Shown here: positions 1-64,000 of the stretch, one piece after another
Numbering within the stretch: the stretch's first letter is position 1
Layout of the letters: every line of letters begins with the position of its first letter
From: a virus
Length of the DNA: 64,000 nucleotides
Reading direction: 5' to 3' (one strand)
Virus record (IMG/VR): IMGVR_UViG_3300022693_000799
Coordinates: 1 to 64,000 of that record
The notes under the pieces: model-generated
Databases searched by the model: none
Told to the model about the DNA's origin: nothing
Seen by the model: the letters and a program-made list of their open reading frames with translations, nothing else
Made by a program: the position numbers and the translations under genes

Positions 1-190
1 CGCTATTGAAGAGTTAATTAAACTTCGTGGTGGGGATGAGGTAGCTTTTAATGAGATGAATCGTCAGATCCTAGAAACAGGTGAAGCAGACATTGAAAGT
101 ATCAAAGCCCTAGGTTCTAAAGTAAAATCAACTGAAACATTAAGTGCTATATTGACAGGCATGCATTTAAGGAATAACCTAAATGAATGA
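1..190 (+). CDS. 3' end of an unknown protein (partial)
   Basis: An open frame enters from the left edge (first whole codon at base 2) and ends with TGA at 188-190. It encodes about 62 C-terminal residues, acidic and helical in character, ending in HLRNNLNE. The stop overlaps the start of the next gene (ATG at 183), which indicates translational coupling in one operon. No family is recognisable from this fragment. Confidence 0.6.
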   Translation, partial: AIEELIKLRGGDEVAFNEMNRQILETGEADIESIKALGSKVKSTETLSAILTGMHLRNNLNE

Positions 191-656
191 TAAAGAATTG
201 ATGCTAGATGTTATTAGCAGTTTGAACAATATAACGTCTAGTACACTGGCTAACTTAACAAAAAAGAAAAGTCAATCAGCTATTGCTAAGCTTTACGAGA
301 TAAACAGTCGTTTTAATTTCACACGTGTCTTTGAGAAAGAAGACGTAAAAAAGATTTGGGACATTATTCGTAATGACAATGAGTCATTGGTCACACTGGA
401 ACGAATTATTACGCAGTGGCGTTTAAGTAGCTTTGAGAACGATGATGCGCTTAAGCGTGTTAATGCGTTAATAGCAACCAGCGTTGTCCATGCTAATGCT
501 GCTGGAAGTCTCACTGACGACGCGTATAGAGAACCGGTACCAGACCATGTGGTTATAGAAACGTTATATACCGGTAACTTATGGTTGACGGTATTGTTTC
601 TAATGCAGATGTGTCCTGATATTCTAGCGTTGTTTTCTGAATTAAGTAAGGGATAG
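183..656 (+). CDS. Unknown 157-aa protein
   Basis: The ATG at 183 overlaps the upstream stop by 8 bases, and the gene is followed after only 3 bases by the next start, so it is the middle member of a tight operon. The product is predicted to be mostly helical and soluble, with a hydrophobic stretch near residues 130-150 (NLWLTVLFLMQMCPDILALF). I do not recognise the family. It is real by gene packing, but no function can be assigned. Confidence 0.7.
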   Translation: MNDKELMLDVISSLNNITSSTLANLTKKKSQSAIAKLYEINSRFNFTRVFEKEDVKKIWDIIRNDNESLVTLERIITQWRLSSFENDDALKRVNALIATSVVHANAAGSLTDDAYREPVPDHVVIETLYTGNLWLTVLFLMQMCPDILALFSELSKG

Positions 657-659
657 GTA

Positions 660-1382
660 ATGAGTAACCAGACTGTTTATGTAGAACTTAATACGCTGAT
701 GGATACTCGCCTTGCTTGTGTAGAAAGTATCTACGATGCAAATACAGCACAGGAGTTATTAAAAGGCGCGTATGATAAGCGTGTAAGCGATGATTGGTCG
801 GCCATTCTACCTAAGCTGTCTACAAAGGCTATTGAGGATCTTTATACTCACCATGACATTACTATACTAGCCCGTGCAATGATGACTAACATGGTTAGCG
901 TGTTAAAGGACTTCATTGCTGAGGTTAACAAAGGTACGTCAGGCAATCCCTTAGCCGACCCGGTATCCATCCATATCAACACGGCCCCCTATAACCTACC
1001 AGAGTCTCACTGTCAGGTTATTGTCAATAGCATTGCTCACCACGTTGGTATTACGGATATAAAGACTATTAACGTCCCTCGCCATATTACCACGCCAGCA
1101 TTCTTCCAAGGCACTTACAAGACAGTGTTTATGTATGACTTTATACCGTGGTTCACCATGCATCATAACGCCCTACGTAAACAGCATCTATCTGAGATGG
1201 TGTGGTATGTCCCTAAGTTAAAGGCATTTGGCGAGGCGGCACAAAACATGGAAGCGTCCCTTGACGAGACAGCCACCATGTTCTTTAAGAAAATGAATGT
1301 ATGGGACGCAGCCACCATTGCATTAACAGGGTATATGAATCTGCAGTTTCTAGATATAAAAGCATTTAACATGTATACCTAG
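660..1382 (+). CDS. Unknown 240-aa protein
   Basis: It starts with an ATG three bases after the preceding stop, with the purine-rich AAGGGATAGG of the upstream gene end serving as ribosome site. The product is a soluble mixed alpha/beta protein with several aromatic clusters around residues 150-180 (FIPWFTMHHN). No known motif was recognised. It converges with the minus-strand gene at 1379-1795: the two stop codons share the four bases CTAG at 1379-1382, leaving no room for a terminator. It could be a virion or accessory protein. Confidence 0.7.
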   Translation: MSNQTVYVELNTLMDTRLACVESIYDANTAQELLKGAYDKRVSDDWSAILPKLSTKAIEDLYTHHDITILARAMMTNMVSVLKDFIAEVNKGTSGNPLADPVSIHINTAPYNLPESHCQVIVNSIAHHVGITDIKTINVPRHITTPAFFQGTYKTVFMYDFIPWFTMHHNALRKQHLSEMVWYVPKLKAFGEAAQNMEASLDETATMFFKKMNVWDAATIALTGYMNLQFLDIKAFNMYT

Positions 1383-1795
1383 TCAAACTTCTTCATAAAC
1401 TCCTCGTAGTTAAGATCGCTAACACCTACGTCTAGCTCACCTTCAACCAATGTTGGTTCAGGTAATGCATTATCAGGCAGGGTGTTAATGACTTTCTCAT
1501 GTCTCCCTGCTTCAGCTTGAAACGGATTGTTGCCGCCTGTCTTCGCCATAATCTTCGCTGCCATAATCGCAGCAGCGTTGTCTTGCTCGCTTTGTTTGGA
1601 ATCTTGTTCCATACGCTTCATAGCAAGGGCGGTGGTATCGGCACCGTTAACCAATTCAAGCAACACACGACGATCTCGGTTATTATTAGGCATGCCGTCT
1701 TTGGTCATGTCTTCTAGAATCGCCATTCGCGTGCGCTGTGTTAGGGACAGGACCTCATCTTCTGTGCGGTCCTTCATTGTATCAAGTAAAGACAT
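1379..1795 (-). CDS. Unknown 138-aa acidic helical protein; weak terminase-small-subunit resemblance
   Basis: The gene is on the minus strand with a good upstream ribosome site (GGAGG, CCTCC at 1800-1804 on the plus strand). The N-terminal half has a pattern seen in small DNA-packaging proteins: an initial helix, then the residue pattern LEDMTKDGMPNNNRDRRVLL, and a long charged helix (MKRMEQDSKQSEQDNAAAIM). The C-terminal tail is acidic and unstructured, ending NYEEFMKKFD. The resemblance to T7- or N4-type terminase small subunits is by pattern only. The large subunit lies far away at 41178, so packaging function is a guess; a small structural or regulatory protein is equally possible. Confidence 0.55.
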   Translation of the reverse strand: MSLLDTMKDRTEDEVLSLTQRTRMAILEDMTKDGMPNNNRDRRVLLELVNGADTTALAMKRMEQDSKQSEQDNAAAIMAAKIMAKTGGNNPFQAEAGRHEKVINTLPDNALPEPTLVEGELDVGVSDLNYEEFMKKFD

Positions 1796-1827
1796 AGAAG
1801 CCTCCCTAGGATTCGTATAAATTATTC

Positions 1828-1838
1828 ACCTACATTAC
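1828..1838 (+). promoter_or_regulatory. Early-type phage promoter element ACCTACATTAC
   Basis: ACCTACATTAC lies 38 bases before the chosen ATG at 1876. The same element occurs at comparable positions upstream of other transcription units in the window. It matches, with one C for T, the TATATTAC core known for phiKZ early promoters used by the virion RNA polymerase. Promoter activity is inferred from position and recurrence. Confidence 0.65.
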
Positions 1839-1875
1839 ATAGGTGAGTTGTAATAACTATAGCAATGAGGTAAAT

Positions 1876-2406
1876 ATGAAAGCACCCTCTCGCTGGTATA
1901 GGCTTAAACTGTGGCTACGAATAGTCCTATTCAGGACGCAGTTTAAAACCATGCGTAATAGTATGAACGCTAAAGTTCTTGGTGGTTTGGTCTCACTGTA
2001 CACGTCTCGTGACTTCGCTTTCTACCGTCCTAAAGACGGCAAAGCTATTACGATGATAGTATGGCACCGCAACGCTGAGCAAATGTTAGAGTTCATAAAC
2101 ATTGTTAAAGACGCCGTTGAAAAGAATGCAGAGATACCTGCTGAAGCAATGGCATTAACGAGTAGACGCACCACCTTAACCTTGGACGCCTGGCTGGTAG
2201 ATGACGAGCAATACGACATCGATATCCAACGGTTTTGGGAAGCATTGAGTGAAGCAGTTACTCCTATCCACGACATTCTAATGGTCATGGAAAAAGAAAA
2301 TACCGCTCGCTACAGTTATTATTCTCGACGGATGATGCGTTTATTTCAAGACATAGGACAAATGCTGGAGGCACTTGAAAAAGTGATTTTAAACGATTAT
2401 GTTTGA
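1876..2406 (+). CDS. Unknown 176-aa basic N-terminus protein
   Basis: ATG at 1876 is preferred over the in-frame GTG at 1843 because it has ATGAGG at 1865-1870 and leaves room for the promoter-like element at 1828-1838. The N-terminus is basic and aromatic (KAPSRWYRLKLWLRIVLFR), possibly a membrane- or nucleic-acid-facing amphipathic helix. The remainder is acidic and helical. The stop overlaps the start of the next gene (ATG at 2399). No family is recognised; the early-type promoter suggests expression soon after infection. Confidence 0.7.
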   Translation: MKAPSRWYRLKLWLRIVLFRTQFKTMRNSMNAKVLGGLVSLYTSRDFAFYRPKDGKAITMIVWHRNAEQMLEFINIVKDAVEKNAEIPAEAMALTSRRTTLTLDAWLVDDEQYDIDIQRFWEALSEAVTPIHDILMVMEKENTARYSYYSRRMMRLFQDIGQMLEALEKVILNDYV

Positions 2407-2794
2407 CGACAGATATAGCGTGAATGAAATACTACAAGATTCTAATAAAAAGACACTATCGGCTAGAGGCGCGTTGAGTCGATTGTTTCGAGTAATCTTG
2501 GATGATTTTAATATCACCCCAATGGGATGGAACCGCCGTATGGATACGTATCTCAACGATCCAGTCAATGGTCTACCTCGATCTGGTAAGCCTAGACACA
2601 CGGCACGTGGCAATATTAATAAACAAATGGCATCTGACCCGATGACCATTAAAACGTTTCTTAAGATGATGCGATTCTTAGGTGCGACTCGTATACGCTT
2701 TAGCGTAGAACTTACTATTCGCAAGAAGGTAACGCAACACAGTGTTGAACTGCAGTTCTCGGAACATCAAGAACCAGATGAACATGAAAAATAA
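2399..2794 (+). CDS. Unknown 131-aa basic protein
   Basis: Its ATG lies inside the last codons of the preceding gene, so the two are coupled. The product is arginine/lysine-rich, especially near residues 20-75 (MGWNRRMDTYLND, RSGKPRHTARGNINKQ), and ends with an acidic EHQEPDEHEK tail. A nucleic-acid-binding role is possible from charge alone; no motif was recognised. It belongs to the two-gene unit that starts at the early-type element at 1828. Confidence 0.65.
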   Translation: MFDDRYSVNEILQDSNKKTLSARGALSRLFRVILDDFNITPMGWNRRMDTYLNDPVNGLPRSGKPRHTARGNINKQMASDPMTIKTFLKMMRFLGATRIRFSVELTIRKKVTQHSVELQFSEHQEPDEHEK

Positions 2795-2830
2795 ACAATA
2801 AGCTACGCCCTTAAAAAACTATAACGATGC

Positions 2831-2861
2831 GTCGACCTATCTGCTTGCAGGTAGGCTCGAC
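2831..2861 (+). terminator. Long hairpin between 2794 and 2904, possible terminator or leader
   Basis: GTCGACCTATCTGC and GCAGGTAGG-C-TCGAC form a nearly perfect long stem (one bulged base, one G-T pair, very small TT loop). A T-run (TTTCTTTTTTT) follows after about 13 bases at 2875-2884. It could end the 1876-2794 unit or act as a structured leader of the gene at 2904. Unlike most hairpins here it lacks the TATGCCG tail. Confidence 0.5.
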
Positions 2862-2903
2862 CATTGTATTCACTTTCTTTTTTTGCATTGAAGGAGACCT
2901 TGT

Positions 2904-3869
2904 ATGAGTCTTTTTACTACCGCAACAAAATCGTTACCTAAGGTTGTTGATCTATTCTCCCCCTCTGATAGTTCATCATCTACCCCTAGCTCTAAATCTC
3001 TAGTAGATGCTGTGAGCTCTCCTGATAATGTTTCATCTAAATCTATAGACAGTGCAGTTAAGCGTGTTGCTAGCAAAGCACCTGCTGCGCCTACTAGTTC
3101 AGGTCTGTCCTCTGCTACGGGTAAGAACATTTCTATTTCTAACTTAAGTGCTACTGCAGTTAAGAACTTACAAGGATTCTTGCAAGAAGATAGCACTGTA
3201 GGTCAAAAGACGGTTAAATTACTAGATGGAACTATTGTAAAGGGGATAGCAACGGAGCTTAGCGAGGCAAAAGCGTTTCAAGATATGGTAACTCAGATAC
3301 ACGGTATGTGTAGCGGTACCAGCATTGAAGATAGAACAACGGCGCGAGCTGTCAACGATACGCTGCTTTTAGAGGCCCTATTACTAGGACTAGCAGGTTT
3401 AATCGACTGTCTAGCAGAAGTAGTAGGGTTAGACTTCAGTGCAACACGTATTGCCAAGCAGGGCATTGTAGCTGCTAAACGTGGGGATGCGGCTAGTCTT
3501 GCTTCTTTATCTAAGTTAGTAGGTTCAGCTAAGCTTAAAGCCAATAACCCTAATCTTGTTAATACTCTGCTAAAGAATTACAGTCTTGCAGGTGATAACA
3601 ACCCGAATAACCATCAACGCGCCGGAGCGACGTTAGTTGAACAAATTAAGACCATCGACACTAGCTGGATGCGTAGCGACGCCAGCGGAGATAACGTTAA
3701 AGATATTAGTTCTTTGCGTGGTATATCTGACGATGCTAAAACGGTATTGTCGACACAAAGTGAAACATCTACGGCTATCATGATTGCCAACGACACGCCT
3801 CAGGAAGATCAATCTATACTGATGCGTCGTTTCAATCCCACTAGCCTAGCTAATAGCCTTAACGCATAA
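2904..3869 (+). CDS. Serine/alanine-rich 321-aa protein, probable virion component
   Basis: It has a strong ribosome site (GAAGGAGA at 2890-2897). Residues 1-75 are Ser/Ala/Pro-rich and probably disordered (SPSDSSSSTPSSKS); residues 80-170 look globular, with a hydrophobic helix at about 150-172 (LLLEALLLGLAGLIDCLAEV). The rest is a soluble helical region. A low-complexity N-terminus is common for head proteins that are trimmed by the phage protease, but no cleavage site is proven. It converges with the structural-type gene at 3913-5787 through a bidirectional hairpin. Family unknown. Confidence 0.65.
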   Translation: MSLFTTATKSLPKVVDLFSPSDSSSSTPSSKSLVDAVSSPDNVSSKSIDSAVKRVASKAPAAPTSSGLSSATGKNISISNLSATAVKNLQGFLQEDSTVGQKTVKLLDGTIVKGIATELSEAKAFQDMVTQIHGMCSGTSIEDRTTARAVNDTLLLEALLLGLAGLIDCLAEVVGLDFSATRIAKQGIVAAKRGDAASLASLSKLVGSAKLKANNPNLVNTLLKNYSLAGDNNPNNHQRAGATLVEQIKTIDTSWMRSDASGDNVKDISSLRGISDDAKTVLSTQSETSTAIMIANDTPQEDQSILMRRFNPTSLANSLNA

Positions 3870-3873
3870 AGAC

Positions 3874-3912
3874 CCTACCTCTACCTATCATGGGTAGAGG
3901 TAGGTTATGCCG
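3874..3912. terminator. Bidirectional hairpin with TATGCCG tail
   Basis: A perfect 12-bp stem (CCTACCTCTACC at 3874-3885 and GGTAGAGGTAGG at 3893-3904, loop TATCATG) is followed by TTATGCCG at 3905-3912. On the other side it is flanked by CGCATAA at 3863-3869, the near-complement of the same tail. It sits between convergent genes ending at 3869 and 3913. The same 12-bp stem recurs at 44422-44452. Confidence 0.85.
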
Positions 3913-5787
3913 TTATCCACGACCTGTATTACGAGCAACCGCCGCCAGTATTCTACCGGGAACAGTTGCTGAAACATGCTGCGCATAGAACGCAGGAGAT
4001 GTCCATTTCTCAAACTCTTGTGTAGCTTGAACAAATCGACGCTTCAGCTTCTGAACAGGATAGAACTGCTCGGTTAACCCTAGACCACCTAAGATACCCA
4101 TATAGTCACTAAAGGATGAATCATCATCAAAGAGACCTGGACTATCATTAAGTGGCATGTGCATGACTGTTGATAGGTCTTTAACAGATATTGTAACATC
4201 TATACCCGTAGGTAGATGATCAACTGACCAACCTATATTACCCACACCACGTGTAATAGATACACTGTCGATGATTGATAATCTAGATTGCTGTCGACCT
4301 TTAACAAACAGATCACAAAGGAACGGACTGGTATACGACTGCGCACCTGTTGATAACGGTAACGCGCCTGCAAGGATCATAGCCAACGGTACGTAGATGT
4401 TAGTAAAGATACTCATCTTGTTACCGTAGGGTGCTCTTAGCTCTAGCGTGTAAGACTCACTGGGTAATTCAGCAACGGAATCCTGCCAGTGTTCCGGGAT
4501 ATCTACAAAGGCACGACCACCTAGAGCAGCTAAACCTGATAAACCTACACCATCAGCAACACCAGCAATAACGTCTTTAGCACCGCCTATAATGCCTTCT
4601 ATGGCTCCAGAGATAACACCATCGCCGATATTACCATCTAAGGTAGAAAACCTCGCAGAACGCGCTGAGGACGACATACCGTTGATCTTATTGGCAATGT
4701 CAGACTCACCAGTTGTGTTAGAGAAAGATTCATTGATAGAGCGATCAGGATTAACCTTAAAACTCACCCAATGTGAACCATCCGATAACTCACTAGAAAG
4801 ATGTTCAAAAAACCCAGATTCCCAAGAACCAATAGGATCTTGTTTCTCTTTATCCGCATCCGCACCCTGAGCCATGGACGTAGAGTGATAACGCGCCATG
4901 TAGTCTTTTAATGAAGAACCTGCTGGAATAGGGCCAATGTCTTGCTCGGTCATACGTCTTGCTGCAGTAGCTAACCCTTCGCTGGTTGTTGCATTTTGAA
5001 GCGCAGCCTGCTGTAGGACAATCTGTCGATTACGAATACGTTGAGCACGGTTAGCAATCGCATATATGTCAACACCTCCATCTCCACGAAAAACATCCGG
5101 CAATAGCTTATTAAACGCTTCTATCTCTTTAGATGTTAACCCCGCCTCGTAGTTAGGTTCTGCCTTTCCATCCGCGTTAACGGTATAAGAGTCAATATCA
5201 GCAGCGCCTATCAAACCCATGTTTACCGCTAAGTTATTAACGATAGTATTAACCGCGCCCCAGTATAGAGGCATCGTAGGTTTGAGGTAGTAGTATTTAC
5301 TATATGGCTTATCATCTAAAAAACGATAAATACGTCCAGCAACCACAAAAGGAAGTAAGGGGATAGCAAATAGAAATCCAGCTACCTTACCAATGTTGTA
5401 CAAAACCCCAGTCGATTCGCCTGTACGAGCCAACGTCCCCATTGAACTATCAAAGAAGTTAGTAAAGAACGTTGTTAACGAATTGTACTCCGCTACCCCA
5501 AAACGCATATGTAGCGTAATTGAGTTATCGTCTATCGCCTCGCTATAATAGCGCCCCATACCCTTAGAGGGGCTAAATGGTGCTTTTGCTTTTATATCCG
5601 CATGGCGAGTAAACTGAGGGGGGTTATTAATTGTGTAGTTACCACCTAATGTGGTATCTGTGTATTTTGTTGACGCCATTGAAAACACGCGACGTTTTTT
5701 ATCAACATCGTCAATGTCTGACTTGCGTAAAAGGAACGCTTGCCTCAACCATGCTGTATCTTCCAAGACATCTGAAAGTATAGTCAT
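3913..5787 (-). CDS. Probable virion structural protein, 624 aa
   Basis: It is a large soluble protein with one strong hydrophobic segment near residues 131-153 (GKVAGFLFAIPLLPFVVAGR) and a second moderately hydrophobic stretch at about 464-480 (IYVPLAMILAGALPLSTG). The glycine/alanine-rich region near residues 390-425 is typical of tail or tape-measure-associated proteins. It lies just downstream of the giant tail protein gene on the same strand (68-base gap), suggesting a shared operon and a tail or injection-apparatus role. No enzymatic motif was recognised. The start is the ATG at 5787, preceded on the minus strand by an AGGAAACC ribosome site. Confidence 0.7.
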   Translation of the reverse strand: MTILSDVLEDTAWLRQAFLLRKSDIDDVDKKRRVFSMASTKYTDTTLGGNYTINNPPQFTRHADIKAKAPFSPSKGMGRYYSEAIDDNSITLHMRFGVAEYNSLTTFFTNFFDSSMGTLARTGESTGVLYNIGKVAGFLFAIPLLPFVVAGRIYRFLDDKPYSKYYYLKPTMPLYWGAVNTIVNNLAVNMGLIGAADIDSYTVNADGKAEPNYEAGLTSKEIEAFNKLLPDVFRGDGGVDIYAIANRAQRIRNRQIVLQQAALQNATTSEGLATAARRMTEQDIGPIPAGSSLKDYMARYHSTSMAQGADADKEKQDPIGSWESGFFEHLSSELSDGSHWVSFKVNPDRSINESFSNTTGESDIANKINGMSSSARSARFSTLDGNIGDGVISGAIEGIIGGAKDVIAGVADGVGLSGLAALGGRAFVDIPEHWQDSVAELPSESYTLELRAPYGNKMSIFTNIYVPLAMILAGALPLSTGAQSYTSPFLCDLFVKGRQQSRLSIIDSVSITRGVGNIGWSVDHLPTGIDVTISVKDLSTVMHMPLNDSPGLFDDDSSFSDYMGILGGLGLTEQFYPVQKLKRRFVQATQEFEKWTSPAFYAQHVSATVPGRILAAVARNTGRG

Positions 5788-5854
5788 AACGGTTTCCTAT
5801 GATTAAATTTGTAATTAAGTAATGATAGAACGGACATCCTTGTCCTATCCTACA

Positions 5855-8800
5855 TTATCCGGTCTTACCCATACCAACAGGCGGTGTAGAACGTTGACGC
5901 TGATTAAGCAGTTGTCTACGACGTGCCTCAGCTTGTCGCTGTTTAGCACGTTCAGCTGCAGCCTCACCACCGCTAACTGGTGCTTCAGACTTAGGAATGA
6001 CTTCATCACCTTGCAAGTGTTTCCAAATGCGTTTAAGTGTATCATCCATAGACTGTTGAACATACAGTGACTCATTGAGAATGTTACCAATATAGCCAAG
6101 TTGCTCGTTTGCTAGCTCTGCGTACATTTGCTGATGTGCATCTACAGCGTTTACGCGTTTATCAGAATACTGATTAACCGCGCTGATGTGATCATCTAGA
6201 ACAACACGCTCTCTTTGCTCTTCTAAAAGAACAGCATTTTGATTACGTAAACGTTGTTGGTTGATAACTTCATCAAGATTGATAGTATAACCATTATAAG
6301 TGTTAACATCGTTCTTATAACGATTTGAATCTACTACGTCCTCTATACTTGAACGCTGCGTCGCACTATAGTCATCACCCTCACTCACCATCGTACGGTT
6401 ATCAATGTTAGAATAGTAATTGTCACGGCGTCGTGCTACTTCTTCTTCACTGATAATACGCGCACCATCTTCGGTGTGATGTTGAATAGCCGAAGTGTTG
6501 ATCTGTGTAGATCGATCAACCACGGTATCTACACCTGGGTAATATGTATCCGCATTAGCAGCCATCACACCACCCATAGTCACACCTAACCCACCTAACG
6601 CTACCGCATTGTTAGGTATTGAAGGTCTACGTGTTGAGGTCTGGCTATTTGAACCGCTACCTAAAGCAAGTACTGAACCGCCTGACACAATAGCCGCTGC
6701 TTTAAGCTTACGCGTTAATGCATCTTGAGGTTCCTCAATGACTGTCTCAGGCATTGCCATTTCCTTATCTCTAGGTGGAGTATAAGAGGCAGGCGGTACT
6801 AAACCTGATGTAACCGGTTCAGGGCTATCCTTAGATGCTTCGACAGTGTCTTTCAACTCACCACCATACTCCTGCATGACACGATTATACTGCGTGACAA
6901 CGTCATCGCTAGTAGCTTCTTGATCAAAGTAAGGTGACGTATTACCAATAGCCGGTGAACTCTCTAGAAGTTCAAACGCTTTCTTAGTAAACGGTACGAG
7001 TTGATCTTCAGGTAAGTCATCATCTAGATCATCCACATCTAGATCTTCATCGATGCGATTAGCCAAAGTTGCATATGTTAGCAGCGTGGGTTTAAACGTA
7101 CCTTCATACCAACGAACAAAGGCTTCTAAATTCTGAGGATTATTCTTATCCACATTGAATCTTTCACCGTGCTCATCAATAAGGTCATTATAATCAACTT
7201 TAGGTAAAGTAGCCTCTCCCCTATCATTAAAGGTGATATCATCGAGCGACGCTTCTTCTAAAAGACGAATCGCACGAAGTTGACTTCCTTCCTCAGTGTT
7301 GATACCCATCTGCTTAAAACGCATATCCTCGATAGGGTCTGCATCGCTCCTACTGTTAAGATACTGAGCGCCTTTATAAGCACCCCATAACGCAGTTGCA
7401 GCCCAACCCACTGGACCTAGCGCTACACGACCGACCGACAACCCAACACGCGCTAGTGTCCCTAATGCTTTACCAGCACCACCTAGCATCGACGCGCCTT
7501 TACCGACTACTGAAGCAACTTTAGAACCCATACCCGCTAAGGTGGATGCACCAGTTCCTACCATACCTGCAAGACCGGAGCCCGCTGCTAGTAACGCCTT
7601 ACCTGGTGATTTAATAAAATTACCCACGGCACTTAGTCCTTTACCACCTAGGGATTTAATCTTACTAAATATACCACGCTTGCCTGAGCTTGCTCTTGCT
7701 GCTTTACGCTGCGCTCTACGCTCTCTGCGATCAGCACGACTATCTCTGTCAAACTGATCACCTAGCGCATCACCTGCGATCTCACTTGCAGCTTCTCCAG
7801 CAACATCACCAAAGAAACCACCCTCGTCATCCTCTCCACCAAATAAGTTAAGTCCTTTAATCTTATCGGTAAGTCCGCCTAAGAAACCGGCTACCCCACC
7901 TAACACCGCAGCACCAGGTGTTGATTTAGCAACCGCAGCTTTAGCTTTATCGGCAAGGCTTTCTTTATTACGCTGGTCTAAATAACTACCATCACGTATA
8001 CCGTCGCCGTCAGCATCGCCTAAGACTTTCTCTTTCTTAAATGTGCTGATGAGCGTTTCTTTAAGACTTTCTATAGAGTCCTTCACTTGCATTGATGCGT
8101 CAGTTGCTTTATCAGAAACAACTGTATAAGCATCTTTACTAGACTCTACTAACGATGATAGATTTTGGTTAAGTGTTGAATCGTTCTCTTTGATCTGCGT
8201 CTCTAATCCACCCGTCACGTCTCTGACACTCGACAAGACTTGCTTTGTTAACACGTCTGTCTTTTGTTGAGTACGCTCCATCAACGTATAAAGATGTTTA
8301 TCCTTGACATCCTTAGACGCTTTAGTTACCACACTGGTAGATCTATCATTTTCTCTAACAATATCCCCACCATCCGACAATGTAGTATCGGGTGTCTGAT
8401 GCTCATCACGAATACTTATTAAGTTATTTCTATCATTCCTTAACCGATTAACGGTGTTGTTATTTGACGTGTTTAAAACGTCTACAATTGACGCCTTTAT
8501 TAGCTCAACTAACCCGCCTGTTGTCTCCCCAATGCTATTAGACAGTAAACTATTTGAATACTGACTTAGATACATTTCAGTAGGAGCAAGGCCACCTATG
8601 TTTACTTCGTCTCCATTTTGGGTGTAAGAACCATCCCTGTTTGCTATATTTTCTAATACCGACATATAACTAGGTGCTATATTATCAGTAGATGACATAT
8701 AGTAACCAGTATTACTTATAGTTCCAGGTCGTGAGGGGTCAGCGCTATACATTAACTCGGTGTTTAAAGTTGATGTATTTTGCGTCTGTGGCGTTATGCT

Positions 8801-11800
8801 CTGATTATACAAGGTAGAAATCTTTGAAGAATCTACCCTACGTGAAATATCACCGCCAGTGGTAGTTAACGCATCAGATGATTGAGAGGTGCTAATATTG
8901 TATATATCGTTAGCATCGTATCCAGTGTTATAGTGATAATAACTATATTGACTACTATAACTATCACCACCACTAGGACTAGGTGGATTATCCCCGCCAA
9001 CATAACCTGCATCAGATGGTGGTGGTTGATCACCACCATACGTCCACGGACCGTATACGCTTGTTAAATCAGAATGGATAATAACTTCATTAACTCGCAT
9101 GCCTTCTCTATTAGTAAGGAACGCTTTTAAGTTATCCGTTATGCTGGTAAACATCCCACCAATGCGAGAAAATAACCCGCCTTGAGGCGTACCATCATCG
9201 TTGCTGCCAAATAAGAATCGTCCCGTGCGTTTGATCCCACCTTTGACAACATCTATACCCTTACCTAACACACCCATGCTCATTTCTAACGCGCGGTTAA
9301 GTAATGATTTAACTTCGATCTTGCGACCTTGCTCGTCTACCAGCCCTTTCTTGATATCTTCGACAGATAAGACAATATTACCTTCGCTATCTACAACATC
9401 GCCGTCAATATCTTTAAATGAACGTATTGCCTCACCCGTACGGGCTGAGAAATACAATCCTTTCTCAAGCAGTATCTTCAACAGTCTAGGCGATTGTTCA
9501 CCTTTAACATAAATATCACCATGTCGGTTTAATATGTTTTCAACTGTATCTTTTACATTACCTACGCCCTTAAGCGCATACTCACCTATGCCGAACAATC
9601 CTTTATAATAACTTTGGATAAATTCAACTGGGGCCTTTAAGACAGACATCGCACCATCAGCCAGTTTACTTACACCATCTCTGTTAAACAGACCTTTAGC
9701 GTAATCCTCTACCGATAATACAATCTCACCGGTATCGATATCTCTAACAGCACCTGTGATGTCTTTAGCGCTTTGAATAACCTTACCGGTCGCTTCATCG
9801 ATGTATTTACCCTTACGCAGACGTTCACCTAACAACGTTGGTATTTGCTGACCGGCTACGTATAAGTCTCCAGGCAAGTCACTTAGTTTACCTTTGATAA
9901 ACTTAGCACCACCCAGTACGGTATCCTTAGCCATACCTAACGCACTACCACCTAGGTTAAACATCCCGGAGTAGTATGACTTGAGTCCAGACGCGGCACC
10001 GCTAACGGCTGATTTACCAAAATCTAAACCTTTGCCTAAAATACCACCTAGATCCATCTTACCACGTGGAGCCTGACTACCATCTCCCGAACCTAGCGTG
10101 CCAATTTTCTCATACATCTGACTCATTATCAGTTTAATGTCTGTTAACGTGTCATCTGAGGTAACGGTACGTTCTTGAATAGCAGTAAGGTATGGGATAT
10201 ACGGATCAACGTCTTGTGAGGTTGATTCTTCTTCCAGCGTTGTATCACGATTCATCCATGTATCAATACGTGCAATGAGTGAGGTTGTCAAGCCATTACC
10301 TTGTATTAAGGTGTCGTGAATAGCAGTCCATACATCCATGGTAGGTGTAGACTGATCATTTATATCTACCTCACGGGTAAATTCAGCTACGGCCTCGCGT
10401 ACTTCCTTCTGACTTTCCGTATCCAACCCACGAATAGAATTATTCATGGTCTCTTGGATGCGGTCGGTGCTATCACTAAACTGGCTATACTGCTGGCCGT
10501 TCAATACAGTCCGACTGCTATCAGACATACCTACAAACATTTGACTATCTGTCTGACCACCTTGTCTAGTTAAGTTTTGTTCTCTGACAGATGAAGAATC
10601 CCTACTAGAACTATCTCTACCAGTTAAAACTCGCTCGCTAGAACTATCAGAAAATGAAGTTGTGTTAGCATTACTTGAAACAATCTCCTTACCTTCCAAG
10701 GTAGAGGTGATATCGGTACGGATCATCGACCATAACGCATCGCTGTCGACTTGGTCAGTAATGCCATCTTCAGCTTTATTGATAAGTCCTGATTCACGCA
10801 GAGCATCCTTATCTCCCACTGAAACAGCTTGGTTAATACTCTCCTGTAAATTAGGAAGGTAGTTTTGAAGGTTCTTAACCGCTTGGTTATCACGCAGAGC
10901 ATTCTGACTAGCAGTAACAACATTACCCACCTTACCTTCTGCAGTAATGGCGTAACGGTCTTTAACAAACGATTGAATTTCTTCCACTGCATCATCGTTA
11001 TCTACCATAGTAAAGGTAGATGGTTGATAGTAGCGTTCTGGGAAGAAACCTTTACCATTTCTAAGGTCAGTGAGAATCTGAATAGCAAAGACTTCTCGTG
11101 CTTCGGCACTAAGCTTATTATCCGGATCAATGCTGTTGATAACGTCGACGGTATTGCTACTTAGCCGCTCCCTATCAGTTGATGAGAACACTGCTTCTCT
11201 GATTCTATCGGCATTTTCAGATGCGCGAACAAAATCTTCACCTTCAACACTATACTCCATACGTTCAACGTTAGGATCTTGACTGTTAAAGATTTCTAAC
11301 TGCTGAAGCATGCGAGAAAGGTAACCAGGAATAATCTCAACGATTGAGCGGCGTGTCATGATGTCAAAGCTGGTTGCTGTTAGTGCTTCCTGTTTAAGGT
11401 TATGCAACACATCACCATCGCTACCACGGACGCCGCCTATAACATCCTTTAAGAAGTTCTCTATACCTCCGCGAACACCTGTAGCTTCAGTCTGAGAAGA
11501 CGCATAGCGGTTAAGTATCTCGGGTAGGTTATCTGCATTAAATTGAAGCTTATTAGATATCGTAGTTGCTTTGTCGCTACGACCAATGGCACGTCCTGCA
11601 AGATCGCTAACTTTAGCACCGATGCGATTTGCTATACCGTCTCCTATTAGCCCGCCAGCAAGATCTGCTGCTTTCTGCCCGCCTGTTTGTTTAGGGCCAA
11701 ATCCATCAAGTCCTTCCATAGACGATGCAGTTGCTAATAAGGTAGAGCCTTGGTTAAACCCTTCCTTAAAGTTATCAACGTGTTGTTTAACTTTCTGACC

Positions 11801-12700
11801 CAGCGTACTTTTAACACGCTGACTAATTCCGGCAATGCGGGATCCAACATGATCCAACGCCTGACCGGCAAGGCGCGAGCGTGCTTCGTCGGCATATGTC
11901 TCAGACAGATTAACTTTAGCTTCATCAGGCAGTGCTGTGTTTTTAACAATAGCACCTAAAGCGTTAACTATGTCAGTAAATCCAGCCCGGGATATATCTA
12001 CTAGGTCACGTTGTGCAAAGAACTGTCGATAGTTAAGTTCTAACAAACGACGTTGGAATTGCGAGGTAATATTATCTTGATAACTAACTAAGCGATTAAA
12101 TGCATTGATCATTCGCTCATTAGCGGTCATGTTAGCATTATGGCGGGCATCTTGGCGTTCTTCAGAAATTGTATTTTGAAGAATATCCTGCGTCTGCTGT
12201 TCACGTTGAACTTCTACGCTAGCTGCCTGGGCCTGAAACATACGGTCAAGATCGCTATTGATTTGAGCAGTCTCAACCTCTTGTTTCGTAGGTGCTTCGC
12301 TAGTTGCCTCGCGTTTAACTTCAAGCATCTTTTCGACACGACTACCTATGCTATCGGGTAGTATTTTCTTAATTTTAGGAAGATGCTGTTGTGCATTTCG
12401 TTTGAATTCGTCGATAGATGGTTTGAGGGCTTGTGCAGATTCACTATAAACTGTGCGAATTTCACCTGTTAAATTATCGGCTACATCTAGGGCAGAACGA
12501 TAACCTTTAGGTAAAGCATCTTTAATGACATCGCCAATAAAGCCTGGATCACTCATTGTGGTTTTAACACCACTAAGTGCGCTTTTAGCAAATATAGTGG
12601 CGGGGCTGCGATCATCATTTTGGGCTTCAAAATCGAAGTCCATCATATCGCCACCTAGATCATTATCTAGGTCGTCATTGAATTTAATATCATCGGCCAT
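5855..12700 (-). CDS. Giant tail / tape-measure-like virion protein, 2281 aa
   Basis: Size, composition and position suggest a tail-interior or tape-measure-type protein, comparable to phiKZ gp181 (about 2200 residues), which also lies beside the vRNAP beta' gene. Residues 1-400 are helical and charged. Two diverged copies of a beta-rich unit of about 65 residues occur near 945-1010 and 1060-1125, sharing D-[LI]-Y-V-x-G-[EQ]-Q, then VLSVED and GL. Residues around 1200-1290 are Ser/Tyr/Asn-rich. A calcium-loop-like DADGDGIRDGS lies near 1550, and Gly/Ala-rich hydrophobic segments span about 1690-1780 and 2005-2050. A lysozyme or transglycosylase domain was looked for by eye but not convincingly found. 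It diverges from the gene at 12792. Confidence 0.8.
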   Translation of the reverse strand: MADDIKFNDDLDNDLGGDMMDFDFEAQNDDRSPATIFAKSALSGVKTTMSDPGFIGDVIKDALPKGYRSALDVADNLTGEIRTVYSESAQALKPSIDEFKRNAQQHLPKIKKILPDSIGSRVEKMLEVKREATSEAPTKQEVETAQINSDLDRMFQAQAASVEVQREQQTQDILQNTISEERQDARHNANMTANERMINAFNRLVSYQDNITSQFQRRLLELNYRQFFAQRDLVDISRAGFTDIVNALGAIVKNTALPDEAKVNLSETYADEARSRLAGQALDHVGSRIAGISQRVKSTLGQKVKQHVDNFKEGFNQGSTLLATASSMEGLDGFGPKQTGGQKAADLAGGLIGDGIANRIGAKVSDLAGRAIGRSDKATTISNKLQFNADNLPEILNRYASSQTEATGVRGGIENFLKDVIGGVRGSDGDVLHNLKQEALTATSFDIMTRRSIVEIIPGYLSRMLQQLEIFNSQDPNVERMEYSVEGEDFVRASENADRIREAVFSSTDRERLSSNTVDVINSIDPDNKLSAEAREVFAIQILTDLRNGKGFFPERYYQPSTFTMVDNDDAVEEIQSFVKDRYAITAEGKVGNVVTASQNALRDNQAVKNLQNYLPNLQESINQAVSVGDKDALRESGLINKAEDGITDQVDSDALWSMIRTDITSTLEGKEIVSSNANTTSFSDSSSERVLTGRDSSSRDSSSVREQNLTRQGGQTDSQMFVGMSDSSRTVLNGQQYSQFSDSTDRIQETMNNSIRGLDTESQKEVREAVAEFTREVDINDQSTPTMDVWTAIHDTLIQGNGLTTSLIARIDTWMNRDTTLEEESTSQDVDPYIPYLTAIQERTVTSDDTLTDIKLIMSQMYEKIGTLGSGDGSQAPRGKMDLGGILGKGLDFGKSAVSGAASGLKSYYSGMFNLGGSALGMAKDTVLGGAKFIKGKLSDLPGDLYVAGQQIPTLLGERLRKGKYIDEATGKVIQSAKDITGAVRDIDTGEIVLSVEDYAKGLFNRDGVSKLADGAMSVLKAPVEFIQSYYKGLFGIGEYALKGVGNVKDTVENILNRHGDIYVKGEQSPRLLKILLEKGLYFSARTGEAIRSFKDIDGDVVDSEGNIVLSVEDIKKGLVDEQGRKIEVKSLLNRALEMSMGVLGKGIDVVKGGIKRTGRFLFGSNDDGTPQGGLFSRIGGMFTSITDNLKAFLTNREGMRVNEVIIHSDLTSVYGPWTYGGDQPPPSDAGYVGGDNPPSPSGGDSYSSQYSYYHYNTGYDANDIYNISTSQSSDALTTTGGDISRRVDSSKISTLYNQSITPQTQNTSTLNTELMYSADPSRPGTISNTGYYMSSTDNIAPSYMSVLENIANRDGSYTQNGDEVNIGGLAPTEMYLSQYSNSLLSNSIGETTGGLVELIKASIVDVLNTSNNNTVNRLRNDRNNLISIRDEHQTPDTTLSDGGDIVRENDRSTSVVTKASKDVKDKHLYTLMERTQQKTDVLTKQVLSSVRDVTGGLETQIKENDSTLNQNLSSLVESSKDAYTVVSDKATDASMQVKDSIESLKETLISTFKKEKVLGDADGDGIRDGSYLDQRNKESLADKAKAAVAKSTPGAAVLGGVAGFLGGLTDKIKGLNLFGGEDDEGGFFGDVAGEAASEIAGDALGDQFDRDSRADRRERRAQRKAARASSGKRGIFSKIKSLGGKGLSAVGNFIKSPGKALLAAGSGLAGMVGTGASTLAGMGSKVASVVGKGASMLGGAGKALGTLARVGLSVGRVALGPVGWAATALWGAYKGAQYLNSRSDADPIEDMRFKQMGINTEEGSQLRAIRLLEEASLDDITFNDRGEATLPKVDYNDLIDEHGERFNVDKNNPQNLEAFVRWYEGTFKPTLLTYATLANRIDEDLDVDDLDDDLPEDQLVPFTKKAFELLESSPAIGNTSPYFDQEATSDDVVTQYNRVMQEYGGELKDTVEASKDSPEPVTSGLVPPASYTPPRDKEMAMPETVIEEPQDALTRKLKAAAIVSGGSVLALGSGSNSQTSTRRPSIPNNAVALGGLGVTMGGVMAANADTYYPGVDTVVDRSTQINTSAIQHHTEDGARIISEEEVARRRDNYYSNIDNRTMVSEGDDYSATQRSSIEDVVDSNRYKNDVNTYNGYTINLDEVINQQRLRNQNAVLLEEQRERVVLDDHISAVNQYSDKRVNAVDAHQQMYAELANEQLGYIGNILNESLYVQQSMDDTLKRIWKHLQGDEVIPKSEAPVSGGEAAAERAKQRQAEARRRQLLNQRQRSTPPVGMGKTG

Positions 12701-12791
12701 AGCCTACCCCTAGTGTAATAAAATAAAAGTCTACGTTATATAGTGACGTATCATAGATTTAACGACTTACCACCCCTTAAGGAGGTCATCC

Positions 12792-14411
12792 GTGTCAGTC
12801 GACAAACTTCCCTTTAATATTGATTTATTATCCAGCGTAAGCTTTACACGCTCACTGCCGGAAATACGTTCGCTTGACATATACGAACGTCAAGACCACC
12901 TTAACTTCCACCCTGAGGGACTTTACTCTACAGAGATTTTCGGACGGATGGGGGAACCAGCAAGAGATAATCAATTTGCTTTTATTGACATGAAAGTACC
13001 GGTGCTTCATCCGGTTATCTTTAAGACATTAACCACCATGCGTGCGCTATATAAGAACATCTTAAGCGGTAAGACGTATGCTGTCTTTAATGAAAAGACC
13101 AGTGACTTTGAAGCCTCTAATGCGCAGGATGGTAAAACTGGTTATGCATTCTTTATGTCACATTTTAAGTCACTAGCATTAAAGCGTAACCGTTCTAAAA
13201 AGCGTGATTTAAAAATAGACTTGATTGAGAAATATCAAGATAAAGCTACCGTCAAGCATCTGATTGTTATCCCTGCGGGTCTACGTGATTTAGAAAACAG
13301 TGACGGTGGGCGAGTTAAAGAAGATGAGATTAACGATCTCTATCGACGCGTGTTAAGTATCGCTAAAACCATCAGCGTTACCCAAGGTAATTTAGAAGGG
13401 GAACTGTTTAACTCTGTACGCTGGAGTATGCAGGTTGCCTTTAACCAGATTTACGAAACGCTACGTACCATGATTGAAGGTAAGCGTGGCTTCATCCAAA
13501 GTAAATGGGGTCGCCGCAAGATCTTCAACGGAACACGTAATGTTATCTCGGCTATGACAACATCTGCGGTATCTAGTGATGATCCTAAGATGCCGGATGT
13601 TCACGACACTATGGTAGGTTTGTTTCAAACATTGAAAGGGTGTTTACCTCTTTCTATGTATTGTATTCGTCAAGGGCTGATTGGTCAGGTATTCAGTCAA
13701 AGTGATAGTGGTGTCAGGTTGATTGATCCTAAGACGTTGAAACTTGTCACGGTAGATGTTAAGCCTGCTACTATTGATAAGATGGTAAGTAGTGAAGGTC
13801 TTGAGCAGTTAATTAACCAGTTCCAAGATCGATTCTTTAGAAACCGTTATGCGAGTATAGACGATCATTACATCGGATTAATCTACGACAACGGGACTGA
13901 AGTTAAAATCTTTAACGATATTACTCAGCTGCCTGATGATAGAAAGATAGAAGATGTCAGACCGATTACCTGGGCTGAATTACTCTATCTTAATTGCTAT
14001 GAACGTTTTGATAAAGTCAAATGTGTTGTTACACGCTACCCTGTAACGGGCATTGGCTCTACGTATTATAGTAGAGTATATCTAAGAACGACCACCACCG
14101 GTCTTGTGCGTTATGTGTTAAATGATGTATGGGAACGTGATGAAGATAAGCTGTTAGCTAAAGAAATGCCTAACACCGACCATAGTGATAGTTACATGGA
14201 CAGCGCCATGGTTCATGGTTCTCGACTAGCTGGGCTTGGTGGGGACTATGATGGTGATATGATCTCTGTTAACTATTTATACAGTAAAGCAGTAGATGAT
14301 GTAGAACGCTATCTCAATAGTAAAGACGCTTATCTAGATCCACGTGGTGGTTTACAGCAAGCAAGTACGGATCTCATTGATTGGGCACTGTTTAACCTTA
14401 CACGCGCTTAA
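12792..14411 (+). CDS. Virion RNA polymerase beta'-like subunit, N-terminal half
   Basis: This 539-residue protein matches the N-terminal half of bacterial RNA polymerase beta'. Residues near 230-253 (KRGFIQSKWGRRKIFNGTRN) correspond to the conserved lid/rudder-adjacent GKRVDYSGRSVI region. VVTRYPVTGIGSTYYSR corresponds to the RAPTLHRLGIQAF motif. GGDYDGD, with Asp485, Asp487 and Asp489, is the metal-binding active site (NADFDGD in bacteria). It ends about 50 residues after the active site, so the C-terminal half must be encoded elsewhere, as in phiKZ. No N-terminal zinc finger is visible. Clustering with the giant tail protein, beta and protease genes, as around phiKZ gp175-gp181, assigns it to the packaged polymerase. 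GGAGG lies just upstream at 12781-12785. Confidence 0.9.
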   Translation: MSVDKLPFNIDLLSSVSFTRSLPEIRSLDIYERQDHLNFHPEGLYSTEIFGRMGEPARDNQFAFIDMKVPVLHPVIFKTLTTMRALYKNILSGKTYAVFNEKTSDFEASNAQDGKTGYAFFMSHFKSLALKRNRSKKRDLKIDLIEKYQDKATVKHLIVIPAGLRDLENSDGGRVKEDEINDLYRRVLSIAKTISVTQGNLEGELFNSVRWSMQVAFNQIYETLRTMIEGKRGFIQSKWGRRKIFNGTRNVISAMTTSAVSSDDPKMPDVHDTMVGLFQTLKGCLPLSMYCIRQGLIGQVFSQSDSGVRLIDPKTLKLVTVDVKPATIDKMVSSEGLEQLINQFQDRFFRNRYASIDDHYIGLIYDNGTEVKIFNDITQLPDDRKIEDVRPITWAELLYLNCYERFDKVKCVVTRYPVTGIGSTYYSRVYLRTTTTGLVRYVLNDVWERDEDKLLAKEMPNTDHSDSYMDSAMVHGSRLAGLGGDYDGDMISVNYLYSKAVDDVERYLNSKDAYLDPRGGLQQASTDLIDWALFNLTRA

Positions 14412-14474
14412 GGTTTTACAGCTGTATACCTATTACATGAGTCTCTAAACCCTATTAACCGAGGAATGTAACCG

Positions 14475-14726
14475 ATGAAATGCATAGCATGTCACAGTAA
14501 CATGTCGCTCGCTTCAGGTCCTCATATGCCAAAGATCGCTATCTACACCTGCGAGTGTGGAGCCTTGGTGAAAAAAGGACTGACGCAAGACACTGCTACT
14601 ACGTGGATTCACCCCAGCGGTATGATTGAAACTGATCGCGCATGTAACGTTTCTATCAACGATCCAAACTGCGACCACCGTGATGATCAAATGGCTGGTT
14701 GGAAGTTTAGCGTTGTTAGCGCTTAA
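14475..14726 (+). CDS. Small zinc-ribbon-like protein, 83 aa
   Basis: Cysteines Cys3-x2-Cys6 and Cys26-x-Cys28 form a likely zinc ribbon; a second group, Cys57 and Cys66 with His68, could bind another metal. The start is supported by GAGGAATG. It lies 63 bases after the RNAP beta' half gene and ends just before a hairpin-TATGCCG element, so it is probably cotranscribed with beta'. A role as a polymerase accessory factor is possible from context only; the fold is too small for a confident family call. Confidence 0.65.
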   Translation: MKCIACHSNMSLASGPHMPKIAIYTCECGALVKKGLTQDTATTWIHPSGMIETDRACNVSINDPNCDHRDDQMAGWKFSVVSA

Positions 14727-14731
14727 GAAGA

Positions 14732-14765
14732 GTAGGGTGGGGTAAGCTCCATCCTACTTATGCCG
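14732..14765 (+). terminator. Hairpin with TATGCCG tail
   Basis: GTAGGGTGGGG pairs with CTCCATCCTAC (two G-T pairs), followed immediately by TTATGCCG at 14758-14765. It closes the unit 12792-14726 and precedes the early-type promoter element at 14782. Confidence 0.75.
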
Positions 14766-14781
14766 TGCTACTAATCTTTAA

Positions 14782-14792
14782 ACCTATATTAT
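14782..14792 (+). promoter_or_regulatory. Early-type phage promoter element ACCTATATTAT
   Basis: ACCTATATTAT, followed by CC, lies 45 bases before the ATG at 14837, directly after the hairpin-TATGCCG element. It is the same core as the other early-type elements in the window and probably drives 14837-18217. Inference from position and similarity to the phiKZ early consensus. Confidence 0.7.
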
Positions 14793-14836
14793 CCCTACGA
14801 TAGCCCTTTATGAACTTATAAATAGGATTAATTCTA

Positions 14837-15136
14837 ATGGATGTAAAAACAGATTATAACACCATGCTTAATGACCTTTTAAGTCAAATTAAATCGTTAG
14901 GTGAAGATGATCGTTTTGAGAAAGTGAAATATCTTAACAATGATCTTGTGCACCGCCACTATCCACTGATACATTCTCTCATTGAAAATGTATTTATTAC
15001 AGAACGTGGTAGTCCTAACTACTCTGCCATTATTCATTTTGAAAATAATGGGATCAAAGTAGGACCTGGTGAGACTGATGGGTTTGGCTGGGTAACCGGC
15101 TGCGTGCATACGGCAAAAGGCATCATTGTCTTTTAA
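14837..15136 (+). CDS. Small unknown protein, 99 aa, paralog of the next gene
   Basis: It is the first gene after the early-type element at 14782. The C-terminus carries FGWVTGCVHTAKGIIVF, which aligns without gaps with FGWYSGMIKTAKGRVIF of the next gene. The middle also aligns (HYPLIHSL with KYPALISS), so the two are a tandem duplication. The predicted fold is an N-terminal helical pair followed by beta strands. Small duplicated early proteins are frequent host-takeover candidates, but no function can be read from the sequence. Confidence 0.7.
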   Translation: MDVKTDYNTMLNDLLSQIKSLGEDDRFEKVKYLNNDLVHRHYPLIHSLIENVFITERGSPNYSAIIHFENNGIKVGPGETDGFGWVTGCVHTAKGIIVF

Positions 15137-15153
15137 CTAAAAGGATATCAATA

Positions 15154-15456
15154 ATGTGTAGTGGTCAGGAACATCATTATACTGAACTTAAAAAACAACT
15201 TGAAGCGTTAGAAGCTGATCCTAGCATTCGCCCTAGCGCTTATCTGGATGAAGATGTGGTGGGTAGTAAATACCCTGCGCTTATCTCGTCTGCTAGAAAA
15301 CACATTACAGGGTTTACTGGAAAACCTCGTAAAGAGATAATTGCACTATTTAAACAATGGGGTTACGAGATAACCCCATGTGGTTTCGATCAATTTGGCT
15401 GGTACAGTGGAATGATTAAGACCGCAAAAGGTCGTGTAATATTTACAGCAACATAG
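15154..15456 (+). CDS. Small unknown protein, 100 aa, paralog of the preceding gene
   Basis: It lies 17 bases downstream of its paralog with an AAAGGATA ribosome site. The two share the FGW-x2-G and TAKG motifs at their C-termini. This copy has cysteines at positions 2 and about 75 and a short Gly-Lys-Pro-rich loop. No known family is recognised. It belongs to the early-type unit 14837-18217. Confidence 0.7.
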   Translation: MCSGQEHHYTELKKQLEALEADPSIRPSAYLDEDVVGSKYPALISSARKHITGFTGKPRKEIIALFKQWGYEITPCGFDQFGWYSGMIKTAKGRVIFTAT

Positions 15457-15480
15457 ATAATTAGAAAGGAAACACGCGCT

Positions 15481-16011
15481 ATGCTAACATCAAGCCGTTA
15501 TATGATGCCAGCAACATTAAACGATGAAGAGAAACGTTTTAAAGAGGTATTCGCAGACTTAGTTAAAAAGGTAACCATATGGGGACCTAATCAGCCAAGC
15601 ATTGCTGAGTATATAATTGAAACTTTATATACTGAAGCCACTACTACCATGGCTAGTTATGATACGCAACAAGGCGTGCCACACTACATCAATGGTAAGT
15701 GTGTAATGTTATTCTGGTTACTTAAGTATTGTCGAAATAAAGGTATTGGTAATCACAATACCAAACTAATCATCAAGCGTACTGTTTCAATTAAAGAACT
15801 AAAACGCAACACCATTGCAGTCAATCTGTACGATACGGTCAATCACGATAATAGTATATTTAATTCTAATATCCATGCCTCTACGTTAAGTATAGACAAT
15901 GACCATGTTGAACTTACTGTTGATATTCTTACCTATGTGATAAAACGCATGGCTTATGAATATCATCTTGAAAATAATCAAATGACGTTATATAAGTTGG
16001 AAGGGGTATAA
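15481..16011 (+). CDS. Unknown 176-aa protein
   Basis: The ribosome site is GAAAGGAAA at 15464-15472. The product is a soluble alpha/beta protein with a hydrophobic helix near residues 78-90 (VMLFWLLKYCR). The final codons form the left arm of the hairpin ending in TATGCCG (15995-16030), so its 3' end doubles as the terminator. Family unknown; the position implies early expression. Confidence 0.65.
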   Translation: MLTSSRYMMPATLNDEEKRFKEVFADLVKKVTIWGPNQPSIAEYIIETLYTEATTTMASYDTQQGVPHYINGKCVMLFWLLKYCRNKGIGNHNTKLIIKRTVSIKELKRNTIAVNLYDTVNHDNSIFNSNIHASTLSIDNDHVELTVDILTYVIKRMAYEYHLENNQMTLYKLEGV

Positions 16012-16030
16012 GCCTCTTCCAACTATGCCG
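15995..16030 (+). terminator. Hairpin with TATGCCG tail overlapping a gene end
   Basis: AGTTGGAAGGGG (15995-16006) pairs with CCTCTTCCAACT (16013-16024) around a 6-base loop, immediately followed by TATGCCG ending at 16030. The left arm lies inside the coding sequence, the stop codon lies in the loop, and the next gene starts only 27 bases on. It may therefore be partial or leaky. Confidence 0.75.
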
Positions 16031-16056
16031 TCGTCCTGCCCTTGAAGGAATACCCC

Positions 16057-17082
16057 ATGACACTAGCTAATCCTAAGTTAGAAAGACCGTTACCAACACA
16101 GTTGTTATCTGTTGTGTTAGATGGCTACGATCAGATAGTAGAGTTTCTACTTGATGATAGCCCGCCAGCTGATGATTTTGTCAAATACGCATTTCAACTT
16201 CAGCACGATATTGAAAAACATTCTAGGTTAAAAGATCGGTTTGAAGATCGAATCATGGTGGACCTTGCTTATAGTCTATTGGAACGGCTGGCTTATAAAA
16301 ATACGGCGTACCATCAATTACTTCCTACCTATACGAATATTAAGAATAAAGAAATCTTTATACTTGTTAAAAGTTGGTTTAATGGGTCGATGGAAGATTA
16401 TGGGGTCGAGTTGTTACGAAAAGTCGTGGCTGATAAACCCGATACGTTTAACAGTATTTTGATGATGCTTAACTTAGCCGGGATACCTATTATCAAACGT
16501 GTTGATAAGCTCTACTTCTACGGGGACTCTACGCTAATAGTAGATCTTGTAGATAGTGGTGAGGTTGCTGAAGAGTCGGTTGCTGCTGTTGAGGAAATGT
16601 TTGGCACCGAGATAGTGCTAAGTGGTGTTCGCCTATCGCCTGAGCTTATAAATGCAAGCAATGTGATTACTGGTGAAAGAACATTAGATGTGCTTAACTT
16701 TACGTATTTAATAAAAAATGCATTAGTTAACAAAGAGTACATGGACTCTGTTAGTAGTCCTAAGACACGCGTAGTTAATTTAACGGCAATGCAGATCTTG
16801 TTGACGTTAACACGCGATGCGTTGAGGTACGACACCTATATGGATGTTAGTCGATTAATCACCCCGCTTATACCACGGTCTATAAATGACACGTTTTCAA
16901 CACAAATCGATCTGATAAAAGAACAAACCGGCGTGCTAACCGTACGTGGGTCTACCCTACGCCATGATGATACCGTCAGCGTCATTGCTACCGCATTTAG
17001 CCTATTAGGGTTTGATGTGGAGCTTGAAACAAAAGATAACGGTAAGAAACTTATATCGTTTAACAACCCTAATCTAAAATAG
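16057..17082 (+). CDS. Unknown 341-aa protein, paralog of the next gene
   Basis: The ATG at 16057 is chosen over TTG at 16042 because GAAGGAA lies 7 bases before it. The protein aligns with the next gene product in the middle (LMMLNLAGIPIIKRVDKLYF with RVLNTVGMVTTRLGDVYYF) and at the C-terminus (AFSLLGFDVE with AFELLGIEMD). Predicted mostly helical, soluble, no catalytic motif. The duplication and the early-type operon suggest related roles in early infection, but no known family was recognised. Confidence 0.7.
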   Translation: MTLANPKLERPLPTQLLSVVLDGYDQIVEFLLDDSPPADDFVKYAFQLQHDIEKHSRLKDRFEDRIMVDLAYSLLERLAYKNTAYHQLLPTYTNIKNKEIFILVKSWFNGSMEDYGVELLRKVVADKPDTFNSILMMLNLAGIPIIKRVDKLYFYGDSTLIVDLVDSGEVAEESVAAVEEMFGTEIVLSGVRLSPELINASNVITGERTLDVLNFTYLIKNALVNKEYMDSVSSPKTRVVNLTAMQILLTLTRDALRYDTYMDVSRLITPLIPRSINDTFSTQIDLIKEQTGVLTVRGSTLRHDDTVSVIATAFSLLGFDVELETKDNGKKLISFNNPNLK

Positions 17083-17101
17083 CCCTTAAGGAAATTAAAC
17101 C

Positions 17102-18217
17102 ATGAGAACTTATAACGCTTTAAACATGCAACCCAGTGAATGGTCTAGTAAGCAAGCAACCACAACATCTGTTTGGGGACGCAAAAATACACCACCTATT
17201 GCCAGCGGTATACAAACCGAACAAATTATTGGTGATTACCACTACATTGTAGCTAACATCTTGGACGGCAGTATTAATGAGAAAGAAACGTTGCTTCGTT
17301 CTTTGATTCGTTTACGCGATGATGTTTTATATTGTAACGATAATCGAGATATAATGGAGCTACTTTCGGCGTATGAGATTGGCATGGTCCTTATGCGTTG
17401 GATCAAACAAGTAGCTAAAGACACCACTACGGTTCAGTGCTTTGAAATGAATATTGCAAGTCTTGATAAACCTACAGGTTCTATCATCTCTATACTTGCA
17501 GATGCATGGATACATGGTACGGATAACTTTACTCATGATACTGTTGAGAGCGTATTGACTGCTGCGCCTAATGTACAGTTAAATGCATTACGTGTATTAA
17601 ATACTGTTGGTATGGTTACAACACGTCTTGGTGATGTATATTACTTCTATAAGCCCGACAACACGTCGGGATTTAACCTTAAAGAAGAATATGCTAGGTA
17701 TAACGTGGAGAACACACACGGGGTATCTGTTAATGGCCATATAGAAACAGAAGCACCTGGTGTCATTAGTGATGAACCACTTAAAGACTTGTATCACTGT
17801 ACGTTGAATCTACTTGATCGTGATGTGGTAGATAGCGATGCGGTTAATGCATTAGTTATGAAATATTACACTAACAATTCTCAACGTAAAGCTAAACGTG
17901 AAGTCCTGGTGGCGGAGGGAATTATTCTTTCTACTATCGTTGAAGTAACTAACAAACAATGGGCAACAAACATGTTACAGTCAACATGCAAACAACTGCC
18001 TAAATACTTTAACTGTGAAGACGGTATATTTGGTCAGTTTAACTATTACCGTAGCATAAGCACAACGCAGATAGAAATCCCTAAGAGCGCTAAAACACGT
18101 GCAAAAGCCCGTGAGACCATCCTTGCTGCCTTTGAATTATTAGGCATTGAAATGGATGATAAGAAAAGTGTTTCAGATACAATAGCTTATGTTGTACCTG
18201 GTCGTCAAGTTCTGTAG
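17102..18217 (+). CDS. Unknown 371-aa protein, paralog of the preceding gene
   Basis: It lies 19 bases after its paralog with an AAGGAAA ribosome site. It has an N-terminal extension (residues 1-40, Ser/Thr-rich with GRKNTPP) not seen in the other copy. The shared part covers a helical core, a VYYF motif near residue 186 and the C-terminal AFELLG helix. It is the last gene of the 14837-18217 unit, followed by another early-type element and a strong hairpin plus T-run. Confidence 0.7.
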   Translation: MRTYNALNMQPSEWSSKQATTTSVWGRKNTPPIASGIQTEQIIGDYHYIVANILDGSINEKETLLRSLIRLRDDVLYCNDNRDIMELLSAYEIGMVLMRWIKQVAKDTTTVQCFEMNIASLDKPTGSIISILADAWIHGTDNFTHDTVESVLTAAPNVQLNALRVLNTVGMVTTRLGDVYYFYKPDNTSGFNLKEEYARYNVENTHGVSVNGHIETEAPGVISDEPLKDLYHCTLNLLDRDVVDSDAVNALVMKYYTNNSQRKAKREVLVAEGIILSTIVEVTNKQWATNMLQSTCKQLPKYFNCEDGIFGQFNYYRSISTTQIEIPKSAKTRAKARETILAAFELLGIEMDDKKSVSDTIAYVVPGRQVL

Positions 18218-18237
18218 GTTGTAGCACGAACCACGTA

Positions 18238-18248
18238 ACCTACATTAC
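18238..18248 (+). promoter_or_regulatory. Early-type promoter element ACCTACATTAC in the non-coding region
   Basis: An exact copy of the element found at 1828 and 49967, starting 21 bases after the stop of the preceding gene. Unusually, no gene follows within normal distance: a hairpin with a T-run ends about 65 bases downstream. It may drive a short non-coding transcript or be inactive. Confidence 0.55.
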
Positions 18249-18268
18249 GTAAAAGAGGAGGGGGTGTC

Positions 18269-18313
18269 GTAGAAGGGGGAGTCACGTCCCTTCTACCCTC
18301 TCTTCTTTTTTTT
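18269..18313 (+). terminator. Hairpin plus T-run
   Basis: GTAGAAGGG (18269-18277) pairs with CCCTTCTAC (18288-18296); flanking G-rich and CCTCTC segments extend the pairing imperfectly, and TCTTC then T8 follow (18306-18313). This is a classical intrinsic terminator without the TATGCCG tail. It could end the 14837-18217 unit or a short RNA started at the element at 18238. Confidence 0.75.
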
Positions 18314-18724
18314 GCCTTTAAAAAGCACTGTACGCTGTTTTAAGCCGGTTAACCCATATAACCTATCCCATAGCCCTATATCTCAACCGCGTGCGCTCAC
18401 GCCCCGCTGCGCGCCCTGCCCGAAATTCGCCTACTGGCTGTGTGTTTTTAGTTTTCTGTTTTAATAAATTTGATTTTTAATTTATAAAACTATTGTGTAG
18501 TTGTGATGATTGTATTTCTTTAATTAGTTATATTTTCTTATCTAAAATTATTAGTTACTTGTATTTATTACTAAATATAGGTTACTTGTAATTTAGTCTA
18601 TTTCTAAAATAATTATTACTTGTACTTTTATAAAAATATAACTATAATTTGCTTGGGAATTATTTTGTAACATTCTAGTTTATTAGGTATGAGCGGAGCG
18701 TAGCGACAACCCCATTCCCCCAAA

Positions 18725-18747
18725 GGGGGGATTATAAGAATCCCCCC
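18725..18747. repeat. GC-capped inverted repeat in the non-coding region
   Basis: GGGGGGATT and AATCCCCCC form a perfect 9-bp stem around ATAAG. A CCCCC tract immediately before (18717-18721) can compete for the left arm. The following G-rich segment to 18782 is unlike the rest of the genome. Symmetry would allow a protein site or a structure at an origin. Confidence 0.6.
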
Positions 18748-18891
18748 GGGAGAGGATGGTAGAGATGGGGGGCCGTGGGGGGAAGAGAAGGAAACCCAAA
18801 CGTCAAAAAGTGTCTGTGAAAAAATTGAGTAAACACACGGTAAATTTCATGCATCGTTATGAACCTGTCACATACACGTAAGGATAGCCAT

Positions 18892-19227
18892 ATGCGACGT
18901 ACCGTCGAATGCGATGAATCTACACCGCTAGGTATCGGTGTGGCCATCGAACATCTCAACTATATCATCGATGCACTTAATAACCACATCGGGAAAACCA
19001 CCGTAAAGGTGTATAACTTTATCGGCATCAGCTCACTTAAAGATTACCATCTATGTTACAGCCATGCGGTTCGCTTATGTAATATTTTAAAAGCTAGGCA
19101 AAAGAAGTATGACCTTAGCGATGACACGCCTATTGAGACGGTCTATCTAGGGTTAATGTTAAGTGTGTTAAATAAGGCACGCGACCTTAAAATAATTCAC
19201 TTAATCCCAGCCAGAAGGACCCCATGA
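18892..19227 (+). CDS. Unknown 111-aa protein
   Basis: ATG at 18892 is chosen over the upstream in-frame ATG at 18859 because of the AAGGAT site at 18880-18885. The product is helical and soluble (RRTVECDESTPLGIGVAIEH at the N-terminus). It is the first of three small genes leading into the RNAP beta gene; position suggests a virion or polymerase-associated role, but no family is recognised. Confidence 0.65.
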   Translation: MRRTVECDESTPLGIGVAIEHLNYIIDALNNHIGKTTVKVYNFIGISSLKDYHLCYSHAVRLCNILKARQKKYDLSDDTPIETVYLGLMLSVLNKARDLKIIHLIPARRTP

Positions 19228-19231
19228 TCTC

Positions 19232-19828
19232 ATGAACCACTACACGTATCAGCATGTCGATGCAGTGAATTTCCATCGACACATAATCAAAGGTATCGAC
19301 CGTATTATCGATCATGCCAACGCGCTTCACAAAGCTATCCTGCCTTCTCTTAATGCCTATTATCCTGATCTAGATGGTTATGTTAAAAAACTCATGCAGT
19401 TTGAAACCGATCTACCCCTCGAGGATGCTTTAGATACGATGCTAAATGTAGTAGATGATACTGCATATACGTTACAGGCAAGTCCGTTCCCTATCACAGA
19501 CGCGCATGATAACTACCCACTGCTAGTTAATACCGTCACCGCGCACGATAAGCGTCAATGGGTATATCTGATGATTCCCTATCCCTCTACCTTCATTGGT
19601 GGGGCATTAGCGAAAGAGAAGATGATGACCTTAGCGTTAGCGTATCGCCGTAGCAATACGTTCATACACACGTTTGCACCTATCGTCACCCCTCAGGATG
19701 GATTACCAGGCCCATCTAGCATCACGATCACCGAGAGCGATTTTAAGGCATATAAAGCATGCATGGATATCGTAGGTGATTTAGGATACTTGAAACATTT
19801 TCAACATGTACGAGTACAACCTGCATGA
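19232..19828 (+). CDS. Unknown 198-aa protein
   Basis: It starts 4 bases after the preceding stop. It is helical at the N-terminus with an Asp/His-rich character and a beta-rich middle (RQWVYLMIPYPSTFIGGALA). The stop overlaps the next ATG (ATGA at 19825-19828), indicating coupled translation within the operon running into the vRNAP beta gene. Family unknown. Confidence 0.65.
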   Translation: MNHYTYQHVDAVNFHRHIIKGIDRIIDHANALHKAILPSLNAYYPDLDGYVKKLMQFETDLPLEDALDTMLNVVDDTAYTLQASPFPITDAHDNYPLLVNTVTAHDKRQWVYLMIPYPSTFIGGALAKEKMMTLALAYRRSNTFIHTFAPIVTPQDGLPGPSSITITESDFKAYKACMDIVGDLGYLKHFQHVRVQPA

Positions 19829-20295
19829 TAGGCGCGCTTATCCACCGCGACGTTATCCGCCATCATCGGGAGATGAGTCACCATGCACTTAAACATGCAG
19901 GTGGTAACAAAGCGTTTAAACGTCGATTAATAAGTCATCTTGGTCAAATGCAATTACTTGCACCCTTACTCACCTCTATCACCCTGAAGCAGCTACGTGG
20001 GTTGATAGAGGGAGATAGGGACCTTTATGCCTTTACTGAGAGACTCCCTAAACCAAATGCGGGGTTATGGGTCGAGCTCACCACCGTTAAGATAGCTTCT
20101 GGTAATGCCGAGATTTATTATAAGTTAGATTTAACAACCAGTCGTTTGGATCCCTTTACGTTTATTGTTCTTAAACGTAAATACGAGACCTTGTATCAGT
20201 ATCAGGAAACGTTATTAGATCCAAAAACCCATTACATAACCCGTGCGATGATTAGACGTCAGCTTCATGCGTTTAATCCCACATCCAGTGAATAA
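19825..20295 (+). CDS. Unknown 156-aa basic protein
   Basis: It is coupled to the gene upstream by an ATGA overlap. The N-terminal third is rich in His, Arg and Lys (RDVIRHHREMSHHALKHAGG), and the C-terminal third is also basic. Nucleic-acid or polymerase contact is possible by charge. It lies 12 bases before the RNAP beta gene. No family is recognised. Confidence 0.65.
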   Translation: MIGALIHRDVIRHHREMSHHALKHAGGNKAFKRRLISHLGQMQLLAPLLTSITLKQLRGLIEGDRDLYAFTERLPKPNAGLWVELTTVKIASGNAEIYYKLDLTTSRLDPFTFIVLKRKYETLYQYQETLLDPKTHYITRAMIRRQLHAFNPTSSE

Positions 20296-20307
20296 GAGGT
20301 TAGTCGC

Positions 20308-23300
20308 ATGTCTTTATACGACGCGTTCTATAGAGAAGTGGGTGTACGCACCCCTCAACAGCTTGTTAACCCCAAGACGGCCCCCATTAACACATTGACA
20401 CTGCCACGTGACAGCATCATCCATTACCTACCTACCACGTCTACCGACATGGGGATAGATGCGCGTGATCCATTGTTATTAAACCATGACAGTGAAGTCT
20501 TCATTCACCACATCGAAGCGCTTAAAAGTGAATTAGGCACACCACGATTAAACCGAGGTGCCTATAAGCAACACGTGCAAAACTACCATAAGCGTTTTAG
20601 AAAGCACCGTTTACTGCGTCGCTTAGCTAGCGGTTTACGCGATCCACGTAGTTTAATAGTAAGCAACTACGCATCGTTAACTAGCGTATATCAATATCGT
20701 CAACACGCACTCGCAACATACTACCGCTATTATAACCTACACACTACGCTTTATGCTGAGATCATCGCATTAGCTAAAGAGACCGACCGTCAGCACTTCA
20801 TCCCGGTTACGTTACCAAAAGTATTACCTGAGCGTGATGATTTAGATCGTGCAATCGGTAAAGTCAAACCAGGTGATATGCCGCGTTCTTTATTAACCCA
20901 GTTTAAAGAGAATGCTGCATTGACGTATCTAGACCTTTACCTGTGGTTAAGCGGTGAGGCGGGCGTTACTTCATTAAGCCATACACCGGTTGAAGTCTTA
21001 AAACGCATTAACCTGGTATTTATTGAGTCAGGCCAATTCAGTGTTTTATCGTTAAGTCATCTTGTCGAATGGATGGAGACGGATAACGATTTAAATGACA
21101 AACTCCGTCGTTTCTATATGGCGATGTTTGAAAAGCGTACAGTAATGGCTGAAAGCGAAGCAGACGATGAAGTCGATAATGCAATTGCTGGCGTACCAGT
21201 CGTACCCCCTATTGCTGAACGTAGAACCCAGGCTATTGTTAGTCAGGCTGATGAACTAGCAGATGCAGGTATCCTATCAGGGGCTGAATATCGCCGCATG
21301 GTGAAGCTAGCAGATCAGTTTACACGTATACCTAATCCATACGGCGAGGGTACGCTTGAACAGTTAGCTGCACCTGATACTGCGGTGACCATGAGTCAAC
21401 CTAAAGATACCCTACCTGAGATCAAAGGGGTGGTTGACAAGAGTATGTTAAATACCACCGTCAATGCATTCCATCGAGAATACATTAAAAACGTCATGCC
21501 TAAAGACATTGCGGCTATGACACTAGGTATTCAGCAAGCAGGCGTAGCAGTAACAGACTACCAAGTTCAGCGTGTTGTTGATGCGGTAGATAAATACGAC
21601 ATGTATACGGTTAAGCTAACGCCTGTTAAAGGTCAACCCTCAACGATTCGTTTTAAACTTCCTGTAGTCGAAGAAGATGGTACATTCCTAGCGGGCGGCG
21701 TGAAGATTCGTTATCGTACGCAGCGGGCAGACGTACCCTTGAGGAAGACATCTGCTTCAACGGTTGCGTTAACCAGTTACTACGGTAAGACGTTCGTTGA
21801 GCGTTCAGGCAAAGTAGTTAACGACTATGGCAAATGGTTAGTTAAACATTTAACCCAAATGACACTGGCTGACAATAGTCCACTATCTAAAGTGGCGTTT
21901 GCTGACGTCATGGTAACCGATGTTGTATTACCACGTGGCTACACTGCCATTGCTAAGGAGATACGCACCTTTACCTTTAAGGAAGTATTGTTTACTTGGG
22001 ATTATCCTAATCGTGGTGAAGTATTAGGTATTAACGACCTTAGCGCCTACGAGCAAGATAACCAAGTCGTTATCGGTAAACAAGGCAAATACGTTTACAC
22101 AATGGATCGTAGTGAGATGGTGTATCGTCACCACAACGACTCAATGCAGCCTATCGGTGAGCTTTACGAAGTTATCAACATTACTGATAGTCAGCCACCT
22201 ATTGAAATGGCTAGCGTTAAAGTGTTTAGTAAACACATCCCAGTGGGTGTAGTGCTTGCCTTTAAACTCGGTATTGATAAGTTGATCAAACGTTTAGGGG
22301 TAGAGGTTAAACGTGTACCGGTAGGCACACGTGTTCAACTGGCTCCTCAGGAATACAAGATTGTATTTGCTGATGAAACCTTAGTCGTATCACGCGCTGA
22401 TCGCGAAGCCAGTTTGATCTTAGGTGGGTTTGTTAGTTACAAGAACGCAATTAAGCAATATAACCTTGAGGATTTCAATCATCCAGATGTCTACTTCAAT
22501 GTGATTAATGAACAAGGTCTATCTGCCCGTTTCATCCAAGAGATGGAGTTGATGGATACCATGTTCGTTGACCCTATCACTGAGGAGATTCTAACTGAGA
22601 TGGGTGAGCCAACTACATTTGAAGGGTTGTTGTTTAGAAGTGTAGAATTAGTAGCAACTGATCAACATCCTAAAGAGATGGATAGTGCGTTCATGCGGCT
22701 TCGTGGCTATGAGCGTTTCTCAGGTACGGTCTACAAGCAGATGGTTGAAGCGTTGCGAGAGTATCGTGCTAAGCCTATGTTGTCTAAAGCCTCAATAAAC
22801 TTAAACCCTAAAGCGGTATGGTTGAATGTTCTGCAGGATGAGTCGACGGAGTTGGTAGAAACCTCTAACCCTGTCCATAATCTAAAAGAACACGAGACCC
22901 TTACCTTTGCAGGACAAGGCGGTCGTTCTACTAAAACCATGGTGCGTCGTTCACGGATGTTCCATAAAAACGATCTTGGTGTTATTTCAGAGTCTACCCC
23001 TGATAGTGCCAAGGTAGCTATCACCACGTATCTAACACCTGATGCTAAGATACGTAACTTGCGAGGTATGACAGACAGCTATACTGAGGGGGATGGGCCT
23101 GCTAAATACGTAAGTAGTGTCTCGTTGTTATCGCCAGGTGCGGATAGAGATAGTTCTAAACGTACTAACATGACATCGGTTCAGCACTCATCAGGTATCC
23201 AAGCAGTTGGATATACTAGTACACCTGTCCGTACGGGTTATGAGAAAGTAATGGCACATCGTGTTGATGATCTATTTGCCTATACTGCAAAGCAGGATGG

Positions 23301-24279
23301 TAAGATTACAGACAAAGATGATCGCACAGTTACTATTACTTATAAGGATGGAACTGAAGTCACTAAACCTATTGGCACGCAATATGCGAAAGTGGCAGAT
23401 GGTTCAGCCAAACACGTACTTAAATGTGATCTAGAAGTAGGACGCAGTGTTAAAGCAGGGGACGTCATTACGTACAATGATGCATTCTTTGAACCCGACT
23501 TCTTTGATCCTAAACAGGTGAGCTATAAAGCAGGTGCAATGGCTAAAGTGGTACTGATGGAAACATCGGATACGTTAGAGGATGGGTCAGCGATTTCACC
23601 TCGTTTGTCTAAAGCGCTAGCAACACCTACGGTCAAAACTCGTGCTATTTTAGTACGCTTTGATCAACAAGTTATTAACCTTGTTAAAGTAGGCGATACG
23701 CTTGAGGCTGACGGTATTTTATGTACCATTGAGGATGGCCTTACGGATGACGGTGCGTTATTCGATGAAGAGACGTTAGCAAGTTTACAAGCGCTAGCGG
23801 CTAATAACCCAAAGGCCAAACTTAAAGGTGAAGTTGAAAACATCGAGGTCTTGTATAATGGCGATAAGTCAGATATGAGTCCTACGTTGCAAACCATCGC
23901 CAATCGTTCAGATAGACAACGCAGTCAACTGGCTAAGCAGTATAAAGATGGTCGTGCTACTAATGGTCGTGTTACCGAGCCTGTAATCATTGAGAAACAA
24001 CGCATTGAGTTAGATCATGCATTAATCATTGTTACACTATCAACGCTAGCCTCTCACGAAGCTGGTGATAAATTGGTATTAGGTAATAACCTGAAATCGG
24101 TCACCTCTCGTGTATTGCAAGGTACACATGAGACCAAAAGCGGCACGCCTATCGACATGATTTTTGCATACCAGAGTATCTCTAACCGTATCGCTTTGGC
24201 TACAGAAATCATCGGAACAACCAACACAGTACTTGGTGTGATATCCAAGCAAGCACTGGCACTGTATGAGGGGGAGTAA
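20308..24279 (+). CDS. Virion RNA polymerase beta-like subunit, single 1323-aa polypeptide
   Basis: Several beta landmarks are present in order. FAGQGGRSTKTMVRRSRMFH-x-NDLG (about residues 868-893) corresponds to the rifampicin-region GPGGL...H-x2-HYGR segment. GDKLVLGNNLKSVTSRVL (Gly1253 onward) corresponds to GDK...GNKG. IDMIFAYQSISNRIALATE (about 1282-1300) corresponds to the DI-x-NPLGVPSRMN motif. The protein stops about 20 residues after that, so the beta C-terminal clamp/anchor part of bacterial beta is missing and should lie elsewhere. Length and virion-gene surroundings identify it with the packaged polymerase, which is injected to transcribe early genes. AAGAGGT precedes the ATG. Confidence 0.9.
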   Translation: MSLYDAFYREVGVRTPQQLVNPKTAPINTLTLPRDSIIHYLPTTSTDMGIDARDPLLLNHDSEVFIHHIEALKSELGTPRLNRGAYKQHVQNYHKRFRKHRLLRRLASGLRDPRSLIVSNYASLTSVYQYRQHALATYYRYYNLHTTLYAEIIALAKETDRQHFIPVTLPKVLPERDDLDRAIGKVKPGDMPRSLLTQFKENAALTYLDLYLWLSGEAGVTSLSHTPVEVLKRINLVFIESGQFSVLSLSHLVEWMETDNDLNDKLRRFYMAMFEKRTVMAESEADDEVDNAIAGVPVVPPIAERRTQAIVSQADELADAGILSGAEYRRMVKLADQFTRIPNPYGEGTLEQLAAPDTAVTMSQPKDTLPEIKGVVDKSMLNTTVNAFHREYIKNVMPKDIAAMTLGIQQAGVAVTDYQVQRVVDAVDKYDMYTVKLTPVKGQPSTIRFKLPVVEEDGTFLAGGVKIRYRTQRADVPLRKTSASTVALTSYYGKTFVERSGKVVNDYGKWLVKHLTQMTLADNSPLSKVAFADVMVTDVVLPRGYTAIAKEIRTFTFKEVLFTWDYPNRGEVLGINDLSAYEQDNQVVIGKQGKYVYTMDRSEMVYRHHNDSMQPIGELYEVINITDSQPPIEMASVKVFSKHIPVGVVLAFKLGIDKLIKRLGVEVKRVPVGTRVQLAPQEYKIVFADETLVVSRADREASLILGGFVSYKNAIKQYNLEDFNHPDVYFNVINEQGLSARFIQEMELMDTMFVDPITEEILTEMGEPTTFEGLLFRSVELVATDQHPKEMDSAFMRLRGYERFSGTVYKQMVEALREYRAKPMLSKASINLNPKAVWLNVLQDESTELVETSNPVHNLKEHETLTFAGQGGRSTKTMVRRSRMFHKNDLGVISESTPDSAKVAITTYLTPDAKIRNLRGMTDSYTEGDGPAKYVSSVSLLSPGADRDSSKRTNMTSVQHSSGIQAVGYTSTPVRTGYEKVMAHRVDDLFAYTAKQDGKITDKDDRTVTITYKDGTEVTKPIGTQYAKVADGSAKHVLKCDLEVGRSVKAGDVITYNDAFFEPDFFDPKQVSYKAGAMAKVVLMETSDTLEDGSAISPRLSKALATPTVKTRAILVRFDQQVINLVKVGDTLEADGILCTIEDGLTDDGALFDEETLASLQALAANNPKAKLKGEVENIEVLYNGDKSDMSPTLQTIANRSDRQRSQLAKQYKDGRATNGRVTEPVIIEKQRIELDHALIIVTLSTLASHEAGDKLVLGNNLKSVTSRVLQGTHETKSGTPIDMIFAYQSISNRIALATEIIGTTNTVLGVISKQALALYEGE

Positions 24280-24288
24280 TTCTCCCCC
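24270..24288 (+). terminator. Short G/C hairpin at the end of the beta gene
   Basis: GGGGGAG (24270-24276) pairs with CTCCCCC (24282-24288) around TAATT, which contains the stop codon. There is no T-run or TATGCCG tail, so it may be an mRNA 3'-stabilising structure or a weak terminator. Confidence 0.5.
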
Positions 24289-24327
24289 ATTGGGTTTCAC
24301 GTATAAATAACATGAATTAGGTGTAAC

Positions 24328-24522
24328 ATGAAAACAAACGATAAATTTCACGATAACGTTGTAGTGTTAGGTAGCGCTGCGCAGTTAGCGGTGAATGTCA
24401 TTAAAGAGGTAGCGGGTAATGAGATTGCCGATACTGTTGAAAAACAACCTCTCTCTACCATGCTAGCGGATACGTGTGTTGCTAGCATTAACAGTCAATT
24501 AACTAAGAAGGGAGCAGTGTAA
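24328..24522 (+). CDS. Small unknown protein, 64 aa
   Basis: ATG at 24328 lies 13 bases downstream of a weak AGGTG site; the stop TAATG overlaps the next start. The product is a small helical protein (AAQLAVNVIKEVAGNEIADT). It is supported by tight packing in the vRNAP-protease module rather than by homology. Confidence 0.6.
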   Translation: MKTNDKFHDNVVVLGSAAQLAVNVIKEVAGNEIADTVEKQPLSTMLADTCVASINSQLTKKGAV

Positions 24523-25952
24523 TGTTACACCGTCATGTTTTAGATGCAAGTCTTTTAACGGCATCTGTTAATACCGATGCGGCTATATGCTTCACGCCTA
24601 AAGTAGGCACGCCGTTATCAGATCTAATTCAATCTGGTAGCACGTTAGTTGAGGCATCTGATGATGCAGTTGACTTAACAGAGTCTATTAGCTTTAACTC
24701 CATGTTAAAAGATTCAGGTGGCAGTATTCCTCATGATCTTGCCATGGAAGAAATCGTTAAACTCGCAAGCGATGCTGTGTCTACTATGCTTAACATTACT
24801 CGCAATGTAGTACGTCCTATCATCGTAGATCAAACAGAAATGCTAGATGTCTTCTTAGATGAAGAGTTGAAGCATGGTCATCGCCATGAGATTCTACCTG
24901 TCTTCTTAGAAAACGCGTTTGCCAACCCCTCTATTACGTCATTGACTGACCGCTATGCGGAAACGCCAGTACGTGATGTTTTACGTGGTACTGCATTGTT
25001 TCCAGAACGCGATGGTGCAGAGTTACTTGAGTTAATCAAGACAGGCATTAGCCGTATCGATGCAGACATTGCAACGATTCTTGATGATCTCCCACCTGAG
25101 TTTTTGGTGAACCACTACAACCATACGTTCCGTGGCTTCCCTAAACCGCCAGAGTCAGGTCTAGATGAACAGGCGCAACAACGTATTGATCGTGCCGGTG
25201 CGATGATCAGCTTCTTTATTGCTAAGCGTTTCCACGAAGAAACACCAGAAGGTGTTGAAGTAAGTGCTGCGGAGTTTGCTGAAGCGGTGGCTATTCAGAT
25301 GTCTCAAGCGGGTCGTCGTATTTACCGTATCGTTTCACAACGTGAAGCATTCATTCGTCAACAACGTCTGATTCTGTCTATGCCAACGGCAAGTCAAACT
25401 AACCGCCCAATCATTGTAGTAGGTGAGGTGTACAATCAGTACCTTAAAGAAGGCGGTAAGCCCGAGTGGTTGATGGGTGCGTGCCTGGCAGGCGAGCGAG
25501 CGCCAACGCCTAATACGCTTAATGCTGAATCAGAAATGTTCCAGCGTACGTACGAGCGTGCTGAGCGTCTACATAAGTCTCAGAATAACGCCAAGCGTGT
25601 ATCTGCGATGGTATCTGGCATGCGTAAGCAATTGTTAGCATACATCAGTGCAGTTGATGAATCGGATAAATCAATCATCATCGACACAAAAGAAGTATTG
25701 CGCAAGCGTGCTAATGACGTGCTAGAAAGTGTTGCAGTCCATGCGAACCTGTCTACTTACGAATATGTACGTAAAGTAGTTTGTTCAGTATTCTTCCCGC
25801 ACACGCAGTCTTTCCGTATCCTAAGCGATATTGATGCGCACGCTGCGAAGAATCCATCGTTGACACCACGTGAAGCAGCAACATTGACAACTATCGATTT
25901 AGTATGCGAATGGGTTGCATCTCAAATCGAAGTCAAACGCAACGTAAAGTAA
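24522..25952 (+). CDS. Virion structural protein, 476 aa
   Basis: It lies between the vRNAP beta gene and the prohead protease gene, the same position as phiKZ gp177, a virion protein. It is predicted mostly helical, with a charged core near 250-275 (QAGRRIYRIVSQREAFIRQQ). It is coupled to the upstream gene by TAATG and has a GGGAG ribosome site. No catalytic motif is recognised; a head or tail structural role is inferred from context. Confidence 0.7.
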   Translation: MLHRHVLDASLLTASVNTDAAICFTPKVGTPLSDLIQSGSTLVEASDDAVDLTESISFNSMLKDSGGSIPHDLAMEEIVKLASDAVSTMLNITRNVVRPIIVDQTEMLDVFLDEELKHGHRHEILPVFLENAFANPSITSLTDRYAETPVRDVLRGTALFPERDGAELLELIKTGISRIDADIATILDDLPPEFLVNHYNHTFRGFPKPPESGLDEQAQQRIDRAGAMISFFIAKRFHEETPEGVEVSAAEFAEAVAIQMSQAGRRIYRIVSQREAFIRQQRLILSMPTASQTNRPIIVVGEVYNQYLKEGGKPEWLMGACLAGERAPTPNTLNAESEMFQRTYERAERLHKSQNNAKRVSAMVSGMRKQLLAYISAVDESDKSIIIDTKEVLRKRANDVLESVAVHANLSTYEYVRKVVCSVFFPHTQSFRILSDIDAHAAKNPSLTPREAATLTTIDLVCEWVASQIEVKRNVK

Positions 25953-25961
25953 GGAGCTTGT

Positions 25962-26684
25962 ATGGAAGCGTCTATGTATCGTCGGGATGCTAAACGCGTC
26001 CAACAGGCGCTGCAGAGGGTAAAGGATAGCCTTAAGGTTGTCCAACCCCTTGCAGTACATGTGCCTAAACGTTACGCGGCTAAAGAACTTGCTATTGTAG
26101 GTTCAACCGTGTCAGTAGTGGGGATATATGGGATAGTGGTAGATGATAAATACTACGGCGTATCTCTAGTTAACGCAATGATGACGTTAACCCCCTCTAA
26201 CATCAACACTATTGTGATTGATGAGGTAGAATACTATTCGTTAGAATTCCAACCAGGTGATACATTCATGCCTAATGTGAATCTAGTTAAAGAAGGTACA
26301 CTTGTGTATCAGATCTTTGATGAGATTGTCGCAAAGGGTAACACGCCATGGTATTTAGGCTATCGTGATCTAGGACAGTTGTTTGATACCGCACTACATC
26401 ACGGTGGGGCTAACTTGAATACTAACCACGCAATCTTGGAAATGATCACGGCGGCCAGAGCACGTTCTCCTCGCGATCGTACCGTATTCTACCGACACCA
26501 ATTCAAAAACACACAACAGTTGTCAGATAAGCCACCTGAAATCATTGCATTGAGAAGTGTACAGGATGGTGCGTCTAACACCACAGCTAAACTAATGGGT
26601 GCTTACCTAGACGAAGGGATTAATTCTGCGCTTGTAGACCCCTCACAGCGTCTAGAGCGAGTTGAAGACCTGTTAAGGAGATAA
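25962..26684 (+). CDS. Virion-module protein, 240 aa
   Basis: It lies 9 bases after the preceding gene with AAGGAG, and 1 base before the protease gene. Residues 40-110 look beta-rich (LAIVGSTVSVVGIYGIVVDD), and the C-terminal part is helical. Position matches the gene next to the prohead protease in phiKZ-like phages (gp176). The function is unknown; a structural component or protease-associated protein is likely. Confidence 0.65.
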   Translation: MEASMYRRDAKRVQQALQRVKDSLKVVQPLAVHVPKRYAAKELAIVGSTVSVVGIYGIVVDDKYYGVSLVNAMMTLTPSNINTIVIDEVEYYSLEFQPGDTFMPNVNLVKEGTLVYQIFDEIVAKGNTPWYLGYRDLGQLFDTALHHGGANLNTNHAILEMITAARARSPRDRTVFYRHQFKNTQQLSDKPPEIIALRSVQDGASNTTAKLMGAYLDEGINSALVDPSQRLERVEDLLRR

Positions 26685-26685
26685 G

Positions 26686-27444
26686 ATGTCGAACATTGCC
26701 AAATATAGCTGTACCGCCTTAGCAGGAACAAATAAGGTAGGTCGCTTAAAAACCGATGAACACGGTTATCGTCAAATGGTACTAGGTGCCTATGACTTTG
26801 ATAACTCAGCGGGTGCCACGTATCCGTTTGAATCAGCCAAATCGCTGTTTGAAAGCTCTAGTAGTTTGATGCGTCGTATTGCTAACGGTCAGTGCCGTGG
26901 TGAATATGGTCATCCTAAACCATTACCTGGTATGACCAACCAACAATTCCTTGAGCGTATCTTACGCATTGAAGAGTCGGCTATCTGTGTACATTTTAAA
27001 GAAGTGTGGATTGATAAAGACAATGTCAAGGACGAGAACGGTAAACCTGTTATTGCGGTAATGGGTAAAGTGAAACCGTGCGGACCACATGGCCCAGCGT
27101 TAGAACAGCAGCTGAGTAACACTGAAGAGAATGTAGCATTCTCAGTGCGTTCGTTGACTAACGACCGTATGGTGGGTGGAAAGCTTAATAAGCATATGAA
27201 AGTGCTAGTGTGTTGGGACTATGTTAACGAACCAGGTATATCGGTTGCTAACAAGTATCAGGCACCTGCGCTAGAAGGCATTGCTGAAGATATTGAAATT
27301 GTACCTTCTATGTTAGATGCTGTAGAAAGACAGCAGCAACGTAGCGGCGTCTCAATGGAGAATTCAGTAAGCTCTACTATGGTGCGTTCAGAGTTAGGCT
27401 GGTCTAAAGTCCAAAACCTAAACTTTGCATCGCAGTCCTGGTAA
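26686..27444 (+). CDS. Prohead (capsid maturation) serine protease
   Basis: This 252-residue protein has the layout of T4 gp21 / phiKZ gp175-type maturation proteases. RGEYGHP contains the presumed catalytic His76, followed by a beta-rich core (CVHFKEVWID, AVMGKVKPCG) and then VAFSVRSLTNDR with the presumed nucleophile Ser153. These correspond to the GELGHP and GVSSRGLG signatures of the family. In phiKZ-like phages this enzyme trims head proteins during prohead maturation inside the capsid. The C-terminal tail (about 215-252) is Ser/Gln-rich and may be self-processed. It is the last gene of the module and is followed by a hairpin-TATGCCG element. AAGGAGA lies just upstream. Confidence 0.85.
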   Translation: MSNIAKYSCTALAGTNKVGRLKTDEHGYRQMVLGAYDFDNSAGATYPFESAKSLFESSSSLMRRIANGQCRGEYGHPKPLPGMTNQQFLERILRIEESAICVHFKEVWIDKDNVKDENGKPVIAVMGKVKPCGPHGPALEQQLSNTEENVAFSVRSLTNDRMVGGKLNKHMKVLVCWDYVNEPGISVANKYQAPALEGIAEDIEIVPSMLDAVERQQQRSGVSMENSVSSTMVRSELGWSKVQNLNFASQSW

Positions 27445-27451
27445 CATCATG

Positions 27452-27485
27452 TATAACCCTGCCATTGCGGTAGGGTTATATGCCG
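27452..27485 (+). terminator. Hairpin with TATGCCG tail
   Basis: ATAACCCT-GCC pairs with GG-T-AGGGTTAT around a short loop, followed directly by TATGCCG at 27479-27485. It closes the 18892-27444 module; the next early-type promoter starts 15 bases on. Confidence 0.75.
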
Positions 27486-27499
27486 TCAGGAAATAATAG

Positions 27500-27510
27500 A
27501 CCTATATTAC
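27500..27510 (+). promoter_or_regulatory. Early-type phage promoter element ACCTATATTAC
   Basis: An exact ACCTATATTAC lies 38 bases before the ATG at 27548, just after the hairpin-TATGCCG element. Position and recurrence support a promoter for 27548-28060. Confidence 0.75.
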
Positions 27511-27547
27511 CAGTATGCACTTACAATACCATTAAGGATAAATATAA

Positions 27548-28060
27548 ATGCAACCACAGCCCTTTAAAGCTACGTTTAATGAGTTCTTTAAAAGCGTCTA
27601 TCCTGTTAACCTAGGTATAGACCCACAACAACGTGGGTTGATTAAAACCTTCTTCTACGTTGGTGGTCTACTATTTAAAAACAGCGCCATTAAAGGCGGT
27701 AGTGACGATATCTCCATGGAACAGAACGTTAAGACCTTAGCAGATATTCAACAGCACCTGAGACGTTACGGACGTCAATTGAACCGTACATCACATCCGC
27801 CTATGACGGGTAAGTTGGGTGAAACATTTAAAACGTTCCTTTCAAAAGACGTAACACCCGAATTGCCTAAAGGCAAGCCTATGTTAGATTGCTACAATGC
27901 CTACGTGGCTGGGATGCTATCCATGTTAGAAATTCTAACAGAAAGTTCAAGCATCGATAATGAAGACATCGCCATTACCCGCTTTGATATTATCAACGAT
28001 GACCTCATGGCTAACACAGGGATTGAAGCCTGGCACGTACCAGAATGGCCCATGGACTAA
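27548..28060 (+). CDS. Unknown 170-aa protein under an early-type promoter
   Basis: ATG at 27548 follows AAGGATA. The soluble product is basic in the first half (QHLRRYGRQLNRTSH near 80-95) and acidic at the C-terminus (HVPEWPMD). It stands alone between two early-type promoter elements, so it is probably made early as a single-gene unit. No family is recognised. Confidence 0.7.
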   Translation: MQPQPFKATFNEFFKSVYPVNLGIDPQQRGLIKTFFYVGGLLFKNSAIKGGSDDISMEQNVKTLADIQQHLRRYGRQLNRTSHPPMTGKLGETFKTFLSKDVTPELPKGKPMLDCYNAYVAGMLSMLEILTESSSIDNEDIAITRFDIINDDLMANTGIEAWHVPEWPMD

Positions 28061-28107
28061 TTGAAATCCATCTGTCTAGTTTATTATCCGACTGTAATTA
28101 AAAACAC

Positions 28108-28118
28108 ACCTATATTAC
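28108..28118 (+). promoter_or_regulatory. Early-type phage promoter element ACCTATATTAC
   Basis: An exact ACCTATATTAC lies 101 bases before the ATG at 28219, giving a longer leader than at the other units. The leader contains GATCCGATCAATCAAT but no obvious strong fold. Confidence 0.75.
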
Positions 28119-28218
28119 TTTTGTGAGCGTAGAGTGAATAAGACACCTATGTGATAAAAGTACTTAAATCAGAAAACATTGATCCGATCAATCAATAAAC
28201 AAATAGGAAGACTATAAA

Positions 28219-28770
28219 ATGGCTGAAGCCCAAAAGAAAAGCCCAATGCAACAATTCGTTCTATCTCAAGCTACAACTGAAGCACTTGAGAAAGTTGCCA
28301 CTGTTGGTATCGACGCAAAGAAAATCGAAGCGTCTAACGTTATCACTAGCCATGTTGAATCAGTGTCTAATGGCGTCATTTCATACGACGTACCTAAAGA
28401 CGTCGTGACAGGTCTACTGCCTGAAGGCTTAACAATGGAAACCGTTGACCAGGTTGGCGAGTTCCACAAGAAGTGTGCAACAGCACTAGCGCAAAGTGTA
28501 TCTGAAGTAGGTATCGATGCGATGGCGCAGGACAAAGAAGTAGCAACGGTAACCGGTTCATTACCAGTAGGTAAGTACACCAAGCTAGAAGCTACAGTAC
28601 ACCGCTCTAAAGATATCAGTTATCCTAAAGATGGCCAACGTGTTACTGAAGCGCGTCCAGGTCACGTAGACCTTAAAGTAACATCAAGCTATGGTAAGAG
28701 CTCGTCTAGCCACGTATCAGCGGTACGTACCCACGCGGCGGCACTAGCTAAGCAGCTATTGTCTAAGTAG
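28219..28770 (+). CDS. Unknown 183-aa protein, apparently highly expressed
   Basis: It has its own early-type promoter element, a long leader, an AAATAGGAAG ribosome site and its own strong hairpin-TATGCCG terminator with T-run. Codon choice (frequent AAC, GGT, CGT, GAA, GTA) resembles that of the ChmA candidate more than its neighbours, suggesting abundance. The product is Ala/Ser/Val-rich; the middle is globular (LPEGLTMETVDQVGEF), and the C-terminus SSYGKSSSSHVSA is low-complexity before a final helix. No family is recognised. Abundance plus early timing suggest a nucleus- or DNA-associated protein, but this is inference; a virion protein is the alternative. Confidence 0.75.
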   Translation: MAEAQKKSPMQQFVLSQATTEALEKVATVGIDAKKIEASNVITSHVESVSNGVISYDVPKDVVTGLLPEGLTMETVDQVGEFHKKCATALAQSVSEVGIDAMAQDKEVATVTGSLPVGKYTKLEATVHRSKDISYPKDGQRVTEARPGHVDLKVTSSYGKSSSSHVSAVRTHAAALAKQLLSK

Positions 28771-28793
28771 GGATAGCCTATACGTAAGCCAAG

Positions 28794-28842
28794 GATGGTA
28801 GAGACTGTAACGTCTCTACCATCTATGCCGGATTCTTTTTTT
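28794..28842 (+). terminator. Hairpin, TATGCCG tail and T-run
   Basis: GATGGTAGAGAC (28794-28805) pairs perfectly with GTCTCTACCATC (28812-28823), followed directly by TATGCCG (28824-28830) and then GATTCT7. It combines the recurring tail with a U-tract, making it the strongest terminator candidate in this part. Confidence 0.85.
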
Positions 28843-28929
28843 ACATGTTTTACTAGATCTTATGAACCCTGCTAAGGAGGGCTATATTCATATTCAGGTG
28901 TTATGAATCTACTAACGAGGAGACGTATC

Positions 28930-29337
28930 ATGCATACTGAAAAGTTACGTCTGGTGATCAGCTCGCCATTCATTCACGCCGCATTAAACAGCGACACCCA
29001 TGCGTTGGCGTCTATGTTCAATCCACAGTGTCTGGCAATTGGTGAAACGATCACTAGTCAAGATCACATGCGCGCGAAAGCGCTTTATAATGCAGTAAGT
29101 ACACAGGCAGCAAGTTGCACATTTGATAAGTATGCTTATGTCCATTACTGGATACACCGTCACCAATATACGGGATGGGATGAAGTAACCATGGTAAACC
29201 AGCTTATAGATAACATAATCAATAACCATGCTGCTTACTTATTCTTAAACGAAGCTTTTTACTTCGATACAGACCAAGTGGTGAAACTTTACCAACAAAC
29301 ACTACAGGCATTAGATAACCTAACAGCTAGTGCGTAA
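28930..29337 (+). CDS. Unknown 135-aa protein
   Basis: ATG at 28930 is chosen over the in-frame ATG at 28903 because CGAGGAGA lies 7-10 bases before it. The product is helical and rich in His, Tyr and Ala, with no recognised motif. It lies in a run of small single genes after the 28219 unit. Confidence 0.65.
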   Translation: MHTEKLRLVISSPFIHAALNSDTHALASMFNPQCLAIGETITSQDHMRAKALYNAVSTQAASCTFDKYAYVHYWIHRHQYTGWDEVTMVNQLIDNIINNHAAYLFLNEAFYFDTDQVVKLYQQTLQALDNLTASA

Positions 29338-29384
29338 TTACTATGACAAGCTTGTATCACGTGCTTAATTAAGGAGCCTTACTA

Positions 29385-29693
29385 ATGTCAAGAAAAGATA
29401 ACTTCCTCACAGTTGCTAATAGCTTCTTAGGTAAAATACCTCTACCTAAGGAACAGTTAGACAAGGAAAAGAAATTCATTAACACCGCTGCCGATAACGC
29501 TGGCTTCCAAACGGAAACTGACGCTCAGCTAGCAAGCCGCTTTAAACATTACGTTACTACTGTAATGGCTACAGCAAATCGTTTAATGGATGACTCTGAT
29601 AAATGGGACGCAGTCACTCTTCGTGAACTGACTACTCAGTATCAGAATGAAGCACTGCAGCAATTTGCAACGCTTCAATCAAAAGAAGCGTAA
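29385..29693 (+). CDS. Unknown 102-aa protein
   Basis: The ribosome site is AAGGAG at 29370-29375. It is predicted all-helical and highly charged (SRKDNFLTVANSFLG, then RELTTQYQNEALQQ), possibly a small virion or DNA-binding protein. A hairpin with a variant tail follows at 29707-29739. Family unknown. Confidence 0.65.
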   Translation: MSRKDNFLTVANSFLGKIPLPKEQLDKEKKFINTAADNAGFQTETDAQLASRFKHYVTTVMATANRLMDDSDKWDAVTLRELTTQYQNEALQQFATLQSKEA

Positions 29694-29706
29694 CGTAACA
29701 CCATGG

Positions 29707-29739
29707 CGCAGAGGGGTAAAACCTTCTGCGTTATGTCCG
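29707..29739 (+). terminator. Hairpin with variant tail TTATGTCCG
   Basis: CGCAGAGGG (29707-29715) pairs with CCTTCTGCG (29722-29730), followed by TTATGTCCG at 29731-29739, one inserted T relative to TTATGCCG. It separates the genes at 29385 and 29765. Confidence 0.7.
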
Positions 29740-29764
29740 TATTAACCATATAAGGATACGACGT

Positions 29765-30367
29765 ATGACTACCCCACTTATAACACTGGCGGAACATTTA
29801 CCTGCGTTTAAACACTATATACCGCCTACACATCAACAGTGGGTAGATGTAGATCGTGTTAGAACACTAGGTATACCCTGCACAAATTTAAGCGACGAAC
29901 CTGTACTGACCAACACTATTACAGAAGAAACCGTCATTGCCCTAAGAAGTACGCTAGCTACCGCTGCTGCAGAAGATTTCATTAACATCCCTACTTACCT
30001 TAAAATGGCCTGGTTAGAGACCTCTAGACGGATGACGTTATTCGATACCATGAAGTCTAGAGAAGACCTGATAGACTCTACACTTATCTATATTAGTGAA
30101 TTAGAGTCTGTAGATGTCTCTGAGCTCATTTATGAGCAAACTGATCTACTTAATAGACTTATGCCTAAAGTCAACATACAGGGGCTTACAGAGCGTATAA
30201 TGAGTATATACATGGAGATGAGTAAGTTAATTTACGATAGTGACTTAATATTAACCTCTCCAGCTATTGCTGAGGCTGTTTTATATCAGGTAGGATTGCT
30301 TGATGTAGATCCTGTAGATTTTGTCAATAGACTAATAGCTCACCTTGTATTTAAACAAAACCTATAA
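29765..30367 (+). CDS. Unknown 200-aa protein
   Basis: ATG is preceded by AAGGATACG. It is predicted all-helical and acidic, with a short hydrophobic start (PLITLAEHLPAFKHYI). It converges with the tail tube gene across a bidirectional terminator. No recognised domain; nearby tail genes make a virion-assembly role possible. Confidence 0.65.
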   Translation: MTTPLITLAEHLPAFKHYIPPTHQQWVDVDRVRTLGIPCTNLSDEPVLTNTITEETVIALRSTLATAAAEDFINIPTYLKMAWLETSRRMTLFDTMKSREDLIDSTLIYISELESVDVSELIYEQTDLLNRLMPKVNIQGLTERIMSIYMEMSKLIYDSDLILTSPAIAEAVLYQVGLLDVDPVDFVNRLIAHLVFKQNL

Positions 30368-30370
30368 CGA

Positions 30371-30429
30371 CGGCATAAAAGAGCACGATTAAATCGTGCT
30401 CTTGTTATTATGCTTTTTTTTTTATGCCG
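30371..30429. terminator. Bidirectional terminator with CGGCATAA and TTATGCCG ends
   Basis: CGGCATAA (30371-30378) is followed by AAGAGCACGATT paired with AATCGTGCTCTT (30379-30403), then TTATGC, T10 (30414-30423) and TTATGCCG (30422-30429). The plus and minus copies of the tail flank one long stem between convergent genes. The minus-strand stop codon of the tube gene lies inside the right-hand motif. Confidence 0.85.
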
Positions 30430-31282
30430 CTGGGCTAGAAGCTCGCTCTACTAATTCAGCAAAGCCGTTATCTACAGCGTCAAGATCAGCAGTGATCTTA
30501 TCAACAAACGCAGCGCGGTTGTTCGGGTTAACACCTGAAAGTGACATGGTGTCTAGGATAGACTGTGCCACAGCATCAACCGTTGTACCTACTTGAGTAA
30601 GACCAGTAAACTCGATCGAGTGAAGCACTGACTCACCAGGAGCAGTAAGATCACGACGACCAATGTTTTCACCGCCAGTCTTAGGCATCATGTTGGTAAC
30701 TAACCAAGCGTTGTTTACACGTGTGTGTGTTGGATCAGGTTCGATGAAGATCATGGTCATGCTGACGTAGTCAGGCAATAGATCCGCAGGAACATTCTCT
30801 GCCAAGTTAACAACACGTGGTACTTTAGTTTCAGGATCCATCAACAGGTTCAGCATCCAACCCTCGAAGAATTTGTTGATCACACGACCATACTTCTCAG
30901 GGAAACCAAATACAGGAACAGAACGTTCACGTGTAACGTTAGCGATGTCTTCTTGGAACTCACCGCCACCACCTACTGCGTTTTCAACAAACTCAGCAGT
31001 TAGCGTTGAAGTCAACCCTTCAATGGTTTGTGCGTGAAGCTCAACCAGGTTCTTCAGCGTTGAAATCCAAACATCACTGTCCGGTAAGTCGCTAAAACCA
31101 CGAGGGGCTTCAAGAAGTACCGGGATGATGTTACGCTTAACGTAGGCAGCGTTAGAGTGAACACTGTTGTAGTCCACTAAAAAGCCGTTCTGACCATTTT
31201 TGGTAAGATCTACGCCTGTGTCTTTTGAGGTCGCTAAGTGGCCAACCCCTGCCTTTAGTACTGCTTCAGTTACACGAGCCAT
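30422..31282 (-). CDS. Tail tube protein (probable)
   Basis: This 286-residue protein follows the sheath gene directly on the same strand; its start overlaps the sheath stop by one base, the usual sheath-then-tube order of contractile phages. Beta-rich segments (DYVSMTMIFIEPDPTHTRVN near 165-185) and an even, soluble composition fit a tube subunit. Codon use is regular, suggesting a high-copy protein. Tail tube subunits stack to form the DNA channel inside the sheath. Assignment rests on gene order and composition, as tube sequences diverge strongly. Confidence 0.75.
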   Translation of the reverse strand: MARVTEAVLKAGVGHLATSKDTGVDLTKNGQNGFLVDYNSVHSNAAYVKRNIIPVLLEAPRGFSDLPDSDVWISTLKNLVELHAQTIEGLTSTLTAEFVENAVGGGGEFQEDIANVTRERSVPVFGFPEKYGRVINKFFEGWMLNLLMDPETKVPRVVNLAENVPADLLPDYVSMTMIFIEPDPTHTRVNNAWLVTNMMPKTGGENIGRRDLTAPGESVLHSIEFTGLTQVGTTVDAVAQSILDTMSLSGVNPNNRAAFVDKITADLDAVDNGFAELVERASSPAA

Positions 31283-33327
31283 TATACTAGGTCCTCACTT
31301 CTGAATGCATTTACCGTGAAGGTACCTACAGTCTTCATGTTGTTACCGTAGGCGTTGATGTTACAGCTCCAGCTATAACCGCGATTGCTGTCATCTTCAG
31401 TTAAGAAGGTTTCAGGAATCACTGTCAAACGCCCGTCGAAACGACCTACAGTACGTTCGCTAATTAACGCGTTAGAACGTTCAATGAACTGTGCGTTAGT
31501 TAACTTAGAATTACCTGAAAGATCACGCCATACACGCTGACATACTTTCTCAAGCTCAGTGAAGAACATCATGTTGATCGCTGAGTTAAGTACAGAAGTA
31601 TCGTCGTCGTATACAGTCTGAATTGCCGGGTAGAAGAATGAACGGCGATCGTAGGCTTGTGACCAAACCATACCGTTATTCCAGTCGGCGTTACGAACAC
31701 GTGCTGGTTTGTACGTGTTGTTCAATGCGCGTAGTGAAGTAATTTGATTAGTCGGAGACTGATCGAAACCACGACCCGCTGCTGCGATACCAGAGCTTGC
31801 ACCCATAAACGCTGCTACTTTCTGAGCTAAGTCAACTGTCTGAGGTACTAGACCTTTGAAGTTACCGCCATTAAGCGTACCAGCCTGTTCTACAACGATA
31901 CAACGACAAGTTGCAGTACCGTAGAATGCAGATTCAGGATATAGACGCGCAGCTGTACGAAGTGCTACACCGATAGATGAATCTTCATCTGCTGTGTTTT
32001 GCGGCTCGGTGATATCTTGCGTAGAAAGTACTACGTAGATGTCTTTACGAAGACCGATAGGCGTTAGCAACTTACGCTTGGTGTCTAGGCTGTAGCCTGG
32101 ATCCCAGTATGCGCTGATTGGATAAGTTGCATCATCCATCAGATTGTGCTGGCTGTTCTCAAAGTTAGCAACGTCGTCACCAACTAATTGATCAAAGTTC
32201 GCCCAACTTAGGTCGCCGTCATCACCACCTTTAAGGTAGTGAGTGGCAGTTTCAGATAGCAGGATGCCGCCGTCAGCAGGACCTACTACTTCAATAGCGT
32301 GATAAGGAGTACCATCGTAATCCACACCGCCCATGAAGTTAAGCGAGTGCATGTCTGTACCCAGTTCACCTACCGCTGCATCTTCAGCACCATGAAGGGC
32401 TGTAAGTACCGTTTCGATGTTCTGCTGGTATACTTCGATTTGACCAAACGGACCATAAACAGCCGGGAAGCCATCGCTGGTGTTTAGATCGGTGTATGCT
32501 GCATCAACGACACGGTCAAAAGAAAGCTGAGTGTCCAACTTAGGATTGATAACACCGTCTTTGAATGCGAACTCAACGTACTGACCACTTGTTAATGTTT
32601 GTTGTACTAGTGGAGAAGCATTCTCGCTTGGACGTTCAACGATTTGAAGACGATACAAGTATGCGCCTTGGTCATCAATGATGTCGCCATCAACTTCAAC
32701 AGAGGATCTAGTAGTAGGTGCGTAAAGGCGGAAACCTAAGTTATTACCATACTTACCTACATGGTGCGCTGGAATCTCCATGATAGGAAATACCGTCGAC
32801 GTCGCCTCAGATGCACCCGTTAGATCACCAGTGCGTTGAGATGCTTGTCCAAGTAACTCACCTTCAGCCATAGGCTCGGTAAACCAGCGGACTTTGTAAC
32901 CGTTAACGACGTCACCAGTTGGCTGTTTCTGACCAAACTGATCAAGAATAAAATCGCCATCATCGCGACGTTGATACTCAGGGACTTCCGCTGCAACGAT
33001 TTCTACGTTAAGACGTAGACGTGCTTGTTTTGCGTCTGCAGGCACAACACGTTGAACCATGATGCTGTTACCTTGCCCCATAATGGTATTAGCCATTACA
33101 GTTGCCTGGTTAGCATACGCTTCAGTGTAATCGAAAGTCTTCTCACCAAATGTGCCGGTAAGGGCTGTGCCGATACCAAGTACAGGGGTAGTAGGACCAC
33201 GTTCACAAAGAAGATGGATCATCGGTAAGTGCATCGGCAATGCTTCTGCAACTGGCTCTAATTGACCACGAGACTGGTCATTAATGCCGCGCAAATTAGC
33301 AAATGGAGCTGCGCTCGTAATTGTCAT
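31282..33327 (-). CDS. Contractile tail sheath protein
   Basis: At 681 residues it is close to phiKZ gp29 (about 695). The N-terminus contains a typical sheath start (MHLPMIHLLCERGPTTPVLG, residues about 31-50) and a GEKTFDYTEAYA segment. The C-terminal domain has conserved sheath features: SFFYPAIQTVYDD near 565-578, then INMMFFTELEKVCQRVWRDL, and a beta-rich end. The middle carries insertion domains. It forms the outer tail cylinder that contracts on infection. The minus-strand ribosome site GGAGTCGG lies before the ATG. Three inverted repeats lie upstream (33345-33390). Confidence 0.88.
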   Translation of the reverse strand: MTITSAAPFANLRGINDQSRGQLEPVAEALPMHLPMIHLLCERGPTTPVLGIGTALTGTFGEKTFDYTEAYANQATVMANTIMGQGNSIMVQRVVPADAKQARLRLNVEIVAAEVPEYQRRDDGDFILDQFGQKQPTGDVVNGYKVRWFTEPMAEGELLGQASQRTGDLTGASEATSTVFPIMEIPAHHVGKYGNNLGFRLYAPTTRSSVEVDGDIIDDQGAYLYRLQIVERPSENASPLVQQTLTSGQYVEFAFKDGVINPKLDTQLSFDRVVDAAYTDLNTSDGFPAVYGPFGQIEVYQQNIETVLTALHGAEDAAVGELGTDMHSLNFMGGVDYDGTPYHAIEVVGPADGGILLSETATHYLKGGDDGDLSWANFDQLVGDDVANFENSQHNLMDDATYPISAYWDPGYSLDTKRKLLTPIGLRKDIYVVLSTQDITEPQNTADEDSSIGVALRTAARLYPESAFYGTATCRCIVVEQAGTLNGGNFKGLVPQTVDLAQKVAAFMGASSGIAAAGRGFDQSPTNQITSLRALNNTYKPARVRNADWNNGMVWSQAYDRRSFFYPAIQTVYDDDTSVLNSAINMMFFTELEKVCQRVWRDLSGNSKLTNAQFIERSNALISERTVGRFDGRLTVIPETFLTEDDSNRGYSWSCNINAYGNNMKTVGTFTVNAFRSEDLV

Positions 33328-33344
33328 TTCCGACTCCTTAAATC

Positions 33345-33390
33345 GCCTTACTGTAAGGCATGAAATTTCAAAACTAATTTAGCTAAATTA
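33345..33390. promoter_or_regulatory. Cluster of three palindromes upstream of the sheath gene
   Basis: GCCTTA-CTG-TAAGGC (33345-33359), TGAAATTTCA (33361-33370) and the 16-base perfect palindrome TAATTTAGCTAAATTA (33375-33390) lie in 46 bases between divergent genes, 18-63 bases before the sheath start. Such symmetry suits an operator or leader structure for late structural expression. No binding factor is known. Confidence 0.5.
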
Positions 33391-33543
33391 ATTCGTGTGC
33401 GTTTCAATACGCTATAATCGATGTCTAGCATTAGACCTAGCCAATTCTATGTATCGGTCAACGTCTATCACGCATCATAGACATATGTAATTAATTACTA
33501 CAATAGAACCCGGCTAACCTCTCGGTGTTCATAAGGAAAACCC

Positions 33544-34464
33544 ATGTACAGATCTAGTTATAATACCATGGTTACAAGTAACTATCGTCGCGATAAACTT
33601 CAACAGCAGATAGAAGCGGCTATAGTTAAAAATGAGTTAACTCAGGTGCACGCATCAAAGAATACGCCACTTTACATTATAACTCCAGAGGTAAAAGATG
33701 TAGATGCTTTTGCTCATCCTCTGTCGGTTACAATGTCAACGCGTGATGATCAGACCGTGTTTGTAATCGACACACGTCCCTTTGTAAAGGGAACAGCTGA
33801 TGGTTTCTCTGTAAAAGACACGTTGGATTACGAAGCATTAAATGCACGTGCCATGTTAGAAATTGTAATGTTTGAAGACGGTCACGCCAAAGAACTATAC
33901 TTGGCAGGCGATGCGCCTATGTGGGCAATGGTTAACTGGTTAGCTAACCGTATCTCTGCTAATATTGGATTGGATCCAGTATCGCAAGTAAATCTACAAA
34001 TCATCATCGCATTACATTACGTGGGAATGCATGGTTTCATGTCAGATGATCTTAGCGATTCTGACAGAGGTCGTATTGCAACACGTATTGGTCGTGTATT
34101 ACGCATGCCGGTTGATAAGGTGTTAGAGATTTGGGGTGAGCGAACGCTAACAGGTCAGCTTGCTCAGACAGTAAACTTCGCCCATGAACGTATTGAGTCA
34201 TCGCGTATTAAACTGCTAACTCCGGCCATGATTCTTCAACTTGCTACCGGTACCTCAGGATGGCGTGGTGCGCATGCGCGTGAAGTAGTTGGTGTGGCGT
34301 TGGAACATGCACCTACGTGGCATTTCATGGTATACGCGGCTATTAACAGTAACGCCTACAAGCGTTCTGCGGTCAGCGAGCTACTCTATAAGCAGTATAG
34401 AGATAAAGACGCCCTTAGTACCTACAGTAAAACACTGGGTCTATTGGCTAATGGTGAGCGATAA
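33544..34464 (+). CDS. Virion-module protein, 306 aa (phiKZ gp28 position)
   Basis: It lies divergently from the sheath gene, the place of phiKZ gp28 relative to the gp29 sheath. The product is an alpha/beta N-terminal domain followed by a long helical region (residues about 130-300). No catalytic motif was recognised. AAGGAAAACCC precedes the ATG. It is followed within 41 bases by a large virion protein gene. Structural or assembly function is inferred only from position. Confidence 0.65.
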   Translation: MYRSSYNTMVTSNYRRDKLQQQIEAAIVKNELTQVHASKNTPLYIITPEVKDVDAFAHPLSVTMSTRDDQTVFVIDTRPFVKGTADGFSVKDTLDYEALNARAMLEIVMFEDGHAKELYLAGDAPMWAMVNWLANRISANIGLDPVSQVNLQIIIALHYVGMHGFMSDDLSDSDRGRIATRIGRVLRMPVDKVLEIWGERTLTGQLAQTVNFAHERIESSRIKLLTPAMILQLATGTSGWRGAHAREVVGVALEHAPTWHFMVYAAINSNAYKRSAVSELLYKQYRDKDALSTYSKTLGLLANGER

Positions 34465-34505
34465 GATCGCTCCCTGTTTCTTTAAACTAACAGGAGCATC
34501 CTCAC

Positions 34506-37103
34506 GTGTTAGACTTTTTAAGCAATTACGGATATAAACACATGTGGTGTAATCCTTTCATGGATACGCCTTCTGTGTTTCAGCCCCACCGTTTAAGTGA
34601 CAAACGCGGTGTAAAAGAAACAATACGTCTACCGTGGGATACTCAAAAACTACCCACGGATAAAGATGCTTATCACGTTTACAAAATAGGTCAACTCCCG
34701 CCTAGTACTTTTGGTATACAGACTTCAATTAGTCAGTGGACTGATCTTGCTACGGTGGCTAACGAGAACAACTTGTTAATTGACCTGTATGTTCAAAACG
34801 GTAGAGTGTTGGCTAAGTCACTTACTTACATCATGGTGAGTAAAAACCGAACAGTCATCATTGCAGTAAGGGCGCACAAAAGCTTACCCCTACTTAATGA
34901 ACAGCGTCTTTACATTAGATTCTATCACAACAGTTATATTAGTTCAGATAGAAGCGCCCCTCACCCAAATGCGTTTATCCATATAGAAGGTGGTATTGTC
35001 GATACACCTCAAAAGAGATTGACGCTGCTTAATGCTTTTTATAACTACCAGAACGAACCAGGTCATGTTCGTCTGATGAAAAACGGTTACGAGCATGGGT
35101 ATTTAGCGCCCGCTGACGTAGAGCTTGATGATGTTATTGAGTTTACCTATCAGAGTACAGTGACACGTGTAGTAGATTTCCTAATAAAGGATCTCCCTAC
35201 GTTTCATTCAACGCTAGATAGTAAGCTTAAGTATTTGCTACATCCGCCTAAGGGTGTGACTAATCGCATCGACTATCATGACGATATCGACATTCTTTTG
35301 TTAGTACCGTCAGAGACCCGTGCAGATAAATTCAAAGGTGTGTATTATCATTTTAACACCAAAGAAGCTATCCGCATGGTGACGCATCACGATTACAGCA
35401 TACCTAGTATTCATGTTGATACATTCTTAAATGACCACGATGAGTGGTTAAACACAAACAATGCTATTTTGCGTTTGTATATTAAAGAATCAGGTTACGA
35501 TCGTCCTTTAGTCTTAGAAGACAATCGTATCCATGAGATGTACAAGCTAGATGATGATGCAATTGTTAATGTGTTAACGGGTGTTAATTCAAGCGTTAAT
35601 GTGTGGAACGCCGCTCACCTAGAAGCATCGTCTTACCCCGCTATCATGCGTTATGAGGAAGTGGCTGGTGAAGTACCACGTGTTGTTGACTCTACACCGT
35701 TTACGGATTTAGTGGTTGATACACTAGGTTACAATGCCCTAGTTAAAGTATTAGGTGATTCACCTGTGGAAACAGTAGAAGACGGTGGTGTGGACGAGGT
35801 TAAACTACCTGTCTTATATCAGTCTGATGCCACGGTATATGAGTATACTGAGGACGGTCGCTTGCTTGGGTTCTATTACCATGCGCAGGGAGCGGAGTAT
35901 TACCCCCGTCATCCTGAAACTAAGCGCGTAGAAATGGTTCGAGGAAAGATGTCAAAGGACATCGATCAGGATCTAAATTACACGTATGTCGACCATGACG
36001 TAAATAAAGAATATCGCTTTTATGTCTTAACGGCGGTAGACGAGTCAGAGGTTGAGGGTGAATGGATTGACGTGACCGGTAATGATGCCTACTACGCGGT
36101 AGAAGATGATCGAATTATCTGGAAAGTTGATACACGTTTATCAACACCGCTAGTGCGTAGTAACGCTGCGGGGATAGGCTTTAGCGTCCCTCTCAATGTG
36201 ACTGCTGGTGTGATTACGGTACCTTTGGTAGCCAACTTTAATAAAGATGGTGAGGAGGTAACTAACGAACCTATCGTATTACCGTTTGGTAAAGTCGATG
36301 TGTGGTTAAATGGCTATCCGTTGATACGTAAGATCGATTACCATATAACGGATAGTAATATCGTAGTCATTACAAACAAATCATGGGTAGTGGAAGGTCA
36401 GCAACAGCTAGTTACGGTAAGAGCAACAGGCCATCTAACGCCAGAAATGGGTGAGGATGTCGACTACGAGATTGGGCATATCCGTCACGGTAAGCTTTCA
36501 CGTAACAATCGCTTTGATGTACGTGATGATCGCTCTTTTCGTGTAGTTGCTAACGGGGCGTTAAAGGTCCCTAGTGAATTAAGTTTTGCTGAGGATGATA
36601 GCTCTGTCAATATTGCTGATGTAAGGGAAGGTGCACCGTACATTATCGAGTATAACCATCCCCCTATGTGGGAGTTGAAAGATCATCGTAACTACGTTAA
36701 TCGTGAGTCGGCGGCGGTTATAGACAATCAACTGTCTAACTTGCTTAGCGATCTATTACCAGAAGCGCAGTTATCAGCCCCTATAGCGGTCACAGAGCGT
36801 TATGTTCTGTATAGTCCGTTAATGAGTGCCATGATAATAGATATGGTCAATAAACGACTTACAGCGCTTGATGGAAGAATGACCGATAAAGATATTGAAG
36901 GTATTGTTCATCCTTATCTGGTTTACCTCCCGTATGATCCAACGCAGTTAGATCTAGCTAAAGATCTAGTATCCATCCACCCACATTGTTATCGTGAAGT
37001 TGTATCGGTGACAATCCATGAATACTCCGTATTGGATCGTATTTCTCGTTTATATTTAAACGGGCGAGTTGACTTAACACAATTTGTCTGTGTAGGAGCT
37101 TAA
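34506..37103 (+). CDS. Large virion structural protein, 865 aa
   Basis: It starts with GTG at 34506 (TTAGACTTT follows), preceded by AGGAG. The product is beta-rich throughout, with repeated segments of the type AYYAVEDDRIIWKVDTR and DVWLNGYPLIRKIDYHITD that resemble immunoglobulin-like or baseplate beta domains. It is followed after 5 bases by another beta-rich virion gene. A baseplate, fibre or tail-decoration role is likely; no enzyme motif is seen. Confidence 0.7.
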   Translation: MLDFLSNYGYKHMWCNPFMDTPSVFQPHRLSDKRGVKETIRLPWDTQKLPTDKDAYHVYKIGQLPPSTFGIQTSISQWTDLATVANENNLLIDLYVQNGRVLAKSLTYIMVSKNRTVIIAVRAHKSLPLLNEQRLYIRFYHNSYISSDRSAPHPNAFIHIEGGIVDTPQKRLTLLNAFYNYQNEPGHVRLMKNGYEHGYLAPADVELDDVIEFTYQSTVTRVVDFLIKDLPTFHSTLDSKLKYLLHPPKGVTNRIDYHDDIDILLLVPSETRADKFKGVYYHFNTKEAIRMVTHHDYSIPSIHVDTFLNDHDEWLNTNNAILRLYIKESGYDRPLVLEDNRIHEMYKLDDDAIVNVLTGVNSSVNVWNAAHLEASSYPAIMRYEEVAGEVPRVVDSTPFTDLVVDTLGYNALVKVLGDSPVETVEDGGVDEVKLPVLYQSDATVYEYTEDGRLLGFYYHAQGAEYYPRHPETKRVEMVRGKMSKDIDQDLNYTYVDHDVNKEYRFYVLTAVDESEVEGEWIDVTGNDAYYAVEDDRIIWKVDTRLSTPLVRSNAAGIGFSVPLNVTAGVITVPLVANFNKDGEEVTNEPIVLPFGKVDVWLNGYPLIRKIDYHITDSNIVVITNKSWVVEGQQQLVTVRATGHLTPEMGEDVDYEIGHIRHGKLSRNNRFDVRDDRSFRVVANGALKVPSELSFAEDDSSVNIADVREGAPYIIEYNHPPMWELKDHRNYVNRESAAVIDNQLSNLLSDLLPEAQLSAPIAVTERYVLYSPLMSAMIIDMVNKRLTALDGRMTDKDIEGIVHPYLVYLPYDPTQLDLAKDLVSIHPHCYREVVSVTIHEYSVLDRISRLYLNGRVDLTQFVCVGA

Positions 37104-37108
37104 CTGTT

Positions 37109-38803
37109 ATGTTAAATGAATCAGCCCCGGTCTTTAATGTAGACCTTAATCGCGGGTTTCGTATCTGGCATATTAGTGAAATATATCAGATCGGCCAGGA
37201 AGACACAGACGGTGTCAATAACCACGTCCCTAATGTAGACGACATGGTAGTGGATTGGACACGTGGTATTTTGCGCGTTACTTACATCAATCTTCAAACC
37301 GGTGAAAGTCGTTTAGAGATTTGGCGTGTACCTACAGAAACAGGTATTGCAGACAGAGATATTATCTTAGGTCTTGCACCTGGATCTATCACCGAACACT
37401 ATCGTGTTTATGTGGATAGCTCGGTTGTACCACACGTCATGTCGTTTGATAGCCGCCTGCATATTTACGGTAGTAATGTATCGCATGTTAAGGTGTTTAA
37501 AGGACATGATATCGACGATAAGACAGGTGTTGTCATTTCAGCTCGCTATGATCAAAATGGTGTGTTGATCTCTGATAACATTGAAGTAGTAGATGTGGTG
37601 CCAGCTGAGGATAACAACCCGGCAATTAAACAACCACGTACTGCCCACTCATCGATTGAAGTTACTGATGGTGAGGTTTTGACGCTAGTAGCGTATAATC
37701 AAAACTCATCTGTTGCTGCAGTATCGCGCTTGCTTGCTAAAAACACATCGTTCATTAAAGCATCGGCAGCGGCTACTGAATACATTGTTGATGTGTATAT
37801 TGAATCGCCGTTTCTATCCAAGACGCTTCAAAACACACTCCATTACCCACACAACCTACCATTAAATTCAATGAACCTGGTAGGGGTGGTGAAGTACAAC
37901 AATGGGCGTAAGGTGCGTTATCCGATTAACAATCAATCACGCATGCGCTTATTTGGTATTGAAAACTACATTCCGTCAGTGGTTGGTCAGTCAGTGCCGT
38001 TGGTGTTGTCGTACCGTTTAGACAGTGATGAGACAACGTTCTCTCATTCCTTTAAAAATGGTGCTATCTCAATTCCATATAAAGCAATCACTACCGATGA
38101 AGATTTACGCTACAACGTGAAACTCTACGTGGTGCCTAAGTGGATAAGCGACTCGGTGGGGTATACGTTAGAGTATTACCTCTATTCGATGGAGCGTGAT
38201 ATTGCAATTAATGTCACGCAGTATGTTGAGACTGATGCTACACAGACCACATCGTTTAATCCGACGCTTTATGGTGCGCTTCAGAAGCTTGTTGTGGTAA
38301 TTCAACTTAAAGATGTTGATAGCACTTATCAGAGCTACAGACACGTGCAGCGCTTTAACATTACGTTATTGGGTCGACCTCATACCACGGATGCACCTTA
38401 TCTCATTGATTACAATGCAGATGGTGATTTGGTCTACGGTGTAGGTCTGTTTGCCCATACGTGTCGTGATGGTGATGATCCCTCTAAGTGGAATATTGAT
38501 ATCTCGCAAGGTGAGATTGACACCCATAAGTGGCTGCAGAAGATGTACGCCAACATCGACCCGCTGGTTATTCGTGAAGAGGAAGCAGAAGCTCCTATTC
38601 CAAACCATATGTTAGTCACGATTGATAATGATGAATTCCTCATCCCTATCGAAGATTACCGTGAGCTAATTCAGGTTGATTTTGAGCCAAATGTTAACTG
38701 TACGCTTACTATCCAATGGATACGTCAAACACCTACTAATGATCTCCATCTAGGTATTAGCAGTTTAAATATTGTTAATGATGAAGACAACGACGTGGGT
38801 TAA
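37109..38803 (+). CDS. Beta-rich virion structural protein, 564 aa
   Basis: It is separated from the preceding gene by 5 bases. The product is predicted mainly beta, with many short polar strands and few helices, like baseplate or fibre proteins. The ORF ends at a hairpin-TATGCCG element shared with the convergent inner-head-type genes. Paired with the 34506 gene it probably forms one tail sub-assembly. No specific family is recognised. Confidence 0.7.
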   Translation: MLNESAPVFNVDLNRGFRIWHISEIYQIGQEDTDGVNNHVPNVDDMVVDWTRGILRVTYINLQTGESRLEIWRVPTETGIADRDIILGLAPGSITEHYRVYVDSSVVPHVMSFDSRLHIYGSNVSHVKVFKGHDIDDKTGVVISARYDQNGVLISDNIEVVDVVPAEDNNPAIKQPRTAHSSIEVTDGEVLTLVAYNQNSSVAAVSRLLAKNTSFIKASAAATEYIVDVYIESPFLSKTLQNTLHYPHNLPLNSMNLVGVVKYNNGRKVRYPINNQSRMRLFGIENYIPSVVGQSVPLVLSYRLDSDETTFSHSFKNGAISIPYKAITTDEDLRYNVKLYVVPKWISDSVGYTLEYYLYSMERDIAINVTQYVETDATQTTSFNPTLYGALQKLVVVIQLKDVDSTYQSYRHVQRFNITLLGRPHTTDAPYLIDYNADGDLVYGVGLFAHTCRDGDDPSKWNIDISQGEIDTHKWLQKMYANIDPLVIREEEAEAPIPNHMLVTIDNDEFLIPIEDYRELIQVDFEPNVNCTLTIQWIRQTPTNDLHLGISSLNIVNDEDNDVG

Positions 38804-38805
38804 CC

Positions 38806-38856
38806 GCATAAAAGCCTAACCACCTAGCCGTGATGCCGGGTGGTTAGCTTATGCCG
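38806..38856. terminator. Bidirectional hairpin with TATGCCG tail
   Basis: CGCATAA at 38806-38812, then CTAACCACC (38816-38824) paired with GGTGGTTAG (38839-38847), extended by AAG/CTT, then TTATGCCG (38849-38856). It separates the plus-strand virion gene from the minus-strand gene at 38861. Confidence 0.8.
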
Positions 38857-38860
38857 TAGT

Positions 38861-40000
38861 TTATTTATTATACGCTTCGGTGGCTTTAATTGCACCTTTG
38901 GTTACGCGATCTAACTGATCAGCAAGACCTGTTATGTAGCGAGATATCTTAACCGCTGGAACAGTTACTGCCGTGTTAACGCGTGCACCTAAGCGCATAA
39001 AGCTTTGTGCGTATGCTGAATCGTTAGACTTACTATCAAATTTACTAATTCGATTTTCTAACGTCTTGCTAACGCCGTTGTCTTTAGCACTATTAAGGTG
39101 GTTGTTAAGATTCGCATACGTAGCCTTACCAGCCACTGCTTCTAACGCCGCCATAGCCTCAGCCGCTGTTGTCATTAGAGAAAGATCTTTATATTCTTTC
39201 TCTTCTTTCTTAAAGAAGAAAACAGGTTGAGATTGTCTGAAGTCAACTACTAAGCGAGCATTACCAGGCAGAATGTCTTTAGACTCGTAACCATCACCGT
39301 ACTTACGCATGGGGATATACTTCATGATTACGTTTTCTACAAGGTCATCAATAGCTTCTTCAACAGCAATGATTGACTTAGCGTCTTCTGCTTTAGTAAA
39401 GGCGGCAGCGATCTTTTCACCTTCTGCAGTCAGCGCCTTAGATAGATCGATTAAAGCACGACTCACCTCGACTACATTATCCAGGTTAATTTCATCTTCA
39501 ATGGCGAGTGCTTCAAGGTTAGCGTCGACGCTGACTTGGATGTCGGCCTTTTCAAGATCTTTGAATTGCTTCAATCGATTCTTTAAACGCTCCTGCATGT
39601 CTTCACCGCGCGAGGCGAGTTTCAAGACCCAGATGACTACAGTTGCTACAGCCATTTCAATGGCTTTCTTAATCGCTTTGTAGATACGTTCAATAGTTTC
39701 AGTAACCTTGTTTTCAGTCGATACGTCTAATGCCTCTAAGCCAACTTGATTAGCGAGACCGGTTAACGCAGTCTTAGTTAGAGGCTCATCGTATTGGGCA
39801 GGGTCGGTACATGCCGCGTGGATGGCTTCTAAACCTTTAGCTACACCTAGTAGTGTGTCGGCGTCTTCAAGATGTTGTTCAAATTCCATATCGGTAATTT
39901 GCTCATTGATTTCTTCAACATCATAAGAGACAGTGGATTCCTGACTTACTACAGGTGCCGGGGTGTTAATGGATAAAAGCGATGAGGTGCGCGTAGACAT
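38861..40000 (-). CDS. Inner-head-type virion protein, paralog A (379 aa)
   Basis: It aligns along most of its length with the neighbouring gene product (40010-41056). Both have an N-terminal helical LE-x2-H/Q-rich part, a central TIERI-x-KAIK segment, a charged helix (LKNRLKQFKDL or LKDRLQKTNKEL) and the motif SKD-x2-PGN. phiKZ-like heads contain a family of such paralogous inner-body proteins, trimmed by the prohead protease. The N-terminal 30 residues are Ser/Thr/Val-rich, ending near VSQESTVS, where an S-x-E-type cleavage site is possible. A minus-strand GTAGGAGA ribosome site precedes the ATG. Confidence 0.72.
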   Translation of the reverse strand: MSTRTSSLLSINTPAPVVSQESTVSYDVEEINEQITDMEFEQHLEDADTLLGVAKGLEAIHAACTDPAQYDEPLTKTALTGLANQVGLEALDVSTENKVTETIERIYKAIKKAIEMAVATVVIWVLKLASRGEDMQERLKNRLKQFKDLEKADIQVSVDANLEALAIEDEINLDNVVEVSRALIDLSKALTAEGEKIAAAFTKAEDAKSIIAVEEAIDDLVENVIMKYIPMRKYGDGYESKDILPGNARLVVDFRQSQPVFFFKKEEKEYKDLSLMTTAAEAMAALEAVAGKATYANLNNHLNSAKDNGVSKTLENRISKFDSKSNDSAYAQSFMRLGARVNTAVTVPAVKISRYITGLADQLDRVTKGAIKATEAYNK

Positions 40001-40009
40001 GTATTTCTC

Positions 40010-41056
40010 CTACTTCTTGTCTGGACTTTGGCGAGTTAGAATACCCAACAGTGACTCCAACTCTAAAATAGTTGTAGTAAAGTAGCCAATGATGGTTCTA
40101 GGTGGCTTCTGAAGCATAGCAGCAATGGGTGCAGCTATCTTCAATAATTCGGTAGTGACGTCACGATTACCGGACATAATGTCAAAGTCAGTCTTCATTA
40201 ACTTATCAACTTGACCAGCAAACTCTTGAACGTTCTCTGTCATCTTCAACACATTTTCTAAATCTAATAGATCAATGGCATCAGCGACCTCTTTTGCTTT
40301 AAACGTCATTTCTTTTACTTCAACACCTTCTGTCTGTAGAAAGGCAAAGTTAGGTACGGGGTGGGTGAGGTCCATGACGATGTGACGGTTACCAGGATAA
40401 ACATCCTTAGAGGTATAGACATGTTTCTTACCTTCAAGCTTGTAATGCTTGAGTATGTAATCCATCAAGTCATCTGATAATTTAGTCAGTGCATTAACGT
40501 CACCCATCCGTTTCGCATTATTGAACTTGTAAATTATCTTTTCGCTTGATGCTTTGATAGAAGGTAGCGGTGCTACTACGGCCTGTAGACGCTTAACAAC
40601 TTTATCAAGATCAACGGTATCCCCAATTGCCAATGATGTCAACTGAGTACCGTAAGGAATAGTGATGTCTATTTCTTCTTTATCCTTAAGCTCTTTGTTG
40701 GTTTTCTGAAGTCTGTCTTTTAGTCCACGCAAACGGTCTAAGACTACTTCAGTCCAACGTACAATGACTTCATAAGCACGTTTAAAGGTAGCTTTGATGG
40801 CTTTAATGATACGCTCAATGGTATCTGCCACTTTATCTTCTAAAGACACACCGTATGCGGCTATACCTAAAGATTCTATCTGGTGCTCAATAGCTATTTT
40901 AGCTACAGGTGAATTCCAGTCATCATGCTCTTTACACAGTGACGATATTTGTTCAAGTTGAATACCTATGTTAAACAACGACTGTAGATCGTTATCTAGT
41001 GATTCTAACGTGAGTGTTAAGAAAACCATTTCACGCGATACCTTAGTCTCTAACAT
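40010..41056 (-). CDS. Inner-head-type virion protein, paralog B (348 aa)
   Basis: It is the second member of the pair, 9 bases upstream of paralog A on the same strand. Shared landmarks are VADTIERIIKAIKATF (near 80-95), the charged coiled-coil-like helix around 110-125, and the SKDVYPGNRHIVMDL motif. It lacks the long Ser-rich N-terminus of paralog A. Such proteins are packaged at high copy inside phiKZ-like capsids. An alternative is a non-structural helical protein, but the duplication and context favour head proteins. AAGGAAG precedes the start. Confidence 0.7.
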   Translation of the reverse strand: MLETKVSREMVFLTLTLESLDNDLQSLFNIGIQLEQISSLCKEHDDWNSPVAKIAIEHQIESLGIAAYGVSLEDKVADTIERIIKAIKATFKRAYEVIVRWTEVVLDRLRGLKDRLQKTNKELKDKEEIDITIPYGTQLTSLAIGDTVDLDKVVKRLQAVVAPLPSIKASSEKIIYKFNNAKRMGDVNALTKLSDDLMDYILKHYKLEGKKHVYTSKDVYPGNRHIVMDLTHPVPNFAFLQTEGVEVKEMTFKAKEVADAIDLLDLENVLKMTENVQEFAGQVDKLMKTDFDIMSGNRDVTTELLKIAAPIAAMLQKPPRTIIGYFTTTILELESLLGILTRQSPDKK

Positions 41057-41177
41057 GACTATTTCTTCCTTAGGTCTATGGTGCTTGAGATCATAGATTA
41101 TTGAGTCTGGCGTGTCGTATTAGACACTTACCATCAACCATTATGACTAACCTTTTTTTAACCAGTAAGTAACGAAT

Positions 41178-43322
41178 ATGATCAACTTCTTATCAGATTA
41201 TAAAAAATATAAGAATTCTATAGTAGATTTAAATACTACTAATGAGTCGTTTCTTAGACTTGCCACTGTATATAAAAAGATGGGAATCGAAAACAACGTC
41301 TTTCATCTAACGTTACTACAGCCTGAGCTACAGGGTGTCGATCCATTTTCAGAAGAGCTAAGCCAAGAGCAGAAAGTAATGATCACCATGGAGTGTAAGT
41401 ATAACCCATGGTACTTTTTAAGAGAAGTGGTACGCATACCGCCCCAATCAGGTAACACGCCCGTATCTTATATTGCCAATAGAGGTAACATTGCTTTAAC
41501 GTGGTCATTTTTCAACCATATTGATTTCGGTCTCATACAGCCACGTCAGACAGGTAAGTCGGTCTCTACTGACTGTTTGATGACAAACCTAATATATCTA
41601 TCCATGTTATCATCGCGTATCAACATGATAACTAAAGATGCTAACCTGCGCTCTGCTAACGTCGAACGTCTTAAACGTATCCGAGACCTATTGCCTCCTT
41701 ATCTTATTGTTAAAGATAAGAGTGATGCTAATAACCAACATCTACTTACGTATAACACACTAGATAACACGTACAGTACGGCGGTTGCTCAGTCATCAGA
41801 AGCGGCTGCGATTAACGTAGGTCGTGGAACTACTGCACCTATCACCCAGGTGGATGAGGGTCCGTTTATTCGTTTCATTGGTTCACTTATACCTGCAGCG
41901 CTAGCGGCCGGTACAGCAGCCCGTGAAGAAGCTAAACGTAACAACCAGCCATATGGAAACATTTTTACAACTACCTCTGGTAAGAAAGATGACCGTGATG
42001 GTAAATACATGTACGACATGCTAACTGGCGGTGCGGTGTGGAATGAGGTCTTCTTAGATGCTGCAAACATAGAAGACTTCCACCGCTTAGTCAGAATGAA
42101 CTGCACTAACCATAAAGTTATCATTAATGGCACTTTCTCACATCGTCAATTAGGTAAGAGCGACGACTGGCTATATCGCGCTATTGCTAACGCTAACGCC
42201 AAAGGTGAGGAAGCTGACCGTGATTTCTTTAACCGTTGGACTAGTGGTACGCAACGTTCACCGCTTACTACTAAACAGAATAACACCATCTTTGAGTCAG
42301 AACGTGAACCAGATCATACTGAAGTTACAGATGAAGGTTACATGATACGTTGGTACATACCTGAGTATCAAATAAACCAACGCATGGCGACAGGTAAATA
42401 CGTAGCGGGTATGGATACTTCAGAGGGTGTGGGTCGAGATTCGATTACCATGGTAGTATTAGACGTTAGAGATTTATCTGTTGTTGCCGCAATGGATATT
42501 AACGAAGCTAATATTATCCGCTTCAGTAAATGGGTAAGTTCATTCCTTATCGCTTATGAAAATGTAACGTTGGTTATTGAGCGTAAATCAACCGGGGTTG
42601 TTATTATAGATGCATTGATGATTGAACTCCCATCAGTAGGTATTGATCCCTTCAAGCGTTTATATAACACCATCGTCCAACATCATCTGGAACGTAAGAC
42701 AGATTACGATCGTATACTTAAAGATACACGCTATCGCGATGAATCGTTCTACATCAGTCATAAGACAGACTTTGGTTTCTCTACTAACGCAAAGAGCCGT
42801 GAGTTGCTATTTGGTAACGTATTGCAAAACGCAGCGACCAATGCGGGTCACCTTGTAAAAGACACTACATTGTCAAGTCAATTACGTGGGCTAGTAGAGA
42901 AGAATGGTCGAATAGACCACGAAGCATCGGGCAATGACGACTTGGTTATTGCTTGGCTATTATCGGTATGGTTTGTTACATTCGGTAATCACCTTGACTT
43001 CTACACTATCGATCCAGGTCAGTGTATGATATTAGTAGGTGAGCGTTCTGGCAATGGCGATTATGATCGTGCTATTGCTGAAAAGAACAACCGCACCCGT
43101 AGCCGTATTGACCAGGTGCTAGAAGAGATAACCCTTTGTCAATCAGGCTTTAAACTTGCCCGTCTGGAGGCGGAACTTAAACAACTTACCTATCAGACCA
43201 AATCTGATGGGGGTGAGATACTAAGCTTTGATGCGTTAATGAAACAAGCTAATGACCGCAAGAAAGCTAAGCGCTCGCAAACTAAGAACACCAGCAAATC
43301 TAGGGAACTACTATTCTGGTAG
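41178..43322 (+). CDS. Terminase large subunit (DNA packaging ATPase/nuclease)
   Basis: The 714-residue protein has PRQTGKS at 122-128 (Walker A), QVDEG near 224-228 (Walker B with catalytic Glu227) and TTTSGKKDD (coupling motif). The RNase-H-type nuclease domain carries GMDTSEGVGRDS (first Asp), VIERKSTG (Glu) and NDDLVIAW (last Asp). PWYFLREVVRIPPQ is the usual adenine-binding segment. It powers DNA translocation into proheads and cuts the concatemer. The ribosome site is weak. The small subunit is not obvious; 1379-1795 is a weak candidate. In phiKZ the homolog is gp25, near the sheath as here. Confidence 0.92.
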   Translation: MINFLSDYKKYKNSIVDLNTTNESFLRLATVYKKMGIENNVFHLTLLQPELQGVDPFSEELSQEQKVMITMECKYNPWYFLREVVRIPPQSGNTPVSYIANRGNIALTWSFFNHIDFGLIQPRQTGKSVSTDCLMTNLIYLSMLSSRINMITKDANLRSANVERLKRIRDLLPPYLIVKDKSDANNQHLLTYNTLDNTYSTAVAQSSEAAAINVGRGTTAPITQVDEGPFIRFIGSLIPAALAAGTAAREEAKRNNQPYGNIFTTTSGKKDDRDGKYMYDMLTGGAVWNEVFLDAANIEDFHRLVRMNCTNHKVIINGTFSHRQLGKSDDWLYRAIANANAKGEEADRDFFNRWTSGTQRSPLTTKQNNTIFESEREPDHTEVTDEGYMIRWYIPEYQINQRMATGKYVAGMDTSEGVGRDSITMVVLDVRDLSVVAAMDINEANIIRFSKWVSSFLIAYENVTLVIERKSTGVVIIDALMIELPSVGIDPFKRLYNTIVQHHLERKTDYDRILKDTRYRDESFYISHKTDFGFSTNAKSRELLFGNVLQNAATNAGHLVKDTTLSSQLRGLVEKNGRIDHEASGNDDLVIAWLLSVWFVTFGNHLDFYTIDPGQCMILVGERSGNGDYDRAIAEKNNRTRSRIDQVLEEITLCQSGFKLARLEAELKQLTYQTKSDGGEILSFDALMKQANDRKKAKRSQTKNTSKSRELLFW

Positions 43323-43372
43323 TCCCTACCATCATTTAAACCTTTACCAAGTTAAATAAAAAAAGGATAACC

Positions 43373-44410
43373 ATGAACTTACTTAACGAAGTACGTATTA
43401 CCATTGACCGCAATCGAGAAGAGACTGTTGATATCTGTAAGAAAGAAGCTATCTACAAACCGCATTTACGCCTACTGGTATTAATGCGTCAAGAGCAGGG
43501 TATCATTGAAGATCCATCGATGAGTGATATTGACCAGTGTCTAGTGATGGATAAGATGTTCTTTGAACGTCATCTTAAAGATATCAAGATCAATTCAGAT
43601 CGAATTCTAACGCATCTAGCAGAAGTCCACAAGTCCAAGTGGTACCTTCGTCTGCCTAGTTGGTTAGATATCCCTAGAATGCTTGTCGTGGCCGATAAGG
43701 AGTATAACGACCAGGTTCGTATGGACGTTCAAACTCCTTACTTTGAGTTAGAACAAATCCCAAGTCTATCTACCGTTATCTCACACGTTCAACCGTCTAA
43801 CTACCATGTCGAAGATGTATTGACGCCGTTTGGTGAGGTAAAGACTACAGTTAAGATCACACCACCTCTTGATCTTAGCCAGATCTTGTCTATCTTCCAT
43901 ACAGTGTCGACGCTTAAATGTGAATATACAAAAGAGCCAATTGGAAACCAGGGTTTATCTCTATCTCAGGAAGAGCTTAACTTTATTCAAGATGGTACAA
44001 TACCAGAAAACATTAGCGTATTACGTGAACTAGCTACAATAGCTACATCGGCAACACCATATACAGCAAGTTTGTATTTCTTCTTACGTCGCTTTAAAGC
44101 ACTAGACGATATAGACGCATATCAGCTTATTAGCTATAAGAGTCAGTGTATGGATAAAGACGCTAAAGCGGCGATCATGGTGCGCGAGAAGAATAAGACA
44201 TTCCTTACATCGCGTCAAATTAAGAATGCGCTTAAGAAGCTGTGTGCTCATTACACCTTTGCGGCAGACATTGATCAGAAAGCGCTATTTGCCCAGGATT
44301 ACGAGATGTTCAATACACTTCGCTTCCACAACAAACCATACGAGGCATTGTTAGAGTATCATCGTGAAACTGATTACCTAACTGAAGCCTTAAAGCGTCA
44401 AGCAGCATAA
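43373..44410 (+). CDS. Unknown 345-aa protein after the terminase
   Basis: It follows the terminase by 50 bases with AAAAAAAGGATAACC as ribosome site. It is predicted mostly helical; a Lys/Arg-rich C-terminal third (VREKNKTFLTSRQIKNALKK) could contact DNA. Position suggests a head or packaging role. It converges with minus-strand genes across the hairpin at 44414-44463. No family is recognised. Confidence 0.65.
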   Translation: MNLLNEVRITIDRNREETVDICKKEAIYKPHLRLLVLMRQEQGIIEDPSMSDIDQCLVMDKMFFERHLKDIKINSDRILTHLAEVHKSKWYLRLPSWLDIPRMLVVADKEYNDQVRMDVQTPYFELEQIPSLSTVISHVQPSNYHVEDVLTPFGEVKTTVKITPPLDLSQILSIFHTVSTLKCEYTKEPIGNQGLSLSQEELNFIQDGTIPENISVLRELATIATSATPYTASLYFFLRRFKALDDIDAYQLISYKSQCMDKDAKAAIMVREKNKTFLTSRQIKNALKKLCAHYTFAADIDQKALFAQDYEMFNTLRFHNKPYEALLEYHRETDYLTEALKRQAA

Positions 44411-44413
44411 CAA

Positions 44414-44463
44414 CGGCATAACCTACCTCTACCCGCGATAGGTAGAGGTAGGGTCTTTATGCC
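44414..44463. terminator. Bidirectional hairpin with CGGCATA and TTATGCC ends
   Basis: CGGCATA (44414-44420), then CCTACCTCTACC (44422-44433) paired with GGTAGAGGTAGG (44441-44452), then GTCT and TTATGCC (44457-44463). The 12-bp stem is identical to that at 3874-3904 although the loops differ (CGCGATA versus TATCATG). Confidence 0.8.
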
Positions 44464-44961
44464 TTATTGGTCAAATATCTTTTTAAAGTACTCCACATAG
44501 ACTGAGTCGTAGCGGGTACCGGTTATTTGATTTTCTAATCGTTCGTACGCGTTGTGTTGTTGGGGGGTTAACGTACGATAAGTTAATGCCTGGATAATAT
44601 CTTTATCGCTTATAAGACGACGAAGGTATACAGACACGAACTGTCTTCTTAACGGATCATGTAAAGGTAGTGTGTAGAGAACACCGATAAACTCCATCAA
44701 CGTCTCATCGTCAAGTAGCTGGATTGTCTCATAGGGGATTTCAATTCCCCGGTGCAGCCACTCAACAAGTTTAACAAACGGGACCTGCTCCCCGTAGTAA
44801 TGATGGATCTTATCCTGCAATGCATCTAAGCCTTCAAGGTAGGCCCTAGGTGGTTGTTTAAATGTTTTGTTTTTATACAACCTATATACATCACTAGCAT
44901 AAACCGTTATAAGTACATGCAGACTAAACATGGTGACGACCCCTGGTGGGCTGTTAAACAT
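44464..44961 (-). CDS. Unknown 165-aa protein
   Basis: It lies 3 bases after the 44965-46176 gene on the minus strand. The first ATG (44961) is used here; the in-frame ATG at 44931 has a better AGGGG site and could be the true start, giving 155 residues. The product is helical with a hydrophobic N-terminus (MFSLHVLITVYASDVYRLY), possibly a short membrane anchor. Family unknown. Confidence 0.6.
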   Translation of the reverse strand: MFNSPPGVVTMFSLHVLITVYASDVYRLYKNKTFKQPPRAYLEGLDALQDKIHHYYGEQVPFVKLVEWLHRGIEIPYETIQLLDDETLMEFIGVLYTLPLHDPLRRQFVSVYLRRLISDKDIIQALTYRTLTPQQHNAYERLENQITGTRYDSVYVEYFKKIFDQ

Positions 44962-44964
44962 ATA

Positions 44965-46176
44965 CTAGTCGTAATGCTTCATGGTCAGAGATCTAAGAAC
45001 AAGATAAAGCAGGATACCTGTTCTAACACTTGCCTTTACAGACGCGTTACGTGAATCAACCGCATCTTCAGCAATCTCACCAGCCAATTCACGGATCTCC
45101 ATGAGGTCATCTTGCACACTACGTGAAGACATGTAAATGGCTCGCATCTTAACTAACACTAGTGGTAGATTGGTAATATCCACCTTATTCTGTTGTAGAT
45201 AGTGGAACGCGTGAATGATGGTTTTATCCAACAACGGCGTAATGACCTTATCTTTACTATCTGAAACATTGTCACTCATATAACGCAAGCTATTAACCAA
45301 TTGCTCAGGCGGCATCGTATGGATAGCTTTAGCAATGATGTCTACTAGCTCTTGTTTAATGAACGTCTCATCGTCACTTATTATGCGGTGTAGGTATTGT
45401 CTAAAACGCGTATAGTCATTGCGCTTGTCTTTTACAATACTCTCGCCATCAATATCTACAGAAGAAGAGACCGTAGTGATCTTAGCATCTTGCTCTCTAA
45501 CTTTATGGAATACCTCAACAACCGCCTTAAATACCTCACGTATACGTGACTGTATATCGTTAACCATATACACCACAGCATCGTCAGGTGCAAACGTACG
45601 GTAAGTATTATAGTGGATGCCTGTCTTAGCCAAGATGCTCTCAGAACGGTCTTTAACCAACGCACCCCACGAACCATGAACCTTTAATGAGAATTTCTTA
45701 GACAAACTTGCATATGTCATCATCGCTACACTCTTATCGGCGGGGTAGCGGAAATAGTGACTCATTAAAGAACTCAGGAACTTATAATGAAGCATGCTTA
45801 GTAGCGCAATTTGAACTTGTTCTTTCTCTTTACTACTTACATCACTTTCTTCAAAACGATGCAGGCACCAGATAATAGACAGGTTAACTAAGTCGCTACT
45901 CACCTTAAAGCTAGTATCGATAGAGTCCAATGAATAAACATCTGCTTTAAGTGCTACTTCATCAATCTGTAATACTTCATCAAACCACGTAATTTTGTCA
46001 TCGTTGGTATAACGAATAGGGTAGACGCCAATCAGCGCATCCCCAAAGAAATTAATCGAATCGTCTGTCTTAGTTACAAACCCATTGACATAGCCGATGA
46101 TACGTCTAACTAGACCGCGATTAAAGACGACGTCTTGACCGATGTCATTAAAGACGGTTTTAAGTGTACCTGCCAT
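44965..46176 (-). CDS. Unknown 403-aa helical protein
   Basis: It is preceded on the minus strand by AAAGGATACC. The product is predicted almost entirely helical and charged, with short hydrophobic segments and a Ser/Arg-rich C-terminus. No motif was recognised. It is coupled to the downstream 44464-44961 gene. A structural or assembly role is possible because it lies between terminase and PhuZ regions, but there is no direct evidence. Confidence 0.6.
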   Translation of the reverse strand: MAGTLKTVFNDIGQDVVFNRGLVRRIIGYVNGFVTKTDDSINFFGDALIGVYPIRYTNDDKITWFDEVLQIDEVALKADVYSLDSIDTSFKVSSDLVNLSIIWCLHRFEESDVSSKEKEQVQIALLSMLHYKFLSSLMSHYFRYPADKSVAMMTYASLSKKFSLKVHGSWGALVKDRSESILAKTGIHYNTYRTFAPDDAVVYMVNDIQSRIREVFKAVVEVFHKVREQDAKITTVSSSVDIDGESIVKDKRNDYTRFRQYLHRIISDDETFIKQELVDIIAKAIHTMPPEQLVNSLRYMSDNVSDSKDKVITPLLDKTIIHAFHYLQQNKVDITNLPLVLVKMRAIYMSSRSVQDDLMEIRELAGEIAEDAVDSRNASVKASVRTGILLYLVLRSLTMKHYD

Positions 46177-46298
46177 ACGGGTATCCTTTAATTATTTAAT
46201 AGAAATATACGGAGTAATCATAAAAATACACCTTCAACGTATATCTATAGGGTAGTTAACGCTATCTAGTGTTGAGGAAATTTGATACAGGAAGAAAT

Positions 46299-46625
46299 AT
46301 GTCAGACCCAGTAGAACGTATACATAAAGCGCTAAAAATAGTTGAAAAGCAAACGGCAATCGTACCGCAAGAAGATATTACGTTTGCAATACTTCGTAAC
46401 GTGGATAGTAAGTTTCACGACCACGTGTTGGAATCACAATTAGGACTCGGTTCGGGTGTGGGTTATAGAAACCAAGAAAGACTCGAACAAGCCGGTTGGA
46501 TTTTTGAAGATTTTAAGATCATCACTACAAAAGGTAAAGTCAATATACCTTACTTAGTGGGTAAAAAACGTAAACAAATCAAGAAGTTATTAGCTTCTGT
46601 TGATGACGATCCAAAAATAGTTTAG
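46299..46625 (+). CDS. Unknown 108-aa protein
   Basis: ATG at 46299 is preferred over GTG at 46269: CAGGAAGAA lies 4-10 bases before it. The product has a helical start (VERIHKALKIVEKQTAIV) and a basic C-terminus (VGKKRKQIKKLLASV), which suggests RNA or DNA contact. A G4T4/A5C4 hairpin follows. Family unknown. Confidence 0.6.
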   Translation: MSDPVERIHKALKIVEKQTAIVPQEDITFAILRNVDSKFHDHVLESQLGLGSGVGYRNQERLEQAGWIFEDFKIITTKGKVNIPYLVGKKRKQIKKLLASVDDDPKIV

Positions 46626-46653
46626 CGGTCAATTTAGACAAATACTATACCCC

Positions 46654-46680
46654 GGGGTTTTAAAAACCCCCTGTAGTTTT
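46654..46680 (+). terminator. Weak hairpin plus T-run
   Basis: GGGGTTTT (46654-46661) pairs with AAAAACCCC (46662-46670), followed after CTGTAG by TTTTT at 46677-46681. It has no TATGCCG tail. It may end the 46299 gene. Confidence 0.5.
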
Positions 46681-46697
46681 TGGTGTGGAGAGGACGC

Positions 46698-47234
46698 ATG
46701 ACAACGATAGTCTGGGATGGACAGCAGTTGGCTAGTGATAGCCAGTTGACTGTGAATTGGAATGTAATATCACAAGAACCTTTTATCAAGCTACAACTCT
46801 TAAAAGGGATCTTTATTAATCCGGAGACTAAGGAAGAAGATAACTTAGTAGGTATGGGCTTTTCAGGTGACGCTGCCCAAATCTATCCATTTAGAGACTG
46901 GCTATTAGCTGGTTGTAAGCGAGAAGAATACGCAGAAGAATTTAAAGAATGCTGCGTCATTCTAGTATGCCGTAATTCAGTATGGCAATTTCACTACAGT
47001 CCCGACCCGCTACCGGTCAGGAACACTGTAGCAGTTGGATCAGGTTGCGATTTTGCAACATCTGCATTATCATTAGGTAAGACAGCGCCAGAGGCTGTAA
47101 GACACGCTATTAAGCATGATGTTTATAGTAGTGGACCAGTGGTATGCTTAAGTATTGACGAAGCGGGAAAACCTTTCCTCCATCATTACAACGATGATGT
47201 TTCGTTAGAAGCCACCGCCTCTTTGGCGTGGTAG
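46698..47234 (+). CDS. HslV/proteasome-like Ntn-hydrolase peptidase
   Basis: ATG at 46698 (GTGGAGAGG at 46685-46693) is chosen over the upstream in-frame start at 46680. Removal of the initiator Met exposes Thr1 in TTIVWDGQQLASDSQLT, closely matching the HslV start TTIVSVRR-x-G-x4-AGDGQ. Asp13 corresponds to the conserved Asp17, and Lys30 (PFIKLQ) to Lys33 of the catalytic group. VAVGSGCDFATSAL matches the HslV AIGSGG-x2-A-x-AA segment. At 178 residues it fits the single-subunit family. No HslU or proteasome partner is seen. It may act in phage protein processing or against host proteins; the target is unknown. Confidence 0.78.
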   Translation: MTTIVWDGQQLASDSQLTVNWNVISQEPFIKLQLLKGIFINPETKEEDNLVGMGFSGDAAQIYPFRDWLLAGCKREEYAEEFKECCVILVCRNSVWQFHYSPDPLPVRNTVAVGSGCDFATSALSLGKTAPEAVRHAIKHDVYSSGPVVCLSIDEAGKPFLHHYNDDVSLEATASLAW

Positions 47235-47278
47235 ATCCAATCTTTTTTTAAATTAAAATTATAAAACGGTAGCCGATT

Positions 47279-47881
47279 ATGCAACTTAATACGTTAATCA
47301 GTCAGGAAGTCAGAGTATGTCATACCCCAGAATCAGTAGATGTGTTTCAGGGGGAGGGGTTGAGTGTAAAACACCTTATGCATTTAAACAAAACGGATAG
47401 TTACGTAGACCAAGCAATTATGGTCTTAGTTTACATGCAGGGTAGTATTGTGCCAATGTACGTCACAATGTTTAACCATCCAACACACAACGTTTTTGAA
47501 GAGAAATACCAATTCAATAACTTAGTTGAACATATTAATCAAGGTTATAAACAAAGTCATGACCTGCTTGTTATGTTAACGACCACGGAGCCTTTAAAGG
47601 TTATTACGCAGGGAAGCCAGCTTAAAGTTAAGTCTGGTGATGTGGATGTTGCTATCTTCACTAACAACCCGGTGGATGATCAGGATCCAGTAAATATACC
47701 TAATGTCAAGGGTGCATTTTATCTTGCTAACTTGTTCTTTGACAAATGTGGTTTAGATGATCATATCAGACAACAGTTTCTAACTACATTGTTAGAGATG
47801 TTATCGTTTGATAGAACTGGACGTCTAGATCGCCATGCTAATAGCGTTAGACCTCTGTCGGGTACTATTAGATTACACTGA
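47279..47881 (+). CDS. Unknown 200-aa protein
   Basis: It starts 44 bases after the Ntn-hydrolase gene with no clear ribosome site (GGTAGCCGATT). The product is an alpha/beta protein with a beta-rich middle (HDLLVMLTTTEPLKVITQGS) and a helical C-terminus. It is followed by the first of two back-to-back terminators. No family is recognised. Confidence 0.6.
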   Translation: MQLNTLISQEVRVCHTPESVDVFQGEGLSVKHLMHLNKTDSYVDQAIMVLVYMQGSIVPMYVTMFNHPTHNVFEEKYQFNNLVEHINQGYKQSHDLLVMLTTTEPLKVITQGSQLKVKSGDVDVAIFTNNPVDDQDPVNIPNVKGAFYLANLFFDKCGLDDHIRQQFLTTLLEMLSFDRTGRLDRHANSVRPLSGTIRLH

Positions 47882-47890
47882 TGTAATTTA

Positions 47891-47924
47891 GACCACGTGG
47901 CATCTAGCACGTGGTCTTATGCCG
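47891..47924 (+). terminator. Plus-strand hairpin with TATGCCG tail
   Basis: GACCACGTG (47891-47899) pairs with CACGTGGTC (47908-47916), followed by TTATGCCG at 47917-47924. It is immediately opposed by a mirror element for the minus strand, showing that the tail is a directional 3' signal rather than part of one palindrome. Confidence 0.85.
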
Positions 47925-47927
47925 TCA

Positions 47928-47958
47928 CGGCATAGAGTAGGCCCGAAGACCTACCCTA
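47928..47958 (-). terminator. Minus-strand hairpin with TATGCCG tail
   Basis: Read on the minus strand, TAGGGTAGG and CCTACTCTA (47950-47958 and 47933-47941) form a stem with one mismatch, followed by TATGCCG (CGGCATA at 47928-47934 on plus). It closes the minus-strand gene 47963-48748. Confidence 0.8.
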
Positions 47959-47962
47959 GAAA

Positions 47963-48748
47963 TTAAACACCTGAAGATGTTAGTTTGATATGGCGATGAT
48001 AGGTTTCGTGGTCATCCATCATCAGTATCTTTTTCATCTTCGTATCGCGATATTCGGTATACAGTTCTTCCGCATCAGCATAACCTTCTACAATATCACG
48101 GTAAATGCCCAATGACATTCCACCATGTAGCCTGGCAGTATCAATACTAATAATAGACTGATTGTAGATGTAGCTCTTTACTGCAAACTCTACTAGTTTA
48201 GTAAACGCGGGAATGGTACGTGGGTTGAGGTTTTGCATGTCAGGGTCGTTACTTACCACACAGCGTAAGACCGCGTTATTACTTAGAACACTCTCGGCTT
48301 CAACATGAATAGTGTTCTCATCAATCAATGTTACAGATGATGTGCTATTTGTTTCATAGCCGTTGGCGGCGTCAATGATGTTAAGCGATTCTCTAATCAT
48401 AGACGAACTAGTAGTATACGTGCTAGTTGCTTCGTTCTCATTAAACCCAAGACTCATCACAGAGATAATGCTACGGCCTTGTGTGGCCGTTTTAGGAATA
48501 ACGTAGACCTGGTGGCTTCCGTCATCGTAAGTCTTCTTAGCAGAGCGTAGAGAGAGCTCTATCTGTATACCACCTACTAAATTACAATCTACAAGAACAC
48601 GAGGTTTAACTACCTTAGCGATGATCTGAGATTCAACGGATACCGGATAGTTGATAGTATTAAAACGTTTGTCTATAAAGACCTGACGTAGTATTTCCGC
48701 TGGGATTTTAAATGTGCAGTCCTGTACGGCTTTTTGAATGGGGCTCAT
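47963..48748 (-). CDS. Unknown 261-aa protein, possibly structural
   Basis: The protein is mixed alpha/beta with a beta-rich core (SLRSAKKTYDDGSHQVYVIP near 67-86) and a helical C-terminus rich in Tyr, Glu and Lys. Regular composition and lack of motifs resemble neck or tail accessory proteins of jumbo phages, but no family was recognised. It diverges from phuZ. Confidence 0.6.
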   Translation of the reverse strand: MSPIQKAVQDCTFKIPAEILRQVFIDKRFNTINYPVSVESQIIAKVVKPRVLVDCNLVGGIQIELSLRSAKKTYDDGSHQVYVIPKTATQGRSIISVMSLGFNENEATSTYTTSSSMIRESLNIIDAANGYETNSTSSVTLIDENTIHVEAESVLSNNAVLRCVVSNDPDMQNLNPRTIPAFTKLVEFAVKSYIYNQSIISIDTARLHGGMSLGIYRDIVEGYADAEELYTEYRDTKMKKILMMDDHETYHRHIKLTSSGV

Positions 48749-48931
48749 GGTTATATCCCGTTAGCTGTAGATGACATATGAGTTAATTAATACATTTTCC
48801 GTTTATTTATGAAGACCTAGTACTGTGGTAAGCATTAAACTAACAAATGTATATCTCATAGTCGAGGGGGTTATTAAATTTGTATTCACTTCATACTTTA
48901 TCGAACAATCTAGGAATAAGAGGCGATTTTA

Positions 48932-49897
48932 ATGAGTAAACACACCTTAAGAATCTACGCGGCAGGCGGCTGCGCGACTAACTTAGCGAAGCCCTTTGTT
49001 GGTTTAGAATCGTCTGACATCTACGCCGATATCGATCCTGTTTTTGTAGACACTAGCATGTCTAACATCGAAGGACCTATCACTGAAGAAATGTGCTACA
49101 TCCTACCTGACGTAGATGGCTCAGGTAAGGTACGTCGTGAAAACCACCAACGTATCTCTGATTCAATCAAAGACATCGTGTCAATTCACCCTCCAGGTGA
49201 CTTTAACATTGTTATGTTCTCAGCCGCAGGTGGTTCAGGTTCAGTAGCTGGACCATTGATTGCTCGTCATCTTCTTGAAATTGAAGCACCATTGATCTGT
49301 ATTGTAGTGGGTTCTACAGACTCTGCTATCACGTGTACTAACACACTTAATACACTGAAATCATTAGATAGCATCTCACAAGCTGCAGAGCTACCTATCA
49401 CATTGTTCTACGAGGAGAACGGTGCTGGTGTTAAACGTTCAGAAATTGACAAGCGCGTCAAAGGTGCTATCGGTTCTATCAGTGCTTTGGTATCTGGCAA
49501 CAACCGTGAACTTGATACTAAAGACATTTCAACATGGGTGTACTACAACCGTGCGTCTAAAGTTGAACCACAGTTAAGTCAGCTATCTATTCTTCGTGAC
49601 AACACAGCGGTAGAAGGTCTTAATGAACCTATCTCTATTGCTTCATTGTTAGCAGACCCTGACACGGAGATGCCTGAAGCTGCGCCCGATTATCAATGTA
49701 TCGGTTATCACCGTGATCAGTCTGGTGAGGTCCCTGACATGCACCTTGTGATTTCTGTGAACGGCATTGAGCGTATCTACGAAGGTATTGCTAAGGCGCA
49801 TGGTACTTACGAGAAGTCTACGTCTAAGCGTTCTCTAGACAGAAAGACTTTCGTTGGTGGTGGCGATCAAGTAACTAAAGATGGCATGGTACTGTAA
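48932..49897 (+). CDS. phuZ: PhuZ tubulin/FtsZ-like GTPase (phage spindle)
   Basis: This 321-residue protein carries a tubulin-type N-terminus (AAGGCATN, residues 10-17) and the nucleotide-binding G-box SAAGGSGSVAG (97-107), followed by the ICIVVGSTDSAITCTNTL region. PhuZ filaments centre the phage nucleus in the host cell and move capsids to it. Length matches known PhuZ proteins (about 310-340). The C-terminal tail is charged (STSKRSLDRKTF), as needed for filament contacts in PhuZ. Codon choice suggests strong expression. The leader 48749-48931 has no clear early-type promoter; a hairpin-TATGCCG element follows. Confidence 0.92.
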   Translation: MSKHTLRIYAAGGCATNLAKPFVGLESSDIYADIDPVFVDTSMSNIEGPITEEMCYILPDVDGSGKVRRENHQRISDSIKDIVSIHPPGDFNIVMFSAAGGSGSVAGPLIARHLLEIEAPLICIVVGSTDSAITCTNTLNTLKSLDSISQAAELPITLFYEENGAGVKRSEIDKRVKGAIGSISALVSGNNRELDTKDISTWVYYNRASKVEPQLSQLSILRDNTAVEGLNEPISIASLLADPDTEMPEAAPDYQCIGYHRDQSGEVPDMHLVISVNGIERIYEGIAKAHGTYEKSTSKRSLDRKTFVGGGDQVTKDGMVL

Positions 49898-49911
49898 GTA
49901 CCCATCCAGAA

Positions 49912-49948
49912 CGCATACCGCCTCCCTGATGGGGAGGCGTCTATGCCG
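49912..49948 (+). terminator. Hairpin with TATGCCG tail after phuZ
   Basis: CGCCTCCC (49919-49926) pairs with GGGAGGCG (49932-49939), followed after TC by TATGCCG (49942-49948); a left-hand CGCATA copy (49912-49917) flanks the stem. An early-type promoter element starts 19 bases on. Confidence 0.8.
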
Positions 49949-49966
49949 CTTGTCAGTATTTTTCAG

Positions 49967-49977
49967 ACCTACATTAC
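49967..49977 (+). promoter_or_regulatory. Early-type phage promoter element ACCTACATTAC
   Basis: ACCTACATTAC lies 41 bases before the ATG at 50018 and probably drives the whole tandem small-gene array (50018-54058), because no other terminator or promoter is evident before 54205. Confidence 0.72.
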
Positions 49978-50017
49978 TAGAGCAGTATAAGTAATATTAC
50001 AGTGTGGAGATCGTACA

Positions 50018-50365
50018 ATGACAGTGCCTAACTACTTCCTGTTCGATATAACAACAGCCCGTGAAATCGCAAAGCCCTTCATTATAGATTTACAAAAACA
50101 TCTAAGCGGTAGACCAGAAGTCGATATTGACAAAGTATTAAATCAGTGGTTTGCCGAACGCCTAGTAACAATGGGCGTATTACATCATGACAACCCAATT
50201 GAAACTGACATGCCCCTAGGCGTAATCCTTTTCCTTAATAGCCTACCTGACGTTATTAAAGGTTCAGTTGATCAACAGCTCTTTCGTGCCGTAAGTAATC
50301 ACTGGCATCCGGACACATCAGTTAAAACGTATATTAAAGACCAGACGTTGGTCATTAATGCCTAA
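50018..50365 (+). CDS. Small-gene array member 1, 115 aa
   Basis: It starts with PNYFLFDITTAREIAKPFI, an N-terminal beta strand ending in Asp followed by a helix, the pattern shared by most array members. The ribosome site is GTGGAGATCG. The C-terminus forms a beta strand (KDQTLVINA). No known family is recognised; it is first in the operon driven by the element at 49967. Confidence 0.7.
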   Translation: MTVPNYFLFDITTAREIAKPFIIDLQKHLSGRPEVDIDKVLNQWFAERLVTMGVLHHDNPIETDMPLGVILFLNSLPDVIKGSVDQQLFRAVSNHWHPDTSVKTYIKDQTLVINA

Positions 50366-50380
50366 AAGGACCTACCCCCT

Positions 50381-50983
50381 ATGGCGATAAGTATAATACT
50401 CCCTTTACATGAATTTATAGATAACGTAGTACTACGTTCATCGCTGTTCTTCTATAACGTTGATCGCCCTAACCCGGTCAAACGTAACCACGCTAAAGCT
50501 ATTGTTCATCAACTGGTTGACGATGCGTTAAGTCATTCATTTGCATGGGCACCAAGTGTCGATAAGACATCGGGTCTGTTGGAGGAATTCTACCCGTGGA
50601 TGACAACACATCCGGTATTTGGATCACGCTTCTATCAGCAATGTATAGACCCGGTTGACGCTAGGCTAACTGAGATCTTAGGTACTTATGTAACGTACAA
50701 CACACCTGACGTATGGAGCGTGAGAAAAGATGGCGATAGTATCGTCCTAGAAAACCTAGGTTCTCACATGAACAACGCTGCTCAAGGTTTTGCTGATAAG
50801 TTACAAAGCCTACTTCAAGAAGAATACGCAACGCGTTTAGGTTCATTACCAATACATCGCAATAATGCAACTACGGGTGATGATCTTAAACATCAAGTAG
50901 ACTCTACGTACGGTGACCTGACAAACACCGTATTGCGTTTAATGGTTGACAAAGATCTTAATTTGACAGGACAGCCCCAGTGA
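50381..50983 (+). CDS. Small-gene array member 2, 200 aa
   Basis: It is the longest member. It begins AISIILPLHEFIDNVV, again a hydrophobic strand then helix, with a central strand region (DVWSVRKDGDSIVLENLG) and a helical C-terminal extension. Its last codon overlaps the next start. Family unknown; array membership is inferred from the N-terminal pattern and position. Confidence 0.65.
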   Translation: MAISIILPLHEFIDNVVLRSSLFFYNVDRPNPVKRNHAKAIVHQLVDDALSHSFAWAPSVDKTSGLLEEFYPWMTTHPVFGSRFYQQCIDPVDARLTEILGTYVTYNTPDVWSVRKDGDSIVLENLGSHMNNAAQGFADKLQSLLQEEYATRLGSLPIHRNNATTGDDLKHQVDSTYGDLTNTVLRLMVDKDLNLTGQPQ

Positions 50984-51444
50984 GCCAGATCTCTATCATA
51001 GTTAGTTTTGATGATGTACATTCGCTGTGTTTTAAATACTTAGAACCTATTATAGGTGGTGCGTATTTACAGTGTATGGACTATACATTGGTATTGGATT
51101 ATGAAGTAGAAGTGTTTTTGCTTGGTGAAAACAACCGCTATATGGTTGGTGAAGATGTGACCGAGTCGTGGCTAGAAGAACTATGTCCAATGCCTGATAT
51201 CCGCAGTGCGTTAAAGAAAGATATACGACGCTCTGTACAAGGCATCATTACCCGTATCTTAGGCGGTGATAAAATTAGCAACCACCATTACGAGTATCAG
51301 CGTCTAGGTGACCAGTTTGAATATCTCATTGTAGATAAGGGTGATGTCAGAGATGCCGAGCTCGAAATGCTACGACGTTCAAATGACGAGCTTAAACAGA
51401 GAATACAGAATATGGAGGAAGGTTGGTGGGTCCAAGATACCTAA
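50980..51444 (+). CDS. Small-gene array member 3, 154 aa
   Basis: It starts with GTG at 50980, overlapping the preceding TGA. The N-terminus SQISIIVSFDDVHSLCF keeps the strand-then-helix pattern. The C-terminus is a long charged helix (EMLRRSNDELKQRIQNMEEG), possibly a coiled coil for oligomerisation. No known family. Confidence 0.65.
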   Translation: MSQISIIVSFDDVHSLCFKYLEPIIGGAYLQCMDYTLVLDYEVEVFLLGENNRYMVGEDVTESWLEELCPMPDIRSALKKDIRRSVQGIITRILGGDKISNHHYEYQRLGDQFEYLIVDKGDVRDAELEMLRRSNDELKQRIQNMEEGWWVQDT

Positions 51445-51806
51445 TATTAGATATCTCGCATGCGCGTGCTACTGAGAATCATTTAAACGGTTCCCTTGCA
51501 ACTTACAATCTTAAGTTCACAGATTTATTAACAATGACAGTTGAGGCATTGACTAACCTTGAAGATTATTACACCAACGATGAAAAGGTCACCGATTACG
51601 GATTGATGTATCGGTGCCTTAATCAATACAACGACAGACATCGTAAGGAGTACACCTTTGAGGATATTCATGACATCTGCACGATAGCGCTTAGAATATA
51701 CAAGACCATTTACCCGGCCATTGGTACATTCTTTCAGCGATATACGTTCAGTAGACTTATTGTCTCTCAGTGTCTTGGAGATGACCTATATGTTGAGTGC
51801 TGTTGA
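51426..51806 (+). CDS. Small-gene array member 4, 126 aa
   Basis: GTG at 51426 is chosen because GGAGG (51414-51418) lies 7 bases before it; an in-frame TTG is at 51423. The N-terminus PRYLILDISHARATENHL matches the array pattern (hydrophobic strand, Asp, helix). The helical core ends with a short C-terminal strand (DDLYVECC). It overlaps both neighbours. No known family. Confidence 0.65.
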   Translation: MGPRYLILDISHARATENHLNGSLATYNLKFTDLLTMTVEALTNLEDYYTNDEKVTDYGLMYRCLNQYNDRHRKEYTFEDIHDICTIALRIYKTIYPAIGTFFQRYTFSRLIVSQCLGDDLYVECC

Positions 51807-52200
51807 ACCAGAAGATAAATTCTTCATCATTGACGTTAGGCAATATATGTTAAAGCTTGATCAGCAAGATGTCCAAGCACTTAACAACATCAAGATGAAT
51901 TATCATGATGTATTGCTTTTAGCAGCGACTAGTGCATTAACTAGTCAGTTTGATAAAGTCAAGGTCAAGGATCACGTAGAAGGTGAGCTCTACACATTAC
52001 TTGATGAATATGATGAGCTGGGTGTGTCGGCCGATAACTACCATACGTTTATGCATGTTATCAATATCACGCTACAAGTAGCATGGCCAATAACCCAGTC
52101 TGTAGATAATCTACAACGTAACATTCCCAACATCGAGTTTGTAGATGTTAATATAGTGGGTGATACTACTGTTGTTTACACATACCACATGGTGGGATAA
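51790..52200 (+). CDS. Small-gene array member 5, 136 aa
   Basis: ATG at 51790 with TTGGAG upstream is preferred over earlier in-frame starts inside the previous gene. The N-terminus KFFIIDVRQYMLKLDQQD has the hallmark strand and Asp. The C-terminus FVDVNIVGDTTVVYTYH is a beta hairpin also suggested in members 8 and 9. Unknown family. Confidence 0.65.
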   Translation: MLSAVEPEDKFFIIDVRQYMLKLDQQDVQALNNIKMNYHDVLLLAATSALTSQFDKVKVKDHVEGELYTLLDEYDELGVSADNYHTFMHVINITLQVAWPITQSVDNLQRNIPNIEFVDVNIVGDTTVVYTYHMVG

Positions 52201-52211
52201 GAGAATATACA

Positions 52212-52583
52212 ATGATAGTGATTATCGATTTACCTATGGATAGGCCGCCCTATCCTCCTGATCCCTCGCTGACAGCCGCAGATATAATTGAAGCGGCTAC
52301 TGCGTTATGGGTTAATCAATTCATCGATGATGATAACTTTGATACACACACGGTTGATCAGGTTGTTGATCATATCTGTAGCCGTATGGGTTTGAGTAGC
52401 GGTAAAAGTGAAGTACAGGAAATGATGTGTCATTACGTTAATGACATTATACTGGAGACCTACGAAGCGGTGGACAAGTCTCTACGCCGCATCATGACAA
52501 CCTTTGGCAATCGGCCATTGATTGACTACGTAGGTACTAGCTTCCCTACACTGCTTGTCCAAGTTCATCTAGATGACCGCTAA
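52212..52583 (+). CDS. Small-gene array member 6, 123 aa
   Basis: It begins with a hydrophobic strand ending in Asp (IVIIDLP), then a Pro-rich loop and a helical core with Asp/Val-rich segments. The final strand LLVQVHLDD fits the shared C-terminal beta pattern. It overlaps the next start by 11 bases. No known family. Confidence 0.65.
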   Translation: MIVIIDLPMDRPPYPPDPSLTAADIIEAATALWVNQFIDDDNFDTHTVDQVVDHICSRMGLSSGKSEVQEMMCHYVNDIILETYEAVDKSLRRIMTTFGNRPLIDYVGTSFPTLLVQVHLDDR

Positions 52584-52929
52584 TATACTTCTTTTGGACT
52601 GTAGTAATTTACAGTCCATTTATGACGTTATGATACCGATATGGCGTTATGAGACTAGACGTCCTATCCCCGCGTCGTTAGATAGCTTAACTTCTGAAAT
52701 AATTAACTACTATAAAACCTATAGGGTTAAACCCGCTACGAGTTACACATCAGTTGCTAGTTACCTACAGGAGCAATATGAGTTCCCGGTAATAACGCCT
52801 ATTGTGGAACCTCACTTTGCGGCCTTTTGTAAAGAACTTTATAAATACCATAAACTAGCATTTGTATTGAGCTGTGACTATTACTATATATGTATCAAGC
52901 ACAATACCATGTATTTAGAATTGGAATAA
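52573..52929 (+). CDS. Small-gene array member 7, 118 aa
   Basis: The N-terminus ANILLLDCSNLQSIYDVM repeats the array pattern closely (ILLLD then helix). The helical core is followed by C-terminal strands (LAFVLSCDYYYICIKH). Its start overlaps the previous gene end. No known family. Confidence 0.65.
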   Translation: MTANILLLDCSNLQSIYDVMIPIWRYETRRPIPASLDSLTSEIINYYKTYRVKPATSYTSVASYLQEQYEFPVITPIVEPHFAAFCKELYKYHKLAFVLSCDYYYICIKHNTMYLELE

Positions 52930-52932
52930 GTT

Positions 52933-53319
52933 ATGGATAATAATCATCAGCCCTACCCACCTACCAGTCCTGTGGTGTATATTGTCTCAGCAGAGCGTGG
53001 TGTCAAACGACTGTATGAGGCTATATCAGCTGAGGAAACCGTCGTTGAAGATTTTAAGAGACTAATAGCTATGGCTGTTAACGCAGCTTCGCTATCAGTA
53101 AACGATGTGGAAAACAATCGCCATAATGCTATAAACGATTACCTCTATCCATTGCAACTAACCGTCCGTGAGAGAGAGAATTACATCGCTCACCTGGACG
53201 TGTTTATTCAGGATCTAATAACAGGCTTTCACCAACTTGGTATACGTGATCTAGGAGGTGTTGAGTTTGTCGGATTTGATGGGATGGATATTGTCGTTAA
53301 TGTCTATGCGCAGCAATAA
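52933..53319 (+). CDS. Small-gene array member 8, 128 aa
   Basis: It has a short Pro-rich lead, then VVYIVSAERGVKRLYEAI as the strand-helix start and a C-terminal beta hairpin (GVEFVGFDGMDIVVNVYAQQ). It is close in layout to member 5. ATG follows 3 bases after the preceding stop. Unknown function. Confidence 0.65.
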   Translation: MDNNHQPYPPTSPVVYIVSAERGVKRLYEAISAEETVVEDFKRLIAMAVNAASLSVNDVENNRHNAINDYLYPLQLTVRERENYIAHLDVFIQDLITGFHQLGIRDLGGVEFVGFDGMDIVVNVYAQQ

Positions 53320-53340
53320 TAACAAAAAGGAGCACGTGCA

Positions 53341-53685
53341 GTGCTTAAATTTATGATCCTAACCTTAGATAGCTTATCGGGGTTAATTGCTAGATACAGT
53401 GAAGAGATGAACCCAGATTCACCTGTCGTTAATAATGAAACGCTGCATTGGTTAAATTCAGATATTGATGATTTGATTCAAGGTGGGTTTGAACAACAAA
53501 CAGACGTCGTACACGCCACGTTAACGTCGATCATTGATGATGTAAGCCGATACCTTAATAGATACAACATTGAGGTAGCTGATTTTAGAACAATAGAAAT
53601 TGTCAATCGCGACGGTACAATACTAATTTATTTTGGAGAGTTTAGTTATGGTGATATTCCCAAGTCACAATGTAAGCATACGTGA
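53341..53685 (+). CDS. Small-gene array member 9, 114 aa
   Basis: It starts with GTG at 53341 with AAAAAGGAG upstream. The N-terminus KFMILTLDSLSGLIARY has the array pattern. The C-terminal part DFRTIEIVNRDGTILIYFGE forms the shared beta hairpin. It overlaps member 10. No known family. Confidence 0.65.
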   Translation: MLKFMILTLDSLSGLIARYSEEMNPDSPVVNNETLHWLNSDIDDLIQGGFEQQTDVVHATLTSIIDDVSRYLNRYNIEVADFRTIEIVNRDGTILIYFGEFSYGDIPKSQCKHT

Positions 53686-54058
53686 CGTTGTTAGCTTCTC
53701 GCTATATGACAATACCACAATAGGTACTGTCTTTAGCAGAGTGCGTATTATTGGGGTGGTTGATTACGATACCGCCTCTAACGCCATCGATCCGGTAGCG
53801 CTACACGAGGATATCATCACTAACCTACCTGAAGGTAGCGTTGATGACCCTACGGCGTATAGCTACTTAAAGGTACAGATGGAAAATGGCAATAAGACGT
53901 TTATCGGCATGCCGTGGGTCAACATGTCGACCCTTGAACGCGTTGGTAGTAGTAAGCTGCAGTTTACTATCGATGATGTTAATAGCGATGACGTCCCGCG
54001 CATCCTAGCTGCGTTAACCTCAAATGGCTTTACTGTATCGGATACTAAGATCTTATAA
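53648..54058 (+). CDS. Small-gene array member 10, 136 aa
   Basis: ATG at 53648 is chosen (TTGGAG about 9 bases upstream) over TTG at 53633. This member is less similar: beta-rich with RDVVSFSLYDNTTIG at the start and a final helix (DVPRILAALTSNGFTVSDTK). It may be a diverged member or an unrelated gene in the same operon. Confidence 0.6.
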   Translation: MVIFPSHNVSIRDVVSFSLYDNTTIGTVFSRVRIIGVVDYDTASNAIDPVALHEDIITNLPEGSVDDPTAYSYLKVQMENGNKTFIGMPWVNMSTLERVGSSKLQFTIDDVNSDDVPRILAALTSNGFTVSDTKIL

Positions 54059-54096
54059 TACAAAGGTAAACTTTTACAGACCTCTGTTTATATAGT

Positions 54097-54198
54097 ATGA
54101 ACGTTGTTGAGTTTGAGACCCTCCTCAGTGTTCTTGATCTTGAGCCAGAAGATCGATCCCTAAAGGTAGTCACGCACCTTTATATTTGTCAAACGTAG
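54097..54198 (+). CDS. Possible 33-aa small ORF
   Basis: ATG at 54097 opens a 33-residue frame rich in Glu, Leu and Asp (NVVEFETLLSVLDLEPEDR) ending at TAG 54196-54198. No clear ribosome site precedes it. It sits between the array and the terminator at 54206 and could be a truncated array remnant or chance. Confidence 0.25.
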   Translation: MNVVEFETLLSVLDLEPEDRSLKVVTHLYICQT

Positions 54199-54205
54199 TG
54201 TTTAC

Positions 54206-54256
54206 CCTTCCTACACCTTTCCTCTAGGGTGTAGGAAGGTTTTATGCCGTCTTTTT
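54206..54256 (+). terminator. Hairpin, TATGCCG tail and T-run after the array
   Basis: CCTTCCTACACC (54206-54217) pairs perfectly with GGTGTAGGAAGG (54228-54239), then TTTTATGCCG (54240-54249) and TCTTTTTTT (to about 54258). It ends the small-gene array before the DNA polymerase gene. Confidence 0.85.
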
Positions 54257-54323
54257 TTGTTTTCGTTTTTTACACCCTCAACCAATACCATGAGCAGAAG
54301 AATTAACTAAGACGAGTGTCAAT

Positions 54324-56459
54324 ATGGAAAACCCATTTGTTCTCCCTACCCAAGAGTATGGTCGAGATTTGAATATCCTGGAACGTTACTATCAGGATAC
54401 CGCAAGATACCTAGCCTTAGAGACAGGTCGTTCACATGACGAGTGCTACCAGTGGGTTAAAGAAACCACCCACCCTTCAAGCGGTAAGTTGCCTTTAAAA
54501 GATCCAAAGGTGCTAAGCCTTAAACGAGACAAGCCAGGTGAGCGTGATAAGTGGGAAACTACATTCCTTGGCTACCTTCAAAAGGTGAACAACGAGAACT
54601 TAATCATCAGCCCTACACTAGCAGCATATAGACACCCTGATCAGCACGAGTCTATACTTGCTAAGTATATCCGTAAGAACGTAGATAAGCGTAATGCTGT
54701 TAAGAAAAAGAAATTCCAGTCTACGATGGCAGGTAATGATGCTGAGGCTGGCTTTTACGACATCCTGCAATCTACATTTAAAATCAAGAACAACTCAGTA
54801 AGTGGTGGTCATGCATCAGCTTTCACACCGCTGTATAACAAATCAACCCACTCTACACTAACCTCTACCTGCCGTTCGGCTACCGGGTATGCCAACGCCA
54901 ACAACGAACGCTTCCTATACGGTAACCGTCACTATTACGATGTGGATGTGGCAATCCAGAACATCATCTCAATAATCAACAATAGTGACTATAAGACAAT
55001 AGCAGAAGCGGTAGAGAAATATAATCTACACGTCCCTAGTGTAGAGGAAGTCTGTGAAACGATTAAATATTCAACAGACCTATACTGGCGTAATCTGCAG
55101 TGGTCTAACCGTATCCACAGTCTGATATCTAAACTGTCTGATATGGAACGTGTGGCTTATACTTACACGGGTAATTTCTACCATCTACGTGAATTAAACC
55201 CAGAGTTCACTAGAACGTTCCTAGATCGTTTTACTACGTGCTCAGACACCACGATAGACAACCCAGAAGCAGTCATCAGTGAGATGGATGGGGATCTTGA
55301 AGCGTATGTAGGCATTCTGCATGCTCACGATTTAAAGAATAAACCCATCTTTAAAATCAAAGAATCTGAACCTGAGACTTATGCACACATTGCTAGTTCA
55401 GTTAACAATATCTTTGACTTACTGAAAGAATATACAGTATTGTTTAAAGCGTTCTGGGTGACCCTCAACCCGCCCGCATCGGTAGCGGTATTACCCGATG
55501 CTATACGTCGTGGTGTATTGGTGTCGGATACAGACTCTACCATCTTCACTGTTCAAGACTGGACTATGTGGTATAAGAATGGCGTGGTTGATTTCGATGC
55601 TAAAACAACGAGTGTATGGGCGTTTGTTGTATACATTGCCCAGATGACTACCATGCATCTGCTTGCTTTGTTGTCATCTAACATGGGTGTGGCTAAGCCT
55701 GATTTGTATAAGTTATCAATGAAGAACGAATACATGATGCCCGCGTTGTCATTGACAAGTCGTGCTAAACACTACGCCTATTACATTAGTGCGCAGGAAG
55801 GTAACGTCTATAAGAAGATGAAAACGGATATCAAGGGGGTTGAGCTTAAATCTACTAAAGCCCCTAAAGAGATCATTGAAAAGCTACACAAGTACATCAT
55901 GAAGCCGATGGACTGGACGTTGGAAGGTAAGAAAATCCCTATTAAAGAAATGATGCAAGAAGTTGCTGACCAAGAGCACGCTATCATTGACAGCCTTAAT
56001 CAGGGTAAGATCGATTATCTAACCACCGCCGGTATTAAAGCTGCTGAGTCGTACGCTAACCCACAAGGATCTAATTACATCTATTACGATTTCTGGAATA
56101 CTGTCTTTGGTCCTAAGTATGGTGAGGTGCCACCACCACCGTATAGCACGGTAAAGGTATCGCTAAATGCTACGTCTAAGACAAAGGTATCAGAATGGAT
56201 ACGTAGTATCAAGGATGTTGAATTAGCAGAACGTCTTGAAGACTGGATGGGTAAGAATAACAAACTAGCAGGGATAACGCAGTTCTTAATCCCCATGGAT
56301 GTTATTAGTACCAAAGGGATGCCTGAAGAAATAATCCAATGTATGGATATACGGAAGATTGTGTTCACCACCATGGCACCATTCTATCTGGTATTGGAGA
56401 CGTATGGGGTGTATATGAAAGATAAGAATATCACTAAGCTTGTTAGCGATATCATGTAG
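54324..56459 (+). CDS. Family-B-like DNA polymerase (catalytic part)
   Basis: VSDTDSTIF at 400-408 is the palm motif with the second catalytic Asp pair (Asp402, Asp404) of family-B polymerases. ATGYANANNERFLYGNRHYYD (about 186-206) resembles the fingers motif with a conserved YG. SRAKHYAYYISAQEG, then KTDIKGVELKS, corresponds to the KKRY and template-contact region. Length 711 and the absence of recognisable exonuclease motifs suggest only the polymerase part is present. phiKZ-like phages have such divergent polymerases. It is preceded by a strong terminator and no obvious early-type element. GTAGGAGG follows, leading into the next gene. Confidence 0.8.
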   Translation: MENPFVLPTQEYGRDLNILERYYQDTARYLALETGRSHDECYQWVKETTHPSSGKLPLKDPKVLSLKRDKPGERDKWETTFLGYLQKVNNENLIISPTLAAYRHPDQHESILAKYIRKNVDKRNAVKKKKFQSTMAGNDAEAGFYDILQSTFKIKNNSVSGGHASAFTPLYNKSTHSTLTSTCRSATGYANANNERFLYGNRHYYDVDVAIQNIISIINNSDYKTIAEAVEKYNLHVPSVEEVCETIKYSTDLYWRNLQWSNRIHSLISKLSDMERVAYTYTGNFYHLRELNPEFTRTFLDRFTTCSDTTIDNPEAVISEMDGDLEAYVGILHAHDLKNKPIFKIKESEPETYAHIASSVNNIFDLLKEYTVLFKAFWVTLNPPASVAVLPDAIRRGVLVSDTDSTIFTVQDWTMWYKNGVVDFDAKTTSVWAFVVYIAQMTTMHLLALLSSNMGVAKPDLYKLSMKNEYMMPALSLTSRAKHYAYYISAQEGNVYKKMKTDIKGVELKSTKAPKEIIEKLHKYIMKPMDWTLEGKKIPIKEMMQEVADQEHAIIDSLNQGKIDYLTTAGIKAAESYANPQGSNYIYYDFWNTVFGPKYGEVPPPPYSTVKVSLNATSKTKVSEWIRSIKDVELAERLEDWMGKNNKLAGITQFLIPMDVISTKGMPEEIIQCMDIRKIVFTTMAPFYLVLETYGVYMKDKNITKLVSDIM

Positions 56460-56467
56460 GAGGATGT

Positions 56468-56857
56468 GTGGCAGATAATTTTCTAACATACCCTAGCCAT
56501 AGAAAAGGAAGCAGTATCAATAAAGTACTGTCTTCTTTTAAAGCAGGTCAACGAGTCATTGCTGTAGTTGATATTACAGAGGGTGAGTTCGATATGCCCT
56601 ATGCAAAGGCAAATGATGTATTGCGTATTAAAACAATTCATCTAGACGGTAGAGTAAATCCTATCGAGGTCTATCATGAGCTTGGGGCGGAAGAATATAG
56701 AACAGCACTGGAGATACCTGAGGGTTTAGATTACAGCCTTGAGGATAAAGCGTTCTTTGTTAGCGAGCGGGAGATAGCCGCTACAGTTACCAACCCGTTT
56801 ATGGATAGGCTTCCACCTACAGGCGGTCGATACGTTAACCCAGACTATCGTAAGTAA
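56468..56857 (+). CDS. Unknown 129-aa protein downstream of the DNA polymerase
   Basis: It starts with GTG at 56468, with AGGAGG ending 5 bases before it. The product is an alpha/beta protein with a short basic N-terminus (PSHRKGSSINKVLSSFKAG), a beta-rich middle and a Pro/Gly-rich C-terminus (MDRLPPTGGRYVNP). It is co-transcribed with the polymerase, so a replication accessory role is possible. No family is recognised. Confidence 0.65.
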   Translation: MADNFLTYPSHRKGSSINKVLSSFKAGQRVIAVVDITEGEFDMPYAKANDVLRIKTIHLDGRVNPIEVYHELGAEEYRTALEIPEGLDYSLEDKAFFVSEREIAATVTNPFMDRLPPTGGRYVNPDYRK

Positions 56858-56860
56858 GAC

Positions 56861-56908
56861 AGCATAACTAGGAAGATCTAGCATCGTGCTAGATCTTCCT
56901 GTATGCCG
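56861..56908. terminator. Bidirectional hairpin with TATGCCG tail
   Basis: AGGAAGATCTAGC (56870-56882) pairs with GCTAGATCTTCCT (56888-56900), a perfect 13-bp stem, then TATGCCG (56902-56908); GCATAA at 56862-56867 flanks the left side. It lies between convergent genes ending at 56857 and 56909. Confidence 0.85.
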
Positions 56909-57997
56909 TTATATGAGGAGTTTAAGTCCCTCAAGCTCTATCTCTAAAAGATCCCTAATAACGCCGTGAGGAGCGACCAGTGTGGTCTTATCGCTACGAG
57001 CTCGTCTTAGTTCACGTTTGAGTGCATTTTCAAAGTCTCTATCCTGACCTTGTTGTGTAGTTAGATACCATGATGTAGCATGTTTAATCCAAGGTAACCA
57101 TATCAGCCAAAGTATCCAGCTTACTTGTCTGGTACTAACTAAACGGTTAAATGGTAACGCATCTCGCATGCGTTGATCTAATCGTAATGGTACATTGTCT
57201 AACACATCATCTATAGACGCATTCATTCTGATTAGCTCATCAACAACATCAGGGTATTCTTTATCAACGCTCCCATCAAAACTAGGAATAGCTAGAATAG
57301 GCTTAAGTGCACTTTTGGTTTGTGCTTCCCCAAGGTAGTGGCGTAAGTAACGGTTCATTAAGCTAATAGATAACTGATGATCTAACATATTTACTAATAC
57401 GTACTGATAGACAAATTGATTAGTAGAACCGCGTTGGTCTATAGGCTTAAGGTTTTCATAATGCGCCCATGTTCTGTACTGGATAGCAAGTAATGGGATG
57501 TCTATCGCAATGACACTATATCCTACTTCTTCGTGTTGTTTTTGTCCGTCGGGGAGGTTCAAGTTTAAGTCACTGCTAGGATGATATAAGACACGCACTG
57601 CGTTGGCATTAGACCAATCAGCAAGTAAACCATTACTGGCCCACTGTGGTCGCGTTAACGTTGTAGCTACCAGGATGTCTACGATGTTACCACCATAAAA
57701 CTCACCTTCCAAAGGTGGGTATGTAGATATCTCGGTACTAATCTGCTGACCATGTGCAATATCAGTTTCAATGTCTTCTAGGTAATCGTAATAGCGCATC
57801 ATGTTCATTGCGTTCATGGGCGGTAGGCTATCTAGAAGCTTAACAAGGGGCTGGGTGTCTTTTAAACGTCGAGGTGCGCTTATTGCCTTGGCTTTAACAC
57901 GCTCTAAGGCTTTGTCTAATCCGCGTTGGGCTTGGAAAAGACCCGCAAAAACCTTTTGGTTGCGGTTAGGGGAATCTGGAGTAAAAAGCCGTTGCAT
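56909..57997 (-). CDS. Unknown 362-aa protein
   Basis: The minus-strand start follows ACAGGTGACCC. The product has a basic N-terminus (KALERVKAKAISAPRRLKD), a central alpha/beta region with several Tyr-rich helices, and a Trp-rich segment near 300-320 (VSWILWLIWLPWIKHATSWY), unusual and possibly membrane-interacting. The C-terminus is charged. No family is recognised; it is the only minus-strand gene between 49 and 64 kb. Confidence 0.65.
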   Translation of the reverse strand: MQRLFTPDSPNRNQKVFAGLFQAQRGLDKALERVKAKAISAPRRLKDTQPLVKLLDSLPPMNAMNMMRYYDYLEDIETDIAHGQQISTEISTYPPLEGEFYGGNIVDILVATTLTRPQWASNGLLADWSNANAVRVLYHPSSDLNLNLPDGQKQHEEVGYSVIAIDIPLLAIQYRTWAHYENLKPIDQRGSTNQFVYQYVLVNMLDHQLSISLMNRYLRHYLGEAQTKSALKPILAIPSFDGSVDKEYPDVVDELIRMNASIDDVLDNVPLRLDQRMRDALPFNRLVSTRQVSWILWLIWLPWIKHATSWYLTTQQGQDRDFENALKRELRRARSDKTTLVAPHGVIRDLLEIELEGLKLLI

Positions 57998-58140
57998 GGG
58001 TCACCTGTGGATGAGTGAAGTGATGTAAAGTTTTAATGTTTTCGAGTCATACTATAGAGACAGGTAGCTGTCAGTGTACTTATACTTGGTATAGGTGCCT
58101 AACCTGTGTCCCTCTGTGAGGCGATTCAACCTAATTAAAC

Positions 58141-58151
58141 ACCTATATCAT
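58141..58151 (+). promoter_or_regulatory. Early-type promoter element ACCTATATCAT (variant)
   Basis: ACCTATATCAT, 76 bases before the ChmA start, keeps ACCTATAT and differs at the end from the consensus. It fits early, strong expression of the shell gene, as known for phiKZ gp54. The leader after it carries no strong hairpin. Confidence 0.6.
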
Positions 58152-58226
58152 TCTAGTGGTCTATCCAGGAATGGAAGATCTATTAGCTAATTTTAAGTTT
58201 GACAACATAATAAAAGGTATACCATT

Positions 58227-60095
58227 ATGGCTGTAAATAAAGATAACAAGTCTACTCCGTCTAACCCTGCTATGGCAGAAGCAATGAAAGAGTCAGGCGC
58301 GCAGCAAAGCCGTTCAACAAACCAAAACCAACCCAATCGAGGAAGAAACGTGGAAGGTCCAAAATCCCTAGCCGGTCTTAATTCTTTATTCAGCAACCCA
58401 ATGACGCGTAGCACTGCAGGCGAAGTCACTGGTGAGCTAACTCAAACGCTTCGTAAGATCCTATCTTCAGAGCGTAACAGCGTACTTGAGAAAGTAACGA
58501 TTGAACCTGTGGACGGCGATAGCCATTCACTAGCCCTTTCTGTAATTGTATTACAGTTCCCATTCAACGAGCACGTTGCCTGCTATACCTACATTGTAGA
58601 AGGTTCTGGTGACGGTCTTGCAGATCGCGTTCCAACTATTGCTGGACAGCAAGTAAACATCAAGACTGTTCCTGGTGACGTATACGACGATAACATGTGG
58701 GAACAAGTTAGCATGTATCTTCGCAGCAAGTACGGTAACGAGCGCAGCTTCATCGATGTTGGCGCTAACGTAATTCCACGTACAGTTACAGCTGACCATG
58801 AGAAAGAAATCCGCAGCCTATTATACTTCGGTATCACTGCGTGTTACACTACTCTACTTAAAATCAATGGCGATACCAGCAACAGCATTAGCGTAGCTGA
58901 TATCAACACCGGTGACGTGCTAGCAGCGCAGCTTCGCTACAATCCAGGCGACACGCAAACTGCTGCTGGTCAGACTGTACGTTCAGATCTATCTATCGCA
59001 CTTCGCGGTATCATGCAAACAGGTGAAGCGGTATCTGCTAAGCAGACTATCCCACTAACAACTGTTGATGGTTACATGGATCTAACTTACGTTCCACGTC
59101 AGCAACAACAAATGGCGTATGGTCAGCCTGTTGATCACCGTCAATACGTACCGCGTCTAGTAATGACTAACGTATCTTCTGGTCTAAGCGTTAACACGCT
59201 AGAGCTTGAACTACTAGGTCTTTCTACTACGGTACTAGCAGCCCAGCACCACGCATGGGTTAAGTGCTTCAAGCCTGTATACGGTGCCAGTAAGAATGAC
59301 ATTCATGACATCGGCGCACTAGGCTTTGAAGTTGACTTCGCAAACAATGGTGAGTACGGTCGTATCTCTACTAAGAGCGATTCATTCTCAGACCAAAGTC
59401 TGTTCGAGCTAGTACAACGCAGCATGTACAACGAAGTACTGTTCTCTTGGGATATCCCTGAAACCGGTGACCTAAGCTGGTTACAAGAAACGTTCCTAGC
59501 CGCAGCGGCTGGTAACAGCAAAGCAATTAACACTCTGTTCAATGCAGCAGATACGTTAACTGGCGGTGCGTTTACTCGTAACTACGACGGTGCTCCTCCT
59601 CTAATGAGTGAGATTACTCGTGTACATCTTGGTACTTACCTAGATGAAAATAATACTCCACGTGATCTACGTGATCTTGATTACCTAGCGATGCTAAACA
59701 TCTACGGTGATAAAGACCTAGGTCTAGTTGAAGCATTTGGTAACACTTACGACCAGACTGATCGTCCTCAAGAACTACGTCTGGCAGAGCGTGCTAAAAT
59801 CATCGAAGCTACACTAGGTGATACAGTAACCATCACTGGTTACGCACGTCGTGTTACATTCAATCCTAAGTTCATCGAAGCGCTTGCTATGGCTTGTGCA
59901 GAAGCTGGACTTAAGATCCGCCCTGAGGGTATCTACGGTAACGACATGGGTGCCATTCGTGGTAACACGTCAGCTGTTGGTATGGGTATTGGTCAAAACG
60001 CCGGTGGTGCTGTCTTCCAACAAGGTGGTGCTAACTGGGGCGGTTCTGGTATGGGTTACGGTGCTCGTAACTCTGGTGGACTGTGGAACCGCTAA
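58227..60095 (+). CDS. chmA: Chimallin-type phage nucleus shell protein (probable ChmA)
   Basis: At 622 residues it is close to known chimallins (about 600-640). Its layout fits: a disordered Asn/Gln/Ser-rich N-terminus (1-65), two mixed alpha/beta lobes, and a Gly-rich disordered C-terminal tail (about 585-622) like the segments that stitch the shell. The core contains HVACYTYIVEGSGDGLADR near 115-133. It lies two genes before an RNAP beta' half, as 201phi2-1 gp105 lies before gp107, and phiKZ gp54 before gp55. It has an early-type promoter, highly biased codons and a UUCG-loop terminator. Alternatives are the major capsid protein or another abundant virion protein; the early promoter argues against them. 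Confidence 0.78.
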   Translation: MAVNKDNKSTPSNPAMAEAMKESGAQQSRSTNQNQPNRGRNVEGPKSLAGLNSLFSNPMTRSTAGEVTGELTQTLRKILSSERNSVLEKVTIEPVDGDSHSLALSVIVLQFPFNEHVACYTYIVEGSGDGLADRVPTIAGQQVNIKTVPGDVYDDNMWEQVSMYLRSKYGNERSFIDVGANVIPRTVTADHEKEIRSLLYFGITACYTTLLKINGDTSNSISVADINTGDVLAAQLRYNPGDTQTAAGQTVRSDLSIALRGIMQTGEAVSAKQTIPLTTVDGYMDLTYVPRQQQQMAYGQPVDHRQYVPRLVMTNVSSGLSVNTLELELLGLSTTVLAAQHHAWVKCFKPVYGASKNDIHDIGALGFEVDFANNGEYGRISTKSDSFSDQSLFELVQRSMYNEVLFSWDIPETGDLSWLQETFLAAAAGNSKAINTLFNAADTLTGGAFTRNYDGAPPLMSEITRVHLGTYLDENNTPRDLRDLDYLAMLNIYGDKDLGLVEAFGNTYDQTDRPQELRLAERAKIIEATLGDTVTITGYARRVTFNPKFIEALAMACAEAGLKIRPEGIYGNDMGAIRGNTSAVGMGIGQNAGGAVFQQGGANWGGSGMGYGARNSGGLWNR

Positions 60096-60117
60096 GTTAA
60101 AATTAGCTAAGTAGTTA

Positions 60118-60156
60118 GAAAGAGGGTCTTCGGATCCTCTTTCTTTTTTATGCCCG
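60118..60156 (+). terminator. Strong UUCG-loop terminator after chmA
   Basis: GAAAGAGGGTC (60118-60128) pairs with GATCCTCTTTC (60133-60143), one G-T pair, around TTCG, followed by TTTTTT and ATGCCCG (variant tail TTATGCCCG at 60148-60156). The very stable UUCG loop fits a highly expressed single-gene transcript. Confidence 0.88.
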
Positions 60157-60180
60157 TTTATAATAAAATAAGGACTTTTC

Positions 60181-60699
60181 GTGACAAAGCCTATGGTAGA
60201 ATCAATTTTAACAATAACAACACCTCGCCCATCAGATATCAAATTACTTGAAGAGCAGCAGGGTATTATTCTCAAACCCATTGTCGGCTTTAAAGACGCC
60301 TGGGTTAGTCGATGTGGTAAGGTCGTTAAGCTACACTACCCGCTAACAGGTGATGCGTGTTATTACTACGCCACCCTCACGGTGCGCCGACAAGATCAAC
60401 GTTTGATGGTAACGCTCAAAAGTAGCGAAGGCTCTACCATGCGAACGCTATCTGGTTTAGTGGCTCGCGCCTATCTTGAAGCACCTAAAGACCCCTCGCG
60501 TTTTGATCTAATCAACATTGATGAGGACAGAAGTAATTGTCATGCTGATAACCTAGCGTGGCAGCTTAAATCACACACCACCAACTATTATTACGAAGTG
60601 AAAGACACTCGTGATGGTTCAGTTATGGAGTTTGATACTAAGAAAGATTTTCATGATTGGGTAAATAAAACGTTTACGTTTAACAGAAAGAAAAGGTAG
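60181..60699 (+). CDS. HNH-like homing-endonuclease relative, probably degenerate
   Basis: It starts with GTG at 60181. FKDAWVSRCGKVVKLHYPLTG (38-57) matches the NUMOD4-type lead of phage HNH endonucleases, and SGLVARAYLEAPKDPSRFDL followed by INIDEDRSNCHADNLAWQ (91-128) matches VHRLVA-x-AF...VNHIDGN-x-NNR-x-NLEW. The histidines of the HNH core are missing: LSG replaces VHR, and LIN replaces VNH. Asn119 and His121 remain. It is 172 residues long, with a basic C-terminus (FNRKKR). It sits between chmA and the RNAP beta' half, a typical location for selfish nucleases. It may be inactive or domesticated. Confidence 0.65.
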   Translation: MTKPMVESILTITTPRPSDIKLLEEQQGIILKPIVGFKDAWVSRCGKVVKLHYPLTGDACYYYATLTVRRQDQRLMVTLKSSEGSTMRTLSGLVARAYLEAPKDPSRFDLINIDEDRSNCHADNLAWQLKSHTTNYYYEVKDTRDGSVMEFDTKKDFHDWVNKTFTFNRKKR

Positions 60700-60753
60700 G
60701 ATTTTACAGGGGTGAGTAACATTATGTTTATTATCTAAATGTAATATGCTTAG

Positions 60754-60764
60754 ACCTATATTAC
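60754..60764 (+). promoter_or_regulatory. Early-type phage promoter element ACCTATATTAC
   Basis: An exact ACCTATATTAC lies 44 bases before the beta' start at 60808. Early transcription of the second RNAP by the virion polymerase is the known scheme in phiKZ. Confidence 0.75.
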
Positions 60765-60807
60765 TAAAAAAGAATAAGCCCTTAACAAATTAAAATAAGG
60801 AGAGATC

Positions 60808-62376
60808 ATGCAGGCTGATATCAGTGCGGCGGCTGAGCCAATTACTGCATCCATCGATCAACTTAAAGGTCCTCTTAGTTGGAACTACGAAGATCGACAA
60901 GGCGGCGTTTATCTGGCGCTAGAAGATCATGATAAGATCTTTAATAACCTGTCCAATCCCCCTATCATTGTCAATGACGTCAACACGCTGTCTCAGGAAG
61001 ACAAACAGAAATTCAATGACCTAATATCTACGCGTTACGAGGGTGATTCATTGTCTATCGTACCGTCGTGTGATTGTGGTGAATTATCAGGCGGTTATAA
61101 CTTAGGTAAGGTTTGTGGTGTCTGTCAGACTGAAGTCCAGCAGTCTACAGAGAAACGCATCGAGTCTACGTTATGGATGAAAGCACCAGATGGTGTTCAT
61201 GGGTTTATTAATCCTAACGTCTGGTTGATGTTTGAGAAGTATTTCTCAAGTAAGCAGTTGTGTCTTGTCGAGTGGTTGTGTAATCCTAATCTACGTTATG
61301 ATAATGAGAAGAATGAGTCATTAAACCGCTTGAAGCGTTATAACTTTAAACGTGGTTATAATAACTTCATTGAAAACTTTGACACAATAATGAATGCGCT
61401 GTATGACATATTTGCTATACACAAGCGATTAGAGATACAAGACTTTAAAACCACGATGCGTAAGTATAGACATTGTCTATTTAGTCAATACGTACCGGTG
61501 CCTTCTAAAGTTGCATTCGTAACAGAGAAAAACGATTCAACCGTTACCTCTGATACACAGACGTCGTTAGCGATGGATGCTATACGTACTATGTCGTCTA
61601 TCAAACAGGCACTACGTCCTCTTATGCCTAAGCAGTTAGAGAACCGTACCCTTAAGTGTGTTAAACAGCTTGCTGTCTATTATGAAGAAACCTACAAGAC
61701 ACGTCTTGCCTCTAAAGATGGTTTCATTCGTAAACACATGATCTCAGGTAGGTTACATTATACGGCACGTGCTGTTATTGTATCGTTAAGTGAACCCCAC
61801 GAGTATGATGAGCTACATCTTCCATGGGGGTTATCGGTAGGACTACTACGTACGCACCTGACTAATAAGTTGTTAAAGTTAGGGTATACACCTCGCGCTG
61901 CCGCCTGTCTATTACAAGAGTCTATTAGCCGCTATCATCCACTTGTAGATACGCTGTTAAATGAACTTATAGACGAGTCTCCGTGTCTATCGGAAATTGC
62001 AGAACACGAACTTACCGTGCCTAAGAAGAAAGGTCTGTATGTTATCATCCAACGTAACCCATCTTTACATAGACTGTCAGCACAGTTCATGCGGGTTACT
62101 AAGATCATTAAAGACCCTAGTATCCAGACTATATCAATGTCGGTATTATCATTGACTGGTCCGAATGCTGACTTCGACGGCGACGCTTTGAATATTCTCT
62201 TAATCACCGATAAAGAGATGATGCGTAAGATGTATAGACTGTCACCCCATTATGGCATTTTGTCGCTTCAAGAACCATCCAAGGTCTCTGGTTGCGTAGG
62301 TATGCCTAAACCGGTGGTAAGTACTATTGATAACTGGTTGAAGAAAGGCCCTAAGGTTAAAGAAGAGGCGGTCTAA
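60808..62376 (+). CDS. Second (non-virion-type) RNA polymerase beta'-like subunit, N-terminal half
   Basis: The 522-residue protein has a beta' zinc finger with Cys88-x-Cys90 and Cys103-x2-Cys106. RKHMISGRLHYTARAVIV corresponds to the GKRVDYSGRSVIV region, RNPSLHRLSAQF to RAPTLHRLGIQAF, and the catalytic NADFDGD has Asp455, Asp457 and Asp459. It ends about 65 residues after the active site, so the rest of beta' must be elsewhere, as in the split polymerases of phiKZ (gp55/gp74 type). An early-type promoter and the chmA neighbourhood assign it to the polymerase made after infection, which transcribes late genes. AAGGAGAGATC precedes the ATG. Confidence 0.92.
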   Translation: MQADISAAAEPITASIDQLKGPLSWNYEDRQGGVYLALEDHDKIFNNLSNPPIIVNDVNTLSQEDKQKFNDLISTRYEGDSLSIVPSCDCGELSGGYNLGKVCGVCQTEVQQSTEKRIESTLWMKAPDGVHGFINPNVWLMFEKYFSSKQLCLVEWLCNPNLRYDNEKNESLNRLKRYNFKRGYNNFIENFDTIMNALYDIFAIHKRLEIQDFKTTMRKYRHCLFSQYVPVPSKVAFVTEKNDSTVTSDTQTSLAMDAIRTMSSIKQALRPLMPKQLENRTLKCVKQLAVYYEETYKTRLASKDGFIRKHMISGRLHYTARAVIVSLSEPHEYDELHLPWGLSVGLLRTHLTNKLLKLGYTPRAAACLLQESISRYHPLVDTLLNELIDESPCLSEIAEHELTVPKKKGLYVIIQRNPSLHRLSAQFMRVTKIIKDPSIQTISMSVLSLTGPNADFDGDALNILLITDKEMMRKMYRLSPHYGILSLQEPSKVSGCVGMPKPVVSTIDNWLKKGPKVKEEAV

Positions 62377-62390
62377 ACGCCTCTTCTTCT
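62361..62390 (+). terminator. Hairpin overlapping the beta' gene end
   Basis: AGAAGAGGCG (62361-62370) pairs perfectly with CGCCTCTTCT (62378-62387); the stop TAA lies in the loop. It is followed by TCTATGAGG rather than TATGCCG. The next gene starts 15 bases on, so read-through is likely. Confidence 0.65.
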
Positions 62391-62401
62391 ATGAGGTTAT
62401 T

Positions 62402-63259
62402 ATGGAAGTTAAAAATGAAGTAACGTCGTTAGAAGTAGAAGAGTTACCCGAAGGGTACGCGGACGATATGTTATTAGAAAAATACCATACCTACCCTATA
62501 ATACGGGACGAGTTTAATATTATTCGTTGGGTACCGCTTAAAAGTCTTTTACCACCACCATTGGATATGTTAGATATTCCGTTTTCAAAACTAATACGGG
62601 ATTCTAATTTAAAAGATAATGAAATATGTAGAAGATTAGCCGAGAGGTTAGATGGTCGGTCTTTGAGTAGTTATGGTGATGCTTTTAACATGGAATGTAA
62701 CAGAGTATCCGATGACTCATTTACCCCGCCAACTAGGGTTGAATTTCTCAATGCGGTATTTGATTTTATTGACGCTATTGCTTCTACTAAAAGTATAAAA
62801 GATATCAAATCGCAGAATGACATCTTCTTACCCATTGCCGATGCAATATTAAGAAACCACCTAGGGGATGTTAATATACTAGAAGATCATCCAGATGACC
62901 TGGGAAGGCTCGCAGAGGTGGTTTATGAAGGCTGTTGTGTTGACTTCTATGCGTTATTGGGGCGTTTTATGGACGTCCTACAACAAGGTAAGATAATGAT
63001 ACTTTATCATGTCGGTGAATACAGCTTCACAATCACACTCGCTGCTGAATTGATATCCGGTCTAATGCACAAGTACGTGCGGAATGGTCGGGTGGTTTCG
63101 GTTCCAACAACAGGTGAGATTGTTGGTATATGTGTGGATAACGAACAGGTAAAATATTATCTAAAGACCGCTATTTCCTATATAGATGAAAATATAGGTA
63201 GAGAAGGTGAGATAAGTTTCATTAACTCGCTTGATGTTAGAATGGCGCTATCAATTTAA
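62402..63259 (+). CDS. Unknown 285-aa acidic protein
   Basis: The ribosome site is TGAGGTTATT. The product is acidic and mostly helical, with short hydrophobic segments and a beta-rich part near 205-250 (KIMILYHVGEYSFTITLAAE, then GRVVSVPTTGEIVGICVDN). It is probably co-expressed with the beta' gene. No known family is recognised. Confidence 0.65.
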   Translation: MEVKNEVTSLEVEELPEGYADDMLLEKYHTYPIIRDEFNIIRWVPLKSLLPPPLDMLDIPFSKLIRDSNLKDNEICRRLAERLDGRSLSSYGDAFNMECNRVSDDSFTPPTRVEFLNAVFDFIDAIASTKSIKDIKSQNDIFLPIADAILRNHLGDVNILEDHPDDLGRLAEVVYEGCCVDFYALLGRFMDVLQQGKIMILYHVGEYSFTITLAAELISGLMHKYVRNGRVVSVPTTGEIVGICVDNEQVKYYLKTAISYIDENIGREGEISFINSLDVRMALSI

Positions 63260-63295
63260 TTACAGGTTCGACTTGTATCTTAGGTAGCTCAGAAA

Positions 63296-63403
63296 TTAAA
63301 CGTTACGCGTTTAACAAACAATAAAAGGATTGGCGTGTAGAATGGGTCTACATGCTTTATTAAAACCTAATGCGGTAATTGCTCTCATTGAGAGCTTCGC
63401 ATT
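63296..63403 (+). ncRNA. Structured intergenic segment, possible leader or small RNA
   Basis: Three stems follow one another: TTAAACG/CGTTTAA (63296-63314), GCGTGTAGA/TCTACATGC (63333-63355, one G-T pair), and a nested structure in which AATGCG (63369-63374) and CGCATT (63398-63403) enclose GCTCTC/GAGAGC (63381-63395). It ends 18 bases before the next start codon. Whether it is a separate RNA or the leader of the gene at 63422 is unknown. Confidence 0.4.
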
Positions 63404-63421
63404 TAAAATGGAGTCATTATA

Positions 63422-63856
63422 ATGACACGTAAGAAAAGTATCTACACTGTAGATCAAAAGAGACAACTCACCACTACACGTATGCTAATACGTCTAGCCA
63501 TGCAACGTAAAACTATTTACTATAGTGAGTTAGCCGAACGCTTAGGGTACAATGTGCCAAACATGGCGTTAGGTAAGGTATTGAGCCCGACGCTTGAGCG
63601 GGTTAACCAGTGGTGCTGGGAGCGACAGCAACCATGGCTTACCGCGTTAGTCGTTAGAAGCTCAGGGAACCATACAGGGCTTCCTGGTGAAGGTTTCTTT
63701 AATGAGATGCAAGAGCTAGGTGCGTATACCCCTGAAGTTGATACCCATAAGGCACGTCGTACTTGGGCTGAACCGTATATTAAGAGTATATGGGATTTCT
63801 GGGGTCCTGATGATGCTGATATCTTGTGTAAAGCACGTGTACTGTCACCTAAATAA
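63422..63856 (+). CDS. Winged-helix-like unknown protein, 144 aa
   Basis: Residues 30-55 (KTIYYSELAERLGYNVPNMA) look like a winged helix-turn-helix, followed by WLTALVVRSSGNHTGLPGEGF (72-92). This combination (TY-x-ELA-x-LG, LT-LVV, TGLPGEGF) is seen in a widespread phage and genomic-island domain of unknown function. GGAG at 63411-63414 is its ribosome site. The C-terminal part is aromatic (WAEPYIKSIWDFWGPDD). A DNA-related regulatory or defence-related role is possible, not shown. Confidence 0.65.
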   Translation: MTRKKSIYTVDQKRQLTTTRMLIRLAMQRKTIYYSELAERLGYNVPNMALGKVLSPTLERVNQWCWERQQPWLTALVVRSSGNHTGLPGEGFFNEMQELGAYTPEVDTHKARRTWAEPYIKSIWDFWGPDDADILCKARVLSPK

Positions 63857-63866
63857 GGAGTTGATT

Positions 63867-64000
63867 ATGGATTTTGATAAAGGTATTGAAGCAGTTGAAT
63901 TTATTGCGTCACAAAGAGAAACAGAGGGTAATGGTCTATACCTTGCTCATCTGTTAGCAAGGCGTGGATACATCTTTCCTCTAGATTCCTCGTTACTGTA
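63867..64000 (+). CDS. 5' end of an unknown protein (partial)
   Basis: ATG at 63867 follows AAGGAG and continues open to the window edge (44 residues, FDKGIEAVEFIASQRETEGN). It lies 10 bases after the preceding stop, in the same operon. The fragment is too short to assign. Confidence 0.6.
   Translation, partial: MDFDKGIEAVEFIASQRETEGNGLYLAHLLARRGYIFPLDSSLL

Follow-up and report, generated by a model that had tools for sequence, protein, structure and literature searches.

How transcripts are ended in a phiKZ-like phage is the question raised by a short word, TATGCCG, that recurs behind intergenic hairpins in the 190,650-bp genome of such a jumbo phage. The window, meaning the whole 64-kb stretch of DNA that was analysed, represents one third of this genome. 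Because the phage encodes a chimallin (58227-60095; PF25677, E 1.7e-55) it probably forms a phage nucleus, and a PhuZ-like tubulin is encoded as well. Infection by phiKZ has been reported to be resistant to rifampicin, an inhibitor of the host RNA polymerase (PMC4666361), and phage polymerases must therefore end the phage transcripts. Stopping by the multisubunit polymerases of nucleus-forming phages is a subject left untreated in the open-licence literature searched. The accessible parts of the literature on phiKZ-type polymerases describe no stop signal, four termination terms are all absent from PMC5468394, and one recent review uses neither 'terminator' nor 'transcription termination' in its main text, while a second one uses neither 'terminator' nor 'termination'.

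Results

TATGCCG marks hairpins at the 3' ends of genes

The recurrent element proved to be real and stronger than first claimed, with 18 exact copies of TATGCCG in the window and 45 in the genome (Table 1). Dinucleotide shuffles of the window contained 5.95 ± 2.5 copies, and the number 18 was reached in none of 100 shuffles. All eleven plus-strand ends named in the original prediction carry an exact TATGCCG, as do the three named minus-strand copies (CGGCATA; 30371, 44414 and 47928), and the variants noted at 29731, 44457 and 60148 were confirmed as TATGTCCG, TATGCCTT and TATGCCCG after hairpins. Thirteen of the 18 window copies (10 plus, 3 minus) are located at the base of a stem-loop, while four lie inside ORFs (9587, 11890, 20877 and 46966). 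That a hairpin closely precedes each named tail was correct for most of them, but not for the copy at 30423, which is separated by some 20 nt from a hairpin that has a nearer tail, TATGC at 30409. The folding z-scores of the 13 window hairpins ranged from −3.5 to −8.2, and for none of them was any of 200 shuffles as stable. No Rfam family matched the window at the gathering score. Over the genome as a whole TATGCCG was likewise enriched after hairpins: 37 of the 45 copies are intergenic, compared to 3.3 expected, and all 37 are preceded by a strongly folding stretch (folding energy of the 40 upstream nt ≤ −11.4 kcal/mol in every case, against a median of −4.5 for random intergenic positions).

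Table 1. Hairpin-tail elements in the window. Positions are those of the window.
Position	Strand	Hairpin and tail	Junction and other features
3874..3912	+	hairpin 3874-3904, TATGCCG 3906-3912	convergent; minus-side variant TTATGCG; z −6.3
14730..14765	+	hairpin, TATGCCG 14759-14765	tandem; early-promoter-like motif next at 14781
15995..16030	+	hairpin, TATGCCG 16024-16030	tandem
27450..27485	+	hairpin, TATGCCG 27479-27485	tandem; early-promoter-like motif next at 27499
28790..28830	+	hairpin, TATGCCG 28824-28830	tandem; T-run farther downstream
29702..29739	+	variant: hairpin and TATGTCCG	tandem
30371..30403 / 30379..30429	− / +	hairpin 30379-30403; minus TATGCCG 30371-30377; plus TATGC 30409-30413, T-run, TATGCCG 30423-30429	bidirectional hairpin
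38816..38856	+	hairpin (dispersed CTAACCACC cassette), TATGCCG 38850-38856	convergent; minus side TTATGCGG
44414..44452 / 44422..44463	− / +	hairpin 44422-44452 (dispersed CCTACCTCTACC cassette); minus TATGCCG 44414-44420; plus variant TATGCC 44458-44463	
47890..47924	+	hairpin 47890-47917, TATGCCG 47918-47924	convergent
47928..47958	−	separate hairpin 47933-47958, TATGCCG 47928-47934	faces the 47890..47924 element, each one-way
49919..49948	+	hairpin 49919-49939, TATGCCG 49942-49948	tandem; early-promoter-like motif at 49966
54206..54249	+	hairpin 54206-54239, TATGCCG 54243-54249, then T-run	tandem
56869..56908	+	hairpin 56869-56901, TATGCCG 56902-56908	convergent; minus side TTATGCTG
60117..60156	+	variant: hairpin 60117-60144 and TTTTTATGCCCG	tandem

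For the counts by gene context, genes were called mechanically as ORFs of at least 80 aa, and a hairpin was accepted when it had a simple score of at least 20 within 120 nt of a stop. Convergent hairpins were counted once per strand, so that about 49 hairpins account for the 65 ends recorded in this phage. TATGYYG was found at 30 of these 65 ends, which is a lower bound as tails absorbed into the stem are missed, compared to 2 of 231 hairpins within coding sequence. The original observation that several elements have no T-run was an understatement: only 8 of the 48 tailed hairpin ends in the genome have at least four T within 15 nt, and a T-run of five or more was present within this distance at 4 of the 48. 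The mean number of T in the first 8 nt after the hairpin of tailed ends was 3.2. A standard scan for T-tract terminators, applied to two 20-kb pieces of the window, picked up 1 of the 12 exact-tail hairpins located there.

Placement of the word follows the direction of transcription. Considering only gaps of at least 25 nt, a rule by which one of 17 convergent junctions was excluded (overlapping ORFs), TATGCCG is present at 15 of 16 convergent and at none of 17 divergent junctions. A hairpin with TATGC was found at all 16 convergent junctions, and the shorter TATGC at 2 of the 17 divergent ones. At the 78 tandem junctions there are 19 sense copies of TATGCCG versus no antisense copy. The claim that sites requiring a 3' end on one strand carry the tail on that side thus holds for the exact word, both at the 69 plus-plus junctions (18 on plus, 0 on minus) and at the 9 minus-minus junctions (1 on minus, 0 on plus). 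Tandem hairpins have TATGYYG downstream in 12 of 32 cases and its reverse complement upstream in none of the 32 (TATGY: 15 versus 1), and therefore the word is not merely the lower stem in this phage. In most convergent hairpins the signal is present on each of the two strands (TATGY at 28 and 27 of 33 hairpin ends). Furthermore, six of eight early-promoter-like motifs are preceded by an element, which is located 14-33 nt upstream of the motif.

The tail is better conserved than the hairpin

When the genome was compared with that of a relative (G002), both being used whole, a usable alignment was obtained for 50 of the 65 hairpin ends and 15 were dropped. In orthologous elements 292 of 304 tail letters were identical (96%), versus 83% and 84% for the arms, 49% for the loops and 76% for the flanks. 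TATGC was kept in 36 of the 38 tails compared; the letters T, A, T and G were kept in 38, 37, 38 and 38 of the 38, respectively, and the remaining positions in 34-37. Thirty-eight stem pairs were altered on both sides yet still pair, and 40 altered pairs lose pairing in G002 (11 changed on both sides and 29 on one), for which misaligned, replaced stems are probably part of the reason; it should be noted here that the 38 tails and the stem pairs are not all independent, as a convergent hairpin contributes one entry on each strand. Exchange of the stem with retention of the tail was seen in at least two elements (44422 and 98006). The tandem hairpins of G002 have TATGYYG downstream in 12 of 35 cases and its complement upstream in none of the 35.

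The element is shared among relatives but patchy

Comparison phages were chosen by hand, partly from a 60-row spread of 294 tblastn matches, and most of them were used in part (50-120 kb each; phiKZ: 280 of 280.3 kb). The hairpin-TATGYYG element is shared among relatives, yet patchy and not universal: it was enriched in 8 of the 14 phages tested, phiKZ included. TATGYYG was present at 23 of 119 3' hairpin ends versus 1 of 365 coding hairpins in phiKZ, 16 of 38 versus 0 of 169 in Eowyn, and 12 of 30 versus 1 of 119 in Ea35-70. Among the 14 phages, no enrichment was observed in SPN3US, Moabite, pTD1, PBS1 and phiR1-37, despite the fact that SPN3US, Moabite and pTD1 encode the same RNA polymerase family. 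The word was found at 0 of 18 hairpin ends in BONAISHI and at 2 of 29 in an IMG/VR contig that we equated with OBP. Seven further genomes (PhiEaH1, MIZ-Pa99, sm033, AH04, G001, G004 and G005) were retrieved or entered a simple pattern count, outside the hairpin count, and raw pattern counts in PhiEaH1, MIZ-Pa99, sm033, AH04 and G005 showed no excess over a reversed-pattern control. The one-sidedness at tandem sites is absent in phiKZ, PhiPA3, Eowyn and G003. The upstream complement and the tail are about equally frequent at the tandem sites of phiKZ (TATGY 22 versus 16 of 81, TATGYYG 5 versus 7), and the TATGYYG counts are 3 versus 3 in PhiPA3 and 5 versus 8 in Eowyn. Cross-phage logos were anchored on TATG, which is hence invariant by construction, and only the neighbouring positions were used.

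A database scan for a UUCG hairpin followed by TATGCCGT returned 43 stretches, compared to 10 for a control of the same composition. Phage-type RNA polymerase genes were found in 28 of 40 tail contigs, several of which look closely related to each other, versus none of 9 control-only contigs, a contrast that could partly be explained by length (6-324 kb versus 12-69 kb). In a tree of the virion RNA polymerase subunit (22 rows, 6 unscored) the backbone was unresolved, and the trait needs four changes, no better than with shuffled labels; a single origin with losses is therefore not distinguishable from several gains.

Discussion

Position, strand, comparison and occurrence across phages strongly support the original prediction of a recurrent, terminator-like 3'-end element that has a sequence tail where a U-tract would be expected. 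That the RNA ends at the element by termination, and that the word is read by the phage polymerase, with a pause step and without a nuclease or host factor, we infer from sequence. In our opinion, the elements are probably terminators serving the multisubunit RNA polymerases that the phage itself encodes, and TATGYYG(T) would be a tail that makes the enzyme stop or pause in a sequence-specific manner, replacing the U-tract. A GC-rich RNA hairpin would form while the polymerase leaves the gene, and the 8-nt TATGYYGT (mostly TATGCCGT here) at its foot, occupying the canonical place of the U-tract, would serve as the stop or pause signal, upon which the hairpin would release the transcript about 6-11 nt beyond the last G-C pair. 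Most hairpins at convergent junctions, which carry the word in exact or varied form on each strand, would act bidirectionally, and at this phage's tandem junctions it is found on the transcribed strand, often just before an early-promoter-like motif. Such tails are not the sole mode of ending transcripts, since many hairpin ends are without one (17 of 65 lack TATGY here, 96 of 119 lack TATGYYG in phiKZ). The elemental pause consensus, reported as G-10 Y-1 G+1 (PMC12288461), fits only partially: Y-1 and G+1 match if the 3' end is the second Y, but at the G-10 position relative to the tail G predominates in phiKZ and C in Eowyn and Ea35-70, with a mixture of bases here.

Several other explanations were considered. 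An element for 3' processing or stability, at which the polymerase reads through and the RNA is then cut by an endonuclease at or near TATGCCG, or trimmed back as far as the hairpin, with the word as an RNA cleavage or protein-binding site, would agree with a word that is conserved as sequence at the foot of a stable hairpin, mostly without a U-tract, and restriction to the sense strand is to be expected of an RNA signal no less than of a terminator. We nevertheless regard processing as unlikely, because most convergent hairpins bear the signal on both strands, as in bidirectional terminators, and because halting read-through would be useful just before early-promoter-like motifs, where cleavage alone would be insufficient. 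The element might also be an ordinary bidirectional intrinsic terminator, its tail being simply the base of a longer palindrome. Indeed, in single-sequence folds of the 13 window elements TATGC was fully paired in four (3861-3912, 38806-38856, 56860-56908 and the tandem 49909-49948), partly paired in seven and unpaired in two, and at the tandem sites of phiKZ, PhiPA3 and Eowyn the complement upstream is roughly as frequent as the tail. This possibility is disfavoured in the present phage, and we consider it quite improbable: tandem sites here and in G002 have the tail and never the complement of TATGYYG, the tail is better conserved than the arms, and stems were swapped at 44422 and 98006 while the tail was kept.

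TATG is also the published late start-site box of the phiKZ non-virion RNA polymerase (T-3 A T G+1), a polymerase family that this phage encodes, and the hairpin-TATG might start transcription, perhaps re-initiating after termination. The four bases are each needed for initiation in vitro at P119L (PMC4666361, PMC7598289), and they are the best-kept letters of the tail in G002. However, the words described here are located at gene 3' ends behind a hairpin; the exact word is absent from divergent junctions, where promoters must be, and present at nearly all convergent ones, where starts would give only antisense RNA. Upstream of phiKZ gene 119, the sole same-strand TATG in the gap (117,611; presumably P119L) has no preceding hairpin. 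TATG in divergent gaps was not clearly enriched (27 versus 21.0 ± 4.4 expected), and none of 13 phages showed a clear excess there as a trace of late promoters. A role as late promoter thus seems scarcely credible. There is slightly more to be said for a tag for another nuclear process, such as mRNA export via ChmC, or for a replication or packaging signal in DNA that coincides with gene ends, but this too is very unlikely. The phage encodes a chimallin and probably forms a nucleus, and ChmC has been reported to bind phage mRNA and may aid its export (PMC13282480, PMC12908238). In contrast, the phiKZ-like SPN3US and pTD1 are without the motif, and the strict dependence on transcription direction disfavours a DNA-only signal. 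The literature searched contained no ChmC binding motif for comparison. A reading of ATG CCG as start codon was rejected, as ORFs from the 37 intergenic ATGs span 2-91 codons with no shared pattern.

Returning to termination by the phage polymerases, we tentatively raise the rather doubtful possibility that TATG is both the late-promoter start box and, at a hairpin foot before YYGT, the terminator stop box of phiKZ-type polymerases. The same promoter-recognition surface (gp68 or core) would then grip the word in the transcription bubble and so hold the elongating enzyme while the hairpin releases the RNA. If this were true, termination would be addressed by sequence and reserved for the phage polymerase, and a word private to the phage enzyme would be usable as an orthogonal terminator. 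A stop word common to part of this phage group would allow a first operon map for such genomes, and would account for the T-tract scan missing most of these gene ends. Since the phiKZ enzyme has been made from plasmids, its termination is directly testable.

The claim that this class is undescribed holds within the open-licence literature searched, where no description of hairpin-TATGCCG terminators was found (a scope that does not take in the 2014 phiKZ transcriptome of Ceyssens et al. or the first genome reports for phiKZ, EL, 201phi2-1 and OBP), and the class is not confined to this genome. As far as their accessible text goes, none of the matches listed there for TATGCCG, phage and terminator concerned jumbo phages. 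The elements resemble canonical intrinsic terminators in having a stable, GC-rich hairpin just 3' of genes, two-sided at convergent junctions, and a signal no more than about 8 nt away from the stem, but differ in that the fixed mixed word TATGYYGT replaces the U-tract. The T7 RNA polymerase is a single-subunit enzyme. It is halted at class II terminators by a short fixed word as well, reported as ATCTGTT (PMC11617373), but this word is a different one, requires no hairpin and has a U-run downstream, whereas all 37 intergenic copies here follow a strong fold. In the DNA-uptake-sequence terminators reported for Neisseria and Pasteurellaceae (PMC1852404) the stem consists of two copies of the word, whereas single copies are found at the stem foot here, and the genus uptake word GCCGTCTGAA has no copy on either strand of the genome. 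Both systems link a repeated fixed word to terminator hairpins, and some copies in this phage share GCCGTC.

Many hairpins at gene ends carry a TATGCCG tail

The original prediction described intergenic hairpins followed by TATGCCG, and everything it listed was found in the sequence: eleven hairpin ends on the plus strand, three copies on the minus strand and three variant tails. The window contains 18 copies of TATGCCG compared to 5.95 expected, a number reached by 0 of 100 shuffled sequences; 13 lie at the base of a strong stem-loop, 4 lie in ORFs, and one, at 30423, is an additional copy lying past a bidirectional hairpin. Enrichment in the rest of the genome had been set as a check, and 37 of the 45 genomic copies (30 plus, 15 minus) are intergenic compared to 3.3 expected, as intergenic DNA makes up 7.4% of the genome (binomial P = 1.5e-34). 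All 37 follow strong folds (40-nt upstream folding energies from −11.4 to −27.3 kcal/mol; median −4.5 at random intergenic sites), and TATGCCG with its complement is the commonest intergenic 7-mer in the genome. Among the 8 copies in called ORFs, 3 have an upstream folding energy of −8 or below, as do 18% of random intergenic sites.

At gene junctions with a gap of at least 25 nt, TATGCCG occurs on either strand at 15 of 16 convergent junctions, whereas it occurs at none of 17 divergent ones (Fisher P = 1.5e-8). The expectation that sites needing only one 3' end carry the tail on that strand was borne out: the 69 plus-plus junctions have 18 copies on the plus strand and 0 on the minus strand, and the nine minus-minus junctions have 1 on the minus and 0 on the plus strand. 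A hairpin and TATGC were found at 16 of 16 convergent junctions, and this shorter word recurs at 2 of the 17 divergent ones. When the 13 window elements are folded as single sequences, 4 of them have TATGC fully paired.

The genome and its polymerases

The window covers the first 64 kb of a virus record of 190,650 bp. An exact 144-bp repeat is found at both ends of the record (window 1-144, genome 190507-190650), and each end matches the homologue of phiKZ gp149. The genome is therefore probably complete and closes into a circle of about 190.5 kb, a size that is small for the phiKZ-like group. Window genes match phage families of RNA polymerase beta-type subunits, tail sheath, terminase and DNA polymerase. 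The genome encodes homologues of the phiKZ non-virion (gp68, gp71, gp73, gp74, gp123) and virion (gp80, gp149, gp178, gp180) polymerases, and no match to phiKZ gp72 was found in its 190,650 bp. The phage is phiKZ-like, encodes both polymerases and is probably nucleus-forming. A single 686-aa ORF (genome 78421-80481) matches gp71 and gp73 end to end; in phiKZ these are two genes separated by gp72. We also observed three adjacent paralogous minus-strand ORFs (948, 959 and 959 aa; genome 162917-171607; mutual identity 32-33%), with hairpins lacking a TATGC tail in both gaps.

We scanned IMG/VR for GGCTTCGGCC followed, after 1-7 nt, by TATGCCGT, with the same pattern carrying a rearranged tail as control. 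The true tail gave 43 stretches on 40 contigs and the rearranged tail 10 stretches on 10 contigs, one contig being shared. Because phrog_2987 and phrog_2986 also match bacterial control genomes, presence of these RNA polymerase subunits was judged on strong E-values (≤5.8e-124, ≤5.1e-176); they occur in 28 of the 40 tail contigs (phrog_2987 in 27, phrog_2986 in one more) and in 0 of 9 control-only contigs. The 12 tail contigs without them measure 6 to 143 kb.

Conservation of the tail

In G002, a relative whose polymerase subunit is 89% identical over 478 residues, 50 of the 65 hairpin ends could be aligned, 38 with TATGC and 12 without. Across the 38, tail positions are identical in 292 of 304 cases (96%; by position 1-8: 38, 37, 38, 38, 37, 34, 35 and 35 of 38), compared to 84% for 3' arms, 83% for 5' arms, 49% for loops and 76% for flanks, and TATGC is retained in 36. 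Stem pairs stayed the same in 352 cases; pairing survived a change on both sides in 38 and on one side in 17, 40 changed and do not pair, and 2 are unchanged non-pairs. At least two elements (44422, 98006) have exchanged the stem and retained the tail. In these alignments the conservation of the word exceeds that of the stem. The 12 ends without TATGC (arms 78-84%, flanks 80-83%) offer no comparable contrast to measure.

Patchy occurrence among related phages

The search of relatives gave a divided answer: the tail is enriched in phiKZ, Eowyn and others, but absent as an enriched feature from SPN3US, Moabite, pTD1, PBS1 and phiR1-37. Its one-way logic at tandem hairpins is clean only in the present phage and G002.

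TATGYYG in 3' hairpin ends and coding hairpins (Fisher test), and at tandem hairpins, downstream or reversed upstream. Most comparison phages are 50-120 kb parts; G003, SNUABM54 and BONAISHI ends come from a separate count.
Phage	3' ends	Coding	P	Tandem n	Downstream	Reversed upstream
This phage	30/65	2/231	<0.002	32	12	0
G002	28/67	1/236	<0.002	35	12	0
phiKZ	23/119	1/365	<0.002	81	7	5
PhiPA3	8/41	5/213	<0.002	27	3	3
Goslar	3/17	0/139	<0.002			
Eowyn	16/38	0/169	<0.002	26	8	5
Ea35-70	12/30	1/119	<0.002	15	3	1
FLC9	6/24	2/227	<0.002	13	3	0
OBP	2/29	0/110	0.04			
SPN3US	0/33	1/173				
Moabite	1/36	0/134				
pTD1	0/32					
PBS1	1/37	0/86				
phiR1-37	0/45					
G003	9/36			17	4	2
SNUABM54	5/19			14	3	1
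BONAISHI	0/18					

Across 23 whole records, raw counts of TTATGYYGT compared with those of its reversed pattern mostly agree: for example phiKZ 35 vs 15, PhiPA3 46 vs 16 and the comparison phage G004 30 vs 9, with no excess in G005, another comparison phage (6 vs 7), OBP (8 vs 11), PhiEaH1 (2 vs 5), MIZ-Pa99 (5 vs 9), sm033 (6 vs 21) or AH04 (8 vs 17). The commonest letters behind TATG are CCGT in the present phage, G002, PhiPA3 and Eowyn, (T/C)(T/C)GT in phiKZ and CCG in Ea35-70. T-runs of at least 5 within 15 nt of the stem are commoner in word-less phages (SPN3US 12/33; untailed ends of pTD1 11/30 and phiR1-37 26/44; tailed ends here 4/48), yet SPN3US, Moabite, pTD1 and PBS1 hardly exceed shuffles of their own tails. 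The commonest tail 5-mers in the SPN3US and phiR1-37 stretches are TTATT and TATTT or TTTTT, not TATGC, so the tails of these polymerase relatives differ. The trait is patchy on a polymerase tree whose branching stays weakly settled.

Termination or processing

Of 46 elements scored, 45 have a tail that begins 0-5 nt past the last G-C pair, so TATGYYGT occupies the position held by the U-tract of an intrinsic terminator. Most elements lack a T-run, where several had first been noted: 8 of 48 have at least 4 consecutive T, and the first eight positions contain 3.2 T on average. Termination assisted by the hairpin, in which the word would act as a pause or stop signal, is the simplest explanation. 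Rifampicin does not block phiKZ infection, according to PMC4666361, and the phage polymerases should therefore be the readers of the tail. Late start sites of the phiKZ non-virion enzyme require T-3 A T G+1 (PMC4666361, PMC7598289), the same four letters as TATG, the best-kept letters of the tail between this phage and G002, which suggests that a single recognition surface may serve both. Divergent gaps have no clear TATG excess, and no hairpin precedes the TATG that lies upstream of phiKZ gene 119.

It is possible, though less likely, that the element directs 3' processing instead. Many gene-end hairpins occur without the word (17 of 65 without TATGY here; 96 of 119 without TATGYYG in phiKZ). 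AR9 is a more distant relative. Strong termination at previously predicted terminators is reported for it in PMC5312081. For N1M2, an OBP relative, the accessible text of PMC7058600 gives 56 predicted rho-independent terminators and describes no tail. A 3' element made of a hairpin and TATG is described nowhere in the open-licence literature searched, including the accessible portions of PMC7598289, PMC4666361, PMC7618050, PMC13282480, PMC12908238, PMC7058600 and PMC6034870; subscription literature may hold an earlier notice.

Early-promoter-like motifs and stem cassettes

The early-promoter-like motif RRCCTAYATTAH has 10 copies, all on the plus strand, 8 intergenic and 2 in ORFs; a hairpin-TATGCCG tail precedes 6 of the 8 at a distance of 14-33 nt (hypergeometric P = 0.003). 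Two near-identical stem cassettes are scattered over convergent junctions, as if terminators had spread through copying or gene conversion.

Coordinates of features in the window and the remaining genome.
Feature	Window	Genome	Strand
Phikzvirus chimallin	58227-60095		
Phage-tubulin C-terminal domain	48932-49897		
Intergenic RRCCTAYATTAH	14781, 18237, 27499, 49966, 60753	64450, 98070, 138339	plus
CCTACCTCTACC cassette	3874, 44422	99366, 181726	
CTAACCACC cassette	38816	105825, 133696, 177582	either orientation

A 642-nt gap (window 18217-18859) contains one early-promoter-like motif and four hairpins (score at least 18), none tailed, and is a candidate untranslated RNA.
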